From positions 2,418,001 to 2,482,000 of the forward strand of contig NZ_CP025113.1 in assembly GCF_002831585.1 (NCBI RefSeq): a DNA stretch of 64,000 nucleotides. Direction: 5' to 3'. The notes beneath the pieces are model-generated. The model saw only the letters and a list, made by a program, of their open reading frames with translations, had not been told where the DNA came from and made no database searches. Positions 1 to 64,000 of this stretch are shown in pieces. The DNA comes from Bradyrhizobium sp. SK17 (GTDB lineage Bacteria; Pseudomonadota; Alphaproteobacteria; Rhizobiales; Xanthobacteraceae). The stretch's first letter is position 1, and each line of letters opens with the position of its first letter. A program made the translations under genes and the position numbers.

Positions 1-909
1 GGCTCGAACTACATCAACGACTTCCCGAACCGCGGGCGCATGCAGCGCGTCATCGTGCAGGCCGACAAGACCAGCCGCATGAACGCGGACGACATCCTGA
101 ACTACAATGTCAAGAACAGCCGCGGGCAATTGGTGCCGTTCTCGGCCTTCGCCACCATCGAATGGTCGAAGGGGCCGACGCAGATCGCGGGCTTCAACTA
201 TTATCCGGCGGTGCGCATCTCCGGCGAGGCGAAGCCCGGCTTCACCTCGGGTGACGCGATCGCGGAGATGGAGCGGCTTGCCGACAAGCTGCCGCGCGGC
301 TTCGGCTATGAATGGACCGGCCAGTCGTTGCAGGAGAAACTGTCGGGCTCGCAGGCGCCGTTCCTGCTCGCGCTGTCGGTGCTGGTGGTGTTCCTGTTGC
401 TGGCCGCGCTCTATGAGAGCTGGACTATTCCGCTCGCGGTGCTGCTCACCATTCCGCTCGGCATCTTCGGCGCCGTGGTGGCGGCGACGCTGCGCGGACT
501 GTCCAACGACGTGTATTTCACGGTCGGTCTGATCACCATCATCGGTCTGGCCGCGAAGGACGCGATCCTGATCATCGAGTTCGCCAAGGATCTGCGCGCG
601 CAGGGTAAGCCGCTGGTCGAGGCGACGATCGAGGCGTGTAGCTTGCGGTTCCGTCCGATCCTGATGACCGGCCTTGCCTTCGTCTGCGGCGTGCTGCCGA
701 TGGCGATCGCGACCGGCGCCGGCGGTGCCAGCCAGCAGGCGCTCGGCACGTCGGTGATGGGCGGCATGATCGCCGTCGTCATCCTCGCGCTGCTGCTGGT
801 GCCGGTGTTCTTCGTCAGCGTGCAGCGCGTGCTCGCCGGCGATCGCGAGCAGGCGGCGGAGAAGGCCGAGATCTACGGCCCGCCTGCGCCGGCGAGGGGC
901 GGCCACTGA
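1..909 (+). CDS. RND (HAE1/AcrB-type) efflux transporter, C-terminal part, cut by window start
   Basis: The reading frame is open from base 1, so this is the last ~302 residues of a much longer (usually >1000 aa) inner-membrane proton-driven drug exporter. The visible part holds the end of the periplasmic porter domain and then the last transmembrane bundle: hydrophobic segments around FLLALSVLVVFLLLAALYESW, IPLAVLLTIPLGIFGAVVAA, VGLITIIGLAAKDAILIIEFA, PILMTGLAFVCGVLPMAIA and MGGMIAVVILALLLVPVFF. The motif GLAAKDAILIIEFAKDLR and the RFRPILMTGLAF motif are typical of the HAE1 family. The tail is short and charged. A hairpin follows at 917-943. It would work with a periplasmic adaptor and an outer-membrane channel; these are not in the window. 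Substrate cannot be told. Confidence 0.93.
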   Translation, partial: GSNYINDFPNRGRMQRVIVQADKTSRMNADDILNYNVKNSRGQLVPFSAFATIEWSKGPTQIAGFNYYPAVRISGEAKPGFTSGDAIAEMERLADKLPRGFGYEWTGQSLQEKLSGSQAPFLLALSVLVVFLLLAALYESWTIPLAVLLTIPLGIFGAVVAATLRGLSNDVYFTVGLITIIGLAAKDAILIIEFAKDLRAQGKPLVEATIEACSLRFRPILMTGLAFVCGVLPMAIATGAGGASQQALGTSVMGGMIAVVILALLLVPVFFVSVQRVLAGDREQAAEKAEIYGPPAPARGGH

Positions 910-916
910 CATCGGG

Positions 917-950
917 GCCGGTCCTGATTGACTCGGGACCGGCTTGCTTT
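917..950 (+). terminator. probable terminator of the RND gene
   Basis: GCCGGTCC (917-924) pairs with GGACCGGC (936-943) around an 11-nt loop, followed by the T-rich TTGCTTT. It lies 8 nt after the RND stop. The U-tract is imperfect, so strength is uncertain. Confidence 0.6.
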
Positions 951-1046
951 CGGTACATCGTCAATCCAGACTGCATCTCCGGATCGAACGGATTGTCCTT
1001 GGCACGGTGACGGAATGCGCAGGCATCGGCCGATCGAGAGCAGGTG

Positions 1047-2189
1047 ATGCGCCCGACCGATATCGAGATCGCGAATTATCGTTCCATTCGCCGGCTCCTC
1101 TTGCCCATCCATCCGCTGTCGGTGTTCGTCGGCGAGAACGGCGTCGGAAAATCCAATCTCTACAAGTCGATGTCGCTGTTGCGGGACGCGGCGACGGGCC
1201 GGATCACCCATACCATCGCCGACGAGGGCGGATTGAATTCGGTCTCCTGGTCCGGCATGCGCAAGCGGGGCGATGATCCCCGACTGCGGCTGGCCGCCCG
1301 ATTCGACGACATCAGATATTCGATCGAGCTCGGATATCCCGGCCCGGTCGAGGCGGCGTTTGCCGGCGAGCCGATGATCAGGTCCGAGCGGATCGAGATG
1401 ATCAGTGGCAAGCGGAACGTCCTGATGGTCGAGAGGACCAACGCGCTGGTCAGCATCCGCAACGAGAGCGGCGTCTGGGAAAGCCACAAGGATGCGCTGC
1501 TGCCGTCTGAAACCGTGCTGGCCGGCTTCTTCGACGGCAAGAACTCTCCCGAGATCGACCAGATCAGAAACGCGATGCTGGGCTGGCGCTTCTATCACGA
1601 CTTCCGCACCGATCAGGCGTCACCGATCCGGAAACCCTGCCTCGCGGTCACGACGCCGTCGCTGAGTGCCGACGGCAGCGATCTGGCCGCGACGCTGGCG
1701 ACGCTCTATTCCATCCGGCAGGACGCCGCCGAGTTGCAGGCCGCGATCGAGGATGCATTCCCGGACGCGGAGCTCCGCGCCTGGGTGGAAAACGGCCGGT
1801 GCGAGTTCGACCTGCAACTCGCGGACATGCCGCGCCCGTTCAAGGCCCACGAACTATCCGACGGCACGCTGAAATATATCTGCCTGCTCGCCGTGTTCAT
1901 GGGCTACCGGCTGCCCCCGTTCATCGTGCTGAACGAGCCGGAGGCGAGCCTGCATTCATCGCTGCTGGCACCGTTGGCGCGGCTGATCGCCAAGGCCTCG
2001 CGCCGCGCCGACATCTGGATCGTCACCCACTCGGACCATTTGATGGATGCGCTGCGCAGCGAGAGTTCGGTCCCGCTGCGCCGGGTGGTCAAGGTGAAGG
2101 GTGCGACCGCCATCGAAGGCCTGAGCATCGGCGGCGAATTTCGCGACGTCGAGGCCGATGACGACGAATCCGAGGACGACGACGATTAG
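1047..2189 (+). CDS. orphan AAA ATPase (RecF/SMC-like, AAA_15/AAA_21 type)
   Basis: About 380 aa. Walker A is GENGVGKS near residues 29-36, an ABC-type signature-like LSDGTLKYICLLA lies near residue 271, a Walker B-like FIVLNEPEASLH near 290, and an H-loop IWIVTHSDHL shortly after. This order is that of the SMC/RecF-like single-chain ATPases in which the two motifs are separated by a long insert. LNEPE in place of LDEPE is common in this subgroup. The C-terminus is a run of Asp/Glu (about 15 of the last 20). GTG at 1044 is also possible, but ATG at 1047 follows GAGAGCAGG closely. No nuclease, reverse transcriptase or toxin partner lies beside it: left is the RND gene, right a convergent phosphatase. 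Role unknown; related ATPases occur in DNA repair and in defence modules. Confidence 0.8.
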   Translation: MRPTDIEIANYRSIRRLLLPIHPLSVFVGENGVGKSNLYKSMSLLRDAATGRITHTIADEGGLNSVSWSGMRKRGDDPRLRLAARFDDIRYSIELGYPGPVEAAFAGEPMIRSERIEMISGKRNVLMVERTNALVSIRNESGVWESHKDALLPSETVLAGFFDGKNSPEIDQIRNAMLGWRFYHDFRTDQASPIRKPCLAVTTPSLSADGSDLAATLATLYSIRQDAAELQAAIEDAFPDAELRAWVENGRCEFDLQLADMPRPFKAHELSDGTLKYICLLAVFMGYRLPPFIVLNEPEASLHSSLLAPLARLIAKASRRADIWIVTHSDHLMDALRSESSVPLRRVVKVKGATAIEGLSIGGEFRDVEADDDESEDDDD

Positions 2190-2203
2190 ACTGCGCCGCC
2201 GCG

Positions 2204-2998
2204 CTACTGCCCGAGCGGTTTCAGGATCTTGATCAGCTCGCCGTGCACGGTCTCGTTGCCGCAGACGACGTGGCCGGTTTGCAGCGGATCGTCATTGCCC
2301 TGGATGCCCGAGACGGTGCCGCCGGCTTCCCGCACCATCAGCAGCCCGGCCGCAAGGTCCCAGGGTTGCAGATTGCGTTCCCAGAAGCCGTCGAAGCGGC
2401 CGGCGGCGACGAAGGCGAGATCGAGCGAGGCGGCGCCGAAGCGGCGGAAGCCCGCGACCTTGCTTTGCAGCGCTGCCATCTCCTGTAGCGCGAGCTGGTG
2501 GTTGCCGCGGCCGATATGCGGCAGGCCGCAGGCGACCACGCATTCGTTGAGCTGGCGGCGGCCGGCGACGCGCAGCCGCTGGTCGTTGAGGAATGCGCCC
2601 TTGCCGCGCTCGGCGATGTATAGCTCGTCATTGGCGGGGTTGTAGATCACGCCCGCGATCACGGTGTCCTCGCGCAACAACCCGATCGAGATCGCGAATT
2701 GCGGGATGCCGTGCAGGAAATTGGTGGTGCCGTCGAGCGGATCGACGATCCAGGTGTGACTCTTGTCCGAGCCCTCGCGCTTGCCGCCTTCCTCGCCGAG
2801 GAACCCGTAGCCGGGCCGAGCCTTTTCGAGGTCGGTGTAGAGCATCTCCTCGGCGCGCTTGTCGGCGAGCGAGACGAAGTTCGCCGGTCCCTTCAGCGAG
2901 ACCTGGAGATGTTCGATCTCGCCGAGGTCGCGCTTGAGGCTGCGGCCGGCGCGGCGCGCGGCCTTGACCATGACATTGATGAGGGCGGAGTAGAGCAT
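2204..2998 (-). CDS. inositol-1-monophosphatase family phosphatase (SuhB-like)
   Basis: 264 aa, the usual length for the Mg2+/Li+-dependent monophosphatase family. The metal-binding motifs are all present: GEEGG (~70), DPLDGTTNFLHG (~86-97) and WDLAAGLLMVREAGG (~213). Family members hydrolyse myo-inositol phosphates and related sugar phosphates in the cytosol; bacterial SuhB homologues also act on rRNA transcription and processing, so the in vivo substrate is open. The gene ends 14 nt from the convergent AAA gene. It is downstream of the Sel1 gene on the same strand but separated by a palindromic repeat (3062-3166), so it may have its own promoter. The ATG at 2998 starts a typical N-terminus (MLYSALINVMVKAARRAGR). 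Confidence 0.9.
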   Translation of the reverse strand: MLYSALINVMVKAARRAGRSLKRDLGEIEHLQVSLKGPANFVSLADKRAEEMLYTDLEKARPGYGFLGEEGGKREGSDKSHTWIVDPLDGTTNFLHGIPQFAISIGLLREDTVIAGVIYNPANDELYIAERGKGAFLNDQRLRVAGRRQLNECVVACGLPHIGRGNHQLALQEMAALQSKVAGFRRFGAASLDLAFVAAGRFDGFWERNLQPWDLAAGLLMVREAGGTVSGIQGNDDPLQTGHVVCGNETVHGELIKILKPLGQ

Positions 2999-3061
2999 GA
3001 TGAGAACGCTTGTGACCGAGAGATTGTGAATGTCGATAAGGCGGCGGGCGCAAATCTCAGC

Positions 3062-3166
3062 CCGTCATCCTGAGGAGCGCGAAGCGCGTCTCGAAGGATC
3101 GACGGCCCGGTCCGGGGCCGTGCATCCTTCGAGGCTCGCTCCGCTCGCACCTCAGGATGACGGGCG
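3062..3166. repeat. palindromic intergenic repeat, family B, copy 1
   Basis: Begins CGTCATCCTGAGGAGCGCG and ends CACCTCAGGATGACGGG, so the outer arms are inverted; an inner pair is CTCGAAGGAT / ATCCTTCGAG. A second copy in the same family lies at 41093-41168. It sits between the phosphatase and Sel1 genes. Confidence 0.8.
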
Positions 3167-3235
3167 AAAAGAGAACGGAACGCGGCCACCTAGGCTTCGA
3201 ACTGGGTGCCCTCTGGAAGTGGCGCCGTCAAGGCG

Positions 3236-4315
3236 TCATTTGACGTTGTTTCCGATCCATTTGCGCGCGGCTGCCTCGCCCTTGGCGCGGTCCTCGGGGG
3301 TCATATCGGCGAGGATGTCGTCGAGCTCGGGGTCGCCCTTGCCGGCGGTCTTGGCGACGGTGTGCCATTTCAGCGCCTCGACCTTGTCGACCGGAGCGCC
3401 GGCGCCGGTCGCCAGCACGTGGGCGAGGCGGTTTTGCGCGATCGGGCTGTTCTGCCGGGCGGCCTTGCGCAGCAGCGCGATCGCCGCCGGGACGTTGCGC
3501 GGGGTTCCGGAGCCGTTGTAGAGCGCGATGGCATACTCGACTTCGGCATCGACATTGTCGGCCAGCGAGGCCGCCTGTAGCAGCCGCGCCGCCTTTTCGA
3601 GGTCCTTCGGCACGCCGGTGCCTTCCTTGTAAAAGGTCGCGAGCGCGTATTGCGCCTCGGGGCTGCCGGCGTCCGCGGCCATCCGCAGCAACTCGGCGGA
3701 GCGCTTGAGATCCTGCGGCAGGGTCTGGCCGTCGAGATAGAGCAGCGCCAGATTATAGGCCGCTTTGGGCTCGCCGAGCTTGGCGGCCGAGGCCAAAAGC
3801 TTGACCGCGGCATCCTTGTCCACCGTGCCGCCGCGGCCGGCGATCTTCATCATGGCCAGCGCGAACATCGCCTCGCGGTCGCCGGCATCGGAGGCGCGCT
3901 TGTACCAGTCGTCGGCCTTGGCATAGTCGCGCTTGACGCCGAGCCCGTTGGCATAGAGCTCGCCCAGCATCGTCATGGCCTTGGCATCGTTGTTCTGCGC
4001 GCGCACCGTCGCGAGGTCGAATGCGGTCTTGTACATGCCGCGCTGATAGGCGCCGTAGACGAGGTCGACATTGGGATCGTCCGGGGTCGGCGACGGCGTC
4101 GGAGTGGGGGTCGCCGATGCGCCGGGCTTCGGCGTCGCGGCAGGCTTCGGCGTGGGCTTCTTCGCGACCGGCGAATGCACTTTCGGCTTCGGCTTTTCCT
4201 CCTTCTTCGCAGGCGGCGGCGTCTGCGCCGGCGGCGTGATCGAAAGCTGCGCGGCCGCGCCGCTCGCCAGCATCATGCAGCCGAGCGCAACACCTATCGG
4301 ACGCAGGCATTTCAT
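3236..4315 (-). CDS. secreted Sel1-repeat (TPR-like) protein
   Basis: 359 aa from the ATG at 4315. The N-terminus MKCLRPIGVALGCMMLASGAAAQ is a signal peptide. Residues ~25-90 form a Pro/Lys/Thr-rich low-complexity linker (PPPAKKEEKPKPKV..., PTPTPTPSPTP). From ~95 on there are about seven 36-residue Sel1 repeats, seen as A...LG.LY..G.GV..D...A..W...A repeated with G-x-G turns. Sel1 proteins act as protein-protein scaffolds, often in the envelope. The start lies 7 nt after the ThiE-like stop, so it is probably co-transcribed with the glycolytic block. An upstream Met at 4360 would overlap the ThiE-like gene and would put a basic stretch before the signal peptide, so it was rejected. Confidence 0.85.
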   Translation of the reverse strand: MKCLRPIGVALGCMMLASGAAAQLSITPPAQTPPPAKKEEKPKPKVHSPVAKKPTPKPAATPKPGASATPTPTPSPTPDDPNVDLVYGAYQRGMYKTAFDLATVRAQNNDAKAMTMLGELYANGLGVKRDYAKADDWYKRASDAGDREAMFALAMMKIAGRGGTVDKDAAVKLLASAAKLGEPKAAYNLALLYLDGQTLPQDLKRSAELLRMAADAGSPEAQYALATFYKEGTGVPKDLEKAARLLQAASLADNVDAEVEYAIALYNGSGTPRNVPAAIALLRKAARQNSPIAQNRLAHVLATGAGAPVDKVEALKWHTVAKTAGKGDPELDDILADMTPEDRAKGEAAARKWIGNNVK

Positions 4316-4322
4316 TCCGGCG

Positions 4323-5000
4323 TCATCCCTCGGCCTTGGCCGTTCCGAACGTGCCGGCATGCGCCCGCGCGATCGCCTCGCCGATCTCGACGAGGGCGGC
4401 CTTCGCGCCGCGCGGATCGGACCAGACGATCTCGCCGACCAGCACGAAATCGGCGCCGGCGGCCGCGAATGCCTCGGCCTCCTCGCGCGAGGTCGCGAAC
4501 CCGACGCACGGCGGCTCGAACAATTCGTCCCACCATTCCAGCCGCTCGGCGATCGCCTCAGGCGAAGGCCGCTGCCCCTTGGCGTCGGGCTCGCCGAACA
4601 GCACGTAGTCGGCGCCGGCTTCGCCCGCGGCCATCGAATCGTGGCGCGTCGCGAGCCCGCCGACGCCGACGATGCGGTCGGGCTTCAGCGAGGGCATTGC
4701 CTCATCCATCGCGGCAATGCCGCCCAGATGCGCACCATCGGCGCCGGCGCGGGCCACGATGTCAGGATGGCCGTCGATCAGCAGCGCCGCGCCGGCGCTC
4801 TGGATCGCAGGCGCCAGCGCCTTGACAGTGGAGATCATGCTGCGCGGGTCGCTCTCGCGCAGCCGCACCAGAACCGCCGCGACGTCGGCCGCGGCGAGCA
4901 ATTCGGGCAGCGCGGCCGCGAGCTGCGCCGGCTCGTCGACCGGCGGCGTCGCCAGATAGAGACGCGGCGCCGGCCGCGGTGGAACGGGCTTGGTGGCCAA
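4323..5000 (-). CDS. thiamine-phosphate synthase (ThiE)-like protein, divergent
   Basis: 225 aa, a TIM-barrel protein with ThiE/TenI-like features: LLIDGHPDIVARAGADGAHLGG (corresponding to the D..D.A...GADGVHLGQ region), VGVGGLATRHDSMAAGEAGADYVLFGEP (the strand carrying the phosphate-binding Gly) and a C-terminal GADFVLVGEIVW. Classical ThiE joins HMP-PP and thiazole phosphate. Several pyrophosphate-binding residues look altered, so activity is uncertain and a TenI-like or other role is possible. The start is TTG at 5000, immediately after the stop of the class I aldolase (5001-5003); no ATG exists near the expected N-terminus. That coupling suggests translation depends on the aldolase. Confidence 0.72.
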   Translation of the reverse strand: MATKPVPPRPAPRLYLATPPVDEPAQLAAALPELLAAADVAAVLVRLRESDPRSMISTVKALAPAIQSAGAALLIDGHPDIVARAGADGAHLGGIAAMDEAMPSLKPDRIVGVGGLATRHDSMAAGEAGADYVLFGEPDAKGQRPSPEAIAERLEWWDELFEPPCVGFATSREEAEAFAAAGADFVLVGEIVWSDPRGAKAALVEIGEAIARAHAGTFGTAKAEG

Positions 5001-6041
5001 CTATGCCGCCTGTTTTTCGAGGCCGGCTTCCCAATTGCCGGTGCTGGCCAGCCCGTTCATCCGGGCGCGATGCGAGAAGGCGCGCTGGCCGGCGGGGACA
5101 TTGTCGGGCTTGCCGGACCACGCCTGCTGCGGCGCGGCCTGTAGCGCGCGGCCATAGGAGAAGGTCAGCTTCCACGGCAGATGGCCGATCTTGTTCATGG
5201 CGTCGAGATGCGCGGTCGCTTCCTCGTCGCTCTGCCCGCCGGAGAGGAAGGCGATGCCGGGCACTGCGGCCGGCACGCAGCTCTTGAGCAGGCGGATGGT
5301 CTTCTCGGCGACTTCCTGCACCGGCGCCTGCTTGGGGCATTTCTTGCCGGAAATCGCCATGTTCGGCTTCAGGATCATGCCTTCGAGCGCGACCCGCTGC
5401 ACCCGCAATTCCTGGAAGGTGCGGTTCAGCACCCGCTGCGTCACCTCATAGCAGCGGTCGATGTCGTGATCGCCGTCCATCAGCACTTCCGGCTCGACGA
5501 TCGGTACGATCTGCGCGGCCTGGCACAGCGCGGCGTAGCGCGCCAGCGCGTGGGCATTGACGCGGATCGCGGTCATGGTGGGAATGCCGCGGCTGCCGGC
5601 GCCGGATCCGATATCGATCACCGCGCGCCATTTCGCAAAGCGCGCTCCGCGGTCGTAATATTTCTTCAGCCGCTCGGCGAGCTTGTCGAGGCCGACAGTG
5701 ACGAGTTCGCCGGGGCAGTTCGGCAGCGCCTGGGTGCCTTCGTCGACCTTGATGCCGGGGATCGCGCCTGCCTGCTCGATCAGCTTGACCAGCGGCGTGC
5801 CGTCCTTGGCGTTTTGCCAGATCGTCTCGTCGTAGAGGATGACGCCGGAGATGTACTTGCTCATCGCCTCCTGCGAGCGGAACAACATCTCGCGATAGTC
5901 GCGGCGATTGTCCTCGGTCGAATCGACCTTGATGGCGTCGAACCGCTTCTTGATGGTGCCGGAGGATTCGTCGGCGGCGAGAAGGCCCTTGCCCGGGGTA
6001 ACCATGGCAAGTGCAACTTTGTTGAGGTCAGCGAGGTTCAT
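5001..6041 (-). CDS. class I fructose-bisphosphate aldolase
   Basis: 346 aa. Full-length class I (Schiff-base) aldolase: GLLAADESSGTIKKRFD near residue 16, the R..Y/F..MLF region, the catalytic lysine in EGMILKPNM near residue 220, and AFLSGGQSDEEATAHLDAMN near 265. It cleaves fructose-1,6-bisphosphate to DHAP and glyceraldehyde-3-phosphate in the cytosol without metal. The ATG at 6041 is preceded by GGAGG (spacing about 11); an upstream Met at 6080 adds a non-family basic leader. A class II enzyme for the same reaction lies just upstream, so one operon region carries two unrelated aldolases. Confidence 0.95.
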   Translation of the reverse strand: MNLADLNKVALAMVTPGKGLLAADESSGTIKKRFDAIKVDSTEDNRRDYREMLFRSQEAMSKYISGVILYDETIWQNAKDGTPLVKLIEQAGAIPGIKVDEGTQALPNCPGELVTVGLDKLAERLKKYYDRGARFAKWRAVIDIGSGAGSRGIPTMTAIRVNAHALARYAALCQAAQIVPIVEPEVLMDGDHDIDRCYEVTQRVLNRTFQELRVQRVALEGMILKPNMAISGKKCPKQAPVQEVAEKTIRLLKSCVPAAVPGIAFLSGGQSDEEATAHLDAMNKIGHLPWKLTFSYGRALQAAPQQAWSGKPDNVPAGQRAFSHRARMNGLASTGNWEAGLEKQAA

Positions 6042-6220
6042 TGGGGAACGTCCTCCAGAGCCATTGCCTTTGCGAGCCAAAATAGGCGGTTCTCGGGCAA
6101 TTGCCTAGAAAACGTTCGTCGCGGCAGGTGTTTGTCGCAGCCGGCGATCAAGCCCCGGGACACCGTTTCCAACTGCGTCAGAACCGGTGTCCCGCCTTAA
6201 TGATTGAGGGCGATCCGTTG

Positions 6221-7288
6221 TCAGGCGACCTTGGGATCGAGCTCGCCCTTGGCGTAGCGCTTGGCCATTTCGGCCGTGGTCAGGACCTTCTTGATCTTGC
6301 TGGCCTGGCCCGCGGTGTTGAACTCCTGCAGGCGCTGCTTGCACAGCTTGGTCATCGCTTCCATCGCGGGCTTCAGGTATTTGCGCGGATCGAACTCTTC
6401 CGGGTTGTCCTTCAGCACCTTGCGGATCTGGCCGGTCATCGCCATCCGGTTGTCGGTGTCGATGTTGATCTTGCGTACGCCGTTCTTGATGCCGCGCTGG
6501 ATCTCGGCGACCGGCACGCCCCAGGTCGGCTTCATCTTGCCGCCATTGGCGTTGATGATCTCCTGCAACTCCTGCGGCACCGACGAGGAGCCGTGCATCA
6601 CGAGATGCGTGTTCGGCAGCTTGCGGTGGATCTCCTCGATCACGTTCATGGCGAGGATGTCGCCGTCGGGCTTGCGGGTGAATTTGTAGGCACCGTGCGA
6701 GGTGCCCATCGCGATCGCCAGCGCGTCGACCTTGGTCTCCTTGACGAACTTCACGGCTTCGTCCGGATTGGTCAGCAACTGGTCATGCGACAGCTTGCCC
6801 TCGGCGCCGTGGCCGTCTTCCTTGTCGCCCATGCCGGTCTCGAGCGAGCCGAGCACGCCGAGCTCGCCTTCCACCGAGATGCCGCCGAGATGGGCCATGC
6901 CGGTCACGGTCCTGGTGACGCCGACATTGTAGTCCCAGTCGCCGGGGGTCTTGCCGTCGGCCTTCAGCGAGCCGTCCATCATGACCGAGGTGAAGCCGGC
7001 CTGGATCGCGGTCATGCAGGTGGCGGGCTCGTTGCCGTGGTCGAGATGCACGCAAACCGGGATCTGCGGGTAGATCTCGGTGACGGCGTCCATCATGTGC
7101 TTGAGCATGACGTCGTTGGCGTAGGAGCGCGCGCCGCGCGAGGCCTGGATGATGACCGGGGCGTCGACCTCGGAGGCGGCGGCCATGATCGACAGCGCCT
7201 GCTCCATGTTGTTGATGTTGAAGGCGGGTACGCCGTAATCGTGCTCGGCCGCGTGATCGAGCAGTTGCCGCAACGTTATGCGAGCCAT
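6221..7288 (-). CDS. fba: class II fructose-bisphosphate aldolase (CbbA/Fba type)
   Basis: 355 aa. Zn-dependent aldolase: N-terminus [21 protein letters not shown], zinc and substrate motifs [19 protein letters not shown] (His ~86), [16 protein letters not shown] (His ~210) and [10 protein letters not shown] (His ~247). It makes or cleaves fructose-1,6-bisphosphate in glycolysis, gluconeogenesis and the Calvin cycle; this long subtype is the one often found in cbb operons. Downstream of pgk on the same strand (gap 41 nt). The intergenic region to the class I gene (6042-6220) has no clear terminator. Confidence 0.95.
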
Positions 7289-7329
7289 TCCATTTTCTCC
7301 CTGTAGTACGTGTTCGGATTCGAACTAAA

Positions 7330-8523
7330 TCAACGGTTTTTCAAAACTTCGACGCCCGGCAGCGGCTTACCTTCCATCCATTCAAGAAACGCGCCGCCCG
7401 CGGTCGAGACGTAGGAAAAGTCACCCGCCACGCCCGCCTGGTTCAGCGCCGCGACGGTGTCGCCGCCGCCGGCGACCGAAACCAGCTTCCTGGCCTTGGT
7501 ACGCTCGGCGGCATGCTTGGCCGACACCACGGTGCCGCGGTCGAACGGCGTCAATTCGAAGGCGCCGAGCGGCCCGTTCCAGACCAGCGTCGCCGCGTCG
7601 TCGATCGCGGAATGGATCCGCGCGATCGATTGCGGGCCGACGTCGAGGATCATGCCGTCGGCCGGGATCGCGTCGAGGCCGTAGGCATGCGACGGCGCGT
7701 TGGCGGCGAACTGGCTGGCGACCACGGCGTCGACCGGAAGGATGATCGCGCAATTCGCCGCGTTGGCCTTCTCCATGATCCGCAGCGCGGTCGCGGCGAG
7801 GTCCTTCTCGGCGAGCGACTTGCCGACCGGAATGCCCTGCGCGTGCAGGAAGGTGTTGGCCATGCCGCCGCCGATCACCAGCGCGTCGACCTTGGTCACG
7901 AGGTTTTCCAGCAGGTCGATCTTGGTCGAGACCTTGGCGCCGCCGATGATCGCGATGACAGGTTTGGTCGGCGCTTCCAGCGCCTTGCCGAGCGCGTCGA
8001 GCTCGGCCTGCATGGTGCGGCCGGCATAGGCCGGCAGCTTGTGGCCGAGGCCTTCGGTCGAGGCGTGGGCGCGATGCGCGGCGGAGAAGGCGTCGTTGAC
8101 CCAGATGTCGCCGAGCTTTGCCAGCTCTGCGACGAATCCGGCGTCGTTCTTTTCCTCTTCCTTGTGGAAGCGGGTGTTCTCGAGGCAGAGGATGTCGCCA
8201 TCCTTGAGCGCCGCGACCGCATTGGCCGCGGCCTCTCCGATGCAATCCTCGGCGAAGGCCACCGGGCGCTTGATGACCTTCGACAGCGCTTCGGCGACCG
8301 GCTTCAGCGAGTCCTTGGCATCGCGGCCCTTGGGCCGGCCGAAATGGGCGAGCAGGATCACCTTGCCGCCCTTGTCGGAAATCTCGGTGATGGTGGGGGC
8401 AACGCGCTCGAGCCGGGTAGCGTCGGTGACGCGGCCGCCCTCCATGGGGACGTTGAGGTCGACGCGCAGCAGCACGCGCTTGCCCTTCACGTTGACGTCG
8501 TCGAGGGTGCGGAATCTGGCCAT
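7330..8523 (-). CDS. pgk: phosphoglycerate kinase
   Basis: 397 aa, standard length. N-terminal substrate-binding motif [20 protein letters not shown], the HFGRPKG loop, the hinge region, [15 protein letters not shown], and the nucleotide-binding C-terminal domain ending in [13 protein letters not shown] and [14 protein letters not shown]. Converts 1,3-bisphosphoglycerate + ADP to 3-phosphoglycerate + ATP, reversible. Sits between gap and the class II aldolase, a common glycolytic/Calvin arrangement in alphaproteobacteria. Confidence 0.97.
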
Positions 8524-8549
8524 GTCTGATCACTCGCTGACTTGCGGCA

Positions 8550-8684
8550 CTACGGCGGATCGCGCTGGGGCGGGTCGCCTTCCTGCCGGGACGTAACCTT
8601 CATGCCCTGGCGGATGCCGTACGCGATCAAGCCGAGAAGCAAGATCGCGCCGGGAATTCCGATCCAGGGTGGAAGCGTCGACAC
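8550..8684 (-). CDS. putative 44-aa single-span membrane protein between gap and pgk
   Basis: A short frame (GTG at 8684, stop TAG at 8550-8552) fills most of the 182-nt gap between gap and pgk. It begins VSTLPPWIGIPGAILLLGL and continues IAYGIRQGMKVTSRQ: one hydrophobic helix (about residues 8-24), then a positive juxtamembrane stretch and a Pro/Asp-rich tail, a credible tiny inner-membrane protein. It is in the same frame as gap, starting 8 codons after the gap stop, so a readthrough C-terminal extension of GapA is a formal alternative. No good ribosome site precedes the GTG. I know of no assigned function. Confidence 0.4.
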   Translation of the reverse strand: MSTLPPWIGIPGAILLLGLIAYGIRQGMKVTSRQEGDPPQRDPP

Positions 8685-8705
8685 CTGGTTAAGAGCAGTC
8701 TGGGC

Positions 8706-9713
8706 TTAAATCAGCTTGCCGATCGCGACGGCGGTGTCGGCCATGCGGTTCGAGAAGCCCCACTCATTGTCGTACCAGGACATCACGCGCACGAAATTGC
8801 CGTTCTGCACCTTGGTCTGGTCCATGTGGAAGGTCGACGAGTGCGGATCGTGGTTGAAGTCGATCGAGACGTTCGGCGCGTTGGTGTAGCCGAGGATGCC
8901 CTTGAGCTGCTGCTCGGCGGCGCGCTTCATCGCCTCGTTGATCTCCGCAACGTTGGTTTCGCGCTTGGCGACGATCTTGAGGTCGATGACCGACACGTTC
9001 GGCGTGGGGACGCGAACCGAGACGCCGTCGAGCTTGCCCTTCAGCTCCGGCAGCACCAGGCCGATCGCCTTGGCGGCACCGGTCGAGGTCGGGATCATCG
9101 ACATCGCAGCCGCGCGGCCGCGATAGAGGTCCTTGTGCAGGGTGTCGAGCGTCGGCTGGTCGCCGGTATAGGCGTGGATCGTGGTCATGAAGCCGGTCTC
9201 GATGCCGACAGTGTCGTTCAGGACCTTGGCAACCGGCGCCAGGCAGTTGGTGGTGCACGAACCGTTGGAGATCACCAGGTGATCCTTGGTCAGCGTGTCG
9301 TGGTTGACGCCGTAGACGATGGTGGCGTCCGCGCCGTCGGCGGGCGCCGAGACGAGCACGCGCTTGGCGCCGGCGGTCAGGTGCGCGGAGGCCTTGTCCT
9401 TGGCGGTGAAGATGCCGGTGCATTCCAGCGCGACGTCGACGCCGAGCGCCTTCCAGGGCAGCTTGGAGGGATCGCGTTCGGCCGAGACCTTGATCTTGCC
9501 GCTACCGAGGTCGATCGAGTCGCCGTCCACGGTCACGGTGCCGGGGAAGCGGCCGTGCACGGAATCGAAGCGCAGCAGGTGCGCATTGGTCTCGACCGGA
9601 CCGAGGTCGTTGATGCCGACAACCTCGATGTCCTTGCGGCCGGACTCGGCGATGGCGCGCAACACATTGCGGCCGATACGCCCAAACCCGTTGATCGCGA
9701 CGCGGACTGCCAT
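8706..9713 (-). CDS. gap: glyceraldehyde-3-phosphate dehydrogenase (type I)
   Basis: 335 aa from the ATG at 9713, which follows GGAGAG. NAD(P)-binding [14 protein letters not shown] at the N-terminus, active-site [17 protein letters not shown] (Cys ~155), and the C-terminal [12 protein letters not shown]. Oxidises glyceraldehyde-3-phosphate to 1,3-bisphosphoglycerate. The second residue after GINDLG is followed by ETNAH, which does not settle NAD versus NADP preference. First of the gap-(small ORF)-pgk-fba series on the minus strand; separated from tkt by a 165-nt spacer with a hairpin. Confidence 0.97.
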
Positions 9714-9782
9714 GGCTCGTCTCTCCTCTAATAGCTGCTGCCGGCCCCGCGGGAGGGCTCCCACGAGGGTTTTACGGCGGAA

Positions 9783-9801
9783 CGCCCGGTTCAGCCGGGC
9801 G
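9783..9801. terminator. hairpin between tkt and gap
   Basis: CGCCCGG (9783-9789) pairs perfectly with CCGGGCG (9795-9801) around TTCAG. No U-run follows on either strand, so it is at best a weak terminator or an mRNA-stabilising/processing hairpin between the two minus-strand genes. Confidence 0.35.
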
Positions 9802-9878
9802 CGTACGGAAAAGATGGAGCTTTGGTAATCCTTTTTTGCGGCAAGCTCAACCTTCGGCAGGCGGGTGTCAGGCCAGCG

Positions 9879-11861
9879 TCAGGCGCGCTTCGTGGCAGCG
9901 TTAACGACAGCCTCGGCGGTAATGCCGAAATGCGGGAAAAGGTCCTTCGCCGGGGCGCTGGCGCCGAATCCGTGCATGCCGATGAAATCGCCGTCGTGGC
10001 CGATCACGGCGTCCCAGCCCCAACGCACCGCAGCCTCGATCGCGATCTTGACCGGAGCCTTGCCGATAATGGCGTTTTGCCGCTCGGCAGGCTGCGCCAG
10101 CAGCAATTCCAGCGACGGGACCGAGACCACCCGCGTCGGGATGCCGCGCCCGGCGAGCTGCTTCTGTGCCTCGACCGCGATCTGGACCTCGGAACCGGAC
10201 GCGAACAATGACACTTTTGCGTCACCCTGCGCCGCGACCAGCTCGTAGGCGCCGTGGCTGCACGGATTGTCGTTCGGCGCTGACGTACGCAACTGCGGCA
10301 GGTTCTGGCGGGTCAGCGCCAGCACCGTCGGTCCGTCGATGCGGTTGAGCGCCAATTCCCAGCACTCTGCGGTCTCGACCGCGTCGCACGGACGGAACAC
10401 GCGCATGTTGGGCATCGCGCGCAGCGCGGAGAGATGCTCCACCGGCTGGTGCGTCGGGCCGTCCTCGCCGAGGCCGATCGAATCGTGGGTCATGACGTAA
10501 ACCACGCCGGTGCCCATCAGCGCCGACAGCCGCATCGCGCCGCGCGCGTAGTCGGTGAACACCAGGAAGGTGGCGCCGTTCGGCGCAAAGCCGCCATGCA
10601 GGAAGAGGCCGTTGAGGCACGCCGCCATGCCGTGCTCGCGGATGCCGTAATGGATGAAGCGGCCCTTCGGCGTCTTGGCGCCGAATGCGGTCGCCGACTT
10701 CGCCTTGTTGTTGTTGGAGCCGGTGAGGTCGGCGGAGCCGGCGACGAATTCCATCGGCATCGCGGCCGCGATCACCTCGATCGCGGCTTCCGACGATTTG
10801 CGGGTCGCGATGTTGAGCGGATTTTCCAAGAGCCCCTTCTTGAAGGCGCGCAGCCCCTTGGCGAGCGCCTGCGGCCGCTCGTGACGGATGCGGCGTTCGA
10901 ACTCGGCGCGCTTGCGGTTGCCGAGCTGGCTGAACTGCTCGTCCCAGGCCTTGTGCTCGGCGGCGCCGCGGGCACCCGCCTCGCGCCAGGCCTTCAGCAC
11001 GTCGTCGGGCACCGAGAACGGCTCCAGCGAGATGCCGAGCTTCTCCTTGGCGCCCTTGAGCTCGGCGGCGCCGAGCGCTTCGCCATGCGCCTTGGCGGTG
11101 CCGGCCCGGGTGGGTGCCCCGAAGCCGATCGTGGTCTTGCAGGCGATCAGCGAAGGCTTGTTGGACTTCTGCGCGCGGGTGATTGCAGCCGCGATCGCCT
11201 GCGGATCATGGCCGTCGATCAATTCCGCGGCCCAGCCCGCGGACTTGAAGCGCTTCACCTGGTCGACGGAATCGGCGATCGAGGTCGGGCCGTCGATCGA
11301 GATGCCGTTGTCGTCGTACAGCACGATCATCTTGTTGAGCCGCCAGACGCCGGCGAGCGCGATCGCTTCCTGCGAGATGCCTTCCATCAGATCGCCGTCG
11401 GAGGCGAGTACGTAGGTGTGGTGGTTGACGATCTTCTTGCCGAACTCGGCGGCGAGCATTTTCTCGGCGAGCGCCATGCCGACCGCGGTCGCGATGCCCT
11501 GGCCGAGCGGACCGGTGGTGGTCTCGATGCCCTTGGTGTGGAAATTCTCCGGATGTCCCGGCGTCAGCGATCCGAGCTGGCGGAAATGCTTGATCTGGTC
11601 GAGCGTCATGTCCTTGTTGCCGGTGAGGTACAGCAAGGCATAGAGCAGCATCGAGCCGTGGCCGGCGGACAGCACGAAGCGATCGCGATCGGGCCACGCC
11701 GTGTCGGCTGCATCGAATTTCAGGAATTTCGTGAACAGGACGGTCGCGATGTCGGCGGCGCCCATCGGCAGGCCGGGATGGCCGGAATTCGCCTTCTCGA
11801 CGGCGTCCATGGCAAGGCCACGGATCGCATTGGCCATACGGGTGTGATCGACCTGCGTCAT
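9879..11861 (-). CDS. tkt: transketolase
   Basis: 660 aa, full length. N-terminal [31 protein letters not shown], thiamine-pyrophosphate motif [13 protein letters not shown]...N, the pyrimidine domain [10 protein letters not shown] and [11 protein letters not shown], then [13 protein letters not shown] and the C-terminal domain. Transfers two-carbon ketol units between sugar phosphates in the pentose-phosphate and Calvin pathways. First gene of the minus-strand carbon block. Divergent from the DUF4164-zapA pair; the 324-nt space between them must hold both promoters. Confidence 0.97.
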
Positions 11862-12185
11862 GATGAAAAGTCCGCCTGGAATGAGGAGCTGATTGCTGGA
11901 CGCATCGGGGCGGGCAGCCGCGATACGCGCGTGGAGTGGCCTTACGGGTTGGAGGGTGGATTAGCACCTCAATTCCGCAAGTCCAAGGCGATGAAACGCC
12001 CCAAAACGGGGAAAAGTTGCTCGAAATCGCTCAATTTCATTGAACGGTGCATAGTTTGGCGCCGCCGTTGCGCTGGGCTCGCTTGCCACGTAAATTTCGT
12101 CCCGTAAACGCTTGCCGAACCGCCAGTTTTGCCGTGCGGCGGGCCTATCTCAAACGGGCTATCCCAGGGATCTACGCCGCGTGTC
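11862..12185. other. divergent intergenic region, tkt / DUF4164
   Basis: No convincing gene, repeat or RNA structure seen. It should contain the promoters of tkt (minus) and DUF4164-zapA (plus); I cannot place either with confidence. Confidence 0.5.
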
Positions 12186-12506
12186 ATGAGTGATCGTCTC
12201 GCCAACGGGTCTGGCAATACCGAGGCACCGCTTGCCGATATCGATGCTGCGACCAAGCGGCTGATGGCCGCGCTCGATGCGCTGGAGAGCTCGGTGGAGC
12301 GCCGCCGCGAGGCCGACCGCGACGAGAACGAATTGGCGAGCCGGATCCAGGCACTCGGCGCCGATCGCTCGCGCCTCGCCGACGAGCTCGACGGATCGCT
12401 GGTGAAGACGCGCAAGCTCGAGCGCGTCAATCGTGACATCGCGGAAAAGCTCGACGCGGCGATCGGCACGATCCGTGCCGTGCTCGCGGGCGGAGAGGGC
12501 AGATGA
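12186..12506 (+). CDS. DUF4164-like coiled-coil protein
   Basis: 106 aa from the ATG at 12186 (MSDRLANGSGNTEAPLADI). Nearly all of it is predicted helix with heptad-like charge patterning (AATKRLMAALDALESSVERRREADRDENELASRIQALG...). Small proteins of this type (DUF4164) are regularly encoded directly before zapA in Rhizobiales. Its stop overlaps the zapA start as ATGA, so translation is coupled. A role beside ZapA at the division site is inference from context only. Confidence 0.78.
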   Translation: MSDRLANGSGNTEAPLADIDAATKRLMAALDALESSVERRREADRDENELASRIQALGADRSRLADELDGSLVKTRKLERVNRDIAEKLDAAIGTIRAVLAGGEGR

Positions 12507-12886
12507 GCCACATCAACGTCACCATCAATGGCCGGCAATACCGGATGGCCTGCGAGGAAGGCCAGGAGGTGCGGCTGCTGAAGCTCGCGGAGAATCTCCA
12601 GCAGCGCGTCGAATCGCTGCGCGGCAAGTTCGGTGAGATCGGCGACGCGCGGCTCACCGTGATGGCGGCGCTCACCGCCTGCGACGAGCTGGTCGATGCC
12701 AGCGCGCGCATCCGCAGCCTCGAGGAGGAGGTCGAGCAACTGCGCAATGCGCGCGTCGCCGCCACCGACCGCGCCCGCGCCACCCAGACCGCGGTCTCCA
12801 ACGCGCTCAACGCCGCGGCCGAACGGATCGAGCGCACCACGCAGGTGCTCAACCGCACCATCGGCGGCGGCATCGCGATCGGGTAG
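12503..12886 (+). CDS. zapA: cell division protein ZapA
   Basis: 127 aa. N-terminal HVTINGRQYRMACEEGQEVRLLKLAENLQQRVE is the ZapA globular head; the rest is a helix with LTVMAALTACDELVDA and a long coiled coil (RIRSLEEEVEQLRNARVAATDRA). ZapA binds FtsZ and cross-links protofilaments in the Z-ring. Overlaps the upstream gene by 4 nt. The order zapA-6S RNA-cyclo-ligase is conserved in many proteobacteria. Confidence 0.9.
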   Translation: MSHINVTINGRQYRMACEEGQEVRLLKLAENLQQRVESLRGKFGEIGDARLTVMAALTACDELVDASARIRSLEEEVEQLRNARVAATDRARATQTAVSNALNAAAERIERTTQVLNRTIGGGIAIG

Positions 12887-12888
12887 CC

Positions 12889-13016
12889 ACTGTCGTCCCG
12901 GCGGAGGCCGGGACCCATACTCCGCGGCCCATCGAGTTTGGGCGGCGCGAGTTAGTACCCTCTGCAACGATGGACAGCGGTGGTTAAGGGTCCCGGCCTT
13001 CGCCGGGACGACGAGG
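12889..13016. repeat. palindromic intergenic repeat, family C, copy 1
   Basis: Outer arms TGTCGTCCCGGCGGAGGCC and GGCCTTCGCCGGGACGACG are inverted copies, with GGGACCCAT/GTTAAGGGTCCC inside. Related elements lie at 25912-25940, 29078-29215 and 55162-55300, and looser ones at 52525-52616, 53556-53606 and 60462-60565. Confidence 0.85.
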
Positions 13017-13099
13017 TACCGCTGGCGGATTGCGGCAACGATCGCTACATTGGCCGGGCGAAGCTGCGTTGCGCGTCAGGAGCCATAATATCCCCGGGG

Positions 13100-13275
13100 C
13101 CTTATCGATCCTTTAGGGAACTGTCCCTGGCCGGGTCCGTGGACCCGGACATATGGTGCCCACCTACTTTCGTAGGGAACTCCGGGATCGAGCGCTCCAA
13201 CGGCCTCTGCGGCTTCGCACTTGGTTTTTGCTGTTGCCTTGTCGTCGCGCTGCGGCGGTCTGATTGTGTGGCAGT
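13100..13275 (+). ncRNA. ssrS: probable 6S RNA
   Basis: The 506-nt space between zapA and the formyltetrahydrofolate cyclo-ligase is where alphaproteobacterial 6S RNA is normally encoded. The segment is highly structured: TCGATCC near 13105 can pair with GGATCGA near 13186; inside are CCGGGTCC-GT-GGACCCGG (13131-13148) and CCTAC-TTTC-GTAGG (13162-13175). The 3' part contains CTGCGGCGGTC, similar to the conserved 3' CUGCGGCGG of 6S RNAs. A 6S RNA binds the RNA polymerase-sigma70 holoenzyme in stationary phase. Exact ends are estimates; a covariance-model search would settle identity. Confidence 0.6.
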
Positions 13276-13392
13276 GTCGTGCCCTGCGACGTGGGGCATC
13301 CAGTGCGCCGCGGCCTGGCCAAACGAATGCTCGCGTCTCTGGAATTGCCGGCTCGTCCGCATTTGGCGGACGATGACAGCGGAAGATGGATC

Positions 13393-13971
13393 ATGCACGC
13401 ATCTCCATCGAAGGCCGAACTTCGGGCCCTCGCGCTCGCCAAGCGCGATGCGCTGAGCGACGAGCAGCGCGCCGCGGCGGCCGAGGCGCTCGCCAGGCGC
13501 GGCGCCCCGTTCGAGATCACGCAAGGCATGATCATCTCCGGCTATGCGCCGATCCGCAGCGAGCTCGATCCGGCGCCACTGATGAAGAAGCTGGCCGACA
13601 AGGGCGCGCGGCTGGCGCTGCCCTGCATCAATGCGCGCGGCCAGTCGCTGACCTTCCGCAGCTGGTCGCCGCAGGACCGCCTGATGCTCGGCCCGCTCGG
13701 CATTCCCGAACCGTCGCCGGCCGCGGCCGAGGTGCATCCCGACGTGATGCTGGTGCCGCTCGCGGCGTTCGACAAGCTCGGCCACCGCATCGGCTATGGT
13801 GCTGGCTATTACGACTATACCTTTGCACATCTGCGCAAGGCCAAGCACGTGATCGGGGCCGGGATTGCCTTTGCTGCACAGGAAACCAAGGCGATCCCGG
13901 CGCTGTCGCACGACGTCCCGCTCGATTATGTGCTAACGGAGCGCAAGACGTTCGATTTCCGGAGTAGCTAG
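13393..13971 (+). CDS. 5-formyltetrahydrofolate cyclo-ligase
   Basis: 192 aa from the ATG at 13393 (preceded by GGAAGATGGATC). N-terminal SKAELRALALAKRDALS (substrate-binding region), KLADKGARLALPCIN, then the ATP/Mg site VPLAAFDKLGHRIGYGAGYYDYTFAHLR (G-x-G-x-GYYD). Converts 5-formyl-THF to 5,10-methenyl-THF with ATP, cytosolic one-carbon metabolism. The gene follows the probable 6S RNA and could be co-transcribed with it. An upstream in-frame Met at 13264 would place the 6S 3' end inside the coding region, so the later start is chosen. Confidence 0.93.
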   Translation: MHASPSKAELRALALAKRDALSDEQRAAAAEALARRGAPFEITQGMIISGYAPIRSELDPAPLMKKLADKGARLALPCINARGQSLTFRSWSPQDRLMLGPLGIPEPSPAAAEVHPDVMLVPLAAFDKLGHRIGYGAGYYDYTFAHLRKAKHVIGAGIAFAAQETKAIPALSHDVPLDYVLTERKTFDFRSS

Positions 13972-13973
13972 CC

Positions 13974-14801
13974 TTGCGTATTCTCTTCGTTGGTGACGTC
14001 GTCGGCAGGACCGGCCGCACCGCCATCACAGACCATCTTCCGGGCATGATCAGGGACTGGTCGCTCGATCTCGTCGTCGTCAATGGCGAGAATTCCGCTG
14101 GCGGCTTCGGCATCACCGAGGCGATCTACCAGGAGTTGCTCGATGCCGGAGCGGACGCGATCACGCTCGGCAACCATGCCTGGAATCAGAAGGAGGCGCT
14201 GGTCTTCATCGAGCGCGCGCCGCGCCTGATCCGCCCGTTGAATTTTCCGCGCCATTCGCCCGGCCGCGGCGCGACGCTGGTCGATACCAAGAACGGCAAG
14301 CGCGCGCTCGTGCTCAATGCGATCGGTCGCGTGTTCATGGAGCCGTCGTCGAACGATCCATTCAGCGCGATCGACCGCGAGCTCGAGGCCTGCCCGTTGC
14401 GCGAGGGCGCCGATGCCATCGTGCTCGACTTCCACGCCGAGGCGACCAGCGAGAAGCAGGGCGTCGGCTTCTTCTGCGACGGCCGCGTCAGCCTCGTGGT
14501 CGGCACCCATACCCATGTGCCGACCGCCGATCATCAGGTGCTGCCCGGCGGCACCGCCTATATGAGCGATGCCGGCATGACCGGCGATTATGATTCGGTG
14601 ATCGGCATGCAGAAGGAGGAGCCGTTGCAGCGCTTCCTCACCGGCATTCCGTCCGGCCGCTTCGAACCGGCCGGCGGCGTCGCGACGCTGAGCGGCATCG
14701 CGGTCGAGACCGACGATGCGACCGGGCTGGCGGTCAAGGTCGCGCCGGTGCGCGCCGGCGGCCGGCTCGAGCCCGCGGTGCCGGGGTTCTGGCTGAGCTA
14801 G
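13974..14801 (+). CDS. YmdB-family metallophosphoesterase
   Basis: 275 aa. Metal-site motifs: FVGDVVGRTGR (N-term), VVNGENSAGGFGIT (~38), ITLGNHAWNQKE (~64), DFHAEATSEKQ (~148) and VVGTHTHVPTADHQ (~174). YmdB-type enzymes hydrolyse 2',3'-cyclic nucleotides or phosphodiesters and in some bacteria affect biofilm formation and RNA turnover. TTG start at 13974 with GGAG 6-7 nt before it; only 2 nt separates it from the cyclo-ligase stop, so the two form an operon. The cyclo-ligase/YmdB pairing is common in alphaproteobacteria. Confidence 0.88.
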   Translation: MRILFVGDVVGRTGRTAITDHLPGMIRDWSLDLVVVNGENSAGGFGITEAIYQELLDAGADAITLGNHAWNQKEALVFIERAPRLIRPLNFPRHSPGRGATLVDTKNGKRALVLNAIGRVFMEPSSNDPFSAIDRELEACPLREGADAIVLDFHAEATSEKQGVGFFCDGRVSLVVGTHTHVPTADHQVLPGGTAYMSDAGMTGDYDSVIGMQKEEPLQRFLTGIPSGRFEPAGGVATLSGIAVETDDATGLAVKVAPVRAGGRLEPAVPGFWLS

Positions 14802-14892
14802 CCTGCGACATCTTGTCGTGCTTTGATGGGCAGTGATTTTGATGGGGCAGTGATTTTCGACCCCCTTTGATTTTTGCTTCCCGGAGATTGCG

Positions 14893-16665
14893 TTGTCCGA
14901 GCGCGTCGAACGTCGTTTGGTGGCCTTGGTGGCGGCGGATGTTGCCGGCTACAGCCGCCTGATGGGCCGCGACGAGGAGCGGACGCTTGGCGACCTGAAG
15001 GGCGCCCGCCAGACGCTGGTCGATCCGACCGTCGCGGCCTGCCGGGGCCGCATCGTCAAGACCACCGGCGACGGGATGCTGGTCGAGTTCGCCAGCGCTG
15101 TCGACGCGGCGCGCTGCGCCATCGAGGTGCAGCGGGGCATGACCGAACGCAACGCCGCGGTGCCACCCGATCGCAGGATCGAATTCCGCATCGGCATTCA
15201 CGTCGGCGACATCATTATCGACAGCGACGATATCTTCGGCGACGGCGTCAACATCGCGGCGCGGCTCGAGGGGATGGCCGACCCCGGCGGAATTTGCATT
15301 TCGGACGATGCCCATCGGCAAATCCGGGGCAAGGTCGATATCGACTTCGGCGACATGGGCTCGCAGTCGCTGAAGAACATCGCCGAGCCGATGCGCGTAT
15401 GGCAGATTCGGATCGGCGGCGAGCCCGGCTCGCAGCGCTCGACGGTGCCGTCAGCGCCAGTCGAGCCGCTTGCGCTGCCGGACCGGCCATCGATCGCGGT
15501 GCTGCCGTTCGACAACATGAGCGGGGATCGCGAGCAGGATTACTTTGCCGACGGCATGGTCGAGGAGATCATCACCGCGCTGTCGCGGTTCAAGTCATTG
15601 TTCGTCATCGCGCGAAATTCGAGCTTTGCCTACAAGAACAAGGCGATCGACATCAAGCGCGTCGGCCGCGAGCTCGGCGTCCGCTACGTGCTGGAAGGCA
15701 GCGTGCGCAAGGCCGGCAACCGGGTCCGCATCACCGGTCAGTTGATCGAGGCGGCGACCGGCAACCACATCTGGGCCGATCGGTTCGATGGCGAGCTCGA
15801 AGATATTTTTGGCCTGCAGGACAAGGTGACCTCGAGCGTCGTCGGCCTGATCGCGCCCAGGCTCGAGCAGGCCGAGTTCGAGCGGGCACGGCACAAGCCG
15901 ACTGAAAAGCTCGACAGCTACGACCTCTACCTGCGCGGCATGGCGCTGATTCATCAGCGCGCATCGCTCAGCGACGCCTACGAGCTGTTCAAGCAGGCGA
16001 TCGCGCTCGATCCGCAGTTCGCCGCGGCGCATGCGATCCTGGCGTGGAGCTGGATGGCCCGGCAGGCCACCAGCGGCTCACCGCTCGACGGCCCGGAGCG
16101 GCTCGAGGCAATCAGGCATGCGCGGCTGGCTTCGCGGCTCGGCGAGGAAGATGCCTTCGTGCAGTCGACCGCGGGCCATGTGCTGACCTATCTCGGACAC
16201 GATTACGACCTCGGCTCGTCGATGGTCGAGGAAGCGATCGCGCTCAATCCCAATCTCGGCTTCGCCTGGTATTCGCGCGGCTGGGTCGCGCTGATGTGCG
16301 GCGATACGGAGCGCGCGATCGGGAGCTTTGAGCACATGATGCGGCTCAGCCCGCTCGATCCGCTGCGGATCAGCGCCTGGATCGGGACCTCGCATGCCTA
16401 CTTCTGGCTGGGACGTTTCGAAGAGGGCTGCGAGGCCGCGCGGCGATCGCTGCGCTTCAACACCAACGCGCATTCATTGGGCGCCTTCATCATCAACGCG
16501 ATCCGCGCCGGCCGGACCGATGAGGCGCGCAAGGCGATCGGGCGGCTGTTGCGGATTCATCCGGGCTTCCGCACCTCGCATGTCAGCGAAGCGTTTCCGG
16601 TGCGCGGTGCCGAACTGCGCGACCAGATCGGCGCGGCGCTGCGCGACGCGGGATTGCCGGATTAA
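14893..16665 (+). CDS. class III nucleotide cyclase with TolB-like and TPR domains
   Basis: 590 aa, TTG start with CCGGAG upstream. Residues ~6-165: class III cyclase domain (RRLVALVAADVAGYSRLMG..., KTTGDGMLVEF with the metal Asp, RIGIHVGD, DGVNIAARLE). Residues ~195-330: TolB-N/FlgO-like domain (RPSIAVLPFDNMSGDREQDYFADGMVEEIITALSRF ... VRYVLEGSVRKAGNRVRI). Residues ~345-590: TPR-like repeats (LFKQAIALDPQFAAAHAILAWSW, AIALNPNLGFAWYSRGWVAL). No membrane span, so it is cytosolic. Probably makes cAMP; such multi-domain cyclases are numerous in Bradyrhizobium. Convergent with the next gene, separated by a repeat hairpin. Confidence 0.85.
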   Translation: MSERVERRLVALVAADVAGYSRLMGRDEERTLGDLKGARQTLVDPTVAACRGRIVKTTGDGMLVEFASAVDAARCAIEVQRGMTERNAAVPPDRRIEFRIGIHVGDIIIDSDDIFGDGVNIAARLEGMADPGGICISDDAHRQIRGKVDIDFGDMGSQSLKNIAEPMRVWQIRIGGEPGSQRSTVPSAPVEPLALPDRPSIAVLPFDNMSGDREQDYFADGMVEEIITALSRFKSLFVIARNSSFAYKNKAIDIKRVGRELGVRYVLEGSVRKAGNRVRITGQLIEAATGNHIWADRFDGELEDIFGLQDKVTSSVVGLIAPRLEQAEFERARHKPTEKLDSYDLYLRGMALIHQRASLSDAYELFKQAIALDPQFAAAHAILAWSWMARQATSGSPLDGPERLEAIRHARLASRLGEEDAFVQSTAGHVLTYLGHDYDLGSSMVEEAIALNPNLGFAWYSRGWVALMCGDTERAIGSFEHMMRLSPLDPLRISAWIGTSHAYFWLGRFEEGCEAARRSLRFNTNAHSLGAFIINAIRAGRTDEARKAIGRLLRIHPGFRTSHVSEAFPVRGAELRDQIGAALRDAGLPD

Positions 16666-16711
16666 AGCGTGATGAGATGAGGCTGAACCGTCATCGCGCT
16701 TTAGGTTTTTG

Positions 16712-16765
16712 TTCAAGCATGATCGTTTCGGAAAACCGCTTCGCACTTTTCCGGATCATGCTCTA
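16712..16765. repeat. REP-like palindrome, family D, copy 1
   Basis: AAGCATGATCGTTTCGGAAA ... TTTTCCGGATCATGCTC: imperfect inverted repeat placed between two convergent genes, where it may serve as a bidirectional terminator. Related copies at 23698-23750 and 38659-38847. Confidence 0.8.
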
Positions 16766-18187
16766 GCCCTGTCTAAAGCCCATCCGGAACGCGCCCCAAT
16801 GGCGGCCGCGCACCGTGATCGGCGACGACAGGTCCTTCATCAAGACGAAATTGCCGCCGCCCATGTCGCGGCGATAGGTCTGCAACAGGAACGGTTTTGT
16901 ATTCGCCGCGACCTTGCTCACCGCGCGGTCGTTGAAGAGGCGGCGGTTGCGGCAATTGGCGTTGTTCCAGACGGGGTCCGGCCCCTGCGGCAGCCGGTAG
17001 TTCGGATTGTGGGTCGGCAGATAGCCGCTGCGCGCCCAGGCGACGCAGAACACAATGCGCGGGTCGGTCTTCTGGATCGGGTCCTGGATCGCCGGCAGCA
17101 CGCGGTCGGTGAAGCCGACGTAGTCGGTCAGATATTGCTTCGGATTGCTGCCGGCGATCTCGCGATAGTTCTCGTCCATCAATTGCGCCAGCGTGATCTC
17201 GCCATGCGCGATGGCCTGCTCGAACAGGTCGGAAATCCGTTTCGCGGTCTCGATCACGACGCGGATCAGCGGCGTATCGCCGGTCTCTACGCCGCTGTCG
17301 GCGATGGTCACGATCAGGCTTTCGGAGAGCTCGAGCAGTTTCGCGACCCGCGCGTCGGCGTGCTTGAGGTCGCGCGAGGACAGATCGACCCCCTTGGCGA
17401 GCTCGTTCAGCTCCGCGATCACGCTGTCGCAATGCCCGAGATTGGAGGTCGCGGCGCGCGCCACGCTGCCGATCTCGGCGCCGACCAAGGAAAAGCCTTG
17501 CTGCACGCGGCTGATGATGCCCGAGATCTGCCGGGCGCCTTGGCTGGCGTTCCTGGCGCGCAGCGAGGCGTCGCTGCTCTCGCCGATCAGGCTGCCGATC
17601 TGGCCGTCGAGATCGCGCACGGTGTCGGAAATCTGATGCGTCGCCTGGCGGGTCGCCTCGGCGAGGTTCTTCACCTCGCTTGCGACCACCGCAAAACCGC
17701 GGCCGGCGGTGCCGGCGCGCGCCGCCTCGATGGTGGCGTTGAGTGCCAGCAGATTGGTCTGCTTGGCGATCGCCTCGATCGAGCCGGAGACCTTGGCGAC
17801 CTGGCTCAACGCGGAGCCGACCGCGGCGAGCCGGGTCTCGATCCGGCCGACCGCCGCGACGAGTTCAGCGATGTGGCCGACCGCCGTCTCGACCACGTCG
17901 CGCGACTCGGCGATCTGGCCGACCGCGGCGGATGCGGTCGATTGCACTGCCTGCGATGCGTTGGCGATGTCGTGATTGGCCGAGACCATGGTCTCGGCGG
18001 TGGCTTGCAAATGATGGAATCGCTCCGACTGGTTGGTGACGCGGTTGGCGACTTCCTGGACATTGCCGGCGATGTCGGCGAGTTCGACGCCGAGGCCGCC
18101 GATGCGGTCGGCAAGCTGGTCAACGAGCCGTTCGGCCAGCGTCCGGTTCGATGACGTGTCCAGAACTGCGAGCTGCGCGGCCGACAT
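16763..18187 (-). CDS. soluble MCP-like receptor with C-terminal sensor domain (copy 1)
   Basis: 474 aa from the ATG at 18187 (AAGGAT upstream). Residues ~20-300: methyl-accepting signalling helices, with the hairpin tip region [50 protein letters not shown] near 140-190. Residues ~310-474: a sensor-like domain with [63 protein letters not shown] and a final [15 protein letters not shown]. No membrane segments. The usual order (sensor first, signalling second) is inverted. The sensor resembles the last strands of Cache/PDC domains but ligand is unknown. Neighbouring gene at 18299-20059 has the same C-terminal domain, suggesting tandem duplication. Confidence 0.85.
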
Positions 18188-18298
18188 GTTGGCGGATCCT
18201 TCCATCGCCGCGGCCGTCGTGCGGCCACAGCATTCCCATCCCAAGACTAAGACGTGATTCGCGCCGCCGGTCTTGCCTGAGCGCGCACGCGTGCCCGC

Positions 18299-20059
18299 TC
18301 AGAGCTTGTAGGCGGTGCGGAAGCCGCCCCAGTGCCGGCCGCGCACCCGGATCGGCACGTCGATCTCGCGCATCATCACGGTGTTGCCGTTGCCCATGTC
18401 GCGCGCATAGGTCTGGATCAGATAAGCGCGCTGGTTGCGGCCGGCGGCAAGGCCGGCTGCATCGTTGAAGATGCGCCGGTTGCGGCTGTTGGCGGTGTTG
18501 AAGGCGACGTCGCCCGGCCGCTGCGGCTGCGAGTAGACCTTGTTGTGGACCGGCAGATAGCCGTTCTGGTCGATCGCGACGCAGAACGCCATCCGCGGAT
18601 CCTTGGCGAGGAACGCCTCCTGGAACGCCGGCAGCGTGCGCTCCGCCCAGTCCAGCATCCGGGTCCGATGCTGCACCGGGGTGGTGCCGGCGATCTCGAC
18701 ATAGTCGGTATCGAACATGTCCGCGATCGCAATCGCGCCGCTTGCCAGTCCGTTCTCGAAGATCTTGCTCAGCGCGTGGCCGGCCTCCATCGCGCGGGTG
18801 ACGAACTCGGTGTTCTCCTCGTGGATCGCCCACATCCGGTCTTCGATCTTTTCGCGCAGCTCGGCGCTCGCCGCTTCGAAGCGGGCCTGGCTGCCTGCCT
18901 TGGTGCGCTCGCCGATCCTGATCCGGCACGTGCCGACATCCTGCAAGGTCGCGCTCAAGGTCTCATGGGCCGGCAGCTTCCCGGCGTCGGGCCCGCCGAT
19001 CAGGATGCCGTCCAGCGCGATCTCGTAGACCGGCGCGGTGACGATGCCGCGCGCGGTCGTGATCTCGATGCCGAGGCTGCAGGGCAGGCGCTCGTTCCTG
19101 CGCGGATCGCCGCGTTCGTTCTGGCGCAACAGTACCGCACAGCGCGCTTTCAGCTTCTGGGCGAAGCCGGTAACGGCCTTGCCGGCCGTGGCGACGCTGT
19201 CGCCATGCGCGGCGGCTTCGCGGGTCGCACTGTCGATCTCGCCGGCGCTGGTGCCGACCGAGACGATGAAGCTGGAGGCGGAGGCCGCGTTCTGGCCGAT
19301 CTCGCCGGTGATCTGGTTCTGCTCGGCGACTGCGCCGTTGACGTTCTCGAACACCGGGCGAATCTTTTCGATCGCTTGCGAGATGCGGTGGACGGCATCC
19401 GCCGATCCGGTGGCGTCCTTCTGCAACGCCTCGATCTTCCTGGTGATCTCCTCGGTCGCGTTCTGGGTCTGCACCGCCAGTGCCTTGACCTCGGTGGCGA
19501 CCACCGCAAAGCCCTTGCCGGCGGCGCCGGCACGCGCCGCCTCGATCGTCGAGTTGAGCGCCAGCAGCGTGGTCTGCCGCGCGATCTGCGCGATCAGATT
19601 GACGACATTGCCGATCGCGGCCGAGGACTCGCGCAAGCGGTCGACATTGGCGGTGGCCTCGCGCGCCGCGGTCGCGGCGTCGTCGGCGAGCTGGCTGGCG
19701 CTGCGCACCTGCGCGCCGATGCCTTCGGCGGAATGGGTGAAGCGGTCGGCGGCCTCGGAGAACGTCGTCGCGGTGCTCTGCGCGTCGCTGCTGCGGCCGG
19801 TCAGCGCGTCGGTGCGGGCACGGATGGTCGCGAGCTTGGCAGCCGTCGCCTCGGCCCCGTCGGCGACCGAGCTCGCGGCACGCTCGAGCTGGCGGATCAT
19901 CGCGCCGAGCTCGAGTTCCAGCAGTTCGAGGATTTCCTTGGATGAATCCTTGGCCGAATCAGCCTCGGCAGAGGTTTCGGGAGCCGCGGCCGGAACTTGC
20001 GGCCCGACGGCAGGCGCAGCCGGCTCCGGCACTTGCTTTCGAAACAAACCGAACGCCAT
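18299..20059 (-). CDS. soluble MCP-like receptor with PilZ-like and C-terminal sensor domain (copy 2)
   Basis: 586 aa from MAFGLFRKQVPEP (ATG 20059). Residues ~60-310: signalling helices with [49 protein letters not shown]. Residues ~320-405: a short beta domain with RRNERLPCSLGIEI and IALDGILIGGPD, PilZ-like in outline. Residues ~420-586: sensor domain closely matching the downstream paralogue (YVEIAGTTPVQHRTRMLDWAERTLPAFQEAFL, GYLPVHNKVYSQPQ, NSRNRRIFNDAAGLAA, IRVRGRHWGGFRTAYK). No membrane spans. The start is by family look, since no strong ribosome site precedes it; an upstream Met at 20137 is possible. Separated from copy 1 by 111 nt, same strand. Confidence 0.82.
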   Translation of the reverse strand: MAFGLFRKQVPEPAAPAVGPQVPAAAPETSAEADSAKDSSKEILELLELELGAMIRQLERAASSVADGAEATAAKLATIRARTDALTGRSSDAQSTATTFSEAADRFTHSAEGIGAQVRSASQLADDAATAAREATANVDRLRESSAAIGNVVNLIAQIARQTTLLALNSTIEAARAGAAGKGFAVVATEVKALAVQTQNATEEITRKIEALQKDATGSADAVHRISQAIEKIRPVFENVNGAVAEQNQITGEIGQNAASASSFIVSVGTSAGEIDSATREAAAHGDSVATAGKAVTGFAQKLKARCAVLLRQNERGDPRRNERLPCSLGIEITTARGIVTAPVYEIALDGILIGGPDAGKLPAHETLSATLQDVGTCRIRIGERTKAGSQARFEAASAELREKIEDRMWAIHEENTEFVTRAMEAGHALSKIFENGLASGAIAIADMFDTDYVEIAGTTPVQHRTRMLDWAERTLPAFQEAFLAKDPRMAFCVAIDQNGYLPVHNKVYSQPQRPGDVAFNTANSRNRRIFNDAAGLAAGRNQRAYLIQTYARDMGNGNTVMMREIDVPIRVRGRHWGGFRTAYKL

Positions 20060-20252
20060 TGGGGGGCTCTTGGAAAGTTGCGGCGGGACGCGCGATCCTC
20101 GCAAGTCATGGTTAACAAGTGCCTCATATTCCGGCATGCGGTAGTATTCGTTTGCCGGAGGGCCCCGCCGATCCTTTGATTTTGACCGTGAGGGGCCTAT
20201 AAGGCCGCGTTTTCCACCCTCGTTCAGACCCTAAGCCTCGAAGAGACGTCGC

Positions 20253-20999
20253 ATGGCCGGCCATTCCCAATTCAAGAACATCATGCACCGCAAGGGCCGG
20301 CAGGATGCCCAGAAGTCGAAGCTTTTCGGCAAGCTGGCCCGCGAAATCACCGTGGCGGCCAAGCTCGGCACCCCTGATCCGGCGATGAACCCGCGGCTGC
20401 GTGCCGCCGTGGTCGCGGCCCGCGCGGAGAACATGCCCAAGGACAACATCGACCGTGCGATCAAGAAGGCCGCCGGCAATGAGGGCGAGAACTATGACGA
20501 GATCCGCTACGAGGGCTATGGCCCCGGCGGTGTCGCCGTCATCGTCGAGGCGCTGACCGACAACCGCAACCGCGCCGCCTCCGACATCCGCTCGTTCTTC
20601 ACCAAGTCCGGCGGCAATCTCGGCGAAACCGGCTCGGTCGCCTTCATGTTCGACCGCACCGGCATCATCGAATACGACGCCAAGGTCGCTTCCGACGACG
20701 CCATGCTGGACGCCGCGATCGAGGCCGGCGCCGACGACGTGGTCTCCAGCGAGACCAGCCACGAGGTCTATGCCTCGCAGGACACCTTCCGCGAAGTGGC
20801 CAAGGCGCTGGAGGCCAAGTTCGGCGAGCCGCGCAAGGCGGCGCTGACCTGGAAGCCGCAGAACACCATCTCGGTCGACGACGAGACCGGCGAAAAGCTG
20901 TTGAAGCTGATGGACCTGCTCAACGAACACGATGACGTGCAGAACGTGTTCGCCAATTTCGAGGTGTCGGACGCGCTGATCGCCAAGATGGGCGGCTAA
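20253..20999 (+). CDS. YebC/PmpR-family protein
   Basis: 248 aa, full length. N-terminal [31 protein letters not shown], then [49 protein letters not shown] and [15 protein letters not shown] are family signatures. YebC proteins bind DNA or ribosomes and affect transcription of quorum-type genes or translation of proline stretches. It heads the yebC-ruvC-ruvA-ruvB neighbourhood that is conserved in proteobacteria. A repeat (21060-21125) separates it from ruvC. Confidence 0.95.
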
Positions 21000-21059
21000 G
21001 TCACCTGCTCTGCTGTCGTCGCCCGGCTCGACCGGCGATCTAGTATTCCAGAGACAGCA

Positions 21060-21125
21060 GTGCTTGAGCCGATAGGCCGCGGCGTACTGGATCCCCCGCT
21101 TTCGCGGGGGATGACGAGCGAGGGC
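21060..21125. repeat. small palindromic spacer, yebC-ruvC
   Basis: GATCCCCCGC-TTTC-GCGGGGGATG forms a strong hairpin around 21090-21114; its flanks resemble family C elements. It may end yebC transcription. Confidence 0.6.
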
Positions 21126-21214
21126 GGGATGATGAGCGAGGCCTACCGCGACACAGGCGGGGATGGTCTTCCGTTTGTGTTTCGTTCTCGCAGGCTAGGC
21201 GGTATCACTACCGC

Positions 21215-21742
21215 ATGACAGCCCAGCCGATTCGCTCTCCCGTCCGCATCATCGGTATCGATCCGGGCCTCCGCCGCACCGGCTGGGGCGTGATCGAGAC
21301 CGAGGGTAACCGTCTGGTCTATGTCGGCTGCGGTTCGGTCGAGCCGCCGGACAATCTGCCGCTGGCGAGCCGGCTGCTGGCGATCCATGAGGGGCTTGCC
21401 GCCGTGCTCGGCGACTTCAAGCCGATGGAAGCCGCGGTCGAGCAGACCTTCGTCAACAAGGACGGCGTCGCGACCCTGAAGCTCGGCCAGGCACGCGGCG
21501 TCGCCATGCTGGCGCCCGCAATGTTCGGTATTTCGGTCGCCGAATACGCGCCGAACCAGGTCAAGAAGACCGTGGTCGGTGCCGGTCACGCCGAGAAGAA
21601 CCAGATCCAGGTGATGCTGAAGATCCTGCTGCCGAAAGCCGAGCCGCCGTCCGCCGATGCCGCCGACGCGCTCGCGATCGCGATCACCCACGCCCATCAC
21701 CGCCAGAGCGCCGCGCTCCGGCTGAAGGTAGCAAACCTATGA
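21215..21742 (+). CDS. ruvC: Holliday junction endonuclease RuvC
   Basis: 175 aa. RNase H-like fold with the acidic residues in [18 protein letters not shown] (Asp), [23 protein letters not shown] (Glu) and the C-terminal [17 protein letters not shown] (two Asp). Resolves four-way junctions together with RuvAB. No ATG closer to the IIGIDPG motif; start at 21215 leaves a 9-residue leader (MTAQPIRSP). Separated from ruvA by a 291-nt repeat-filled gap, so it may not be in one transcript with ruvAB. Confidence 0.96.
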
Positions 21743-21766
21743 TCGGCGGTTGCAAGCCTGTGCAAT

Positions 21767-21985
21767 GTGAGGTGAGCACGCTTGTCAGGCTCCCTCCCCC
21801 CTTGCGGGGGAGGGTTGGGGAGAGGGGTAAGCCCCGGGCGAGATGTTCGATGAGCGCTTGGCCCGCGCAAAATCGGCTACCTGTCGTCGAAATGAAAATT
21901 GAGAGAGCCCGTCGTGTGGTACCCCTCTCCCTAACCCTCCCCCGCAAGGGGGAGGGAACCCATCCGCTGGTGCGTCCCTCACCGG
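21767..21985. repeat. composite palindromic repeat, family A, copy 1
   Basis: Starts GTGAGGTGAGCACGCTTGTC, then CTCCCCCCTTGCGGGGGAG hairpin and GGGGAGAGGGGTAAGCCCCG; the far half is its inverse, CCCCTCTCCCTAACCCTCC with CCCCCGCAAGGGGGAGGG. Copies at 32375-32560 (halves in swapped order) and 49733-49935. Fills the ruvC-ruvA gap. Confidence 0.85.
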
Positions 21986-22033
21986 AGGCAAAGCGATCGT
22001 GCGGGGAACGAGGGCCAAGCTGGGGTTGCCCTC

Positions 22034-22647
22034 ATGATCGGCAAGCTCAAGGGCCTGATCGATTCCTATGGCGAGGACTATGTGATCCTCGACGTCGGCG
22101 GCGTCGGTTATCAGGTGCATTGCGCAAGCCGCACGTTGCAGGCGTTGCCACAGCCGGGCGGAGCGGCCGTGCTCTCGATCGAGACTTATGTCCGTGAAGA
22201 CCAGATCAAGCTGTTCGGCTTCCGCAGCGATCACGAGCGTGAATGGTTTCGCCTGCTGCAAACCGTGCAGGGCGTCGGCGCCAAGGTCGCGCTCGCGGTG
22301 CTCGGCACGCTGCCGCCGACCGATCTCGCCAACGCGATCGCGCTGCGCGACAAGGCGGCGGTGGCCCGCACCCCGGGCGTCGGGCCGAAGGTCGCCGAAC
22401 GCATCGTCAGCGAATTGAAGGACAGGGCACCGGGCTTTGCCGATGTCGATCCCGCGGTGGTGCAGCTTTCCGGCGCGATCGACAACAACCGCGCGCCGCG
22501 TCCGGTCACCGATGCGATCTCCGCGCTGGTCAATCTCGGCTACGGCCAGCCGCAGGCCGCCGCCGCCATCGCCGCCGCCTCACGCAGTGCCGGTGAGAAG
22601 GCCGAGACCGCGCAGCTGATCCGGCTCGGGCTCAAGGAATTGTCGAA

Positions 22648-22651
<4 letters not shown>
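22034..22651 (+). CDS. ruvA: Holliday junction DNA helicase subunit RuvA
   Basis: 205 aa. N-terminal OB fold [31 protein letters not shown], two helix-hairpin-helix motifs ([18 protein letters not shown] and [18 protein letters not shown]) and a C-terminal RuvB-binding domain ([20 protein letters not shown]). Binds the junction and loads RuvB. Stop overlaps the ruvB start (GTGA). Confidence 0.97.
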
Positions 22652-23697
<1,046 letters not shown>

Positions 23698-23750
23698 CGC
23701 ATGATCCGGAAAGTGCGGAGCGGCTTTCCGACGCAGATCATGCTCAGGCA
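23698..23750. repeat. REP-like palindrome, family D, copy 2
   Basis: GCATGATCCGGAAAGTGCGG ... CCGACGCAGATCATGCTCA, an imperfect inverted repeat directly after the ruvB stop. Confidence 0.75.
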
Positions 23751-23920
23751 AGACGCGCTCCCGAACACGTGAAAAGTCGTGTTGACGCAGCGCCTCGCGC
23801 GACCGGTAACCTTGCCCGCTAACCATTGCGAAATGTCTGCAGGCCGTCTGCACAAACGCGGCCCAATTTCGCTCCAATCAAAGGGCCTATCATGGATCAG
23901 GCATCACCGATCGCACGTCC

Positions 23921-24838
23921 ATGATCTCACGTCGTCATTTCCTGTACACCGCCGGCGGATTGACCGCCGCCACCGCCTCGACCGCGGCCTATGGCCTGAG
24001 CGAGCCGGTCGTCCGCCTGACCCTGACACGCTACGACTTGTCGCCGCGGCAATGGCCGGCGGACTTTCCGCTCAAGATCGCAGCGCTCGCCGACATCCAC
24101 GCCTGCGATCCCTGGATGTCGCTCGATCGCATCGCCGAGATCGTCGAGCGCACCAACGCGCTGAACCCCGACATCATCGTGCTGCTCGGCGACTATGTCG
24201 CGGGACTGCGCCACGTCACGCGTTTCATTCCGGCGTCCGAATGGGCCGCGGTGCTCAAGGGCCTGAAGGCGCCGCTCGGCGTGCATGCCGTGCTCGGCAA
24301 TCACGACTATTGGGAAGACAAGACGGTGCAGCGGCTAGGGCAGGGCGTGCCGGTCGCGCGCCGTGCGCTGGAGCGCGCCGGCATTCCGGTCTACGAGAAC
24401 GACGCGGTGCGGCTCATCAAGGACAACCGCCCGTTCTGGCTCGCCGGCCTCGGCGACCAACTCGCCTTCATGGCGGCGCGGCGCTATCGCCATGTCGCGC
24501 GGATCGGCGTCGACGATCTCAACGCGACGCTGGCAAAGGTCACAGACGATGCGCCGGTGATCCTGCTTGCGCACGAGCCCGACGTCGCGCTCCGCGTGCC
24601 ATCGCGCGTCGCGCTGCAACTGTCCGGCCACACCCATGGCGGCCAGATCCGGCTGCTCGGCTGGTCGCCGGCGGTGCCGGTCAAGCACGGCATGCGGCTC
24701 GCCTATGGCCACATCAAGCTGAAATGCGACGTCGTCGTCTCCGGTGGCCTCGGTTGCAGCATCATGCCGTTCCGGCTCGGCGTGCCGCCCGAGATCGTTC
24801 AGGTCACGCTCGGCGGCAAGGGACCGGTGGTGTCCTGA
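23921..24838 (+). CDS. Tat-exported metallophosphoesterase (YkuE/YaeI-like)
   Basis: 305 aa. Twin-arginine signal MISRRHFLYTAGGLTAATAS (S-R-R-x-F-L). The calcineurin-like core shows KIAALADIHACDPW (D-x-H), IVLLGDYVAG (GD), AVLGNHDYWEDK (GNHD), LLAHEPDVA and LQLSGHTHGGQIR (GHTH). Related enzymes act on UDP-2,3-diacylglucosamine-like lipids or other membrane phosphodiesters; the substrate here is unknown. Placed between ruvB and ybgC without an evident functional link. Confidence 0.88.
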   Translation: MISRRHFLYTAGGLTAATASTAAYGLSEPVVRLTLTRYDLSPRQWPADFPLKIAALADIHACDPWMSLDRIAEIVERTNALNPDIIVLLGDYVAGLRHVTRFIPASEWAAVLKGLKAPLGVHAVLGNHDYWEDKTVQRLGQGVPVARRALERAGIPVYENDAVRLIKDNRPFWLAGLGDQLAFMAARRYRHVARIGVDDLNATLAKVTDDAPVILLAHEPDVALRVPSRVALQLSGHTHGGQIRLLGWSPAVPVKHGMRLAYGHIKLKCDVVVSGGLGCSIMPFRLGVPPEIVQVTLGGKGPVVS

Positions 24839-24860
24839 GCGCGCTTGCGCCGGCCTGCGA

Positions 24861-24894
24861 TTTTGCGCAATACGAACCCGAAGTTTTGCGCAAT
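24861..24894. promoter_or_regulatory. direct repeat TTTTGCGCAAT x2 upstream of ybgC
   Basis: TTTTGCGCAAT occurs at 24861-24871 and 24884-24894, start-to-start distance 23 bp (about two helical turns); each contains the palindrome TTGCGCAA. The second copy ends 12 nt before the GTG start. Could be paired operator sites or a chance repeat. Confidence 0.35.
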
Positions 24895-24906
24895 CGGGGG
24901 CTGCAA

Positions 24907-25356
24907 GTGACCTCACCCATTCTCGACGGCCAGATCCGCGACGGCCGCCACCATATGCAGGTCCGCGTCTATTACGAAGACACCGATTTTTCGGGCATCG
25001 TCTACCACGCCAATTATCTGCGCTTCATGGAGCGCGGCCGCACCAATCATCTGCGCCTGATGGGCGCCGAGCAGCAGGCGCTGTTCGACGAGGCCGAGGC
25101 GGAGACCGGTGGCTTCGCCTTCGTCGTGCGCTCGATGACGCTCGACTTCCTCAAGCCGGCGCGGATGGACGACGTGCTCGACGTCGTGACCTGGCCGATC
25201 GCGGTGAAGGGCGCCTCCATCATGCTGGCGCAGGAAGTCAAACGCGGCGATGACGTGCTCGTGAAGGCCCAGGTCCGCGTCGCCTTCATCAGCGGTGGCC
25301 GCGCGCAGCCGATTCCCAAGACCATCCGCGCGCTGATGAAGGCCGATCTGGGTTAG
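24907..25356 (+). CDS. ybgC: YbgC-type acyl-CoA thioesterase (tol-pal associated family)
   Basis: 149 aa from the GTG at 24907 (GGGGG upstream); ATG at 24955 is an alternative giving a 133-aa protein. Hotdog fold with YYEDTDFSGIVYHANYLRFMERGRTNHLR, the diagnostic active-site Asp in D-T-D-F-S-G-I-V-Y-H. Hydrolyses short acyl-CoA or acyl-ACP thioesters; usually found with tolQRAB. Here tol genes are not in view downstream. The usual frame is open far upstream, but those residues are a shadow of the phosphoesterase. Confidence 0.9.
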   Translation: MTSPILDGQIRDGRHHMQVRVYYEDTDFSGIVYHANYLRFMERGRTNHLRLMGAEQQALFDEAEAETGGFAFVVRSMTLDFLKPARMDDVLDVVTWPIAVKGASIMLAQEVKRGDDVLVKAQVRVAFISGGRAQPIPKTIRALMKADLG

Positions 25357-25442
25357 CTATCGGACGATGGCAAACGCCCCATCGACTCTGCGGGACGCGG
25401 CGCTAGATTTACTCGGGACAAAACAACCGCGAGGGATCGCCG

Positions 25443-25910
25443 ATGTCACGCCCGCCGCTGCCGCCTTTCACCCGCGAGACCGCCGCGCAGAAGGCGCGCA
25501 TGGCGGAAGATGCCTGGAATTCGCGCGACCCCGTTCGGGTTGCCGGCGCCTATACCGTAGATAGCCGCTGGCGCAATCGCTCCGAGGTATTTCAAGGCCG
25601 CGAGGCGATCACGGCCTTCCTGACCCGCAAATGGGAGAAGGAGCTCGATTATCGGCTGATCAAGGACCTCCGGGCGTTCGACGGCAACCGCATCGCGGTG
25701 CGCTTCCAGTACGAATGGCACGATGCTGCCGGCAACTGGTTTCGCTCCTACGGCAACGAGCAATGGGAGTTCGACGAGCACGGCCTGATGCGCCGCCGCG
25801 AGGCCTCGATCAACGACATCGCGATCTCGGAGAAAGATCGCCGCTTTCACTGGCCCGCCCCGGGCCCGCGTCCGGCCGATGTGCCGGGGTTGGGAGATAG
25901 TCCCTTTTAG
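25443..25910 (+). CDS. DUF1348 / NTF2-like protein
   Basis: 155 aa. [76 protein letters not shown] and [17 protein letters not shown] match the DUF1348 branch of the NTF2/SnoaL fold. About 150 aa is the family norm. Function unknown. ATG at 25443 is preceded by GAGGGATC. Followed by a short family C repeat and the convergent GST gene. Confidence 0.85.
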
Positions 25911-25911
25911 T

Positions 25912-25940
25912 TGTCGTCCCGGCCTTCGCCGGGACGACGG
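25912..25940. repeat. short family C hairpin
   Basis: GTCGTCCCGGC-CTTC-GCCGGGACGAC, perfect 11-bp stem between the convergent DUF1348 and GST genes; may serve as terminator for both. Confidence 0.75.
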
Positions 25941-25956
25941 ATCGCGAGAGACCGCC

Positions 25957-26601
25957 TTACGCCGCCGCCTTGTGCCGCGCGATCTCGGCCTTGTAGAGAT
26001 CGAACTCTTCCGCCACCGCCTTCGCCACCGACGGACGTGCGCGCAGCCGCTCGTAATAGGCCTTCAGCGCCGGCCATTTCGAAAGCTCGATCGGCGGCGT
26101 CGCCATGGTCCAGTTGATGACGGTGACCAGATAGGCGTCGGCGACGCTGAAATGGTCGAGCAGGTAGTCACGCCCCTTCAGGTGGTCCTCGACATAGTCG
26201 AGCCGCGAGACGTACTTCTCCAGCGCATAGGCCTTGGCCTCCGGCGGCGCCTTCTTGTCGAGCAGCGGCAGGAACAGGCCTTTGTGCAGTTCGGTGCCGA
26301 TGAAGCACAGCCATTGATGCAGCTTCGAACGCTCGGCGTTCGACGCGGTACCGAGGCCGGCGCGCGGGAACTGGTCGGCGACATATTGCAGGATCGCCGC
26401 GTTCTCGGTCAGCACCACGCCGTCGTCGGTGCGCAGCGTCGGCACCAGACCGAGCGGGTTGACCTTGTTGAAGTCTGAGCCGTCATTGCGCACCTGCTTG
26501 GTCTTCGGATCGACCTCGAGATAATTGGCCGGCTGGCCGGCTTCATACAGCGCGACACGCGTCGCCATCGAGCAGGCGAGGGGAGAGAAATACAGGTCCA
26601 T
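25957..26601 (-). CDS. glutathione S-transferase
   Basis: 214 aa from the ATG at 26601 (GGAGG upstream). Thioredoxin-like N-domain DLYFSPLACSMATRVALYEAGQPANYLEVD, with ENAAILQYVADQFP for glutathione contact, and an all-helical C-domain with DYLLDHFSVADAYLVTVINW (N-capping box). Similar to beta-class/GstA proteins. Conjugates glutathione to electrophiles in the cytosol. Divergent from a TetR gene 96 nt away, which may control it. Confidence 0.92.
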   Translation of the reverse strand: MDLYFSPLACSMATRVALYEAGQPANYLEVDPKTKQVRNDGSDFNKVNPLGLVPTLRTDDGVVLTENAAILQYVADQFPRAGLGTASNAERSKLHQWLCFIGTELHKGLFLPLLDKKAPPEAKAYALEKYVSRLDYVEDHLKGRDYLLDHFSVADAYLVTVINWTMATPPIELSKWPALKAYYERLRARPSVAKAVAEEFDLYKAEIARHKAAA

Positions 26602-26697
26602 GGGTGCCTCCGTGAGATATCCGGCGCAGGTCTCTGGCCGTTGTTGATTTTGTACTGTCTTGGATAATATTTCCGGCGTCAAGGAATTTAGTGCGAA

Positions 26698-27357
26698 ATG
26701 GTACAAAAAAATAGCAAGCCGCCATCTGCTGCCAAAATCGCGACGCCGGTCGCACCGAAGCGGCGCGGACGGCCGCGTGCCTATGAGCCCGATGTCGCGC
26801 TCGGCAAGGCGCTCGATCTGTTCCGGCGCGACGGCTTTGCCGCGACCTCGCTCGATGATCTCAGCGCGGCGACTGGCATGAACCGGCCGAGCCTCTATGG
26901 CGCGTTCGGCGACAAGCGCGAGCTCTACATCAAGAGCTATCAGCGCTACCGCGACGACGCGCGCGCCGCGATGGCCGACATCTTCCGCGCCGATGCGCCG
27001 CTGCGCGAGCGGCTGGCGCGCATCTATCGCATCGCGCTCGACATCTATCTGTCCGGCGAGTCCGGTCCGCGCGGCTGCTTCACGGTGATGACGGCCGCGT
27101 CGGAGGCGGTGTCGGATCCTGACATCCGCACCATGGTGCTGGAGGGCCTGACCGAGCTCGACAAGGCGTTCGGCATCTGCTTCCGCCATGCCAGGGAGCG
27201 CGGCGAGCTGCCCGAGGGCGCGGACCCGGCGGCGCTGGCGCATCTTGCCTCCGCCACCATCCACACCATCGCGATCCGCGCCCGCGCCCGCGTGCCGCGC
27301 AAGGAGCTCGAGGCGATCGTGAAGGGCGCCCTCGATGTGCTGTGCGGGGCCAAATAG
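26698..27357 (+). CDS. TetR-family transcriptional regulator
   Basis: 219 aa. Basic N-terminal arm KRRGRPRAYEPDVAL, HTH region ALDLFRRDGFAATSLDDLSAATGMNRPSLYGAFGDKRELYIKSY (~42-86), then a helical ligand domain with SGPRGCFTVMTAASEAV. Divergent from the GST gene, a common regulator-target layout. The coding start contains a run of seven A after GTAC, so the exact frame of the first codons depends on that homopolymer. Ligand unknown. Confidence 0.9.
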   Translation: MVQKNSKPPSAAKIATPVAPKRRGRPRAYEPDVALGKALDLFRRDGFAATSLDDLSAATGMNRPSLYGAFGDKRELYIKSYQRYRDDARAAMADIFRADAPLRERLARIYRIALDIYLSGESGPRGCFTVMTAASEAVSDPDIRTMVLEGLTELDKAFGICFRHARERGELPEGADPAALAHLASATIHTIAIRARARVPRKELEAIVKGALDVLCGAK

Positions 27358-27364
27358 AAGCGGC

Positions 27365-27412
27365 AAATTTCTTCGGCGGCAAATGTCGGCCGCTGGTTTT
27401 CCGGCCCGTCTT
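27365..27412 (+). promoter_or_regulatory. ECF42-type promoter P-rib
   Basis: TGTCGG at 27384-27389, 17-nt spacer, CGTCTT at 27407-27412; A/T-rich AAATTTCTTC starts at 27365, 19 nt before TGTCGG. Same layout as five other sites in the window. It overlaps the region just after the TetR stop and drives the RibD/DHFR-like gene 36 nt downstream. Confidence 0.7.
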
Positions 27413-27447
27413 CCGTAAGTTGCCCTCACTCACGGAAGCAGAAAATC

Positions 27448-28094
27448 ATGGGAAAAGTCAGGACTTCGGCGTTTTCGATCTCGATCGACGGATTTGGCGC
27501 GGCGCCGCGTCAGAGCCGCGAAAATCCATTCGGCGAAGGCGGCATGGTGTTGCCCGGCTGGTTCCTCCAGACCCGGACGTTTCGCCAGACCTTCGGCCAG
27601 GAGGGGGCGGCACCGGGCTCGACGACGAGATCGCGCGCAGGGCGATGGAAAATATCGGCGCCTGGATTCTGGGCCGTAACATGTTCGGTCCGATCCGCGG
27701 GCCATGGCCGGATCATGCCTGGAAGGGCTGGTGGGGCCCCAATCCGCCGTATCACACGCCGACCTTTGTGCTGACCCATCACGCCCGGCCCGACATCGAA
27801 ATGGAAGGCGGCACCACGTTCCATTTCGTGACCGATGGCATTCATGCCGCGCTCGATCGCGCGCGTGCGGTTGCCGGCGACAAGGACATCCGGGTCGGCG
27901 GCGGCGTCTCGCTGGTGCGCCAGTTCCTGCAAGCGCGCCTGCTCGACGAATTGCAACTGGCGCTGTCGCCGGTGTTGCTCGGCGCCGGCGAGAATCTGTT
28001 CGCCGGCCTCGATCTGCCCGCGCTCGGCTACGCTGTCGTCTCACACGTCGCGAGCCCGAACGCCACCCACGTCACCTTCGCGCGCACATCGTAG
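27448..28094 (+). pseudogene. RibD C-terminal/dihydrofolate reductase-like protein, frameshifted
   Basis: The first part (MGKVRTSAFSISIDGFGAAP ... RTFRQTFGQEG) is in one frame and the rest (GGGTGLDDEIARRAMENIGAWILGRNMFGPIRGPW ... SLVRQFLQARLLDELQLALSPVLLGAGENLFAGLDL) in another. The break is at the five-G run 27603-27607; one extra G would restore a ~216-aa RibD_C/DHFR-like reductase. Such proteins (YyaP/YwjB type) bind NADPH; substrates are mostly unknown. The flanking sequence shows no other decay, so a recent mutation, a homopolymer sequencing error or slippage are all possible. Preceded by an ECF42-type promoter. Confidence 0.82.
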
Positions 28095-28130
28095 TTCGCG
28101 CACGGCTGCGTTAGCGGCCGAAATTGGCCG

Positions 28131-28178
28131 TTGACGCGGCGCGTGTTCGGGCGTACTTAACCCAAAGGTTATTTAACC
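28131..28178 (+). promoter_or_regulatory. sigma70-type promoter with tandem ArsR operator
   Basis: TTGACG (28131-28136), 17-nt spacer, TACTTA (28154-28159). Overlapping the -10 are alternating palindromic half-sites TAACC-CAAA-GGTTA-TT-TAACC (28158-28178). The ArsR start follows at 28193, so autorepression by promoter occlusion is the natural reading. Confidence 0.65.
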
Positions 28179-28192
28179 GATGAGCTAAGTAC

Positions 28193-28594
28193 ATGCCGCT
28201 GGACCCCCTCAGTTCGACCTTCGCGGCGCTGGCCGATCCGACCCGGCGCGCGATCCTGGCGCGGCTCGCGCTCGGGGAGACCTCGGTGATGGAGCTGGCG
28301 AAGCCGTTCGACATGAGCCTGCCGGCGATCTCCAAGCATCTGAAGGTGCTGGAGCATGCCGGGCTGATCTCGCGCGGGCGCGAGGCGCAGTGGCGGCCGT
28401 GCCGGATCGCGCCCGACTCGTTCAAGCAGGTCGACGGCTGGCTCGGGAATTTCCGCCGCTTCTGGGACGAGAGCTTCAACCGCCTCGACGGATTGCTCGA
28501 GGAGATGAAGGCGGAGGAGGCCGCGAAGGCCCCGCCGCGCAAGCGTAAAACCAGTGTAACCAAGGAGAAGCAACGTGGACGCACGCGTGGATAA
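28193..28594 (+). CDS. ArsR-family regulator (SRPBCC-linked type)
   Basis: 133 aa. Winged helix: LSSTFAALADPTRRAILARLALGETSVMELAKPFDMSLPAISKHLKVLEHAGLISRGREAQWRPCRIAP. No CxC metal motif is visible; this group usually sits beside an AHSA1/SRPBCC protein and is not a metal sensor. The C-terminus is Lys/Arg-rich (APPRKRKTSVTKEKQRGRTRG) and overlaps the next gene by 20 nt, so translation is coupled. The two probably form one autoregulated operon. Confidence 0.92.
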   Translation: MPLDPLSSTFAALADPTRRAILARLALGETSVMELAKPFDMSLPAISKHLKVLEHAGLISRGREAQWRPCRIAPDSFKQVDGWLGNFRRFWDESFNRLDGLLEEMKAEEAAKAPPRKRKTSVTKEKQRGRTRG

Positions 28595-29066
28595 GACGCT
28601 GAAGATCACCACCCCGTCGGATTTCGAATTCGCGATGACGCGCCAGTTCGACGCGCCGCGGCGCTTCGTGTTCGATGCAATGACCAGGCCGGAATATCTG
28701 GTGCGCTGGCTTGGCTGCGAGCAGCTCACGATGCCGGTGTGCGAAGTCGATTTGCGGGTCGGCGGCGCCTATCGGTTCGTGTTCCGCTCGTCCGAGGGCA
28801 TCGAGCATGAACTCACCGGCACCTATCGCGAGGTGGTGCGGCCGGAACGGCTGGCGTTCGGCGAAACCTTCTCGATGCCGGGCTTCACCAGCGAGGAGTA
28901 TCTCGTCATCTCGACCTTCGTCGAGGCCGGCGGCACCACCACGCTGACCACCACGATCCGCCATCCCACCAAGGAGGCGCGTGACGGCCATCTCAACTCC
29001 GGCATCGACAAGGGCGTCGCGCCGGCCTACGACCGGCTCGCCGAGGTGGTTGCCGAGATGGGCTGA
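28575..29066 (+). CDS. SRPBCC/AHSA1-family protein
   Basis: 163 aa, GTG start inside the end of arsR. AHSA1-like START-fold: FEFAMTRQFDAPRRFVFDAMTRPEYLVRWLGCEQLTMPVCEVDLRVGGAYRFVFRSSEG, ELTGTYREVVRPERLAFGETF, and a C-terminal GHLNSGIDKGVAPAYDRLAEVV helix. Members bind hydrophobic ligands or act as stress-linked proteins; no catalytic residue can be assigned. Its partner is the preceding ArsR gene. Confidence 0.9.
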   Translation: MDARVDKTLKITTPSDFEFAMTRQFDAPRRFVFDAMTRPEYLVRWLGCEQLTMPVCEVDLRVGGAYRFVFRSSEGIEHELTGTYREVVRPERLAFGETFSMPGFTSEEYLVISTFVEAGGTTTLTTTIRHPTKEARDGHLNSGIDKGVAPAYDRLAEVVAEMG

Positions 29067-29077
29067 GACCGTGGCCT

Positions 29078-29215
29078 CTCCACCTGTCGTCCCGGCGAAG
29101 GCAGGGACCCATAACCCCGGCTTGTCGTTGCTGCGGCAAGCCGGGGCCCCAGCTTTCTTGATCACGAACGTCGGTGGTTATGGGTCCGGGTTGCGCTTCG
29201 CTTGCCCGCGACGAC
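29078..29215. repeat. palindromic intergenic repeat, family C, copy 2
   Basis: TGTCGTCCCGGCGAAGGCAG ... TTGCCCGCGACGACA outer arms, with GGGACCCATAACC / GGTTATGGGTCC inside (~29105-29190). Lies between the convergent SRPBCC and 2-hydroxyacid dehydrogenase genes. Confidence 0.85.
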
Positions 29216-29241
29216 ATTGCCTTGACACGCCCCGTTAGGCC

Positions 29242-30207
29242 CTAATACCCCCGGTTGCGGTCGACCACGTTCTCCAACTCACCACCTTGCTCGAAGCGCG
29301 CGATCTGCTGCGCGACGTATTTCGAGATCTCGTCGGCATCGGTGTCGGCGGCGTTGTGCGGGGTCAGCACCACCTTCGGGTGGCTCCAGAACGGGCTGTC
29401 CTGCGGCAACGGTTCGGTCTCGTAGACGTCGAGCGAGGCGGCGCCCAGCGTGCCGTCGTCGAGCGCGCGCAGGATGTCGGCCTCGTTCTGCAAGCCGCCG
29501 CGGCCGGCATTGATGATCACGGGCGCGCCGAGCGGGCCGTTGCGGTTCAGCTTCGCGAACGCGTCGCGATTCAGCACATGGCGGGTGTCCGGCGTCAGCG
29601 GCAGCAGGCAGACCAGGATGTTGGTCTCGCGCAGGAATGCGTCGAGCCCCTCGCTGCCGTGGAAGCAGGCGATGCCGTCGATCCGCTTCTCGCTGCGGCT
29701 CCAGCCGACGACGCGGAAGCCGAGCGCGCGGAGCGCCTGCGCCGAGGCCGCGCCGAGCGTGCCGAGCCCCATCACGCCGACGGTGATGGCGTTGGCCGCC
29801 CATTGATAGTCCGGCGCCCAGCGCTTCTGCCGCTGCGACTCGCGCAGATAAAGCTCCTGGCGGTGATGCATCAGCACATGCAGCACGACATATTCGGTCA
29901 TGCGGCTGGTGAGGTCGGACACCGAGACCCGCACCAGCGGCACGTCGGGCAGCGAGCGGTCGGCCATCAGCGCGTCGACGCCGGCGCCGAGGTTGAAGAT
30001 GACGCGCAGGTTCTTGAACGCCGCGAGTTCGCCCGGCTTCGGCTTCCACACCGCGGCATAGTGCACCTCGGCGGGGTCCAGCGCCGGGTCCGGCAGCAGC
30101 ACCACGGGTCGGTCCGGGCAGACCGTGTCGAACCGCGCCTTCCAGCGCGCCGACGACCAGTTTTCCGAGCCGCCATTGATCAGCAGCGCGAGCGCGCCCT
30201 TACCCAT
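29242..30207 (-). CDS. D-2-hydroxyacid dehydrogenase, glyoxylate/hydroxypyruvate reductase A-like
   Basis: 321 aa. NAD(P)-binding VGVMGLGTLGAASAQALRALGFRVVGWSRSEK (~143-174), catalytic-region Arg in INAGRGGLQNEADILRAL, Glu in LDVYETEPLPQDSPFW, His in VVLTPHNAADT. The short N-terminal domain and NPNAA/HNAAD pattern fit GhrA-type enzymes, reducing glyoxylate to glycolate or hydroxypyruvate to glycerate. Arg in WSRSEK after the Rossmann Asp position suggests NADPH. Start ATG 30207 has GGAGG upstream. Confidence 0.9.
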   Translation of the reverse strand: MGKGALALLINGGSENWSSARWKARFDTVCPDRPVVLLPDPALDPAEVHYAAVWKPKPGELAAFKNLRVIFNLGAGVDALMADRSLPDVPLVRVSVSDLTSRMTEYVVLHVLMHHRQELYLRESQRQKRWAPDYQWAANAITVGVMGLGTLGAASAQALRALGFRVVGWSRSEKRIDGIACFHGSEGLDAFLRETNILVCLLPLTPDTRHVLNRDAFAKLNRNGPLGAPVIINAGRGGLQNEADILRALDDGTLGAASLDVYETEPLPQDSPFWSHPKVVLTPHNAADTDADEISKYVAQQIARFEQGGELENVVDRNRGY

Positions 30208-30296
30208 CCAGATACCTCCAAAATCAATGTGATATAAGTCACAGAGCGGGCCTGGCCCGCGCCCTAACCTCCTGCCATCAACAGGGGAGAACTTCC

Positions 30297-30575
30297 ATGC
30301 GCAAACTGATCCTGATCTCGGCTTTCGTGCTTGCCTCCGCCGTCACCGCCGATGCCGGCCAGAACCGCGGCCTCGTGCTCGCGGCGGCGGATGCGCCAGC
30401 GCAAACGCAAGCAGCCGTTGCACCGGCACAGGCCGAGGCACAGCCGGCCCCCTCGCAGGTTCAGGCGTCGACGCCCCGGCGGTCGCGTCCGGTGCAGAAC
30501 AGCGGCGTCCGCCACCGCGAGAGCGACGAAGCCAAGGCGCGCCGGATTGCCGCCCGCTACGGCGTCTACTGGTAG
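30297..30575 (+). CDS. small secreted hypothetical protein
   Basis: 92 aa with a clear signal peptide MRKLILISAFVLASAVTADA and strong Shine-Dalgarno GGGGAGA. The mature part is Ala/Gln/Pro-rich (APAQTQAAVAPAQAEAQPAP) and ends in a conserved-looking DEAKARRIAARYGVYW. Not recognised beyond that; likely periplasmic. Confidence 0.7.
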   Translation: MRKLILISAFVLASAVTADAGQNRGLVLAAADAPAQTQAAVAPAQAEAQPAPSQVQASTPRRSRPVQNSGVRHRESDEAKARRIAARYGVYW

Positions 30576-30612
30576 CAATTGCCGTCGCGGCGATGGACCT
30601 GACTCGCCGCTC

Positions 30613-30660
30613 AAAAATCTTTCGCGCCGCCTGTCGGCAGCGGGCATAATCGTTCGTTCT
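30613..30660 (+). promoter_or_regulatory. ECF42-type promoter P-sig (autoregulatory)
   Basis: TGTCGG at 30632-30637, 17-nt spacer, CGTTCT at 30655-30660; A/T block AAAAATCTTT begins at 30613. The preceding CTCAAAA..TCTT is also found before the DoxX promoter. Drives YCII + sigma, start codon 26 nt downstream. Confidence 0.72.
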
Positions 30661-30685
30661 TGCAATGAACGGAGATGCCTTTTCG

Positions 30686-31054
30686 ATGCTGTACGCGATC
30701 CTCTGCTATCATGACGAAGACCTGGTCGGTTCCTGGAGCAAGGAACACGACGCCTCGGTCATGCAGAAACTGTCCGTCGTGCAGGACAAGCTCGCCAGGG
30801 AGGGCAAGCTCGGACCGGTGGCCCGGCTGCTGCCGACCACCGCCGCGACCACGCTGCGCAAGGAAAACCCGCCGCTGGTGCTCGACGGCCCGTTCGCCGA
30901 AACCAAGGAACAATTGCTAGGCTTCTACCTGGTCGATGCCAAGAACCTCGACGAGGTGCTCGACATCGCGCGCGACCTCGGCGAGGCCAATCCCGGCGGC
31001 ACCTATGAGATCCGCCCGGTCGGCCACTTCACGCCGGGGAGCGCAAAGCCGTGA
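30686..31054 (+). CDS. YCII/DGPF-domain protein, partner of the ECF42 sigma factor
   Basis: 122 aa from ATG 30686 (MLYAILCYHDEDLVGSW); a Met at 30665 is an alternative. Contains the name-giving DGPF: VLDGPFAETKEQLLGFYLVDAKNLDEVLDIARDL near residues 74-107, and a final EIRPVGHF. YCII-fold proteins are small dimeric alpha+beta proteins; DGPF members are the genetic partners of ECF42 sigma factors and their biochemical role is not established. Stop overlaps the sigma start as GTGA. Confidence 0.92.
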   Translation: MLYAILCYHDEDLVGSWSKEHDASVMQKLSVVQDKLAREGKLGPVARLLPTTAATTLRKENPPLVLDGPFAETKEQLLGFYLVDAKNLDEVLDIARDLGEANPGGTYEIRPVGHFTPGSAKP

Positions 31055-32328
31055 GCGTGACCGATACCGCCTGGATCGACGCCGCGCTGACATCGGCGCG
31101 TCCCCAGGCGGTCGGCGCGCTGCTGCGCTACTTCCGCAATCTCGATACCGCCGAGGAGGCCTTCCAGAACGCCTGCTTGCGCGCGCTGAAGAGCTGGCCG
31201 CAGAACGGCCCGCCGCGCGATCCCGCGGCGTGGCTGATCATGGTCGGCCGCAATGTCGCGATCGACGACATCAGGCGCAGCAAGAAGCAGGAGGCGCTGC
31301 CCGACGACGACCGGTCGATCTCCGATCTCGACGACGCCGAGGAGGAGATCGCCGAACGGCTCGACGGCTCGCACTACCGCGACGACATCCTGCGGCTGTT
31401 GTTCATCTGCTGCCACAAGGACCTGCCGGCGACGCAGCAGATCGCGCTGGCGCTGCGCATCGTCTCCGGCCTCACGGTCAAGCAGATCGCGCGCGCCTTC
31501 CTGGTCTCGGAAGCCGCGATGGAGCAGCGCATCACCCGGGCCAAGGCGCGCGTCGCCGATGCCAACGTGCCGTTCGAGACGCCGGGCGCGGTCGAGCGCA
31601 GCGAGCGGCTCGCCTCGGTCGCCGCGATGATCTACCTGATCTTCAACGAGGGTTATTCGGCGAGCGGCGACACCGCGGAGATCCGCTCGCCGCTGTGCGA
31701 GGAGGCGATCAGGCTCGCCCGCCTGCTGCTGCGGCTGTTCCAGAGCGAGCCGGAAATCATGGGGCTGACCGCGCTGCTCTTGTTGCAGCACGCCCGCGCC
31801 GCCGCGCGGTTCGATGCGGACGGCCAGGTGATCCTGCTCGACGACCAGGACCGCAGCCTGTGGAATCAGAAGCTGATCGCGGAGGGCCTCGCCCTGATCG
31901 ACAAGGCGATGCGCCATCGCCAGAGCGGACCCTATCAGGTGCAGGCCGCGATCGCAGCGCTGCATGCCCGCGCGGAGAAGCCCGAGGATACCGACTGGAC
32001 CCAGATCGATCTGCTCTATGGCGCGCTCGAGCTCATGCAGCCGTCGCCGGTGATCACGCTCAACCGGGCGGTTGCGGTCTCCAAGGTGCAGGGGCCCGAG
32101 GCCGCGCTCGAGATGATCGAGCCGCTGGCGCCGCGGCTCGCGAACTATTTCCATTATTTCGGCGTGCGCGGCGCCTTCCTGATGCAACTCGGCCGCAACG
32201 AGGAGGCCCGTGTCGCCTTCGACCGCGCCATCGCACTCGCCAACACCACGGCCGAGGCCGCCCATATCCGCATGCACATCGACCGCCTGATGCGCGACAG
32301 CCAGCCGCGCAATGCGAAGGCGAAGTAG
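31051..32328 (+). CDS. ECF42-type RNA polymerase sigma factor with C-terminal TPR-like extension
   Basis: 425 aa, more than twice a normal ECF sigma. GTG start overlapping YCII. Region 2: VGALLRYFRNLDTAEEAFQNACLRALKSWPQNGPPRDPAAWLIMVGRNVAIDDIRRSK (~24-85). Region 4: IVSGLTVKQIARAFLVSEAAMEQRITRAKARV (~138-170). From ~190 the DUF6596/TPR-like part: SVAAMIYLIFNEGYSAS, LARLLLRLFQSEPEIMGLTALLLLQHAR, GPYQVQAAIAALHA, NRAVAVSKVQGPEAALEMIEPLA, YFHYFGVRGAFLMQLGRNEEARVAFDRAIAL. No anti-sigma gene nearby; in this group the extension is needed for activity. Candidate reader of all six TGTCGG-N17-CGTY promoters in this window. Confidence 0.93.
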   Translation: MSVTDTAWIDAALTSARPQAVGALLRYFRNLDTAEEAFQNACLRALKSWPQNGPPRDPAAWLIMVGRNVAIDDIRRSKKQEALPDDDRSISDLDDAEEEIAERLDGSHYRDDILRLLFICCHKDLPATQQIALALRIVSGLTVKQIARAFLVSEAAMEQRITRAKARVADANVPFETPGAVERSERLASVAAMIYLIFNEGYSASGDTAEIRSPLCEEAIRLARLLLRLFQSEPEIMGLTALLLLQHARAAARFDADGQVILLDDQDRSLWNQKLIAEGLALIDKAMRHRQSGPYQVQAAIAALHARAEKPEDTDWTQIDLLYGALELMQPSPVITLNRAVAVSKVQGPEAALEMIEPLAPRLANYFHYFGVRGAFLMQLGRNEEARVAFDRAIALANTTAEAAHIRMHIDRLMRDSQPRNAKAK

Positions 32329-32374
32329 CGGCGCGCAGCTTCTGTCTTTCAAGCCCGGGCCGAGAGACTTCCCG

Positions 32375-32560
32375 CGTGGCACCCCTCTCCCTAACCCTCC
32401 CCCGCAAGGGGGGAGGGAACCCTTCCGCCGGTGCTTCTCTCACACCCGCGCAGGGCCATCGCCAATCAATTGCGTGAGGTGAGCACGCTGGTCAGGCACC
32501 CTCCCCCTTGCGGGGGAGGGTGGGGAGAGGGGTAAGCCCCGGGCGAGATCATCGACGAGG
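32375..32560. repeat. composite palindromic repeat, family A, copy 2
   Basis: Here the CCCCTCTCCCTAACCCTCC half comes first and the GTGAGGTGAGCACGC half second, the reverse order of the 21767 copy, as expected if the two halves invert as a unit. Fills the gap after the sigma gene and may terminate it. Confidence 0.85.
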
Positions 32561-32594
32561 CCCCGGTAGTCTGGTCACGGCATTCGCCACTCTC

Positions 32595-32641
32595 AAAATT
32601 CTTCCTGCGATCTGTCGGCCGCGCATCGCCCCGTTCGTCTT
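32595..32641 (+). promoter_or_regulatory. ECF42-type promoter P-dox
   Basis: TGTCGG at 32613-32618, 17-nt spacer, CGTCTT at 32636-32641; A/T block AAAATTCTTC starts at 32595 (18 nt upstream). Drives DoxX-SRPBCC-VOC; DoxX start 36 nt downstream. Confidence 0.72.
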
Positions 32642-32677
32642 GATGACAGAGCATCACCAAGCGTTACGGAGCCTGCC

Positions 32678-33088
32678 ATGCCGACGATCGTCGACACCGA
32701 AGTCTCGAAGTCCGCCCGGATCACCGGCCGCGTCATCAGCGGCGTGGTCGTCCTCTTCCTGCTGTTCGACGGCGCGATCAAGCTGGTGCCGTTGCCGGTC
32801 GTCACCGAGACCTTGGACAGGATGGGCTGGGGCGCGAGCGATACGCTGGCGCGCAGCCTCGGCATCATCACCATCGTCTGCACGCTGCTCTACTCGGTGC
32901 CGCCGACCTCGATCCTCGGTGCCATCCTGCTCACCGGCTATCTCGGCGGCGCCATCGCATCGCATGTGCGGATCGACAGCCCGCTGTTCTCCCACACGCT
33001 GTTCGGGCTTTATCTCGGCCTGATGGTGTGGGGCGGGCTCTATCTGCGCGACGGCAATCTGCGTGCGCTGCTGCCGTTCCGCCGCTAA
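32678..33088 (+). CDS. DoxX-like four-helix membrane protein
   Basis: 136 aa. Four hydrophobic spans (ITGRVISGVVVLFLLFDGAIKL, ARSLGIITIVCTLLYSVPPTS, LGAILLTGYLGGAIASHV, TLFGLYLGLMVWGGLYL) with LFDGAIKLVP and GYLGGAIASHVR as in the DoxX-like family. Inner membrane; some DoxX relatives take part in thiol/redox stress handling, but no activity can be assigned here. First gene after an ECF42-type promoter. Confidence 0.85.
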   Translation: MPTIVDTEVSKSARITGRVISGVVVLFLLFDGAIKLVPLPVVTETLDRMGWGASDTLARSLGIITIVCTLLYSVPPTSILGAILLTGYLGGAIASHVRIDSPLFSHTLFGLYLGLMVWGGLYLRDGNLRALLPFRR

Positions 33089-33153
33089 GCGTCTGGTTTG
33101 ACGCGCTCGCTTGAAAACGCTTTCGTTGTTCGATTCATCTTCCGGAGACCATC

Positions 33154-33690
33154 ATGTTCGAGACCATTGCCATCATCGCCATCATCCTTGCGATCGCGAT
33201 TGCCGTAATTCTCATCCTCGCGGCGACCAAGCCGAGCACGTTCCGCGTCACGCGTGCGACCAGCATCAACGCGCCGGCCGAACGGATCTTTGGATTGATC
33301 GACGATTTCCGTCAGTGGACAGTCTGGTCGCCCTACGAGAACCGGGACCCGGACATGAGGCGCATCTACAGCGGCACCGAGCGCGGGCAGGGCGCGGCCT
33401 ATGCCTGGGAGGGCAACAAGAATGTCGGCGCCGGCCGCATGGAAATCCTGCAATCCGCCGCGCCGTCGAAGATCGTCATCAAGCTGGATTTCCTGAAGCC
33501 GTTCGAGGGCCACAACACCGCGGAGTTCACAATGCTGCCGCAGGGAGATGCGACCAGCGTCACATGGACCATGTATGGTCCGGCCGTCTTCATGTCGAAG
33601 GTGATGCAGGTGTTCATGAACCTGGACCACATGATCGGCCGGGATTTCGAGGTCGGTCTCGCCAATCTGAAGAAGCTGACCGAAAAATAA
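33154..33690 (+). CDS. membrane-anchored SRPBCC (START-fold) protein
   Basis: 178 aa. One N-terminal span MFETIAIIAIILAIAIAVIL, then polyketide-cyclase-like SRPBCC domain: TFRVTRATSINAPAERIFGLIDDFRQWTVWSPYENRDPDM..., GQGAAYAWEGNKNVGAGRMEI and a C-terminal helix LDHMIGRDFEVGLANLKKLTE. GGAGA upstream. Second gene of the P-dox unit (65-nt gap). Ligand unknown. Confidence 0.85.
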   Translation: MFETIAIIAIILAIAIAVILILAATKPSTFRVTRATSINAPAERIFGLIDDFRQWTVWSPYENRDPDMRRIYSGTERGQGAAYAWEGNKNVGAGRMEILQSAAPSKIVIKLDFLKPFEGHNTAEFTMLPQGDATSVTWTMYGPAVFMSKVMQVFMNLDHMIGRDFEVGLANLKKLTEK

Positions 33691-33767
33691 CGCGCTTTCG
33701 AGTGAAGTGGTTATCGGTTCGCGTCAAGAAAACGTGTCAAGCCAGAATCTGTTCAAGGGAGCAAGCG

Positions 33768-34178
33768 ATGCAGGTCAACCCCTATCTCTCCTACGATGGC
33801 AATTGCGGCGCCGCGCTGAAATTCTACGAAAAGGTTCTCGGCGCGCGGATCGAGGAAACCTTCCCCTACGGCGAGGGCAATGCCGAAATGCAGACCCCGC
33901 CGGGCTGGAAGGACAAGGTCATGCATGCCCGCCTCACGATCGACGGCGAGATCATCATGGCCTCGGATGCCCCGCCCGGCCATTTCCAGAAGCCGCAGGG
34001 CTTTCACGTCGCGTTGCAGGTCGAGGATCCCACCGAGGCCGAGCGCCGCTTCACGGCGCTGTCCGAAGGCGGCGCGGTCACCATGCCGTTCGGCAAGACC
34101 TTCTTCTCGAACGGCTTCGGCATGTGCGTCGATCAGTTCGGCATCCCCTGGATGGTGAACTGCCCGGCGCAGATGTGA
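33768..34178 (+). CDS. VOC-family (PhnB/glyoxalase-like) protein
   Basis: 136 aa from ATG 33768 (AAGGGAGC upstream). PhnB-type: NPYLSYDGNCGAALKFYEKVLGARIEETFPYGEGN, VMHARLTIDGEIIMASDAPP, GFHVALQVEDPTEAERRFTALSEGGAVTMPFGKTFFSNGFGMCVDQFGIPWMVN. The C-terminal WMVN is the usual end. Reaction unknown; PhnB-like proteins often neighbour YCII and SRPBCC genes, as here. Its 3' end overlaps a small opposite-strand ORF. Confidence 0.9.
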   Translation: MQVNPYLSYDGNCGAALKFYEKVLGARIEETFPYGEGNAEMQTPPGWKDKVMHARLTIDGEIIMASDAPPGHFQKPQGFHVALQVEDPTEAERRFTALSEGGAVTMPFGKTFFSNGFGMCVDQFGIPWMVNCPAQM

Positions 34179-34402
34179 CGAGCCGGATCGACAGGGCCGC
34201 CATCGAATAGATCGGGACGGGAAATCGGCGTCATGCCGTCCCACGCCAAGAGGGACTGCACCGCGTCGGGATCGAACCGACGCGTTGCAGCTATCGCCAA
34301 TAGCTGCAGCAGAAAATAGATGACCATCAGCTGCGCGAGGGTGCATGCCGCGGATCGCGATCTTGCCTCGTCCTTGCTGTGCTTGATCGTCGTGCGGTCC
34401 AT
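34133..34402 (-). CDS. small hypothetical membrane protein
   Basis: 89 aa; AGGAAC precedes the ATG at 34402. One hydrophobic stretch LAQLMVIYFLLQLLAIAA near residue 22 and no recognised domain. It follows the TauE gene by 22 nt on the same strand, but its end overlaps the VOC gene by 46 nt on the other strand. Could be a real small protein or a chance frame. Confidence 0.4.
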   Translation of the reverse strand: MDRTTIKHSKDEARSRSAACTLAQLMVIYFLLQLLAIAATRRFDPDAVQSLLAWDGMTPISRPDLFDGGPVDPARHICAGQFTIQGMPN

Positions 34403-34424
34403 GAGTTCCTCGCCTCGTTTTCCG

Positions 34425-35177
34425 TCACCACATCGCCTGTATCATCAGCAATGCACCGCCAAGGATGACCACCCCGTCCAGAATGTCGGTGTGGACGTGG
34501 ATCGGTAGATGGGCGCTCAGCCGTTTTGCGAGGAAGGCGCCTGGCGTTGCGCAACAGCCGATCAGGATCGCCATGATCCAGGCAGACGCCGGAAGCGCAC
34601 CCGCCGTCTGAAACACGGCCGTCTTCGCCAGCCCGAGAAACAGCGAAATGCCGGCGTCGGTCGCGATCACCGCAGAGCCGCGAAGACCGGCCGCGAGAAG
34701 GATTGAAAGCAGGACGACGCCGGATCCCGACGTCGCTCCGACCAGAAGCCCGTATCCGCTTCCCGCTACCGCTACGCCCGGCGTCGTCAATCTCCATTGC
34801 GCCTTGCTTGCGAGCCGCCGCAGCGGGACCAGGACGATCAGCGCCAAGCCGATCACGATCGTCACCGTCTTTCCGCCGAGCGTCGTGTAGACGTAAGCGC
34901 CCCCAATGCAGGTCGGCAGCGCGCAGCTCGCCAGCATGATGGCATTTCGCACATCAAACTTGTCCCTCAAGGCGATCAGCCGGCTTGCATTCGTCAGGAG
35001 CGCAGACAGGCTGATGATTGGGACGACGGCCTCCGATCCGACGATCGGGAGGAGAACGGGCGGAAGGATCAGCCCTGTGCCGTATCCGGCAACGCCACCG
35101 ACAATCGCTGCAATGAACGAGAGTGCGGCGACGAGGCAATATTGTTCGAACGTTGCGAGATGAACGGCGTCATACAT
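34425..35177 (-). CDS. TauE/SafE-family sulfite/organosulfonate exporter
   Basis: 250 aa from ATG 35177 (GGAGG 9 nt before). About eight spans: CLVAALSFIAAIVGGVAGYGTGLILPP (with the repeated G-x-G-x-G core), SLSALLTNASRLIALRDKFDVRNAIMLA, VTIVIGLALIVLVPLRRL, GSGYGLLVGATSGSGVVLLSILLAAGLRGSAVIATDA and more. The family moves sulfite, sulfoacetate or related anions across the inner membrane. The neighbouring LysR gene, upstream on the same strand, may regulate it. Confidence 0.88.
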   Translation of the reverse strand: MYDAVHLATFEQYCLVAALSFIAAIVGGVAGYGTGLILPPVLLPIVGSEAVVPIISLSALLTNASRLIALRDKFDVRNAIMLASCALPTCIGGAYVYTTLGGKTVTIVIGLALIVLVPLRRLASKAQWRLTTPGVAVAGSGYGLLVGATSGSGVVLLSILLAAGLRGSAVIATDAGISLFLGLAKTAVFQTAGALPASAWIMAILIGCCATPGAFLAKRLSAHLPIHVHTDILDGVVILGGALLMIQAMW

Positions 35178-35308
35178 CAGTTTCGGCCTCCAACGCTGTT
35201 TCCATCGTTGGTAAGGCCTTCTCGATGTCATCTCCAACAGAAGAAGCTGATGATCCTATCGATAATTCTTGTGCGGCTCGCGCGAGCTGAAGGGTGATCG
35301 CATCCCTG

Positions 35309-36214
35309 TCAGGCTATGGCGTCCTGGACGATTGGTACGAACTCGTTGAGCAGGGTGGCTGCGGATCCGTTCTGCGGTCTCACGACATAAAAGTCGCGGG
35401 TCAGGTCGAAGCCGTCGATTCTCTTCAGGATCAGATCGTCTGAGGAGAGGCTGTGGCGAGCGCGCAGTGTCGATAGGATGCCGACACCTACGCCGGCTTG
35501 AGCCGCTTGTTTGACAGCCTCCGGGCTGCCTACGATGAGAGCGATCTTCAGGCGGTCGAACGACAAGCCCAGAGCAGCAAGCTCGCGCTCGAGGATCGCG
35601 CGCGTTCCGGATCCCTTCTCCCGCATGATGACGGGGGTCGCCAACAGGTCATCGATCGTAAGGTCGTCCCGGGATACCCATGGATGCTCAGGTGAGACGA
35701 CGAATACGATCTGCTCCCGCCAAAGCGGCGTCACGCGGTAGTTCGAAGAGAGGGGCACGCCATCGCTGACCAGCGCGGCGTCGACCGCGCCCTGATTGAG
35801 ATATTCGATGACCTGGGTGCTGTTCCCGATCTCAAGCACGACCTGAACTTTGGGATGTCTGCTCTGAAAGATCCGGATTGCGGTAGGCATCGCATACTTC
35901 GAGATGGAATTCGTCGCGGCGATGCGCAGGCGTCGCGTGCTTTCTTCCCGAAGCTCCGCCAGCGCGCGCGAGGCTTCGTCGTAAAGGGCGAGAATTCTTT
36001 CTGCGTGCGCAAACAGGATCGCTCCTGCTTTGGTCAACTGCACCGAATGATGGCTGCGGATGAAAAGCGGAACGTCGAGTTCCTGCTCGATCGAGCGAAT
36101 GTGGAACGAGATTGCTTGTTGAGTGAGATGGAGATCGTGACCAGCATCGGTAAAGCTTTTTCTCAAAGCCACCGCATGGAATACACGCAACCTCTGATCA
36201 CGTATCAGGGACAT
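35309..36214 (-). CDS. LysR-family transcriptional regulator
   Basis: 301 aa. HTH LRVFHAVALRKSFTDAGHDLHLTQQAISFHIRSIEQELDVPLFIRSHHSVQLTKAG (~9-66) and a type-2 periplasmic-binding-like effector domain (VQVVLEIGNSTQVIEYLNQGAVDAALVSD, VIMREKGSGTRAILERELAALGL), similar to CbbR/CysB-like regulators. The order LysR then TauE on one strand, 131 nt apart, suggests the exporter as target. A palindrome 34 bp upstream of the start is a candidate autoregulatory site. Confidence 0.9.
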   Translation of the reverse strand: MSLIRDQRLRVFHAVALRKSFTDAGHDLHLTQQAISFHIRSIEQELDVPLFIRSHHSVQLTKAGAILFAHAERILALYDEASRALAELREESTRRLRIAATNSISKYAMPTAIRIFQSRHPKVQVVLEIGNSTQVIEYLNQGAVDAALVSDGVPLSSNYRVTPLWREQIVFVVSPEHPWVSRDDLTIDDLLATPVIMREKGSGTRAILERELAALGLSFDRLKIALIVGSPEAVKQAAQAGVGVGILSTLRARHSLSSDDLILKRIDGFDLTRDFYVVRPQNGSAATLLNEFVPIVQDAIA

Positions 36215-36623
36215 CTATTCAATCTGGTTGTTCATGAGACTTAACAACATCAGAAACTGATGTCAAAGATGACGACGATCAGAACCAACTGGAATGCAGC
36301 GGTGAACGCGGATGGGCGTTCGATGTCGCCTGCATCGTGGTTCTGCTTCGGCCTCGTCCGATCGCCGCGATGTGGATCGCGCATCGTCGCAACACGGTCG
36401 GAAAATGTCGCAGGATGTCGTCCGGTCAGGCCGCGTGAGCGTTTCACGATGACGGATTTGACGTCGTGTCCAACTTGGGGGCAGTTCCGTGGTCGAGCGT
36501 GACGGCGATTTGGGAGCGGCCGGCCTATCGGATGACATTTGCGGCACCGAACCGGTTTCTGACCTGGCCGCTTGCAAGCGTGTCGCGACCGATCGGGAGT
36601 TTCTGCGCTCGATCGGTGCCGGC
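36215..36623. other. 409-nt gene-free region upstream of the LysR gene
   Basis: No convincing coding frame. The one notable element is the perfect palindrome CATCAG-AAA-CTGATG at 36248-36262, 34 bp upstream of the LysR start, suitable as an operator (LysR sites usually show T-N11-A dyads). Nothing else seen. Confidence 0.5.
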
Positions 36624-37046
36624 TCACCTGCACCGCGGGTAGATCGCGGCGAGCTCGCGGCCGCGCAGCAGCAGCAGGCGCGAGGTCAACCCGCCGCGGC
36701 GGATGATCCAGCCGCGCACCGGGGCCGGGTAGGCTTCGAGCACCGCCTCGGACGCTTCCGGCTCGGCATAGGTGCGGCCGCGCCGGTCGATCGAGCGCGC
36801 CGCATGAAAACCGAGCACCGCGCGCCGGGTCACGCAGATGCGATCGCCCGGCACCATCGAGAGCACCAGGGTGCAGGCCGACAGGCACGGCCCGTCGATC
36901 ACCACGCGCTCGCCGGACTCGCGCACCTTGTCGAACAGGTCGATGAACGGGCCGACCTGTCCGCCGGGGCTGGCGAGAATGCGAACGTCGGCCTGCGCGC
37001 AGCTCACCGTTGCGCAGAGAGCTGCCGCCGCGACAAGTGTTTTCAT
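36624..37046 (-). CDS. predicted periplasmic protein, ClpP/crotonase-like (COG3904-like)
   Basis: 140 aa from ATG 37046, signal peptide MKTLVAAAALCATVSCAQA. The rest, VRILASPGGQVGPFIDLFDKVRESGERVVIDGPCLSACTLVLSMVPGDRICVTRRAVLGFHAARS, has the order of a ClpP-like fold (SPGG, GPCLSACT nucleophile-elbow-like, LGFHAA). Catalytic status is unclear. Alternative start ATG 37055. Confidence 0.7.
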   Translation of the reverse strand: MKTLVAAAALCATVSCAQADVRILASPGGQVGPFIDLFDKVRESGERVVIDGPCLSACTLVLSMVPGDRICVTRRAVLGFHAARSIDRRGRTYAEPEASEAVLEAYPAPVRGWIIRRGGLTSRLLLLRGRELAAIYPRCR

Positions 37047-37159
37047 GAGCGCCATCCCTGCCGCCGATGCGGTCGAGGACCGCCGCATCCGAAGCCGCAA
37101 GGCTCGCGCCGGAATGGGGCATCGTCAAGACCGATGCCCCTTCGCCAGTACGGATCGGT

Positions 37160-37450
37160 TCAGGCGGTCCGGTTCTTGAGTGCGCCGACGATCGCGGTGA
37201 GCACCGCGCCGGCAACGCCGCCGCCGGCGACCTGTCCGATGATGCTACCGATGTCAGGCGTGGCACCGGAATTGGCAAGCAGCGGGATCAGCATGCCGAG
37301 AAGCTGTCCGCCCGCGCCGCCGCCGATGGCGCCCGCGATGGTGTTTCCGAGCGTGCCAAGATCGATGTTCTTGGCCGCTCCCGCGGCGACATTGCCGCCG
37401 ACGGCTCCGCTGATGATCTGAATGATCAGATTGATGAGAACTCCCGACAT
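37160..37450 (-). CDS. glycine-rich hydrophobic small protein
   Basis: 96 aa from ATG 37450 (GGAGA upstream). Almost entirely hydrophobic/glycine (LINLIIQIISGAVGGNVAAGAAKN, GNTIAGAIGGGAGGQLLGMLIPLL, IIGQVAGGGVAGAVLTAIVGAL) with glycine-zipper spacing. Likely membrane-associated; relatives are common but uncharacterised. Confidence 0.7.
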   Translation of the reverse strand: MSGVLINLIIQIISGAVGGNVAAGAAKNIDLGTLGNTIAGAIGGGAGGQLLGMLIPLLANSGATPDIGSIIGQVAGGGVAGAVLTAIVGALKNRTA

Positions 37451-37612
37451 GACGCGATTCTCCCCGGTATCTGGTTTCAGCATGGCCGGGCGCCGGCCGG
37501 CGCCCTCCGGCGCGAAGGTTAAGCCAGCGCCGCGCGGACGTCATGCTGCGCACGCGAAGATTGCAGGCCCACGCGGCCGGTATGCACCGGCTTTTTGCGG
37601 CTCTTCCCGGCT

Positions 37613-38626
37613 TCAGTCCGCGCCGGATACGCCGGCCTCGGCAAAGGTCGCCATGCCGCCGTGGCAGGCCAGCGCGGCGCGCAGCAGCAGGATCGCGATG
37701 CCGGCGCCGGAGGCTTCGCCGAGCCGCATTTCGAGATCGAGCAGTGGGGCGAGGGCGAGGTCGCGCAGCAATTCGCGATGGCCGAGCTCAGCCGACACGT
37801 GGCCGGCGCGGCAATGCGCGAGGCCATCGGGGGCAAGCCTTGCCAGCGGCAGCACCGCCGAGGTCGCGACGAAACCGTCGAGCAGCACCGGGATCGATCT
37901 GGCGCGCGCCGCCAGCACGGCGCCGAAGATCGCCGCGAGTTCGCGGCCGCCGAGCGCCACCGCGACGGCGAGGGGATCGTCGAGCAGGTTGCGATGCATC
38001 TTGAGCGCGGTATCGATCGTGGTGCGCTTGCGCAGCAGGCCGGCATCATCGACGCCGGTGCCGCGGCCCGCCCAGCGCGCGCCGCGCCCGCCCATCAATG
38101 CCGCGCACAGTGTGGCGGCTACCGTGGTGTTGGCGATGCCCATCTCGCCGACCACGAGCAGGTCGCATTGCTCCGGCACCGCGCGCCAGCCGGTGTCGAG
38201 CGCGACCAGGAAGTCGGCGCCATCCATCGCCGGTGCCATCGTGAAATCGCGGGTCGGTCGCGCGAGCTCGAGCGGCTCGACGCGCAGCTCGGCGCCGGCA
38301 AGCCTGGCGATCTGGTTGATCGCAGCGCCGCCGGCGGCGAAGTTCGCCACCATCTGCGCGGTGACCTCGGACGGGTAGGCGGAGACGCCGCGCTCGGCAA
38401 TGCCGTGATTGCCGGCGAACACCGCGATCGTGACCTGATCGAGCCGCGGGATTTGGCGCCGCTGCCAGCGCGCCAGCCAGATCGTCACCTCTTCCAGCCG
38501 GCCGAGACTGCCGGGCGGCTTGGTCAGGTTCTGCTGGCGCACGCTTGCCGCCGTCGCCGCCGCCTCGTCACCCGCGGGCAGCTCGCGACAAAAGCTGCGA
38601 ATGTCGTCTAGTGTATTGAACTGCAT
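37613..38626 (-). CDS. cobT: nicotinate-nucleotide-dimethylbenzimidazole phosphoribosyltransferase
   Basis: 337 aa from ATG 38626 (GAGGGA upstream). [88 protein letters not shown] and [14 protein letters not shown] are CobT hallmarks; the catalytic Glu lies in the C-terminal [14 protein letters not shown] region. Makes alpha-ribazole phosphate for the lower ligand of cobalamin. Divergent from cobS across a cluster of REP-like repeats. No cobalamin riboswitch is visible. Confidence 0.95.
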   Translation of the reverse strand: [337 protein letters not shown]

Positions 38627-38658
38627 GCGATTCCCTCGTCGAGCGGGCCGCAAGCTAA

Positions 38659-38847
38659 AGCATGATCGGGAAAACTGAGAAGCGATTTTCCGAAAGGATC
38701 ATGCTCAAACAAGAAGCTGAAGCGCGAACTCATTGCGCTTTAGAGCATGATCCGGAAAAGTGGAAAGCCGGTCTTCCGAAAAGATCATGCTCAAACAAGG
38801 AGTTGAGATCATGATGCGATTCCGTGGAAACGCATCATGATCCAGTG
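38659..38847. repeat. cluster of REP-like palindromes, family D, copy 3 (three units)
   Basis: Units: 38659-38706 (GCATGATCGGGAAA ... GGATCATGCTCAAACAA), 38743-38800 (GCATGATCCGGAAA ... AGATCATGCTCAAACAA) and 38809-38841 (ATCATGATGCG ... CGCATCATGATCC). Sits between the divergent cobT and cobS genes, so it must lie in or beside their promoters. Confidence 0.8.
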
Positions 38848-38865
38848 CAATTTCGAGGCCTCACC

Positions 38866-39618
38866 ATGAATCAATGGCTCGACGATCTCAGGATTGCCAC
38901 GGCCTTCCTGACCCGGCTGCCGATGCCGCATCCGGACGGGGCGCAGCCGGAGAGCTTTGCGCGGGCGCAGCGGCTGTTCCCGCTGGTCGGTGCCGGGATC
39001 GGGGCCGCGGTCGGCCTGTTCTGCCTGCTGCTCCGGGCGATCGGCGTGCCGGACCTCGCCGCGGCGGCGCTCGCGCTCGGCGGGGCTGCGCTGCTCACCG
39101 GCGCGCTGCATGAGGACGGGCTCGCCGATGTCGCCGATGGGTTCGGCGGCGGCCGCGACGTCGCGGCCAAGCTCGAGATCATGCGCGACAGCCGGCTCGG
39201 CACCTATGGCGCGCTGGCGCTGGTGGTGAGCTTTGCGGCCAAGCTGGCGGCGATCGCTGCGATTCCGGATGGCCTGGTGGTGCAGAGCCTGATCGCGGCG
39301 CATGCGCTCGGCCGCGGCGTGCTGCCGTGGATCGCGATCAGCCTGCCTTACGCGCGCAAGGACGGGCTCGCCGCCAATGCCGGCCGCCCCGACGGCACGA
39401 TCGCCGCAGTCGCGGCCGGCATCGCGCTCGTGATCGCTGTGCTGGCCCTGCCGCTCGGCAGCGCGCTGCTGGCGGCGATCGCGGCCGGCGCGAGCGCAGT
39501 GATCATGATGCAATTGGCAAGGCGGCAGATCGGCGGCCAGACCGGCGATGTGCTCGGCGGCGCCGAGCAGGTCGCGGAGAGCGCGATCCTGGTGCTGCTC
39601 GCGGCGCGATTGGGGTGA
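38866..39618 (+). CDS. cobS: adenosylcobinamide-GDP ribazoletransferase (cobalamin synthase)
   Basis: 250 aa from ATG 38866 (GAGG upstream). Integral membrane enzyme: DDLRIATAFLTRLPMPHPDG, LFPLVGAGIGAAVGLFCLLL, TGALHEDGLADVADGFGGG (Asp-rich active site), EIMRDSRLGTYGALALVV. Joins adenosylcobinamide-GDP with alpha-ribazole (phosphate). The next gene begins 7 nt later. Confidence 0.95.
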   Translation: MNQWLDDLRIATAFLTRLPMPHPDGAQPESFARAQRLFPLVGAGIGAAVGLFCLLLRAIGVPDLAAAALALGGAALLTGALHEDGLADVADGFGGGRDVAAKLEIMRDSRLGTYGALALVVSFAAKLAAIAAIPDGLVVQSLIAAHALGRGVLPWIAISLPYARKDGLAANAGRPDGTIAAVAAGIALVIAVLALPLGSALLAAIAAGASAVIMMQLARRQIGGQTGDVLGGAEQVAESAILVLLAARLG

Positions 39619-39625
39619 TCGAGGA

Positions 39626-40192
39626 ATGGACCGCGAAACGTATCTCTGGCTGATCCGCCACGCGCCGGTCGATGGTCCGCGCGGTGTGATCCACGCACCC
39701 GATGCGCCGGCCGACCTTGATGATGCCGCCACATTCGCCGCGTTGCAGGCGCGGCTGCCGAGCGGCGCTCGCACAATTTGCAGCCCGGCGCGGCGGACCC
39801 GTGAGACCGCGGCGCGGCTTGGCCTCACGGCAACCGAAGACGATGCCTTCCGCGAACAGGATTTTGGCACCTGGACCGGCCGTCGTCACAGCGAGATCGA
39901 GCAAGAACTCGGCGCGGAAGCCTATCGCGCCTTCTGGCAGTCGCCGGGGATCAACCGGCCGCCGGGTGGCGAGAGCTTCGCGGACCAGATTGCGCGCGCG
40001 CGAGTTGGGCTTGCGCGTCTGCCTCCCGGCGATGTCGTGCTCGTCGTGCATTCCGGCACCATCCGCGCGATCCTCGCGATCGCGCTCGAACTGGCGCCGG
40101 AGCATGCGCTGCGCTTCGTGATCGGTCCGCTGTCGCTGACGCGGGTCGATCGGTTGGGGAAGGCGTGGCGCGTGGTGGCGGTGAATGGCTGA
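39626..40192 (+). CDS. cobC: histidine phosphatase, CobC/alpha-ribazole phosphatase-like
   Basis: 188 aa. RHG-type motif LWLIRHAPVDGPRG (His as phospho-acceptor), SPARRTRETAARLG, EQDFGTWTGRRHSEIEQ and VVHSGTIRAILAIAL. Second gene after cobS with GAGGA just before the ATG, so it likely removes the phosphate of alpha-ribazole-5'-P. The first motif is RHA rather than RHG, seen in some CobC proteins. Convergent with the SDR gene. Confidence 0.85.
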   Translation: MDRETYLWLIRHAPVDGPRGVIHAPDAPADLDDAATFAALQARLPSGARTICSPARRTRETAARLGLTATEDDAFREQDFGTWTGRRHSEIEQELGAEAYRAFWQSPGINRPPGGESFADQIARARVGLARLPPGDVVLVVHSGTIRAILAIALELAPEHALRFVIGPLSLTRVDRLGKAWRVVAVNG

Positions 40193-40216
40193 TGAATCCC
40201 GTTGCGCCGCGGGGGC

Positions 40217-41017
40217 TCACCCGTTCCGCCGTTCGCCGCGCAGCGTCGGCAGGCCGATGCCAGCGGCATCGAAGCCGCCGTCGACGGCGAGGATCTGTCC
40301 GGTGATGTAGCTCGCGCGATCCGAGCACAGGAAGAAGATCGCCTCAGCCAGCTCCTCCTCCAGCCCATAGCGGTTGAGCGGGATCGCGTCGTGATAGTCG
40401 GCGCGGATCTCCGGCGTATGCACCGCCTTGGCCATCGCGGTCTCGACCGGCCCGGGCGCCACGCCGTTGACGCGGATGCCGAGCGAGGCGAGTTCGACCG
40501 CAAGCTGCTTGGTGAGATGCGCGAGGCCGGCCTTGCTGGTGCCGTAGGCCGAGCGCAGCGTCGAGGCGCGCACCGCCGAGATCGAGGTGATGTTGACGAT
40601 CGCACCGCCGCCATGCTCGCGCATCAGGGGCGCGGCCGCCTTGGTGCACAGGAACGGGCCGGTCAGATTGACCGCCATGATCCGGCTCCAGTCGGCGTCC
40701 GAGGTCTCCAGCACCGGCGCGAACACCGCCGTGCCGGCGTTGTTGACCAGCGCGTCGAGCCGGCCGAAGCGGTTTGTGATCGTCGCCATCGCCTTGGTCA
40801 CGCCATCGGCGTCGGACACGTCGCAGGTCAGCGCCAGCGTCGTGTCGGGTTGCCTCAACGCAGCGACCGCGGCATTCAGCAACTCCCCCTCGATGTCGAG
40901 CAGCGCGACGCGCCAGCCGTCGGCGAGGAAGCGTTTCGCCGCGGCCAGCCCGATGCCGCGCGCGGCGCCGGTCACGAGTGCGACTTTTTGTGCGGAGGAG
41001 GTCATCGGGTGGTCCAT
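40217..41017 (-). CDS. short-chain dehydrogenase/reductase (FabG-like)
   Basis: 266 aa. Cofactor motif VTGAARGIGLAAAKRFLADG, structural NNAGTAVF, catalytic Ser in NITSISAVRA and YGTSKAGLAHLTKQLA (Y-x-x-x-K), DGGFDAAGIGLPTL end. Alternative start ATG 41005. Substrate unknown; not an obvious part of cobalamin synthesis. Confidence 0.88.
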   Translation of the reverse strand: MDHPMTSSAQKVALVTGAARGIGLAAAKRFLADGWRVALLDIEGELLNAAVAALRQPDTTLALTCDVSDADGVTKAMATITNRFGRLDALVNNAGTAVFAPVLETSDADWSRIMAVNLTGPFLCTKAAAPLMREHGGGAIVNITSISAVRASTLRSAYGTSKAGLAHLTKQLAVELASLGIRVNGVAPGPVETAMAKAVHTPEIRADYHDAIPLNRYGLEEELAEAIFFLCSDRASYITGQILAVDGGFDAAGIGLPTLRGERRNG

Positions 41018-41092
41018 CGGTTTCGGGCAAGAAGCCCCGACCGTCTGCGACCTTTATGCAGAGGTGTCAACAACCGGCAGCATGCTATTTTC

Positions 41093-41168
41093 CCGTCATC
41101 CTGAGGAGCGCGTAGCGCGTCTCGAAGGATGCGCGGCGACCAGCCCGGGCCGCTCATCCTTCGAGGAT
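41093..41168. repeat. palindromic intergenic repeat, family B, copy 2
   Basis: CGTCATCCTGAGGAGCGCGT and inner CTCGAAGGAT / ATCCTTCGAGG arms as in the 3062 copy; the 3' outer arm is degenerate. Confidence 0.8.
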
Positions 41169-41179
41169 CGCACCACAGC

Positions 41180-42850
41180 CTACGCCGCGAGTTCGGCGGA
41201 GGCGCGCTGCATGTTGGTCGACATGTCCTGCGTCACGATGCTCTGCTCCTCGACCGCGGCGGCGGTGGAGGTGATGTATTCGTTGACGCCGGCAATCGCG
41301 GCCTTGATCTCGGAGAGCGAGCTCGCCACCGCCGCGGCGATGGAGTTCAGCGCGTCGATTTCCGAGGAGATCGTGTCGGTCGCCTGCTTGGCCTGGTTGG
41401 CGAGGCTCTTCACCTCGGAGGCAACCACCGCGAAGCCGCGGCCGGCCTCGCCCGCGCGAGCCGATTCGATCGTGGCGTTGAGCGCGAGCAGGTTGATCTG
41501 CCCGGTGATGCTCGAGATCATCTCGACGATGCCGCTCATCGCCTGCGCCGCCGCATTGAGCCTCTGTGCCTCGCCGTCGGCGGCCTCGACGCGGCCGGTG
41601 GCGACCGCGGCATTCTGCTTCGACTTGGTCATGGTCTCCGAGATCTCGCGGATCGAGGCGCTCATCTCCTCGCTGCCGGCGGCCACCGCCTCGATCAGGC
41701 CGCGCGCGCTGTCGGCCTTCTTGCGGCCGATCGCCTGCGCGGTGATGTCGGTGGCGTATTTCACCACCTTGTAGGGCTTGCCGTTGAGATCGAGGATCGG
41801 GTTGTAGGAGGCCTGGATCCAGATCTCGCGGCCGCCCTTGGCGATGCGTTTGTATTCGGCCGCCTGGAACTCGCCGCGGTTCAGCGCGCCCCAGAATTCG
41901 CGGTACGCCGACGAACTCGCCTCGACCGGCTCGACGAACATGCTGTGATGCCGGCCCTGGATCTCGGCCAGCGTATAGCCCATCGCGGCAAGGAAGTTCG
42001 GGTTCGCATTGCGGATCGTGCCGTCCATGTTGAACTCGATTACCGCCTGCGACTTGCCGATCGCGTCGATCTGACCGTCATTGTCGGCGGCCTTGAGCTT
42101 CTGCTGGGTGACGTCGGTCGCGAACTTGACGACCTTGAACGGCTTGCCGCGTTCGTCGAGGATCGGGTTGTAGCTGGCGAGGATCCAGATCTCGCGGCCG
42201 CCCTTGGCGTGCCGCTTGAATTCGCCGGACTCGAACTCGCCGCGGTTCAGCCGTGCCCAGAACTCGCGATAGCCTGCGCTGTCGCGATCGGCCGGCGGCA
42301 TGAACATGCTGTGATGCTTGCCTTGAATCTCGGCGAGCGCGTAGCCCATCGCGCCGAGGAAGTTCTCGTTGGCGGTGACGATGGTGCCGTCCATGTTGAA
42401 CTCGATCACCGCTTGCGCGCGGTTGATGGCGGCGATCTTGCCGGAATCTTCCATGCTGTGGATCTTCTGCGCGGTGATGTCGGTGGCGAATTTGATGACG
42501 CCGACCGGCTTGCCGTTCTTGTCCGTGATCGGGTTGTAGGAGGCCTGGATCCAGATCTCGCGGCCGCCCTTGGCGATGCGCTTGTATTGCGCGGCCTGGT
42601 GTTCGCCGCGATTGAGGCTCGCCCAGAACGCGCGATAATCGTGGCTGTCGCGCATGGCAGGATCGACGAACATGCTGTGGTGCTTGCCCCTGATCTCGTC
42701 GAGCGCGTAGCCCATCGCGTTCAGGAAGTTCTCGTTGGCGGTGACGATGGTGCCGTCGAGCTTGAACTCGATCACCGCCTGCGACTTGCCGATCGCTGCG
42801 GCTTGCGCCAACGCATTCTCGATGTTGGCCTTGTTGCTGAACGTAAACAT
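41180..42850 (-). CDS. cytosolic triple-PAS chemoreceptor (MCP)
   Basis: 556 aa from ATG 42850 (GGAG upstream); the frame before it is open but has no family features. Three nearly identical PAS units of ~122 aa (1-122, 123-244, 245-366) each read [13 protein letters not shown].(T/R)AN.NFL.AMGY.L.EI.G(K/R)HHSMF..P and ...GGREIWI.ASYNPI.D..GKP..V.KFATD(I/V)T.QK. The signalling helices follow ([44 protein letters not shown], ~440-485). No membrane spans. The PAS units resemble those of Aer-like receptors (heme or flavin possible; no cofactor residue seen). Preceded by the 500-nt region 42851-43354. Confidence 0.92.
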
Positions 42851-43082
42851 CAGGGCTCCGTGAAGGTTCAAAAGAAACGGGATGGGAAAAGTCGATCGCG
42901 GCAACTCACGGAAAGGTTGCAGCGAGCCGTTTAGCATCGGTAAAGCCTGCGCGTCGCGTGCGCGTGGCACGAACTGCATAACGCGCTCGACGGCGATTCC
43001 ATCTATCTCAACTTGCGAAGCAATTTTTTTGATATGCACGCTATCATTCATAGTCGGATGCGACGTTCACCGTAGTCATACG

Positions 43083-43108
43083 GACGAAAATCTCTGAGAA
43101 TTTTCGTC
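43083..43108. promoter_or_regulatory. perfect inverted repeat GACGAAAAT ... ATTTTCGTC
   Basis: Nine-bp arms at 43083-43091 and 43100-43108, 8-nt loop, in a gene-free region between divergent units. No U-run after either side, so operator or cruciform rather than terminator. Confidence 0.4.
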
Positions 43109-43277
43109 TGATGCGGATGATCTCGAGCGCGCGTATTCACCGAGTTTGATAGGTCCATTACCAAGATTGATATCGCATCCGATGTCGTGGATCGATCACT
43201 CATTCGATTCGTGTGATCGACGAAGCTGGATTGCGCTGCGACGGCGACGTGAGATCGACCTGCTCCGTACAAGTCGG

Positions 43278-43325
43278 AAATATTTGTCGTGCGTGATGTC
43301 GGCGGTGCGGTCGTCGGTTCGTCCT
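43278..43325 (+). promoter_or_regulatory. ECF42-type promoter P-gst
   Basis: TGTCGG at 43297-43302, 17-nt spacer, CGTCCT at 43320-43325; A/T block AAATATTTG starts at 43278. GST start codon 30 nt downstream. Confidence 0.7.
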
Positions 43326-43354
43326 CCGGCCACTGTTTCGCCCATGGAGTTCTG

Positions 43355-44008
43355 ATGTCGCTCACCTTGCATTACCATCCGCTGTCCTCGTTCTGCTGGA
43401 AGGCGCTGGTCGCGCTTTACGAGAACGGCGCGCCGTTCACCCCGAACATGGTCAATCTCGGCGATCCCGCCGAGCGCGCGGCGTTGCTCGCGCTGTGGCC
43501 GATCGGACGCTTTCCCGTGCTCCGCGACGAGACGCGCGGCGAGACCGTGCCCGAATCGAGCATCGTCATCGAATATCTCGACCGGCATTATCCCGGCACC
43601 GTCAGGCTGCTTCCGGAGGACCCGGACCTCGCGCTACGGACCCGGCTGCGCGACCGCTTCCTCGATCTCTATGTCCATCTGCCGGTGCAGAAGATCGTCG
43701 GCGACCGGCTGCGGCCTGCGGGCAGCAAGGATCCGCATGGCGTCGCCGAGGCACGGACGCAGCTTCGCAGCTCCTATGCGATTCTCGACCGGCAGCTGGT
43801 GCATGGCGGCTGGATGATGGGCGAGCAGTTTTCGCTGGCGGATTGTGCCGCCGCGCCGGCGCTGTTCTACGGCAACAAGGTCGAGCCGATCGGGGAGGAC
43901 CATCGGCATCTGGCGGCCTATCTTGAACGGCTGACGGCGCGGCCGTCCTTTGCGCGCGTCCTCGAGGCGGCCGAGCCCTATTTCGGCATGTTCCCGAAGG
44001 AAAACTGA
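43355..44008 (+). CDS. glutathione S-transferase
   Basis: 217 aa from ATG 43355 (GGAG upstream). N-domain LTLHYHPLSSFCWKALVALYENGAPFTPNMVNLGD, RFPVLRD and ETVPESSIVIEYLDRHYPG (glutathione-gamma-Glu contact), helical C-domain with WMMGEQFSLADCAAAPALFY. SSFCW puts Ser/Cys at the usual activating position. Likely detoxifies electrophiles. Driven by its own ECF42-type promoter and followed by three hairpins. Confidence 0.92.
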   Translation: MSLTLHYHPLSSFCWKALVALYENGAPFTPNMVNLGDPAERAALLALWPIGRFPVLRDETRGETVPESSIVIEYLDRHYPGTVRLLPEDPDLALRTRLRDRFLDLYVHLPVQKIVGDRLRPAGSKDPHGVAEARTQLRSSYAILDRQLVHGGWMMGEQFSLADCAAAPALFYGNKVEPIGEDHRHLAAYLERLTARPSFARVLEAAEPYFGMFPKEN

Positions 44009-44057
44009 CCTGACAAGGAACTGAAGTCAGGTCGGGCTGAAAAATATTTTCAGCCCG
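44008..44057. terminator. two stacked hairpins after the GST gene
   Basis: ACCTGAC/GTCAGGT (44008-44014 / 44026-44032) and directly next the perfect 11-bp dyad CGGGCTGAAAA / TTTTCAGCCCG (44033-44043 / 44047-44057). No U-run follows the second. Its A/T core is also the upstream element of promoter P-ntf, so the same bases seem to serve two jobs. Confidence 0.6.
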
Positions 44058-44087
44058 ATGTCGCGTTCGGGCCGTTCCATTCGTCAT
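44040..44087 (+). promoter_or_regulatory. ECF42-type promoter P-ntf
   Basis: TGTCGC at 44059-44064, 17-nt spacer, CGTCAT at 44082-44087; A/T block AAAAATATTT starts at 44040 (19 nt upstream). It is the only one of the six with C instead of G at the sixth -35 base. Confidence 0.6.
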
Positions 44088-44097
44088 CTGCCTGAGG

Positions 44098-44135
44098 CCC
44101 GGGTTCTGGAGCGCTGGTCGCTCCAGTGGCCCGGG
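44098..44135 (+). other. strong hairpin in the leader of the NTF2-like gene
   Basis: CCCGGG-TT-CTGGAGCG-CTGGT-CGCTCCAG-TGG-CCCGGG: inner 8-bp stem 44106-44113/44119-44126 flanked by CCCGGG palindromes. Lies just after promoter P-ntf and 19 nt before the start codon, so it would be in the 5' leader RNA. Confidence 0.6.
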
Positions 44136-44154
44136 TGACCTGTGTGGAGACGAC

Positions 44155-44526
44155 ATGGCTGCAACTGGCAACAGGGCGGAGATCATCCGCAAGCTCTTCG
44201 CCGCCTATCTCGCCAATGATCGAGCGAGCGTCGAGGCTGCGTTCGCGGAGGATTTTCGCTTCTCGACGCCCTATGGCGAGAACATCGACAAGTCCCGCTA
44301 TTTCGCCGAGTGCTGGCGCGACAGCGACTGGATCGGCCGCCACGAGATCGAGCGCATCATGGTCGACGGCCCCGAGGCTTTCGTCACCTATCGCTGCGTT
44401 GCCCGCGACGGCAAGAGCTTCCGCAACACCGAGTTCTTCGCGTTCGACGGCGACAAGGTGTCGCGCATCGACGTCTATTTCGGCCCGTCGCATCAGGACG
44501 GGGCGCTCGTCAGACAGGAGCGATAG
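44155..44526 (+). CDS. SnoaL/NTF2-like protein
   Basis: 123 aa. NTF2-fold: AEIIRKLFAAYLANDRASVEAAFAEDFRFSTPYGENIDKSRYFAECWRDSDW, VTYRCVARDGKSFRNTEFFAFDGDKVSRIDVYFG. Small cone-shaped fold used by isomerases and many proteins of unknown role. Followed by the serine hydrolase 80 nt downstream, probably the same transcript. Confidence 0.85.
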   Translation: MAATGNRAEIIRKLFAAYLANDRASVEAAFAEDFRFSTPYGENIDKSRYFAECWRDSDWIGRHEIERIMVDGPEAFVTYRCVARDGKSFRNTEFFAFDGDKVSRIDVYFGPSHQDGALVRQER

Positions 44527-44606
44527 GGCATTCGTCGCGATCGCGATCGCGGTCGCGCGACCGCCTGATCGTCAGCGTCTGCGGGCCCCAACAAGGAAGC
44601 TTGGAT

Positions 44607-45815
44607 ATGTCTGTACTAAGCGAGAACGGCAATCTGTCGCGGCCGCGGCTCGGACGTATGCACGAAGTGCTGGCGCACCATGTTGGTGCGGGCGACGTGC
44701 CGGGCGTCGTGGCGCTGGTCAGCCGCCGCGGCGAGATCCATGTCGATGTCCTCGGCCGCATGGCGCTCGACGGCCCGCCGATGCAGCGTGATACCATCTT
44801 CCGGATCGCATCGATGACCAAGCCGGTGACGGCCGTCGCCGCGATGATCCTGGTCGAGGAATGCCGGCTCAGGCTCGACGATCCCATCGACCGTTGGTTG
44901 CCCGAACTCGCCGACCGCAAGGTGCTGCGCACGATCGAATCCGGGATCGACGACACGGTGCCGGCGCAGCGCGCCATCACGTTGCGCGACCTGCTCACCT
45001 TCCGGCTCGGGCTCGGCATGATCCCGGCGTTTCCGGCGCGCCATCCGATCCAGATCGCGATTGCGGATGCCGGCTTCGCGCCCGGTCCGGTGTTTCCGAC
45101 GTTTCCGCCGGACGAGTTGCTGCGCCGTTACGGTACGCTGCCGCTGGCCTATCAGCCGGGCGAACGCTGGCTCTACAACACGGGGTCGGAGATCCTCGGC
45201 GTGCTGATCGCGCGGGTCGCCGGAATGTCGTTCGCTGGCTTCCTGCAAGAGCGCATCTTCACGCCGCTCGGCATGACCGACACCGCCTTCCACGTGCCGC
45301 CGGACAAGCTGAAGCGGCTCGCGACCTGCTATACGCGCGATGCCGCGACCGGCAAACTGAAGGTGTTCGACGAGCCGGCGAGCGGCAAATATGCCGCGCC
45401 GCCGGTGTTCGAAAATGGCGGCGCCGGGCTGGTGTCGACCGCCGACGACTTCAATGCGTTTGCCCAGATGATGCTCAATGGCGGGCGGCTCGGCACCGAG
45501 CGCATCCTGTCGCGGCCTGCCGTGGAGCTGATGACCTCGGACCAGCTCGCGCTGTCCGACAAGCAGGGCTCGGAATTTCTGCTCGGTGCCGGGCGCGGCT
45601 GGGGGTTCGGGCTGTCGGTGGTCACCGCGCGCGACGATCTCTGTCAGGTGCCCGGCCGCTACGGCTGGGACGGCGGCTACGGCACCTCCTGGTATTCCGA
45701 CCCGCGCGAGGAAATGACCGGGATCCTGCTGACCCAGCGCATGCTGGACTCGCCGCAGCCGCCTCAGGTGTTTTCAGATTTCTGGACGCTCGCCTATCAG
45801 GCGATCGATGACTAG
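44607..45815 (+). CDS. serine hydrolase, beta-lactamase/esterase family (class C-like)
   Basis: 402 aa from ATG 44607 (AAGGAAG upstream). Catalytic S-x-x-K as S69-M-T-K72 in IFRIASMTKPVTAVAAMIL, YNTGSEILGVLIARVAGMSF as the Tyr motif region, and a late YGWDGGYGTSWYSDP in place of the KTG box (G-G/Y-G as in EstB-type esterases). No signal peptide, so cytosolic. Acts on ester or amide substrates not identifiable here. Confidence 0.88.
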   Translation: MSVLSENGNLSRPRLGRMHEVLAHHVGAGDVPGVVALVSRRGEIHVDVLGRMALDGPPMQRDTIFRIASMTKPVTAVAAMILVEECRLRLDDPIDRWLPELADRKVLRTIESGIDDTVPAQRAITLRDLLTFRLGLGMIPAFPARHPIQIAIADAGFAPGPVFPTFPPDELLRRYGTLPLAYQPGERWLYNTGSEILGVLIARVAGMSFAGFLQERIFTPLGMTDTAFHVPPDKLKRLATCYTRDAATGKLKVFDEPASGKYAAPPVFENGGAGLVSTADDFNAFAQMMLNGGRLGTERILSRPAVELMTSDQLALSDKQGSEFLLGAGRGWGFGLSVVTARDDLCQVPGRYGWDGGYGTSWYSDPREEMTGILLTQRMLDSPQPPQVFSDFWTLAYQAIDD

Positions 45816-45841
45816 CGCGAGGTATGCGTCAATGACTTCAG

Positions 45842-45888
45842 AAATAATTTCCATCACCGTGTCGGTGGCGCACAAGCTCCATCGTCTT
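45842..45888 (+). promoter_or_regulatory. ECF42-type promoter P-yci
   Basis: TGTCGG at 45860-45865, 17-nt spacer, CGTCTT at 45883-45888; A/T block AAATAATTTC starts at 45842 (18 nt upstream). First YCII start 51 nt downstream. Confidence 0.72.
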
Positions 45889-45938
45889 TCAACCGAGCGC
45901 CGGTGCTGAGATCGGCAGAGAGACAACGGAGCAGGACG

Positions 45939-46355
45939 ATGAAGTTCATGGTGATCGTGAAGGCGAACAGCGATACCGAGGCCGGCGTGATGCCGAGCAC
46001 CGAGATGCTCGCCGCGATGGGCCAGTTCAACGAGGAGATGGTCAAGGCCGGCGTGATGCAGGCCGGCGAGGGGCTGCATCCGACCAGCAAGGGCGCCCGC
46101 GTCAAATATGCCGGCGGCCAGAGCTCCGTGTCACGTGGCCCGTTCAGCCTCAGCGGCGATCTGGTCGCCGGCTTCTGGCTGATCGAGACCAAGTCGCTCG
46201 ATGAGGCGATCGACTGGATGAAGCGCGCGCCGTTCGACGGCGGCTCCGAGATCGAAATCCGCCAGGTGTTTGCCGCTGAGGATTTCGGCGAGGCGTTGAC
46301 ACCGAAGCTGCGCGAGCAGGAAGAACGCTTGCGCGCGCAGGCGGTGAAGAGATGA
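45939..46355 (+). CDS. YCII-domain (DGPF-like) protein 1
   Basis: 138 aa from ATG 45939. KFMVIVKANSDTEAGVMPSTEMLAAMGQFNEEMVKAGVMQAGEGLHPTSKGARVKYAGGQSSVSRGPFSLSGDLVAGFWLIETKSLDEAIDWMKRAPF; RGPF replaces the DGPF of the sigma partner. Ends EQEERLRAQAVKR. First of three YCII-type genes in a row behind an ECF42-type promoter. Confidence 0.9.
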   Translation: MKFMVIVKANSDTEAGVMPSTEMLAAMGQFNEEMVKAGVMQAGEGLHPTSKGARVKYAGGQSSVSRGPFSLSGDLVAGFWLIETKSLDEAIDWMKRAPFDGGSEIEIRQVFAAEDFGEALTPKLREQEERLRAQAVKR

Positions 46356-46510
46356 TACCCGACGTCGTTCCGCGATCTCGCGTGGACGGCAAGCGCGGAA
46401 TGCATGACCGCCGTGGCAAGTCATGGTTTCCGCGCCGGCGCCGGATCGGGCTTCCCGGAATGACTAGGGTGAGGATTGCGCGTGATTCAACGGACAAGGA
46501 AATCCGACCA

Positions 46511-46936
46511 ATGCGTTTCATGATGCTGATGATCCCGCAGGGCTACGAGTCCGCACCGGCCAAGCTCGAGCTCGATCCGGAACGGGTCGCCGCGATGATG
46601 CGGTACAATCAGGCGCTGAAGGACGCCGGCGTGCTGATCACGCTGGAGGGTCTGCATCCGCCGGCGGCGGGCGCGCGCGTCAAGTTCGATACCGGCGTCC
46701 CCGTCGTGATCGACGGGCCGTTCACCGAGGCCAAAGAGGTGATCGGCGGCTTCTGGATGATCGACGTCGCCTCGCGCGCCGAGGCGATCGAATGGGCCAG
46801 CAAGTGCCCGGCCAGCGCCAACGAGATGATCGAAATCCGCCAGGTGCAGGAGATGACCGATTTCTCGGAGGAGGTGCAGCAGGCGGCCGCGAGCTTCGAG
46901 CATCCGCAGGGCGGCTGGGGCAAGGCCCTGCGCTGA
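46511..46936 (+). CDS. YCII-domain (DGPF) protein 2
   Basis: 141 aa from ATG 46511 (AAGGAA upstream). RFMMLMIPQGYESAPAKLELDPERVAAMMRYNQALKDAGVLITLEGLHPPAAGARVKFDTGVPVVIDGPFTEAKEVIGGFWMIDVASRAEAIEWASKCPAS, with intact IDGPF. Clear homologue of the previous gene (GLHP..-GARVK, GGFWMI) so a duplicate. 155-nt gap before it has no ECF42-type site, so it is probably read from P-yci. Confidence 0.92.
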   Translation: MRFMMLMIPQGYESAPAKLELDPERVAAMMRYNQALKDAGVLITLEGLHPPAAGARVKFDTGVPVVIDGPFTEAKEVIGGFWMIDVASRAEAIEWASKCPASANEMIEIRQVQEMTDFSEEVQQAAASFEHPQGGWGKALR

Positions 46937-47014
46937 ACTTCACGATGCGATGCCGCGCATGGCGTCGTCGCCCCGTGCAGCGAACGATCAATTCGACAAC
47001 CACAACGGAGACGC

Positions 47015-47383
47015 ATGATGAGCAGCAACACCTTCCTCGCCGTCTATCTCGGCGGCGGCAAAGACGGCGCGCGGATGGCAGCCTGGAACGCGCTGCCGGA
47101 GGCCGAACGTCGCGCCAGGGAGCAGCAGGGCATGGCCGCCTGGGGCGCCTGGGTCGAGCAGCACCACGACGTGATCGTCGAGATGGGCGGACCGCTCGGC
47201 AAGACCAAGAAGGTCGGGAGCGGCGGCACCACCGACATCGCCAATCTGATGACCGGCTTCACCGTGGTGCGCGCGCCCTCGCATGAGGCCGCCGCGAAGC
47301 TGTTCGAGAACCATCCGCATTTTGCGATCTTCCCGGGCGAAGCCGTGGAGATCATGCCGGTGCTGCCGATTCCGGGACGGTAG
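47015..47383 (+). CDS. YCII-like protein 3
   Basis: 122 aa. NTFLAVYLGGGKDGARMAAWNALPEAERRAREQQGMAAWGAWVEQHHDVIVEMGGPLGKTKKVGSGGTTDIANLMTGFTVVRAPSHEAAAKLFENHPHFAIFPGEAVEIMPVLPIPGR. Weaker YCII pattern: GGPLGKTK in the place of DGPF, and the final EIMPVLPIP. GGAG upstream, 78 nt after YCII 2. Followed by a GC hairpin. Confidence 0.85.
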   Translation: MMSSNTFLAVYLGGGKDGARMAAWNALPEAERRAREQQGMAAWGAWVEQHHDVIVEMGGPLGKTKKVGSGGTTDIANLMTGFTVVRAPSHEAAAKLFENHPHFAIFPGEAVEIMPVLPIPGR

Positions 47384-47388
47384 TCCCC

Positions 47389-47408
47389 CGGGCGGTCGCC
47401 GCCGCCCG
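47389..47408. terminator. GC hairpin after YCII 3
   Basis: CGGGCGG (47389-47395) pairs with CCGCCCG (47402-47408), 6-nt loop, 5 nt after the stop. No U-run, so termination is uncertain. Confidence 0.35.
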
Positions 47409-47483
47409 CGGAATCCGGCGGCCGCGATCCGTTAATCTTGATCGGCTGCCGCTTGCCCCGCTAGTGACCTTTCCTGCCGGCTC

Positions 47484-47502
47484 ATGTAAACCTTATTCAC
47501 AT
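47484..47502. promoter_or_regulatory. TetR operator O1 overlapping the tetR start
   Basis: ATGTAAACCTTATTCACAT (47484-47502), near-palindrome centred on 47493 that runs into the ATG at 47501. Similar to O2 at 48269-48287 (ATGTAAAT-GTT-ATTTACAT). Confidence 0.65.
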
Positions 47503-48202
47503 GAGCTGGCAGAAGGACCAAGGCCGCAGCGAGCGCGGCTATCACCACGGCAATCTCAAGGAAGCGTTGCTGCAGGCCGCCCTCGACCTGATCTCGAAGA
47601 AGGGGCCGGCCGGCTTCACGTTCGCCGATGCCGCGCGCATGGCCGGCGTCAGCCCTGCGGCGCCCTACCGGCATTTCCGCGACCGTGACGAACTGATCGC
47701 CAGCATCGCGCAGCGCGGCTTCGAGCAGTTCGAGGCGCTGCTGACCGCGGCCTGGGACGATGGCCGTCCCGACACCGTCACCGCTTTCGAGCGGGTCGGC
47801 AGGGCCTATCTCAGCTTCGCGCGCCAGGAGCCTGCGTTCTACTCCGCGATGTTCGAATCCGGTCTGCCGCCAGACGCGAATCCAACCCTGATGGCCGCGA
47901 GCGAGCGCGCTTTTGCGATCATCCGCGCCGCTGCTGAACGGCTTGCGGCTCTGGCACCGCCCAGCATGCCGCGTCCGCCGGCGATGATGATGGCGCTGCA
48001 CATCTGGTCGATGTCGCATGGCGTCGCCTCGCTGTTCGGTCGCGGCGATGCCGCGCGCCGCAAGCTGCCGATGTCGCCGGAGGAACTGCTCGAGGCCGAG
48101 GTGCTGATCTATCTGCGCGGCCTCGGCTTCCCCACCGAGCGCCGGGCCGAAGCCGCAGCGGCCGAGCAGAATCGCGGCGGCCCCTGGGGCAAGGCGAAAT
48201 AA
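47501..48202 (+). CDS. TetR-family regulator with WHG-type C-terminal domain
   Basis: 233 aa. HTH: GYHHGNLKEALLQAALDLISKKGPAGFTFADAARMAGVSPAAPYRHFRDRDELIASIAQRGF (~11-73). Ligand domain with AMMMALHIWSMSHGVASLF, the WHG-domain core. Its start codon lies inside palindrome O1, so it should repress itself; a second copy of the site sits in front of the next gene. Ligand unknown. Confidence 0.92.
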   Translation: MSWQKDQGRSERGYHHGNLKEALLQAALDLISKKGPAGFTFADAARMAGVSPAAPYRHFRDRDELIASIAQRGFEQFEALLTAAWDDGRPDTVTAFERVGRAYLSFARQEPAFYSAMFESGLPPDANPTLMAASERAFAIIRAAAERLAALAPPSMPRPPAMMMALHIWSMSHGVASLFGRGDAARRKLPMSPEELLEAEVLIYLRGLGFPTERRAEAAAAEQNRGGPWGKAK

Positions 48203-48242
48203 AATTCCAAAAATAATTGGAGGGGTGCGTCATCCGCTCCGC

Positions 48243-48287
48243 TTGACTTTCCCGGGGATCGGCTACCTATGTAAATGTTATTTACAT
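48243..48287 (+). promoter_or_regulatory. promoter with TetR operator O2 before the DUF2852 gene
   Basis: TTGACT (48243-48248) is a good -35; the -10 region (CTATG/TATGTA, 48266-48273) runs into the perfect 8-bp dyad ATGTAAAT-GTT-ATTTACAT (48269-48287). Binding there would block the promoter; the gene starts at 48321. Confidence 0.65.
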
Positions 48288-48320
48288 TCACAACGGCGTG
48301 ATGCCGTGATGGAGAGTGAA

Positions 48321-48791
48321 ATGGCCTACACCGCAGATGCTGATCGCTGGCGCGGTCCCGTCGAAGAGCCCTACCGCCCGCAGATGTATTGGGCGCCGTG
48401 GCATCCGCTGAAGATCGCCGGGATCATCCTCGGCTTCATGATCTGGTGGCCGATCGGTCTCGCCTTTCTCTTTTTCACCCTCGGGAGCAGAAAAATGGCC
48501 TGTTGGAGTCACAACGACATGGATCGCTGGCAGAACAAGATGGAGCGGATGAAGAGCCGCATGGAGCGTCGCGGCTTCCCGTTCGGCGGCTTCGGCACGC
48601 CCTCCAGCGGCAACCGCGCCTTCGACGAGTACCGCCAGGACACGCTGCGCCGGCTCGAGGAAGAGCAGGTCGAGTTCAAGAACTTCCTCGACCGCCTGCG
48701 TCATGCCAAGGACAAGGAAGAGTTCGACGCCTTCATGGCGCAGCACAAGACCCGTCCGACCCCGCCGAACGACCAGCCGCCGCAAGGTTGA
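48321..48791 (+). CDS. DUF2852 membrane protein
   Basis: 156 aa from ATG 48321 (GGAGAG upstream; ATG 48309 is an alternative). Tryptophan-rich N-part DRWRGPVEEPYRPQMYWAPWHPLKIAGIILGFMIWWPIGLAFLFFTLGS with one long hydrophobic span, then a charged helical C-part (WQNKMERMKSRMERRG, RRLEEEQVEFKNFLDRLRHAKDKEEFDAFMAQHK). DUF2852 family; function unknown. Under apparent control of the upstream TetR protein. Confidence 0.88.
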   Translation: MAYTADADRWRGPVEEPYRPQMYWAPWHPLKIAGIILGFMIWWPIGLAFLFFTLGSRKMACWSHNDMDRWQNKMERMKSRMERRGFPFGGFGTPSSGNRAFDEYRQDTLRRLEEEQVEFKNFLDRLRHAKDKEEFDAFMAQHKTRPTPPNDQPPQG

Positions 48792-48853
48792 TCACGCGAG
48801 GCCAGCACTGAGCCTTCAGGCGATGTGCCCCCATAACACCTGATGGCCCCGAG

Positions 48854-48893
48854 CCGCCCGTTTGCGATGAGCAAGCGGGCGGTTTGCATTTTG
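48854..48893 (+). terminator. intrinsic terminator after DUF2852
   Basis: CCGCCCG-TTTGC ... GCAA-GCGGGCGG (48854-48865 / 48871-48882) with loop GATGA, followed by TTTGCATTTT. Confidence 0.75.
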
Positions 48894-48945
48894 GCGGCGT
48901 CATGCCCACTCTATCGTCGACCTTGCGGACGCAGAGGCGCGGATC

Positions 48946-49716
48946 ATGACGGCAGGCGCGACGATGGGTTCTGACGATCTCTGGCTTGCGATCCGGCGCG
49001 AGGCGGCAGCTGCTGTTGCCGCCGATCGCTTTCTCGAAGCATCGGCCGCCTTCATTCTCGATCAGGGCGATCTCGGCGGCGCCATCGCCTTCCTGATCGG
49101 CCGGCGCATCGCCGACGCGGACGCCGATCGCGTACAATTCGTGCGGGCGGCACGTGAGGCCTATGTGGCCGAGCCCGTGCTGATCGAGGCCGCGGCGAGT
49201 GATCTTGCCGCGATCGTGCGCCGCGATCCGGCGATATCGGGCTTCCTGCCGCCGTTGCTGAACTTCAAGGGCTATGTCGCGCTGCAAGCCTGGCGGGTCT
49301 CGAACTGGCTGTGGCGCCATGATCGCCCGGATCTCGCGCTGATGATGCAGAACGCATCAGCGGACCAGTTGCAGATCAGCATTCATCCGTCGGCGCGGAT
49401 CGGAACGGGCGTTTTCCTCGATCACGGCACCGGCCTCATCATCGGCGCGCTGGTCTCAATTGGCGACGAGGTCACGATCTTGCAGAACGTCACCATCTCG
49501 CGGCATCGTGACGCCCCGCGCCGCGCACCGACGATCGGCCACGGCGTGCTGCTCAGCGCCGGCGCCACGGTGATCGGAGATCTCAACATCGGCGACTTCG
49601 CTAAGATCGGCGCCGGCGCGCTGGTGACCTCGGACGTGCCCGCCGGCTGCACCGCGGTCGGCGTGCCCGCGCGGTTGACGAACTGCGCGGAGGCGGGAGC
49701 GTCGGTGCTGTCGTGA
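48946..49716 (+). CDS. cysE: serine O-acetyltransferase
   Basis: 256 aa. N-terminal helical domain (DLWLAIRREAAAAVAADRFLEASAAFILDQGD), then left-handed beta-helix repeats: IHPSARIGTGVFLDHGTGLIIGALVSIGDEVTILQNVTISRHRDAPRRAPTIGHGVLLSAGATVIGDLNIGDFAKIGAGALVTSDVPAGCTAVGVPARL. HPSARIG, HGTG and GDEVTI-N-VT are CysE hallmarks. Makes O-acetylserine for cysteine synthesis. A Met at 48964 is an alternative start. Confidence 0.9.
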   Translation: MTAGATMGSDDLWLAIRREAAAAVAADRFLEASAAFILDQGDLGGAIAFLIGRRIADADADRVQFVRAAREAYVAEPVLIEAAASDLAAIVRRDPAISGFLPPLLNFKGYVALQAWRVSNWLWRHDRPDLALMMQNASADQLQISIHPSARIGTGVFLDHGTGLIIGALVSIGDEVTILQNVTISRHRDAPRRAPTIGHGVLLSAGATVIGDLNIGDFAKIGAGALVTSDVPAGCTAVGVPARLTNCAEAGASVLS

Positions 49717-49732
49717 AATGCCGGCTTACCTC

Positions 49733-49935
49733 GGTGAGGTGAGCACGCCAGTCAGGCTCCCTCTCCCCTTGCGGGAGAGGGCGGGGAGAGGGTGGCCCCC
49801 GGGCGAATTGCGAAACATCGGTTCGACTGCATCAACGAACTTCCGAGTCGAGAGGCGGACTCACTCTCTCAATCAGCAGCGGAGCAAGCGGCACCCCTCC
49901 CCCCGCCCTCCCCCGCAAGGGGGAGGGAGCCCGAA
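49733..49935. repeat. composite palindromic repeat, family A, copy 3
   Basis: GGTGAGGTGAGCACGCCAGTC, CTCTCCCCTTGCGGGAGAG hairpin, GGGGAGAGGGTGGCCCCCGG; far half CCCTCCCCCCGCCCTCC with CCCCCGCAAGGGGGAGGG. Between convergent cysE and ttuC-like genes. Confidence 0.85.
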
Positions 49936-49975
49936 CAGTGTGCTCGCCCTGCTCTACGCGGTGAGACCGCAGTCC

Positions 49976-51049
49976 TCACACATTCGATCCATGGATCGCG
50001 TCGATCACCGCGTCCGTCACTTCCTTGGTCGTCGCCTTGCCGCCGACGTCGGGCGTCAGCACGCCGGCCGCGCAGACCTTTTCCACCGCGGCCATCAGGC
50101 GCGCGGCGGCGTCCTTCTCGCCGAGATGCTCCAGCATCTGCGCACCAGTCCAGAAAGTGGCAACCGGGTTGGCGATGCCCTTGCCGGTGATGTCGAAGGC
50201 CGAGCCGTGGATCGGCTCGAACATCGAGGGGAAGCGGCGCTGCGGATCGATGTTGCCGGTCGGCGCCACGCCGAGGCTGCCGGCCAGGGCGCCCGCGAGA
50301 TCCGACAGGATGTCAGCGTGCAGATTGGTCGCGACGATGGTGTCGAGGCTCTTCGGATTGAGCGTCATCCGCACCGTCATGGCATCGACCAGCATCTTGT
50401 CCCAGGTCACGTCGGGGAACTCCTTGGCGACTTCGGCGGCGATCTCGTCCCACATCACCATGCCGTGGCGCTGCGCGTTCGACTTGGTCACCACGGTGAG
50501 GAATTTGCGCGGCCGCGACTGCGCGAGTTGGAACGCGTAGCGCATGATCCTGGTAACGCCGACCCGGGTGAAGACCGCGACTTCGGTGCCGACCTCTTCG
50601 GGCAGGCCGCGATGCGCGCGGCCGCCCATCCCGGCATATTCGCCTTCGGAGTTCTCGCGCACGATCACCCAGTCGAGATCGCCGACGCCGACATTGCGCA
50701 GCGGCGAGGCGACGCCGGGCAGGATCTTGGTCGGCCGCACATTGGCGTATTGGTCAAAACCCTGGCAGATCGGCAGCCGCAGGCCCCACAGCGTGATGTG
50801 GTCCGGCACGTCGGGCGCGCCGACCGCGCCGAAATAGATCGCGTCGAATGTCTTCAGCTCGGCGAGGCCGTCGGCGGGCATCATCACGCCGTGCTTCTTG
50901 TAATAGTCCGAACCCCAGTCGAAGGTCTTGACGTTGAAGCTGATGTCGCCGGAGCGCTTGGCCAGTGCTTCCAGCACACGGACGCCGGCGGAAATCACTT
51001 CGGGGCCGATGCCGTCGGCGGGAATGGCGGCGATGGAATGGGTACGCAT
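49976..51049 (-). CDS. tartrate/D-malate dehydrogenase (isocitrate/isopropylmalate family)
   Basis: 357 aa from ATG 51049 (upstream frame is open but belongs to the shadow of the transporter gene). MRTHSIAAIPADGIGPEVISAGVRVLEAL, YFGAVGAPDVPDHITLWGLRLPICQGFDQYANVRP, VRENSEGEYAGMGGR, TKSNAQRHGMVMWDEIA, LVDAMTVRMT, ATNLHADILSDLAGALAGSLG, FEPIHGSAFDITGKGIANP. Decarboxylating beta-hydroxyacid dehydrogenase; the long form with NVRPTK fits tartrate dehydrogenase/D-malate dehydrogenase (TtuC/DmlA). Followed upstream by an ACS-type transporter, consistent with tartrate use. Confidence 0.9.
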   Translation of the reverse strand: MRTHSIAAIPADGIGPEVISAGVRVLEALAKRSGDISFNVKTFDWGSDYYKKHGVMMPADGLAELKTFDAIYFGAVGAPDVPDHITLWGLRLPICQGFDQYANVRPTKILPGVASPLRNVGVGDLDWVIVRENSEGEYAGMGGRAHRGLPEEVGTEVAVFTRVGVTRIMRYAFQLAQSRPRKFLTVVTKSNAQRHGMVMWDEIAAEVAKEFPDVTWDKMLVDAMTVRMTLNPKSLDTIVATNLHADILSDLAGALAGSLGVAPTGNIDPQRRFPSMFEPIHGSAFDITGKGIANPVATFWTGAQMLEHLGEKDAAARLMAAVEKVCAAGVLTPDVGGKATTKEVTDAVIDAIHGSNV

Positions 51050-51069
51050 GGTTGTCTCCGGATCGGTGG

Positions 51070-52383
51070 TTAGCGGGTTCGCAGGGGATCGGGTTGCGGT
51101 TCGGCCGCGGCCGGCGCGCCTTGCGCGCGTGACAGCAGCAGCGTGAGCACGGCCGAGAGCACCAGGAGGCCGGCGACGAAGTAGAGGCCGCCCTCGAAAC
51201 TGCCGGTGCGTTCCTTGATCCAGCCGATCATCGCGGGTCCGACGAAGCCGCCGAGATTGCCGATCGAGTTGATGGTGGCGATGCCGGCCGCGGCGGCCGA
51301 GCCGGACAGGAACATGGTCGGCATGCTCCACAGCGGCGGCTTCGATGAGGAGATGCCGATATTGACCAAGGTCAGCGCCGCGATCACGGCAACCAGCCCG
51401 GTCCACAATCCCGCGAGCGCCAATCCTGTCGCGGCCATCAGGCAGGCCAGCACGACGTGCCAGGTGCGCTCACCGGTGCGGTCGGAATGCCGCGCCCACA
51501 GGATCATGGCGACCACGGCGACCGTCGCCGGCACCGCGTTGAGGAAGCCGACCTGGAGCGACGACAGGCCGAACTGCTTGATGATCTGCGGCGCCCACAC
51601 ACCGAGCGTGTAGAGCCCGGCCGAGGTGCCGAAATAGACCAGCGCCAGTGCCAGCACGCGCGGATCGGCGAGCCCGCGCCAGATGCTGTGGCTCGCGGTC
51701 GCAGCCTTGCCGTCATTCTCCGCCTTCATGGTCTTGACCAGCCAGGCGCGCTCGTCGTCGGCAAGCCATTTCGCCTGCTCCGGCCGGTCGGTGAGGAAGC
51801 CCAGCACCACGAAGCCGAGCAGCACGGCCGGTACCGCCTCAAGCACGAACAGCCATTGCCAGCCCTTGAAGCCGAGCATGCCGTCCATCTCGAGCAGCGC
51901 GCCCGACAGCGGCGAGCCGAGCACGGTCGAGAGCGGCGCCGCGGCCATGAACAGGGCGGTGACGGCGGCGCGCTGCCGTGCCGGGAACCAGTAGGACAGA
52001 TAGAGAATGATGCCGGGGAAGAAGCCGGCTTCGGCGGCGCCGAGCAGGAAGCGCAGCGCGTAGAAGCTGGTCGCGCCCTGCACCAGCGCCATGGCCGCCG
52101 ACACGATGCCCCAGGTGATCATCACCCGCGCGATCCAGATCCGCGCGCCGACCTTGTGCAGGATGATGTTGGAGGGCACCTCGAACAGGAAGTAGCCCCA
52201 GAAGAAGATACCGGCGCCGAAACCATAGACGGTCGGCGACAGGCCGATGTCCTTGTTCATGGTCAGCGAGGCGAAGCCGATATTGACGCGGTCGATGAAG
52301 GCCACGAAGTACAGCAGCATGATGAACGGCACGATGCGCAGTGAGATCTTGCGCAACACGCGTGTGCCAAGCTGGCTTTCCAT
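51070..52383 (-). CDS. MFS transporter, ACS family (tartrate/anion permease-like)
   Basis: 437 aa, 12 spans. SLRIVPFIMLLYFVAFIDRVNIGFASLTM at the N-terminus, FFWGYFLFEVPSNIILHKVGARIWIARVMITWG, RFLLGAAEAGFFPGIILYLSYWFPARQRA are ACS-family (TtuB-like) motifs. Same strand as the dehydrogenase, 20 nt upstream, so one operon; import of tartrate or a related hydroxy-diacid is the natural reading. Divergent from the LysR gene. Confidence 0.88.
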   Translation of the reverse strand: MESQLGTRVLRKISLRIVPFIMLLYFVAFIDRVNIGFASLTMNKDIGLSPTVYGFGAGIFFWGYFLFEVPSNIILHKVGARIWIARVMITWGIVSAAMALVQGATSFYALRFLLGAAEAGFFPGIILYLSYWFPARQRAAVTALFMAAAPLSTVLGSPLSGALLEMDGMLGFKGWQWLFVLEAVPAVLLGFVVLGFLTDRPEQAKWLADDERAWLVKTMKAENDGKAATASHSIWRGLADPRVLALALVYFGTSAGLYTLGVWAPQIIKQFGLSSLQVGFLNAVPATVAVVAMILWARHSDRTGERTWHVVLACLMAATGLALAGLWTGLVAVIAALTLVNIGISSSKPPLWSMPTMFLSGSAAAAGIATINSIGNLGGFVGPAMIGWIKERTGSFEGGLYFVAGLLVLSAVLTLLLSRAQGAPAAAEPQPDPLRTR

Positions 52384-52524
52384 GGGCTTCTTCCCCGGGG
52401 TTCGTCTTGTTGTTGGGACGGCGCGTTTCGCCGCACCACCGAAAAGCCTAGAGGGCTGCGGCCTTCCGGTTCAACCCGCGCGCATTTATACAAAAAAATG
52501 ATATAATCGTTTCCGGATTTACCC

Positions 52525-52616
52525 GGCGTCATGCCCGGCCTTGTGCCGGGCATCCACGTCTTGGCAACGCCAGGAAAGACGTGGATGGCCGGGACAAGCC
52601 CGGCCATGACCATCAG
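52525..52616. repeat. palindromic repeat, looser family C, divergent promoter region
   Basis: GTCATGCCCGGCCTTGTGCC ... GGCCGGGACAAGCCCGGCCATGAC outer arms (one in each half) and inner CCACGTCTTGGC/GACGTGGAT. Lies between the transporter and LysR genes just before the LysR start. Confidence 0.75.
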
Positions 52617-52634
52617 AGAGTGGGAACGACAATC

Positions 52635-53552
52635 TTGGAACTGCACCAGCTTCGCTGCTTCGTGGCCGCCGCCGAGGAACTGCATTTCGGCCGCGCCGCG
52701 CAACGCTTGCAGATGATGCCGTCGGCGCTCGGCCGTCACATCAAGCTCCTGGAAGAGGATCTCGGCGCGCGGCTGTTCGCCCGCACCACGCGCGCGGTGT
52801 CGTTGACCGAAGACGGAGCCACCCTGCTGCGCGAGGGACGGGCGCTGCTCGGCCGCGCCGAGGCGATCGAGGACGGCTTTCGCCGGCGGCTGCGCAAGCC
52901 GATGGCGCGGCGTTTCCGGATCGGCGCGATCGACAGCGCCGCGGCCGGCCTGCTGCCGCCGCTGCTGCGCGATGTCCGCGCCGTCAATCCCGAGCTTGCC
53001 GTGCAACTGCTCGAGGAGAAGACCATCCGGCTGTTGCCGAAGCTGCTGTCGGGCGCGCTCGACCTCGCTTTCGTGCGCCCGCCGGCGCGGCCCGACCGGC
53101 GCATCGAGTTCGTTCCGCTGTTGCAGGAGACCGCCGTGGTGGCGCTGTCGCACAAGCACAGGCTGGCGCGGCGCAAGCAGGTCGCGTTGCCCGATATCGC
53201 GGATCAGCCCCTGATCGTGCCGGAGCGGCGCTCGCGGCCGCACAGCCACGATCTCACGACAAAGCTGTTCGACGAGGCCGGGCTGACGCCGCGCATCCAG
53301 GAGATCGCCGACGAGAAGCAGACCATCGTCAACATGGTCGCGGCGCGGCTCGGCGTCGCCATCGTGCCACGCTGGACCGCGCGGATGGCGATCCCGGGCG
53401 TGCGTTTCATTCCCCTGAGGCTCAAACGCGGCAGCGGCGCCGGCCGGCTGCCGCTCGCCGCCGCCTGGCTGAAAGGCTCCCGCGATCCGGTCCGCGACCA
53501 GGTGATCGCGGTGCTGGAGGCGAAATTGAAGCGTTACGCAAGGGAGGCGTGA
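52635..53552 (+). CDS. LysR-family regulator (TtuA-like position)
   Basis: 305 aa with a TTG start at 52635 (LELHQLRCFVAAAEELHFGRAAQRLQMMPSALGRHIKLLEEDLGARLFARTTRAVSLTEDG). HTH at residues ~18-60, effector domain with LDLAFVRPPARPDRRIEFVPLLQE. Divergent from the transporter-dehydrogenase operon, so probably its regulator. Any upstream start would fall in the repeat. Confidence 0.88.
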   Translation: MELHQLRCFVAAAEELHFGRAAQRLQMMPSALGRHIKLLEEDLGARLFARTTRAVSLTEDGATLLREGRALLGRAEAIEDGFRRRLRKPMARRFRIGAIDSAAAGLLPPLLRDVRAVNPELAVQLLEEKTIRLLPKLLSGALDLAFVRPPARPDRRIEFVPLLQETAVVALSHKHRLARRKQVALPDIADQPLIVPERRSRPHSHDLTTKLFDEAGLTPRIQEIADEKQTIVNMVAARLGVAIVPRWTARMAIPGVRFIPLRLKRGSGAGRLPLAAAWLKGSRDPVRDQVIAVLEAKLKRYAREA

Positions 53553-53555
53553 AGA

Positions 53556-53606
53556 GGTTTCGTCGTTCCGGGCTCGCGCCAAGTGGCGCGCCCCGGAATG
53601 ACGAGA
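53556..53606. repeat. short palindrome after LysR
   Basis: GTCGTTCCGGGCTCGCGCC-AAG-TGGCGCGCCCCGGAATGACGAG: 18-bp-scale imperfect stem between convergent genes. Confidence 0.75.
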
Positions 53607-53620
53607 GGAGAGACGGGCCC

Positions 53621-55024
53621 CTAACGCCGCTCAGCGCCGCCTTCTGATGCTCCTGTCTCCGCAGCGGGAAACAGCGTGGCCGCGGCGACCACACCGGCGA
53701 CCGCGCCAATGGTTGCGAGGACGAACGGAGCAGCAAACGCTGACGCCGCATCCGCCGTCACGAGCGTTGCCCCCAACGCGGCGATGCTGATGGCGAAACC
53801 GGCCTGACGGACGATCATCGTCATTGCGGACGTCATGCCGGCCTGCGCAGGCGGCGCGAGGGCCAGGGCGACGCTTCCCAGTTGCGGGTTGGCCAACGCT
53901 GCGCCAACACCGATCGTCAGCATGCCGGCCAGCGTTGCGGTGCTGCGCATTGCAGCTGCGGTGGAGAGCGCAGCGATCACCAGCAGCACGTTGCCCGATG
54001 CGACGACGCCAAAGGCGACCGCGAAGAAGCGCCGCCAGCCCCATCGGGTGACAAGGCGGCCACCCAGCGGCGGGACCAACAGCATCGGCAGTGTCGCGAC
54101 GAGCAACATCAGGCCGGCCGCTTCCATGCTCACATGCAGGCCCGCGCTCAGGAACAGCGGCAGATAGACCAATACCGCCCAGTAACCGAACTGGATCGAA
54201 GTCAACGAGGCACCGACCCCGATCATCGACGTCGCCGCGAATACACGTGGGTCGAGCACCGGATTGAGGCTGCGCCACTGTTGCCAAACGAACCCGAGTG
54301 CTGCCGCAGCGCTCGCGACCAGGCCGGCAGCCCTGATGATCGGTGACGCGTCATGTCTCAGGAGCGCATCGACCGCGAGACCCAGCGCCAGCGTCAGCAG
54401 CACGGTGCCCACGGGATCGAGGGGGCGCCCGCCGGGCTCGCGTGTCTCGGCAACGACGCGCGGCACGGCGAGGGCCAACGTCAGGCAAAACGGGATGTTG
54501 GCATAGAAGATCCAGCGCCAGCCGAACCAGGCGGCGAGCAGGCCGCCCAGCGTTGGGCCGAGAGCCATGGCGACGCCCGAGATCATCCCGATGGTGCCGA
54601 AGGCCCGCGCCCGCTGACCCTGGTGCGGGAATGCGCCGGCCACCAATGCAATGGCACCGGTGCTCAGGAAGGCCGCACCGATACCTTGCAGCACGCGTGC
54701 GGCGAGCAGCAACGGAGCACTGGTCGCCGCGCCGCAACCAATCGACGCCAGCAGAAACACGATGTTGCCGCCCAGCATCGCGCGCCGGCGACCGAAGCGA
54801 TCCGCGAGCGCGCCTGATGCCAACAGCGCGCCGGTGAGCGCCAGGCTGTAGGCGTCGATGACCCAGGCGGAGCCGGCGACGGCAAATCCGAGATCGCCGG
54901 CAATGCCCGGCATGGCGACCACGACCGCGGTCACATCGAACAGGATCAGGAATGCGCCAAGGCCGAGGACGAATGTGATCAGGTTCGATCGCTGGTGGGC
55001 GATCTCAGGTGAGCGATCGTGCAT
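53621..55024 (-). CDS. MFS exporter, DHA2-like
   Basis: 467 aa from ATG 55024. FVLGLGAFLILFDVTAVVVAMPGIAGDLGF, WVIDAYSLALTGALLASGALADRFGRRRAMLGG (motif A), LLAARVLQGIGAAFLSTGAIAL and GPTLGGLLAAWFGWRWIFYANIPF (motif C, typical of drug:H+ antiporters). Fourteen or so hydrophobic segments by eye. Substrate unknown. Start chosen because upstream residues are non-hydrophobic and lie in the next repeat. Confidence 0.88.
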   Translation of the reverse strand: MHDRSPEIAHQRSNLITFVLGLGAFLILFDVTAVVVAMPGIAGDLGFAVAGSAWVIDAYSLALTGALLASGALADRFGRRRAMLGGNIVFLLASIGCGAATSAPLLLAARVLQGIGAAFLSTGAIALVAGAFPHQGQRARAFGTIGMISGVAMALGPTLGGLLAAWFGWRWIFYANIPFCLTLALAVPRVVAETREPGGRPLDPVGTVLLTLALGLAVDALLRHDASPIIRAAGLVASAAAALGFVWQQWRSLNPVLDPRVFAATSMIGVGASLTSIQFGYWAVLVYLPLFLSAGLHVSMEAAGLMLLVATLPMLLVPPLGGRLVTRWGWRRFFAVAFGVVASGNVLLVIAALSTAAAMRSTATLAGMLTIGVGAALANPQLGSVALALAPPAQAGMTSAMTMIVRQAGFAISIAALGATLVTADAASAFAAPFVLATIGAVAGVVAAATLFPAAETGASEGGAERR

Positions 55025-55161
55025 CTCGTGCTTGCCCCGTGCCCGGATTGCGTTCGGGGCCTGTCTACGCCAATCCTGCTGACACCATGGTGGCAGCAGA
55101 ACGATACGCCCGGCGCCAAACCCGCGATGCCACCGCGTGTTCGATATCCTGAATCGAGACT

Positions 55162-55300
55162 CCACCTCCTGGTCGTCCTGGCGGAAGCCAGGACCCATTA
55201 CCCCAACTGCGCATTGTTGCGCGACGCTGGGGCGGCCGTCCCGCTCATCACCGCGTGCGGCGGCTATGGGTCCTGGCTTCCGCCAGGACGACGTGTGCGG
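55162..55300. repeat. palindromic intergenic repeat, family C, copy 3
   Basis: TGGTCGTCCTGGCGGAAGCC ... GGCTTCCGCCAGGACGACG outer arms; inner GGACCCATTACC / GGCTATGGGTCC. In the gap between the MFS and tyrC genes. Confidence 0.85.
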
Positions 55301-55318
55301 AAAGCCGCGCGCTTGAAC

Positions 55319-56251
55319 CTATTTCTTCAGATTCGCGTGCGGGCGGCCGAAGTCGGGCGCGGCGGAATCCTGGCCGATCTCGACGATGCCGCGGCGGATG
55401 GCGCGGGTGCGGGTGAAGTGGTCGAACAGCGCCTCGCCGTCGCCGCGCCGGATCGCGCGGGTCAGCTTCGACAGGTCCTCGGTGAAGGTGCCGAGCATCT
55501 CCAGCACGGCGTCCTTGTTGGCGAGGAACACGTCGCGCCACATCGTGGGGTCAGAGGCCGCGATGCGGGTGAAGTCACGGAAGCCGCCGGCAGAGAACTT
55601 GATCACCTCGGATTCCGTCACCTGCGCCAGCTCGTCGGCGGTGCCGACGATGGTGTAGGCGATCAGATGCGGCAGATGGCTGGTGATCGCGAGCACGAGG
55701 TCATGATGATCCGGCGTCATGATCTCGACCTTGGCGCCGAGCGCGGCCCAGAACGTGCGCAGCCGGTCGGTCGCGGCCGGATCGGTGCCTTCGGGCGGGG
55801 TCAGGATGCACCAGCGGTTGATGAACAGCTCGGCGAAGCCGGAATCCGGACCGGAATGTTCGGTGCCGGCCACCGGATGCGCGGGGACGAAGTGCACGCC
55901 CTGCGGCAGGTGCGGACCCATGTCCCTGACCACGGCGCCCTTCACCGAGCCGACGTCGGAGACGATGGCGCCGGGCTTCAGATGCGCGGCAATCTCGGCC
56001 GCGACCGGACCGCAGGCGCCGACCGGGATGCAGAGGATGACGAGGTCGGCGTCCCTGACGGCCTCGACATTGGTCGCGACGACGCGGTCGACGATGCCGA
56101 GCTCGGCGACGTGCGCGCGGGTCTTCTCCGAGCGCGCGGTGGTGACGATCTCGCCGACCAGGCCTTGCGCGCGGGCGCCACGCGCGATCGAGCCGCCGAT
56201 CAGGCCGAAGCCGATCAGCGCGATGCGGTTGAAGAGCGGAGCCGTGGTCAC
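55319..56251 (-). CDS. tyrC: prephenate/arogenate dehydrogenase
   Basis: 310 aa, GTG start at 56251. NAD-binding IALIGFGLIGGSIARGARAQG, IPVGACGPVAAEIAAHLKPGAIVSDVGSVKGAVV, VPAHPVAGTEHSGPDSGFAELFINRWCILTP (HPxxG catalytic region), ITSHLPHLIAYTIVG and FSAGGFRDFTRIAASDPTMWRDVF. Makes 4-hydroxyphenylpyruvate or tyrosine. Last gene of the CM-hisC-tyrC operon; 4-nt gap to hisC. Confidence 0.94.
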   Translation of the reverse strand: MTTAPLFNRIALIGFGLIGGSIARGARAQGLVGEIVTTARSEKTRAHVAELGIVDRVVATNVEAVRDADLVILCIPVGACGPVAAEIAAHLKPGAIVSDVGSVKGAVVRDMGPHLPQGVHFVPAHPVAGTEHSGPDSGFAELFINRWCILTPPEGTDPAATDRLRTFWAALGAKVEIMTPDHHDLVLAITSHLPHLIAYTIVGTADELAQVTESEVIKFSAGGFRDFTRIAASDPTMWRDVFLANKDAVLEMLGTFTEDLSKLTRAIRRGDGEALFDHFTRTRAIRRGIVEIGQDSAAPDFGRPHANLKK

Positions 56252-56255
56252 GATG

Positions 56256-57356
56256 TCACTTTCCGGCCAGGAAGTCGCGCAGCCCCTCGACCACGAGGCG
56301 GTTGGCTTCCTCGGTGCCAATGGTCATGCGCAGCGCATGCGGCAGCTTGTAATTGTTGAGCGCGCGCAGCACGAGGCCGCGCCGCGTCAGGTACGCGTCG
56401 GCTTCGGCGGCGGTCTTGCCCTGGTCGGTCGGGAAGTGGATCAGCACGAAATTGGCGACGCTCGGCGTCACCTTGAGTCCGAGCTTGCCGATCTCCTCGG
56501 TCAGCCAGTTGCGCCACTGCTCGGTGTGGGTGCGCGACATCTGCACATGCGCGGCGTCCTCGATCGCCGCCACCGCCGCCAGCATCGCCGGGGTCGTGAC
56601 GTTGAACGGGCCGCGGATCCGGTTGCAGGCATCGACGATATGCGCCGGGCCGAACATCCAGCCGATCCGCAGTGCGGCAAGGCCGTGGATCTTGGAGAAA
56701 GTGTGCGTCACCACCGTGTTGTCGGTGGTCGCGACCAGCTCGATGCCGAGCTCATAGTCGTTGCGCGAGACGTAGTCGGCGTAAGCCGCGTCGAGCACCA
56801 GCAGCACATGCGAGGGCAGCGCCGCGCGCAGCCGCTTGACCTCGTCGAACGGGATATAGGTGCCGGTCGGATTGTTCGGGTTGGCGAGCCAGACCAGTTT
56901 CGTGCGCGGCGTCACCACCTTGAGGATGGCGTCGACGTCGGCGGTGAAATTGCTCTCGGCCGCGATCACGTTCCTGGCGCCGTTCGCCATGGTGGCGATC
57001 GGGTAGACCAGGAAGCCGTGGGTGGTCGAGATCGCCTCGTCGCCGGGCGCGAGATAGGTGTGGGCCAAGAGATTGAGGATCTCGTCGGAGCCGGCGCCGC
57101 AGATGATGCGGTCGGGATCGAGGCCGTAGGCACGGCCGATCGCCTCGCGCAGCACCCGCGAGGTGCCCTCCGGATAGTCCTCGAGATGGTCAGCCGCGGC
57201 CTTGTAGGCGGCGATCGCCTTCGGCGACGGGCCGAACGGCGTCTCGTTGGCGGACAGCTTGAACACCTTGCGGCCCGGTTCCGGCACCGGGCTCTTGCCG
57301 GGCGTGTAGGGCGCAATATCGAGAATGCCGGGATTCGGCACGGGGCGGGACATCAT
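56256..57356 (-). CDS. hisC: histidinol-phosphate/aromatic aminotransferase (HisC family)
   Basis: 366 aa. PLP enzyme fold type [82 protein letters not shown] (Schiff-base Lys). The location between chorismate mutase and tyrC indicates that it acts on prephenate/aromatic keto acids as well as, or instead of, histidinol phosphate. Confidence 0.93.
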
Positions 57357-57389
57357 CTACTCCGGATATACGGACGGCTGGTCCTGAGT

Positions 57390-58238
57390 TCAGGTCCTGG
57401 CCGATCCGTTAGAGGGCACCGTATAGCGCGTTGCGTGGCTGCCGACGAGGGCCGATGAGCGCACCGAGGCGCCGGCCTTGATCAGGGCGAGCTTGATGGC
57501 CTCGAAACCGTGCCCGGTGACCGAGACCAGCAGCGCGGCGCCGTCGAAGGCGGTGTCGGGGACCGCGACGATCTCGGCCAGCGGCGCCAGTGCGCGGGCG
57601 ACGTCGGCATTCCAGCCGGAGACGCGCACGCTCCAGGTCTGCACCTCGGTCACCATGGCATCGTCGGCGACCCGCGAGATCACGAACACCGGCAGCGCGG
57701 CGGGATGGTCGGCGCGCTCGAGGAACGGCACCCGCGCGATGATCTTCGGAGCGCCGTCGGCCTCCAGCGCATTCCACCACGGCGAGCGGCTTGCGACCGC
57801 GGAGACCAGCGCGAGGTCGCCCTTCGACTTCGCCGCCGCCTCGACCGCGGCCTGCGCACTGAAATGCGAGACGTAGGGCACCACGAAGCCGAAGTGAAAC
57901 CGCGCCGAGTCGCGCATCGCCGACTCGCCGATGGACACGTCGGCATGCACCGAGAACGGCGCCTGCACATAGGTGAAGGTCGAGATGATGACGCGCCAGA
58001 TGCTCTCGATGGTGTCGAGCGGCAGGATGCCGCGATGACGCTGCACCAGCTCGCGCATCATGCTGGCCTCGCGCGCCGGACGGAACGCCGAGCCCACCTC
58101 CTGGGTCTTCTTGACCTGGATCAGGCGGTCGATGATGTCGCCGCGCGCCATCAGCAGGCGATGCACCTGCTCGTCGATCGCATCGATCTCCTTGCGCAGC
58201 TCCTGCAACGTGGGCGGCGACGGGGGTGGGTTGGACAT
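57390..58238 (-). CDS. chorismate mutase with a second, PDT-like C-terminal domain
   Basis: 282 aa from ATG 58238. Residues ~10-95: AroQ-type mutase (LQELRKEIDAIDEQVHRLLMARGDIIDRLIQVKKTQEVGSAFRPAREASMMRELVQRH, SIWRVIISTF). Residues ~105-282: a separate alpha/beta region (ARFHFGFVVPYVSHFSAQAAVEAAAKSKGDLALVSAVASRSPWWNALE, PKIIARVPFLER, PVFVISRVADD, VQTWSVRVSGWNADV). It recalls the type-2 periplasmic-binding layout of prephenate dehydratase plus its regulatory region, but the catalytic TRF motif is absent. First gene of the aromatic operon. Confidence 0.85.
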   Translation of the reverse strand: MSNPPPSPPTLQELRKEIDAIDEQVHRLLMARGDIIDRLIQVKKTQEVGSAFRPAREASMMRELVQRHRGILPLDTIESIWRVIISTFTYVQAPFSVHADVSIGESAMRDSARFHFGFVVPYVSHFSAQAAVEAAAKSKGDLALVSAVASRSPWWNALEADGAPKIIARVPFLERADHPAALPVFVISRVADDAMVTEVQTWSVRVSGWNADVARALAPLAEIVAVPDTAFDGAALLVSVTGHGFEAIKLALIKAGASVRSSALVGSHATRYTVPSNGSART

Positions 58239-58420
58239 GCTCTCGAACCTTGTCGTCAGGGCGACCCGATGCCGCCGCGGACAGGGTCCCTGATTAGGAA
58301 AGACGGCCAGCGAAAGCAAAGAGAAACGTCGCAGCCGTGCGTTGCGCAATCGGTTAACCAATCGGCCGGCGACGGGGCTGGCTTGACGGCGGGGGACCCC
58401 GGGACTAGGTTCCGGCTACT

Positions 58421-58474
58421 CCGTGGTCATTTGAGCCGGCCGGCTTGCAGCCACGTTAAACAACTCGCTAAACA
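58421..58474 (+). promoter_or_regulatory. SAM-II riboswitch (metA RNA type)
   Basis: CCGTGGTCATTTGAGCCGGC (58421-58440) directly followed by CGGCTTGCAGCCACG (58441-58455), TTAAACAA (58456-58463) and GCTAAACA (58467-58474). This is the conserved SAM-II core: P1 GTGG/CCAC stem with the GCCGGCCGGC / pseudoknot and A-rich segments. Senses S-adenosylmethionine; lies 100 nt before metX. Confidence 0.9.
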
Positions 58475-58523
58475 GGCCGGGGACAGTCAGCTCCCGGCCG
58501 AACCTTTGTTCAGGCCGGTTTTT
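58475..58523 (+). terminator. alternative hairpins and intrinsic terminator after the riboswitch
   Basis: Hairpin 1: GGCCGGG (58475-58481) / CCCGGCC (58493-58499). Hairpin 2: CGGCCGAAC (58496-58504) / GTTC-A-GGCCG (58508-58517), loop CTTT, followed by GTTTTTT. They share 58496-58499, so only one can form. Hairpin 2 is a classical terminator, which makes transcriptional control likely. Confidence 0.75.
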
Positions 58524-58574
58524 TGTGGCCTGAGGTCCGCTGAAGCCCTCGCGCGCGGGGGCAGGGTCGCCTAG

Positions 58575-59783
58575 ATGAGCAACGTGCGTCCGATACCGAG
58601 CCAGCAAACCCAGAGCGATGATCGCGCCCATGAGGCCGATCACCCGTCGTCATTGGTGGCGAAGTTCGGCACGGACCAGCCGCTCAAGCTCGATTGCGGC
58701 GTCGATCTCGCGCCGTTCCAGATCGCCTACCAGACCTATGGCGAGCTCAATGCCGACAGGTCCAACGCGATCCTGATCTGCCATGCGCTGACCGGCGACC
58801 AGCACGTCAACAACATTCACCCCGTCACCGGCAAGCCGGGCTGGTGGGACACCATGGTCGGTGCGGGCAAGCCGCTCGATCCCGACAAATACTTCATCAT
58901 CTGCTCCAACGTGATCGGCGGCTGCATGGGCTCGACCGGGCCTGCGTCGCGCAATCCGGCGACCGGCAAGGTGTGGGGGCTCGATTTCCCGATCATCACC
59001 ATCCCCGACATGGTGCGCGCGCAGGCGATGCTGATCGATCGGCTCGGCATCACGACGCTGTTCTGCGTGGTCGGCGGCTCGATGGGCGGCATGCAGGCCC
59101 TGCAATGGACCGCGGCCTATCCGGAGCGCGTGTTCGCGACGCTCGCGATCGCCTGCTCGACCCGCCACTCGGCGCAGAACATCGCGTTCCACGAGCTCGG
59201 ACGCCAGGCCGTGATGGCCGATCCGGACTGGCGCGGCGGCCGCTATGTCGACGAGGACACCCATCCGCATCGCGGTCTCGCGGTGGCGCGCATGGCCGCG
59301 CACATCACCTATCTGTCGGACGCGGCGCTGCATCGGAAATTCGGACGGCGGATGCAGGATCGCGAGCTGCCGACCTTCTCGTTCGACGCGGACTTCCAGG
59401 TCGAGAGCTATCTGCGTTACCAGGGCTCGTCCTTTGTCGAGCGCTTCGACGCCAATTCCTATCTCTACCTGACGCGCGCGATGGACTATTTCGACATCGC
59501 GGCCGACCACAACGGCGTGCTGGCGAAAGCGTTTGCCGGCATCAAGACGCGGTTCTGCGTGGTGTCGTTCACCAGCGACTGGCTGTTTCCGACCTCGGAA
59601 TCGCGTGCGCTGGTGCATGCGCTGAACGCGTCGAGCGCGCGGGTGTCATTCGCCGAGATCGAGACCGATCGAGGCCACGACGCCTTCCTGCTCGATGTGC
59701 CCGAATTCCTGGAGATCTCCCGCGCCTTCCTGCTGGCGGCAGGCAAGGCGCACGGATTGAACGAGGGCGACGCCCGGTCATGA
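58575..59783 (+). CDS. metX: homoserine O-acetyltransferase MetX
   Basis: 402 aa. Alpha/beta-hydrolase fold: [77 protein letters not shown], nucleophile [14 protein letters not shown], late Asp in FTSDWLFP and His in [10 protein letters not shown]. Acetylates homoserine in methionine synthesis; the SAM-II riboswitch 100 nt before it gives feedback control. Overlaps metW by ATGA. Confidence 0.97.
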
Positions 59784-60454
59784 GCCTGCAGCAGACATTG
59801 CCGTTGCCCGGCGTCGCGCCGGAGCGGACCGGCGGCGGCTCTCGCAGGGACCATCTGCTGGTCGCCGAGATGGTGCGGCCGGGATCGCGCGTGCTCGATG
59901 TCGGCTGCGGCGATGGCGAACTGCTGCAACTGCTGGAGAGCCGCGGCATCGACGGCCGCGGCATCGAGCTGTCGCGCGAAGGCGTCAACGGCTGCGTCGC
60001 CAAGGGGCTCGCGGTGGTGCAGGGCGATGCCGACACCGACCTCGTCAATTATCCCGATGATGCGTTCGACTATGTGATCCTGTCGCAGACCTTGCAGGCG
60101 ACGCGGCAGCCGAAGGTCGTGCTGGAAAATCTGCTGCGCATCGGCCAGCGCGCCATCGTCTCGTTCCCGAATTTCGGATTCTGGAAGATGCGGCTGCAAC
60201 TCCTGATCGGCGGTCACATGCCGCGGACCGAGAATCTGCCGGCGAGTTGGTACGACACCTCGAACATCCATTTCTGCACCATCAAGGATTTCGTGCAGCT
60301 CTGCGAGGAGATCAACGTCAAGATGGAGCGCGCGGTGGCGCTCGATCTCTATGGCCGCCCGGTGCCGCTCAACCTGCCATGGTGGGTCTGGAACATGTTC
60401 GGCGAGCAGGGCGTATTCCTGCTCAGCCGCGGCGGGCAGACGCCTGGGCGATAA
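59780..60454 (+). CDS. metW: methionine biosynthesis protein MetW
   Basis: 224 aa, ATG overlapping the metX stop. SAM-methyltransferase-like fold with [82 protein letters not shown] and [17 protein letters not shown]. Partner needed for full MetX activity in many bacteria. Confidence 0.95.
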
Positions 60455-60461
60455 CTTACCG

Positions 60462-60565
60462 CCGTCATTCCGGGGCACGCGAAGCGTGAGCCCGGAATCC
60501 ATCGGGCCGCAAACTCCGTGGATGAATGGATTTCGGGCTCGATGCTGCGCATCGCCCCGGAATGA
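60462..60565. repeat. palindromic intergenic repeat between metW and hydrolase
   Basis: CCGTCATTCCGGGGCACGCG ... GCATCGCCCCGGAATGACGG outer arms; inner CCCGGAATCCAT / ATGGATTTCGGGC. Between convergent genes. Confidence 0.85.
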
Positions 60566-60569
60566 CGGC

Positions 60570-61442
60570 TTAGACCGGCGCTGCCACCAGCGACCGCGGA
60601 TCGCGCACCGGCCAACGCCCGGCCTCGACCAGCGCGATGAAGCGCTCCACCATCTCGTTGAACAGCGCCGGCTCCTCGAGGTTGAGCACGTGACCTGATT
60701 TGGGGAAGAACGACAGGCCGGCGGCCGGCAGATGCTGCTTCAGGAACAGGCTCGGCGCGATGCAATTGTCGTCCTCGTCGCCGCACAGGATCAGCGCCGG
60801 CGTCGCCGCGCGCTTGATGGCGTCGGTCATGGTATAGATCGAGGGCCTGCCGCCTTGAAAGCTGCGCATCGTGTTGGCCGAGCCCTTGGCGTCGTGGCGC
60901 GCCAGCGCGGCATAGAAATCGGCGTGGCCGCGCGGATCCTTGACCAGGAACGGAATCCGGCCCGGCGCCTCGCGCGTCACCTTGGCGACCTCGACCGAGC
61001 CGATGCTCTCGAGCTGCTCGGCATTGGCGCGGCATTGCGCGCGGAACGCACCGAGATTCTCGAGGCTCGAGCCGGAGCCGACGGCGGCGAGCGTCATCGA
61101 CAGCGCGCGCTCCGGCGCATTCAGCGCGACCTGCAGCGACGAATAGGAGCCCATCGAGAGGCCGACGAAATGCGCTTTCGCAATGTCGAGATGGTCGAGC
61201 ACCGCGAGCGCGTCGGCGTAGAAATGTTGGTAAGTATAGACATCGGCGTTCGGCGGCACGTCCGACGGCGTGTAGCCGCGCGCCGAATAGGCGATGCAGC
61301 GGTGGCCGCGCGAGAAGTAGCGCAGCTGCGGTTCCCAATTGGTGTGATCGGCTGCGAACTCGTGCAGGAAGATGATCGGGGTCCCGCTGCCTGCCTCCTC
61401 GAAATGGAGGCGGACATGATCTTTCGTGGTGGCGTGGGGCAT
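60570..61442 (-). CDS. alpha/beta-fold hydrolase
   Basis: 290 aa from ATG 61442 (GAGGAGA upstream). IIFLHEFAADHTNWEPQLRYFSRGHRCIAYSARGYTPSD (oxyanion region, HE instead of HG), nucleophile AHFVGLSMGSYSSLQVAL (G-L-S-M-G), acid LILCGDEDDNCI, His FPKSGHVLNLEEP. Similar to 3-oxoadipate enol-lactonase-type/esterase hydrolases; substrate unknown. Confidence 0.9.
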   Translation of the reverse strand: MPHATTKDHVRLHFEEAGSGTPIIFLHEFAADHTNWEPQLRYFSRGHRCIAYSARGYTPSDVPPNADVYTYQHFYADALAVLDHLDIAKAHFVGLSMGSYSSLQVALNAPERALSMTLAAVGSGSSLENLGAFRAQCRANAEQLESIGSVEVAKVTREAPGRIPFLVKDPRGHADFYAALARHDAKGSANTMRSFQGGRPSIYTMTDAIKRAATPALILCGDEDDNCIAPSLFLKQHLPAAGLSFFPKSGHVLNLEEPALFNEMVERFIALVEAGRWPVRDPRSLVAAPV

Positions 61443-61672
61443 TGGAATTCTCCTCTCGTTGGCCGGTCCCAGATTTGCAATTAATTTCCGCGGCGGCAAT
61501 GCGGCAGTTCTGACTATTTTCGTCACGGAATCTGCGCGGAATGACCCAGAAATCGTTTTCGTGCCGTCACACGAAATCCTGCTCCCGCCACATCCCGACT
61601 TTCAAACCCACCGCCGCGTTTCGCAGGGAACGCGACGGGGAAGCGGGGGCGTTACAGAGGATCTCGTGAAGT

Positions 61673-62338
61673 ATGGTTCAGTTGCTTGCGTATCGCCGGT
61701 CGCTTCGTGTTTTGGCGCTGGCTCTGTGTTCGCTCACTCTCGCCGCCGTTTCGGTCTCTTCGGCATCCGCCCGTCCGTACCATCATCGTCACGCGCATTC
61801 GGCCCATGCCGGTCATCACGCGCACCATCATGTCCGTCATCACGTCAGGCACGCAGCGCGGCTGTCGCGTGCCGAGCGCCGCGCACGGACGCAGGAGACC
61901 GGCGGTTTCGCCGAGGCCAATGCAGCCGTGATGCCCGGCGCTGAGACCATGCCGAACACTGGCGGCGTGGACGCTGCGAGCGGGTTCGGCTCATCCGGCA
62001 TCGTCGCCACGGCGCGCCGCTATCTCGGCGGCAACCCGACCGGCCGCTCCAGCCTGTGGTGCGCGCGTTTCATGAACATGGTGTTGCAGCAGACCGGCCA
62101 TCGTGGCACCGGCTCCGACATGGCGAGCTCGTTCGCCAAATATGGTACGCGAGTGTCCGGACCGCAGGTCGGCGCGATCGCCGTGATGGGCCGCCGCGGC
62201 GGCGGCCACGTCGGTATCATCACCGGCGTCGATGCCAAGGGCAATCCGATCATGATCTCGGGCAACAGCGGCCGCCGCGTCCGCGAGGCGCCGGTGTCGC
62301 GCGGCCGGATCTACGCCTACGTGATGCCGACGAACTGA
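61673..62338 (+). CDS. secreted His-rich CHAP/NlpC-like protein (TIGR02594-like)
   Basis: 221 aa. Signal peptide-like MVQLLAYRRSLRVLALALCSLTLAAVSVSSASA; His-rich 37-60 (HHRHAHSAHAGHHAHHHVRHH); linker; then a catalytic-type domain with C130 in SSLWCARFMNMVLQQTGHRGTGSDMASSF and H179 in GRRGGGHVGIITGVDAKGNPIMISGNSG. The Cys/His pair fits CHAP/NlpC cysteine peptidase folds. Likely periplasmic, peptidoglycan-related; the His stretch could bind Zn/Ni. Convergent with the TIR gene, 43 nt apart. Confidence 0.85.
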   Translation: MVQLLAYRRSLRVLALALCSLTLAAVSVSSASARPYHHRHAHSAHAGHHAHHHVRHHVRHAARLSRAERRARTQETGGFAEANAAVMPGAETMPNTGGVDAASGFGSSGIVATARRYLGGNPTGRSSLWCARFMNMVLQQTGHRGTGSDMASSFAKYGTRVSGPQVGAIAVMGRRGGGHVGIITGVDAKGNPIMISGNSGRRVREAPVSRGRIYAYVMPTN

Positions 62339-62381
62339 GGCGCGACCATCCACCTCTCCTCCGGACGCGGAGGAGGGGACC

Positions 62382-63311
62382 TCACTTGTCGTGCTCCATC
62401 GACTGGATGGTGGCGACGTTGGTGGTCTCGAGGTTGCTCAGGGGGACCTCGACCGCGGACGGCTGGTACCAGGAGAATTGCGAGAAGTAGTTCGCGAGCA
62501 CCTGGTCCTTGAAGAACCGGCCATGCCGCGCGAAGATTTCGTTCCGCGCGATCCGCAGCTCGATCGCCGACATGTCCTTCAGATCGGCCTCGGCCAGAAA
62601 ACGTCGATCGGAATCCGGAAACAGGAAGCCGTCATGCGCCTTCGCGCGCTGCACGACGGAGGCCGGAACCGCGGGCGGCGTCAGCCCGACGGTGGTCGTG
62701 CCATTCGAGCCGCCTGATTTGGCTGCCGTATGCTCGAGTGTGGGCGCGACCAACCAGACCGCCAATGCCAGCGCCGCGATGGCGGCCCCCGCGGCGTATT
62801 TCCAGTAGCGCCGGACCGGCGAAATCTCGCGCAGCGGTGATTGGCCGGCCTCGAGCAAGACCTCGTTGATCGTGCCGATCAGGCGGGTCATGTGCATGCG
62901 AAAGTCCTGCCCGGAATCCACCCGGGCCGCGTTGCAGAAGTGGAGGAAGCGAAGCGATTCCGGCAGCTCGGCCGCCTGCGGCATCGTTGCGCCGTTCACC
63001 AGCAGCGGCAGGATGGTCTTGTCGTGCTTCAGCGCGGTCTCGATCTCGAACCGCACGGAGTCGCTTGGATCTGCCAGCCGCGCCGGTGCTCCGTCGTCGG
63101 CCTTGCCGATCCAGTGCGGACCGATCACGGCGATGACGATGTCGCTGGCAACGATTGCCTTCGCGATCCGGTCGACGAAGTTGGCGCCGGTCCGAATGCT
63201 GTTGACGTCGAAGAAGACGGATTTCTCACCGTACTTCTCGATCAGATGGTCTGCGATGCGGCCCGCTGTATCCTGATCGACCCGGCGGTACGACACCATG
63301 ATCATAGTCAT
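62382..63311 (-). CDS. TIR domain - transmembrane - YARHG domain protein
   Basis: 309 aa from ATG 63311. Residues 2-~150: bacterial TIR domain (TMIMVSYRRVDQDTAGRIADHLIEKYGEKSVFFDVNSIRTGANFVDRIAKAIVASDIVIAVIGPHWI; E89 in SDSVRFEIETAL is the candidate NADase glutamate). Residues ~172-190: one membrane helix (YAAGAAIAALALAVWLVAP). Residues ~191-225: Gly/Ser/Thr linker. Residues ~235-285: YARHG domain (LKDMSAIELRIARNEIFARHGRFFKDQVLANYFSQFSWYQP). So TIR is cytosolic and YARHG extracytoplasmic (N-in). YARHG domains occur in surface/wall-facing proteins. No typical defence partner is adjacent; the neighbouring CHAP-like protein is convergent. Confidence 0.88.
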   Translation of the reverse strand: MTMIMVSYRRVDQDTAGRIADHLIEKYGEKSVFFDVNSIRTGANFVDRIAKAIVASDIVIAVIGPHWIGKADDGAPARLADPSDSVRFEIETALKHDKTILPLLVNGATMPQAAELPESLRFLHFCNAARVDSGQDFRMHMTRLIGTINEVLLEAGQSPLREISPVRRYWKYAAGAAIAALALAVWLVAPTLEHTAAKSGGSNGTTTVGLTPPAVPASVVQRAKAHDGFLFPDSDRRFLAEADLKDMSAIELRIARNEIFARHGRFFKDQVLANYFSQFSWYQPSAVEVPLSNLETTNVATIQSMEHDK

Positions 63312-63449
63312 GGCAACCCCGTGCAATCAATTTCATCAAATGCGTTGCAGTCAGAAATGTGAGTGAAGTGTAACGCGCGCAACTGAAAATTGCAATGCAC
63401 CACGCGGCGCCGACATCGCCAAAACGCCGCATGGAACTCGGGGAAATCG

Positions 63450-64000
63450 CTACGACAGCGCGGGTTGTTCGACAGCGATGTCGTCGCCGACCACCGCGCC
63501 GCCATCGGTGATGATCTCGGCGTAGATGCCGCACTCGTTGTTGCCGAAGCGCTGCATCAGCATGTTCGGGACCGAGAGGTCGCGCGCGCCGGTCTCGGGA
63601 TCGACATTGACCGCGGCACAACGTGTGATCCGCTTCACAACTTTTGCCCGCGCGCTGCCGATCGCAATCGTCCGATCCAGCAGGCTGGCTTCATGCCAGG
63701 CCGGCCAGCCCTCGACATAGAGGTTGGCGCGGAAGCGCAGCGGATGGACCGGCGCCTGCACCATCTCCTCGATCGCGCGCAGGCTCGCCAGGTTGATGAT
63801 CGAGACCACCTTGCGGGGCACGTCGGAAAAACTGTGCCCGGGGCTGACCAGCACCTTGGGCGGTCCCTTGATCTGGTCGGCATGCCGATCGGCGAAATAG
63901 CGCTCGATCGCGGCGCGCCCCGCCTCGGTCTCGAGATCGCCCTGGGCCACCATCGCGCCATCCCGGCGCAGCGTCAGCACATGGCTGTCATCGTCGTAAT
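63450..64000 (-). CDS. MOSC-domain protein, cut by window end
   Basis: At least 183 aa; the frame is open through base 64000 (…YDDDSHVLTLRRDGAMVAQGD), so the N-terminus is outside. MOSC_N-like start, then MOSC: FSDVPRKVVSIINLASLRAIEEMVQAPVHPLRFRANLYVEGWPAWHE, TRCAAVNVDPETGARDLSVPNMLMQRFGNNECGIYAEIITDG (with the conserved Cys near RITRC). Molybdenum-cofactor sulfurase C-terminal-type protein, binding Mo-pterin; family members include YcbX/mARC-like reductases. Confidence 0.9.
   Translation of the reverse strand, partial: YDDDSHVLTLRRDGAMVAQGDLETEAGRAAIERYFADRHADQIKGPPKVLVSPGHSFSDVPRKVVSIINLASLRAIEEMVQAPVHPLRFRANLYVEGWPAWHEASLLDRTIAIGSARAKVVKRITRCAAVNVDPETGARDLSVPNMLMQRFGNNECGIYAEIITDGGAVVGDDIAVEQPALS

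What the first reader, a model, noticed from the sequence alone, without database searches (positions are those of the whole stretch)
27365..45888. Six promoters with one architecture: a local ECF42 sigma regulon
TGTCG(G/C)-N17-CGTY is found at exact 17-nt spacing upstream of six transcription units: 27384 (RibD-like), 30632 (YCII-sigma), 32613 (DoxX-SRPBCC-VOC), 43297 (GST), 44059 (NTF2-hydrolase), 45860 (three YCII). All are within 75-100 nt of a start codon. One ECF42-type sigma gene sits in the set and is itself under such a promoter. The ECF42 group is known (from memory of published Streptomyces work) to use TGTCG-type -35 and CG(A/T)C-type -10 elements and to sit with DGPF/YCII genes. 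That one sigma factor reads all six is inference. The target list (GST, VOC, SRPBCC, hydrolase, NTF2, DoxX) looks like a chemical-stress response.
Basis: partly seen in the sequence, partly recalled or inferred. Interest (0 to 1): 0.88.

Follow-up and report, generated by a model that had tools for sequence, protein, structure and literature searches.

The report
ECF42 sigma-factor promoter set in Bradyrhizobium
Six genes or operons beside a stress-type sigma factor in a Bradyrhizobium genome carry the same switch sequence, very probably read by that sigma factor; the switch type is already known from a related bacterium, but here it has an extra, position-locked A/T stretch that is also seen in other alphaproteobacteria.

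Summary
The six sites are real: exact TGTCG(G/C)-N17-CGTY, 6 against 1.35 expected. The bare pattern is not specific: 138 hits genome-wide, reversed control 86. With an A/T tract 9 nt upstream, exact hits fall to 7: these six and one before a distant VOC-type gene. A matrix trained on other Bradyrhizobium genomes ranks exactly these six first in the window, 25-51 bits against 5.6 for the next. Promoters recur before orthologous genes in the genus. Predicted starts fall on purines in 6 of 6, at the offset mapped for an S. meliloti RpoE10 (ECF42) promoter, so the architecture is known. 'One sigma' needs care: the genome has three ECF42 paralogs, whose own promoters differ in the last -35 base and the -10; 10 of 10 examined relatives of each of the other two keep their type. 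Not found described in my searches: an A/T tract at about -53 to -45, present at 38 of 54 ECF42 autopromoters of other alphaproteobacteria, not established outside that class.

The parts
27365..27410 (+). Promoter 1: A/T tract, TGTCGG (27384), CGTC (27407); predicted transcription start 27419; before the RibD_C-type gene
   Evidence: (25.3 bits)
27448..28094 (+). RibD_C / dihydrofolate-reductase-like gene, reading frame broken near 27600 in this genome
   Evidence: (PF01872 in ORF 27342-28094)
30613..30658 (+). Promoter 2 (sigma autopromoter): A/T tract, TGTCGG (30632), CGTT; predicted transcription start 30667
   Evidence: (45.6 bits); motif and tract in 32 of 32 same-genus loci
30686..31054 (+). 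YCII-domain gene, partner of the sigma gene
   Evidence: PF03795 in ORF 30665-31054; start revised
31051..32328 (+). ECF42-type sigma factor: sigma2, sigma4, DUF6596 and long C-terminal extension
   Evidence: one of three in the genome; 95 of 98 genus genomes at E<=1e-150
32594..32639 (+). Promoter 3: A/T tract, TGTCGG (32613), CGTC; predicted transcription start 32648
   Evidence: (45.5 bits)
32678..33088 (+). DoxX_2 family membrane protein
   Evidence: PF13564
33154..33690 (+). SRPBCC / Polyketide_cyc2 protein
   Evidence: PF10604
33777..34178 (+). VOC / glyoxalase-type protein, domain part only (true start not settled)
   Evidence: PF00903 at residues 223-348 of ORF 33111-34178
43278..43323 (+). 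Promoter 4: A/T tract, TGTCGG (43297), CGTC; predicted transcription start 43332
   Evidence: (30.2 bits)
43355..44008 (+). Glutathione S-transferase
   Evidence: ORF 43289-44008; start
44040..44085 (+). Promoter 5: A/T tract, TGTCGC (44059), CGTC; predicted transcription start 44094
   Evidence: (43.4 bits)
44155..44526 (+). SnoaL_2 / NTF2-like protein
   Evidence: PF12680
44310..45815 (+). Open frame of a serine hydrolase of the beta-lactamase fold (domain at residues 120-479 of this ORF; true start later)
   Evidence: PF00144
45841..45886 (+). Promoter 6: A/T tract, TGTCGG (45860), CGTC; predicted transcription start 45895
   Evidence: (51.3 bits); motif and tract in 27 of 27 same-genus loci in which the gene was found
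45939..47383 (+). Three YCII-domain genes (45939-46355, 46352-46936, 47015-47383)
   Evidence: PF03795; the third is just below the curated cut-off (22.2 against 24 bits)

Best explanation
This is the regulon of one ECF42-type sigma factor of Bradyrhizobium, probably autoregulated. The sigma gene, behind and probably co-transcribed with a YCII gene, makes RNA polymerase read TGTCGG (-35 to -30) and CGTY (-12 to -9) at exactly 17 bp. The promoters drive its own operon and five neighbouring units (RibD-like; DoxX-SRPBCC-VOC; GST; SnoaL-hydrolase; three YCII), plus probably one distant VOC-type gene. An A/T tract at about -53 to -45 most likely binds the alpha-subunit C-terminal domains as an UP element. 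Shown: the sites, their conservation with gene order, the score with a matrix from other genomes, the conserved +1 purine, and a published mapped start at the same offset. Inferred: that this sigma rather than its two paralogs reads them, the co-transcription, the UP-element role, and a response to reactive or toxic small molecules.
For: Six exact sites against 1.35 expected. A matrix from 111 sites of other genomes ranks exactly these six first (25-51 bits; next 5.6; best of 20 windows shuffled in 2-base blocks 9.2). The first 30 of the 132 other core-pattern sites score at most 1.4 bits outside the core, against 8.4-34.4 for the six. In 32 same-genus loci the N17 motif occurs 118 times on the sigma strand and 4 times on the other; 106 of 118 against 0 of 4 carry the A/T tract; it precedes the YCII-sigma operon in 32 of 32 and the YCII cluster in 27 of 27. 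The tract pattern occurs 216 times in 98 genus genomes, this one included, reversed control 3. S. meliloti RpoE10: same promoter form, two operons induced on overexpression, one start mapped by two methods at the same offset. +1 purine in 6 of 6 here and 98% of the genus sites. The G-type promoter tracks the sigma clade on a tree.
Against: No transcript data for this organism. The bare pattern is common in the genome (138 hits), and the tract pattern was written from these six sites. Two further ECF42 sigmas are present, with promoters differing in only one or two core bases; 8 of 118 genus sites carry the A typical of paralog 2, so cross-reading is possible. Two sites (27384, 43297) score clearly lower, and the RibD unit with the motif was seen in only 2 of the 32 same-genus loci. 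In S. meliloti the YCII-sigma operon was not induced by RpoE10, and its 5'-RACE start overlaps the motif instead of lying downstream of it, so autoregulation is not demonstrated even there. Presence of sigma and presence of the pattern do not separate: three genus genomes have the sigma without an exact pattern hit (G376, G377, G404), and two have a hit without a full-length sigma match (G353, G009).
Confidence: 0.85

Rival explanations
1. The six promoters are real ECF42 promoters but are shared by two or all three ECF42 paralogs, so there is a network rather than one sigma and one regulon.
For: Three ECF42 genes. All three autopromoters have A/T tract, TGTCG and N17. One window site is TGTCGC and 8 of 118 genus sites carry TGTCGA. 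On the tree the T type is not clustered (3 changes for 3 rows) and the nearest row to the third paralog has A.
Against: The last -35 base and the -10 differ consistently between paralogs in the ten relatives of each that were examined. A tract pattern for the two other types hits only the two paralog autopromoters in 8.29 Mb, reversed control 0. On a tree of 57 sigmas the G type forms one 21-row group plus one outlier.
Confidence: 0.3
2. The A/T tract is not an UP element but the site of a separate regulator or of an AT-binding silencer such as a MucR/Ros-type protein (named from recall), and the boxes alone make the promoter.
For: Position is locked and the tract has A-to-T polarity. The 8 nt next to the -35 box are GC-rich (28% A/T), so it is not a classical proximal UP subsite.
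Against: It goes with ECF42 promoters in many alphaproteobacterial families (38 of 54 sites at 70% A/T or more, flank 4 of 54), as a polymerase contact would. GGAAC-N17-CGTT sites of the same genome lack it (1 of 30), a weak control. A synthetic A/T-rich UP element has been used to make ECF promoters from GC-rich genomes work in E. coli (passage).
Confidence: 0.25
3. Chance or coding-sequence artefact: a GC-rich motif common in this genome.
For: 138 genome-wide hits of the bare pattern against 86 for the reversed control. Other spacings also give high or strand-biased counts in the conserved loci: 60 against 10 at N13, 30 against 51 at N15.
Against: The tract, the T at offset 28, the +1 purine, gene-start positions and genus-wide conservation.
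Confidence: 0.02

Closest known systems
Sinorhizobium meliloti RpoE10 (ECF42) regulon, PMC6180224
   Same: TGTCGG-N17-CGTC; YCII-sigma gene pair; targets with a hydrophobic-ligand-binding and glyoxalase-like domains; one start mapped by two methods 35 nt after the first T. Seen as passages with Table 1 and its footnote. The Ensifer locus L207 (sigma 73% identical) carries promoters of the same sequence type behind a T-rich tract.
   Different: The paper lists one ECF42 sigma and two operons induced two-fold or more. This genome has three ECF42s and six neighbouring promoters plus a distant one. The L207 target is of the AHSA1 family and a SnoaL-glyoxalase fusion, while the window's SRPBCC is Polyketide_cyc2: same kind of fold, orthology not shown. 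The passages read do not mention an A/T tract; the logo figure is not held.
Streptomyces venezuelae ECF42 sigmas and Pseudomonas putida ECF-10
   Same: Sigma with TPR-rich C-terminal extension and a conserved YCII-domain neighbour (review passages)
   Different: Original papers not held, so their promoter details are not compared. ECF42 loci of other proteobacterial classes rarely showed this autopromoter in the 1 kb upstream (7 of 39).
UP elements
   Same: A/T-rich stretch upstream of the -35 box; a synthetic one was used to activate ECF promoters from GC-rich genomes (PMC3817407 passage); proposed as an extra ECF promoter feature (PMC10880074 passage)
   Different: Here it is natural, about 9 nt long, with A-to-T polarity and a fixed place at about -53 to -45

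Membership tests
ECF42 sigma factor group | sigma2 and sigma4 domains without sigma3 | tested here: met
   PF04542 and PF08281, no sigma3 model
ECF42 sigma factor group | long C-terminal extension (DUF6596; described as TPR-rich) | tested here: met
   PF20239 119.9 bits; no TPR model was called, so the TPR fold itself was not shown. That DUF6596 marks ECF42 is recalled.
ECF42 sigma factor group | YCII-domain gene next to the sigma gene | tested here: met
   PF03795 at 30665-31054; found in 32 of 32 same-genus loci
ECF42 sigma factor group | no anti-sigma gene nearby | tested here: inconclusive
   The neighbouring ORFs scanned gave no anti-sigma family, but not every ORF was scanned
ECF42 sigma factor group | placement by the group's own classifier | not testable with these tools
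   ECF group models are not among the libraries; NCBIfam gives only the ECF superfamily above its cut-off among the 25 of 37 families shown
ECF42 promoter | TGTCG-type -35 and CG(T/A)C -10 at fixed spacing | tested here: met
   S. meliloti precedent
ECF42 promoter | dependence of transcription on the sigma factor | not testable with these tools
   needs a mutant and transcripts
UP element | A/T-rich sequence upstream of -35 | tested here: met
UP element | contact by the alpha C-terminal domain and stimulation of transcription | not testable with these tools
   biochemical test needed

The most novel reading that the evidence does not exclude
Alphaproteobacterial ECF42 promoters are three-part: a position-locked AAAWWWTTT tract at about -53 to -45 is an integral element contacted by polymerase alpha subunits. 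In Bradyrhizobium the last -35 base (G, A or T) with the third -10 base (T or A) forms a code that keeps the three ECF42 paralogs of one cell from reading one another's promoters.
Probability: 0.4. Interest if true: 0.6.

Novelty: new member of a known kind. Interest (0 to 1): 0.45.

Why it matters
The signal of ECF42 sigma factors is described as unresolved in the papers I read in passages. The Bradyrhizobium ECF study I read in passages (PMC3420878, 2012) counts four of the 17 ECF sigmas of B. japonicum as characterised and names EcfQ, EcfF, EcfG and EcfS. This locus gives a defined target list, exact predicted start sites and a natural set of three paralogs with distinguishable promoters, so sigma-promoter specificity and the role of the upstream A/T tract can be tested directly. 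The target list (VOC, GST, SRPBCC, RibD-like, SnoaL, YCII) suggests small reactive molecules as the stress to try first.

Tried and rejected
Bare consensus as evidence: rejected, since 138 hits genome-wide are only 1.6 times the reversed control of 86.

Other spellings of the tract: up to two mismatches give 25 hits against 9 in the reversed control; of the 17 two-mismatch hits I looked at four. WWWW at a fixed place finds only four of the six sites, the distant VOC site and one more (C1:6529411, not followed), reversed control 2.

Sigma/promoter co-occurrence across the genus as a test: uninformative. 95 of 98 genomes have the sigma at the strict cut-off and 94 of 98 have an exact pattern hit; the exceptions do not line up (G376, G377, G404 have the sigma but no exact hit; G353 has a hit without the sigma at that cut-off; G009 has hits and the sigma in two pieces; G409, 75% complete, has neither).

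Extending the tract and autopromoter beyond Alphaproteobacteria: not supported. 7 of 39 loci from other classes had the N17 site within 1 kb upstream of the sigma gene; tract mean 0.60 against flank 0.39, p = 0.22.

GGAAC-N17-CGTT as a control promoter class: weak, because its hit count (55) is hardly above its reversed control (52), so most sites may not be promoters.

Literature: the Streptomyces and P. putida ECF42 papers were not held. Searches on ECF42, YCII with sigma, ECF-10, UP element with extracytoplasmic function, DGPF with sigma, Bradyrhizobium with ECF sigma, and DUF6596 gave no paper describing a Bradyrhizobium ECF42 regulon or a conserved A/T tract at ECF42 promoters, going by the listings and by the passages opened of ten papers. 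Other listed papers were seen as listings only. The held library is only part of the literature.

Rows dropped before counts; ten relatives of each paralog were chosen from the listing by identity to the window's sigma, not by a tree; only loci with a site (54 of 76; some of the other 22 are cut by contig ends); for L125 the second of two sites was used, for L249 the first; those 54 plus the three own sigmas; training kept 111 of 118 sites, those with at least 5 of 10 A/T in the tract and enough flank, so the tract's weight in the matrix is somewhat selected; background was the first 30 of 132 other core hits, those fetched, which do not include the distant VOC site; 32 same-genus loci; other-family loci fetched with them were left out; 39 loci, 19 of the 30 returned plus 20 fetched.
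Full report
What is in the sequence. The pattern TGTCGS-N17-CGTY occurs six times in the window, all on the + strand at the reported positions, against 1.35 expected; 0 of 100 shuffles reach six. Each site lies 54-96 nt before a plausible start codon. The genes behind them: a RibD_C-type gene; a YCII gene with an ECF sigma gene carrying sigma2, sigma4 and DUF6596; DoxX, SRPBCC and VOC proteins; a GST; a SnoaL-like protein with a beta-lactamase-fold hydrolase; and three YCII proteins. The stretch between 34425 and 43051 holds no match to the pattern.

Is the bare pattern enough? No. In the 8.29-Mb genome it has 138 hits, and 86 when read backwards. The distinguishing feature is an A/T tract about 9 nt upstream of TGTCG. 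A pattern with the tract, written from the six sites and so circular for them, has seven exact hits in the genome: the six and C1:5861454 on the minus strand. That seventh was not used to write the pattern; it lies just before the start codon of a PF06983 gene, a VOC-superfamily type by recall. The only one-mismatch hit lies before a second ECF42 gene. Of 17 two-mismatch hits I looked at four: C1:5463178 lies before another RibD_C gene, C1:2831778 and C1:3856066 lie inside long open frames, C1:1432890 was not resolved. In all, up to two mismatches give 25 hits against 9 for the reversed control.

Test with a matrix from other genomes. I built a weight matrix only from sites in other genomes of the genus (111 of 118 kept) and scanned the window on both strands. 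The six sites take ranks 1 to 6 with 25.3 to 51.3 bits; rank 7 has 5.6, and the best of 20 windows shuffled in 2-base blocks has 9.2. Outside the nine core bases the six score 8.4 to 34.4 bits, while 30 of the 132 other core-pattern sites of this genome score at most 1.4, mean -31. The distant VOC site scores 33.8, the second ECF42's autopromoter 26.1, the C1:5463178 site 23.2 and the third ECF42's autopromoter 17.0 in all. Orthologous promoters are in the training set, so this tests conservation as well as motif form.

Conservation. The genus is Bradyrhizobium by the named matches (28 of 29 stretches; the other is Ensifer). In 32 same-genus loci the N17 motif occurs 118 times on the sigma strand and 4 times on the other, and 106 of 118 against 0 of 4 carry the tract. 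It precedes the YCII-sigma operon in 32 of 32, the first gene of the YCII cluster in 27 of 27, DoxX in 13 of 15, GST in 9 of 12, SnoaL in 10 of 17 (only 4 with the tract) and SRPBCC in 16 of 31; it precedes TetR1, TetR2 and VOC in 0 of 26, 0 of 27 and 0 of 25. The RibD unit with the motif was seen in 2 of the 32 (L091, L092). Other spacings are not rare in these conserved stretches (60 at N13 on the sigma strand, 51 at N15 on the other), so strand bias alone would be weak evidence. Across 98 genus genomes, this one included, the tract pattern occurs 216 times, reversed control 3; this genome, from which the pattern was written, has the most, seven.

Transcription start. In the genus alignment position 35 after the first T is a purine in 98% and position 28 is T in 96%; all six window sites have both. 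In S. meliloti the start of SMc01149, found both by RNA-seq and by 5'-RACE, lies at exactly position 35 (PMC6180224 Table 1 and its footnote). This places TGTCGG at -35 to -30, CGTY at -12 to -9 and the tract at about -53 to -45.

Which sigma? The genome has three ECF42 genes, 42-47% identical to one another. Their autopromoters share tract, TGTCG and N17 but differ: TGTCGG/CGTY for the window's sigma, TGTCGA/CGTC for the one at 751 kb, TGTCGT/CGAC for the one at 7237 kb. Ten relatives of each of the latter two, chosen by identity, keep their type, 10 of 10 and 10 of 10. A tract pattern for the latter two types hits exactly those two autopromoters in the whole genome, reversed control 0. On a tree of 57 alphaproteobacterial ECF42 sigmas, the G type needs 2 changes (shuffled mean 17.7) and the window's sigma sits in a supported group of 21 G-type rows; the A type needs 5, and the T type is not clustered, 3 changes for 3 rows (quick tree). 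So the window's sigma is the best candidate reader of its neighbours. But 8 of 118 sites in the orthologous clusters carry the A type and one window site is TGTCGC, so cross-reading is not excluded.

The A/T tract. In 76 ECF42 loci from outside the genus, 54 have TGTCG-N17-CG(A/T)C within 1 kb upstream of the sigma gene; the N17 count is 56, against 15 for the ten other spacings from 12 to 22 together. In those 54 the ten positions from -19 to -10 before TGTCG average 72% A/T against 38% at -40 to -31 (paired Wilcoxon p = 1.5e-8); 38 of 54 reach 70%, against 4 of 54 for the flank, and the tract runs from A to T. Some loci lack it, for example L139, L141, L145 and L151. GGAAC-N17-CGTT sites in this genome do not show it, 1 of 30, though that is a weak control. 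In other proteobacterial classes the evidence is insufficient. An UP element is the simplest reading; a synthetic UP element has been used at ECF promoters and such elements are proposed as an extra ECF promoter feature.

Comparison with what is known. RpoE10 of S. meliloti is an ECF42 sigma beside a YCII gene. Its overexpression raises six genes, among them two operons coding for a hydrophobic-ligand-binding protein, glyoxalase-like proteins and a protein without predicted function, with TGTCGG-N17-CGTC promoters. The Ensifer locus L207 has promoters of the same sequence type with a T-rich tract and a sigma 73% identical to the window's; its target genes are AHSA1 and SnoaL-glyoxalase proteins, related in kind to the window's but not shown to be orthologous. 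The kind is therefore known; this is a new, larger member in another genus. The paper also reports that the YCII-sigma operon itself was not induced by RpoE10 and that its mapped start overlaps the motif, so autoregulation is inference. Control of activity by the C-terminal extension and perhaps the YCII partner is only proposed in the passages read.

Verdict. Observation confirmed; interpretation supported with the caveat of paralogs; new member of a known kind. The position-locked tract and the paralog-specific bases are the parts worth an experiment.

Noticed in passing
27448-28094: The RibD_C-type gene is frame-broken near 27600 in this genome but intact in relatives L091 and L092; it could be a real loss or a sequencing error in a G-rich stretch.
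   Followed up: partly
47501-48202: A TetR-family gene follows the three-YCII operon; a match to it was found in 27 of 32 same-genus loci. It may be co-transcribed and could be a second input.
   Followed up: no
26698-27357: Another TetR-family gene directly before promoter 1; a match was found in 26 of 32 same-genus loci, never behind the motif.
   Followed up: no
L122 (genome G009): The orthologous sigma gene lies in two adjacent pieces although three N17 sites around it are kept.
   Followed up: no
41180-43051: A methyl-accepting chemotaxis protein with several PAS domains lies inside the regulon stretch on the other strand, without the motif.
   Followed up: no
L038 and L237 (C1:753175 and C1:7238312 of the window's genome): Autopromoters of the two other ECF42 paralogs; no further tract-bearing sites of their types in the genome.
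   Followed up: yes
C1:6529411 of the window's genome (L243): A further core-pattern site with four A/T bases at the tract's place; the gene behind it was not examined.
   Followed up: no
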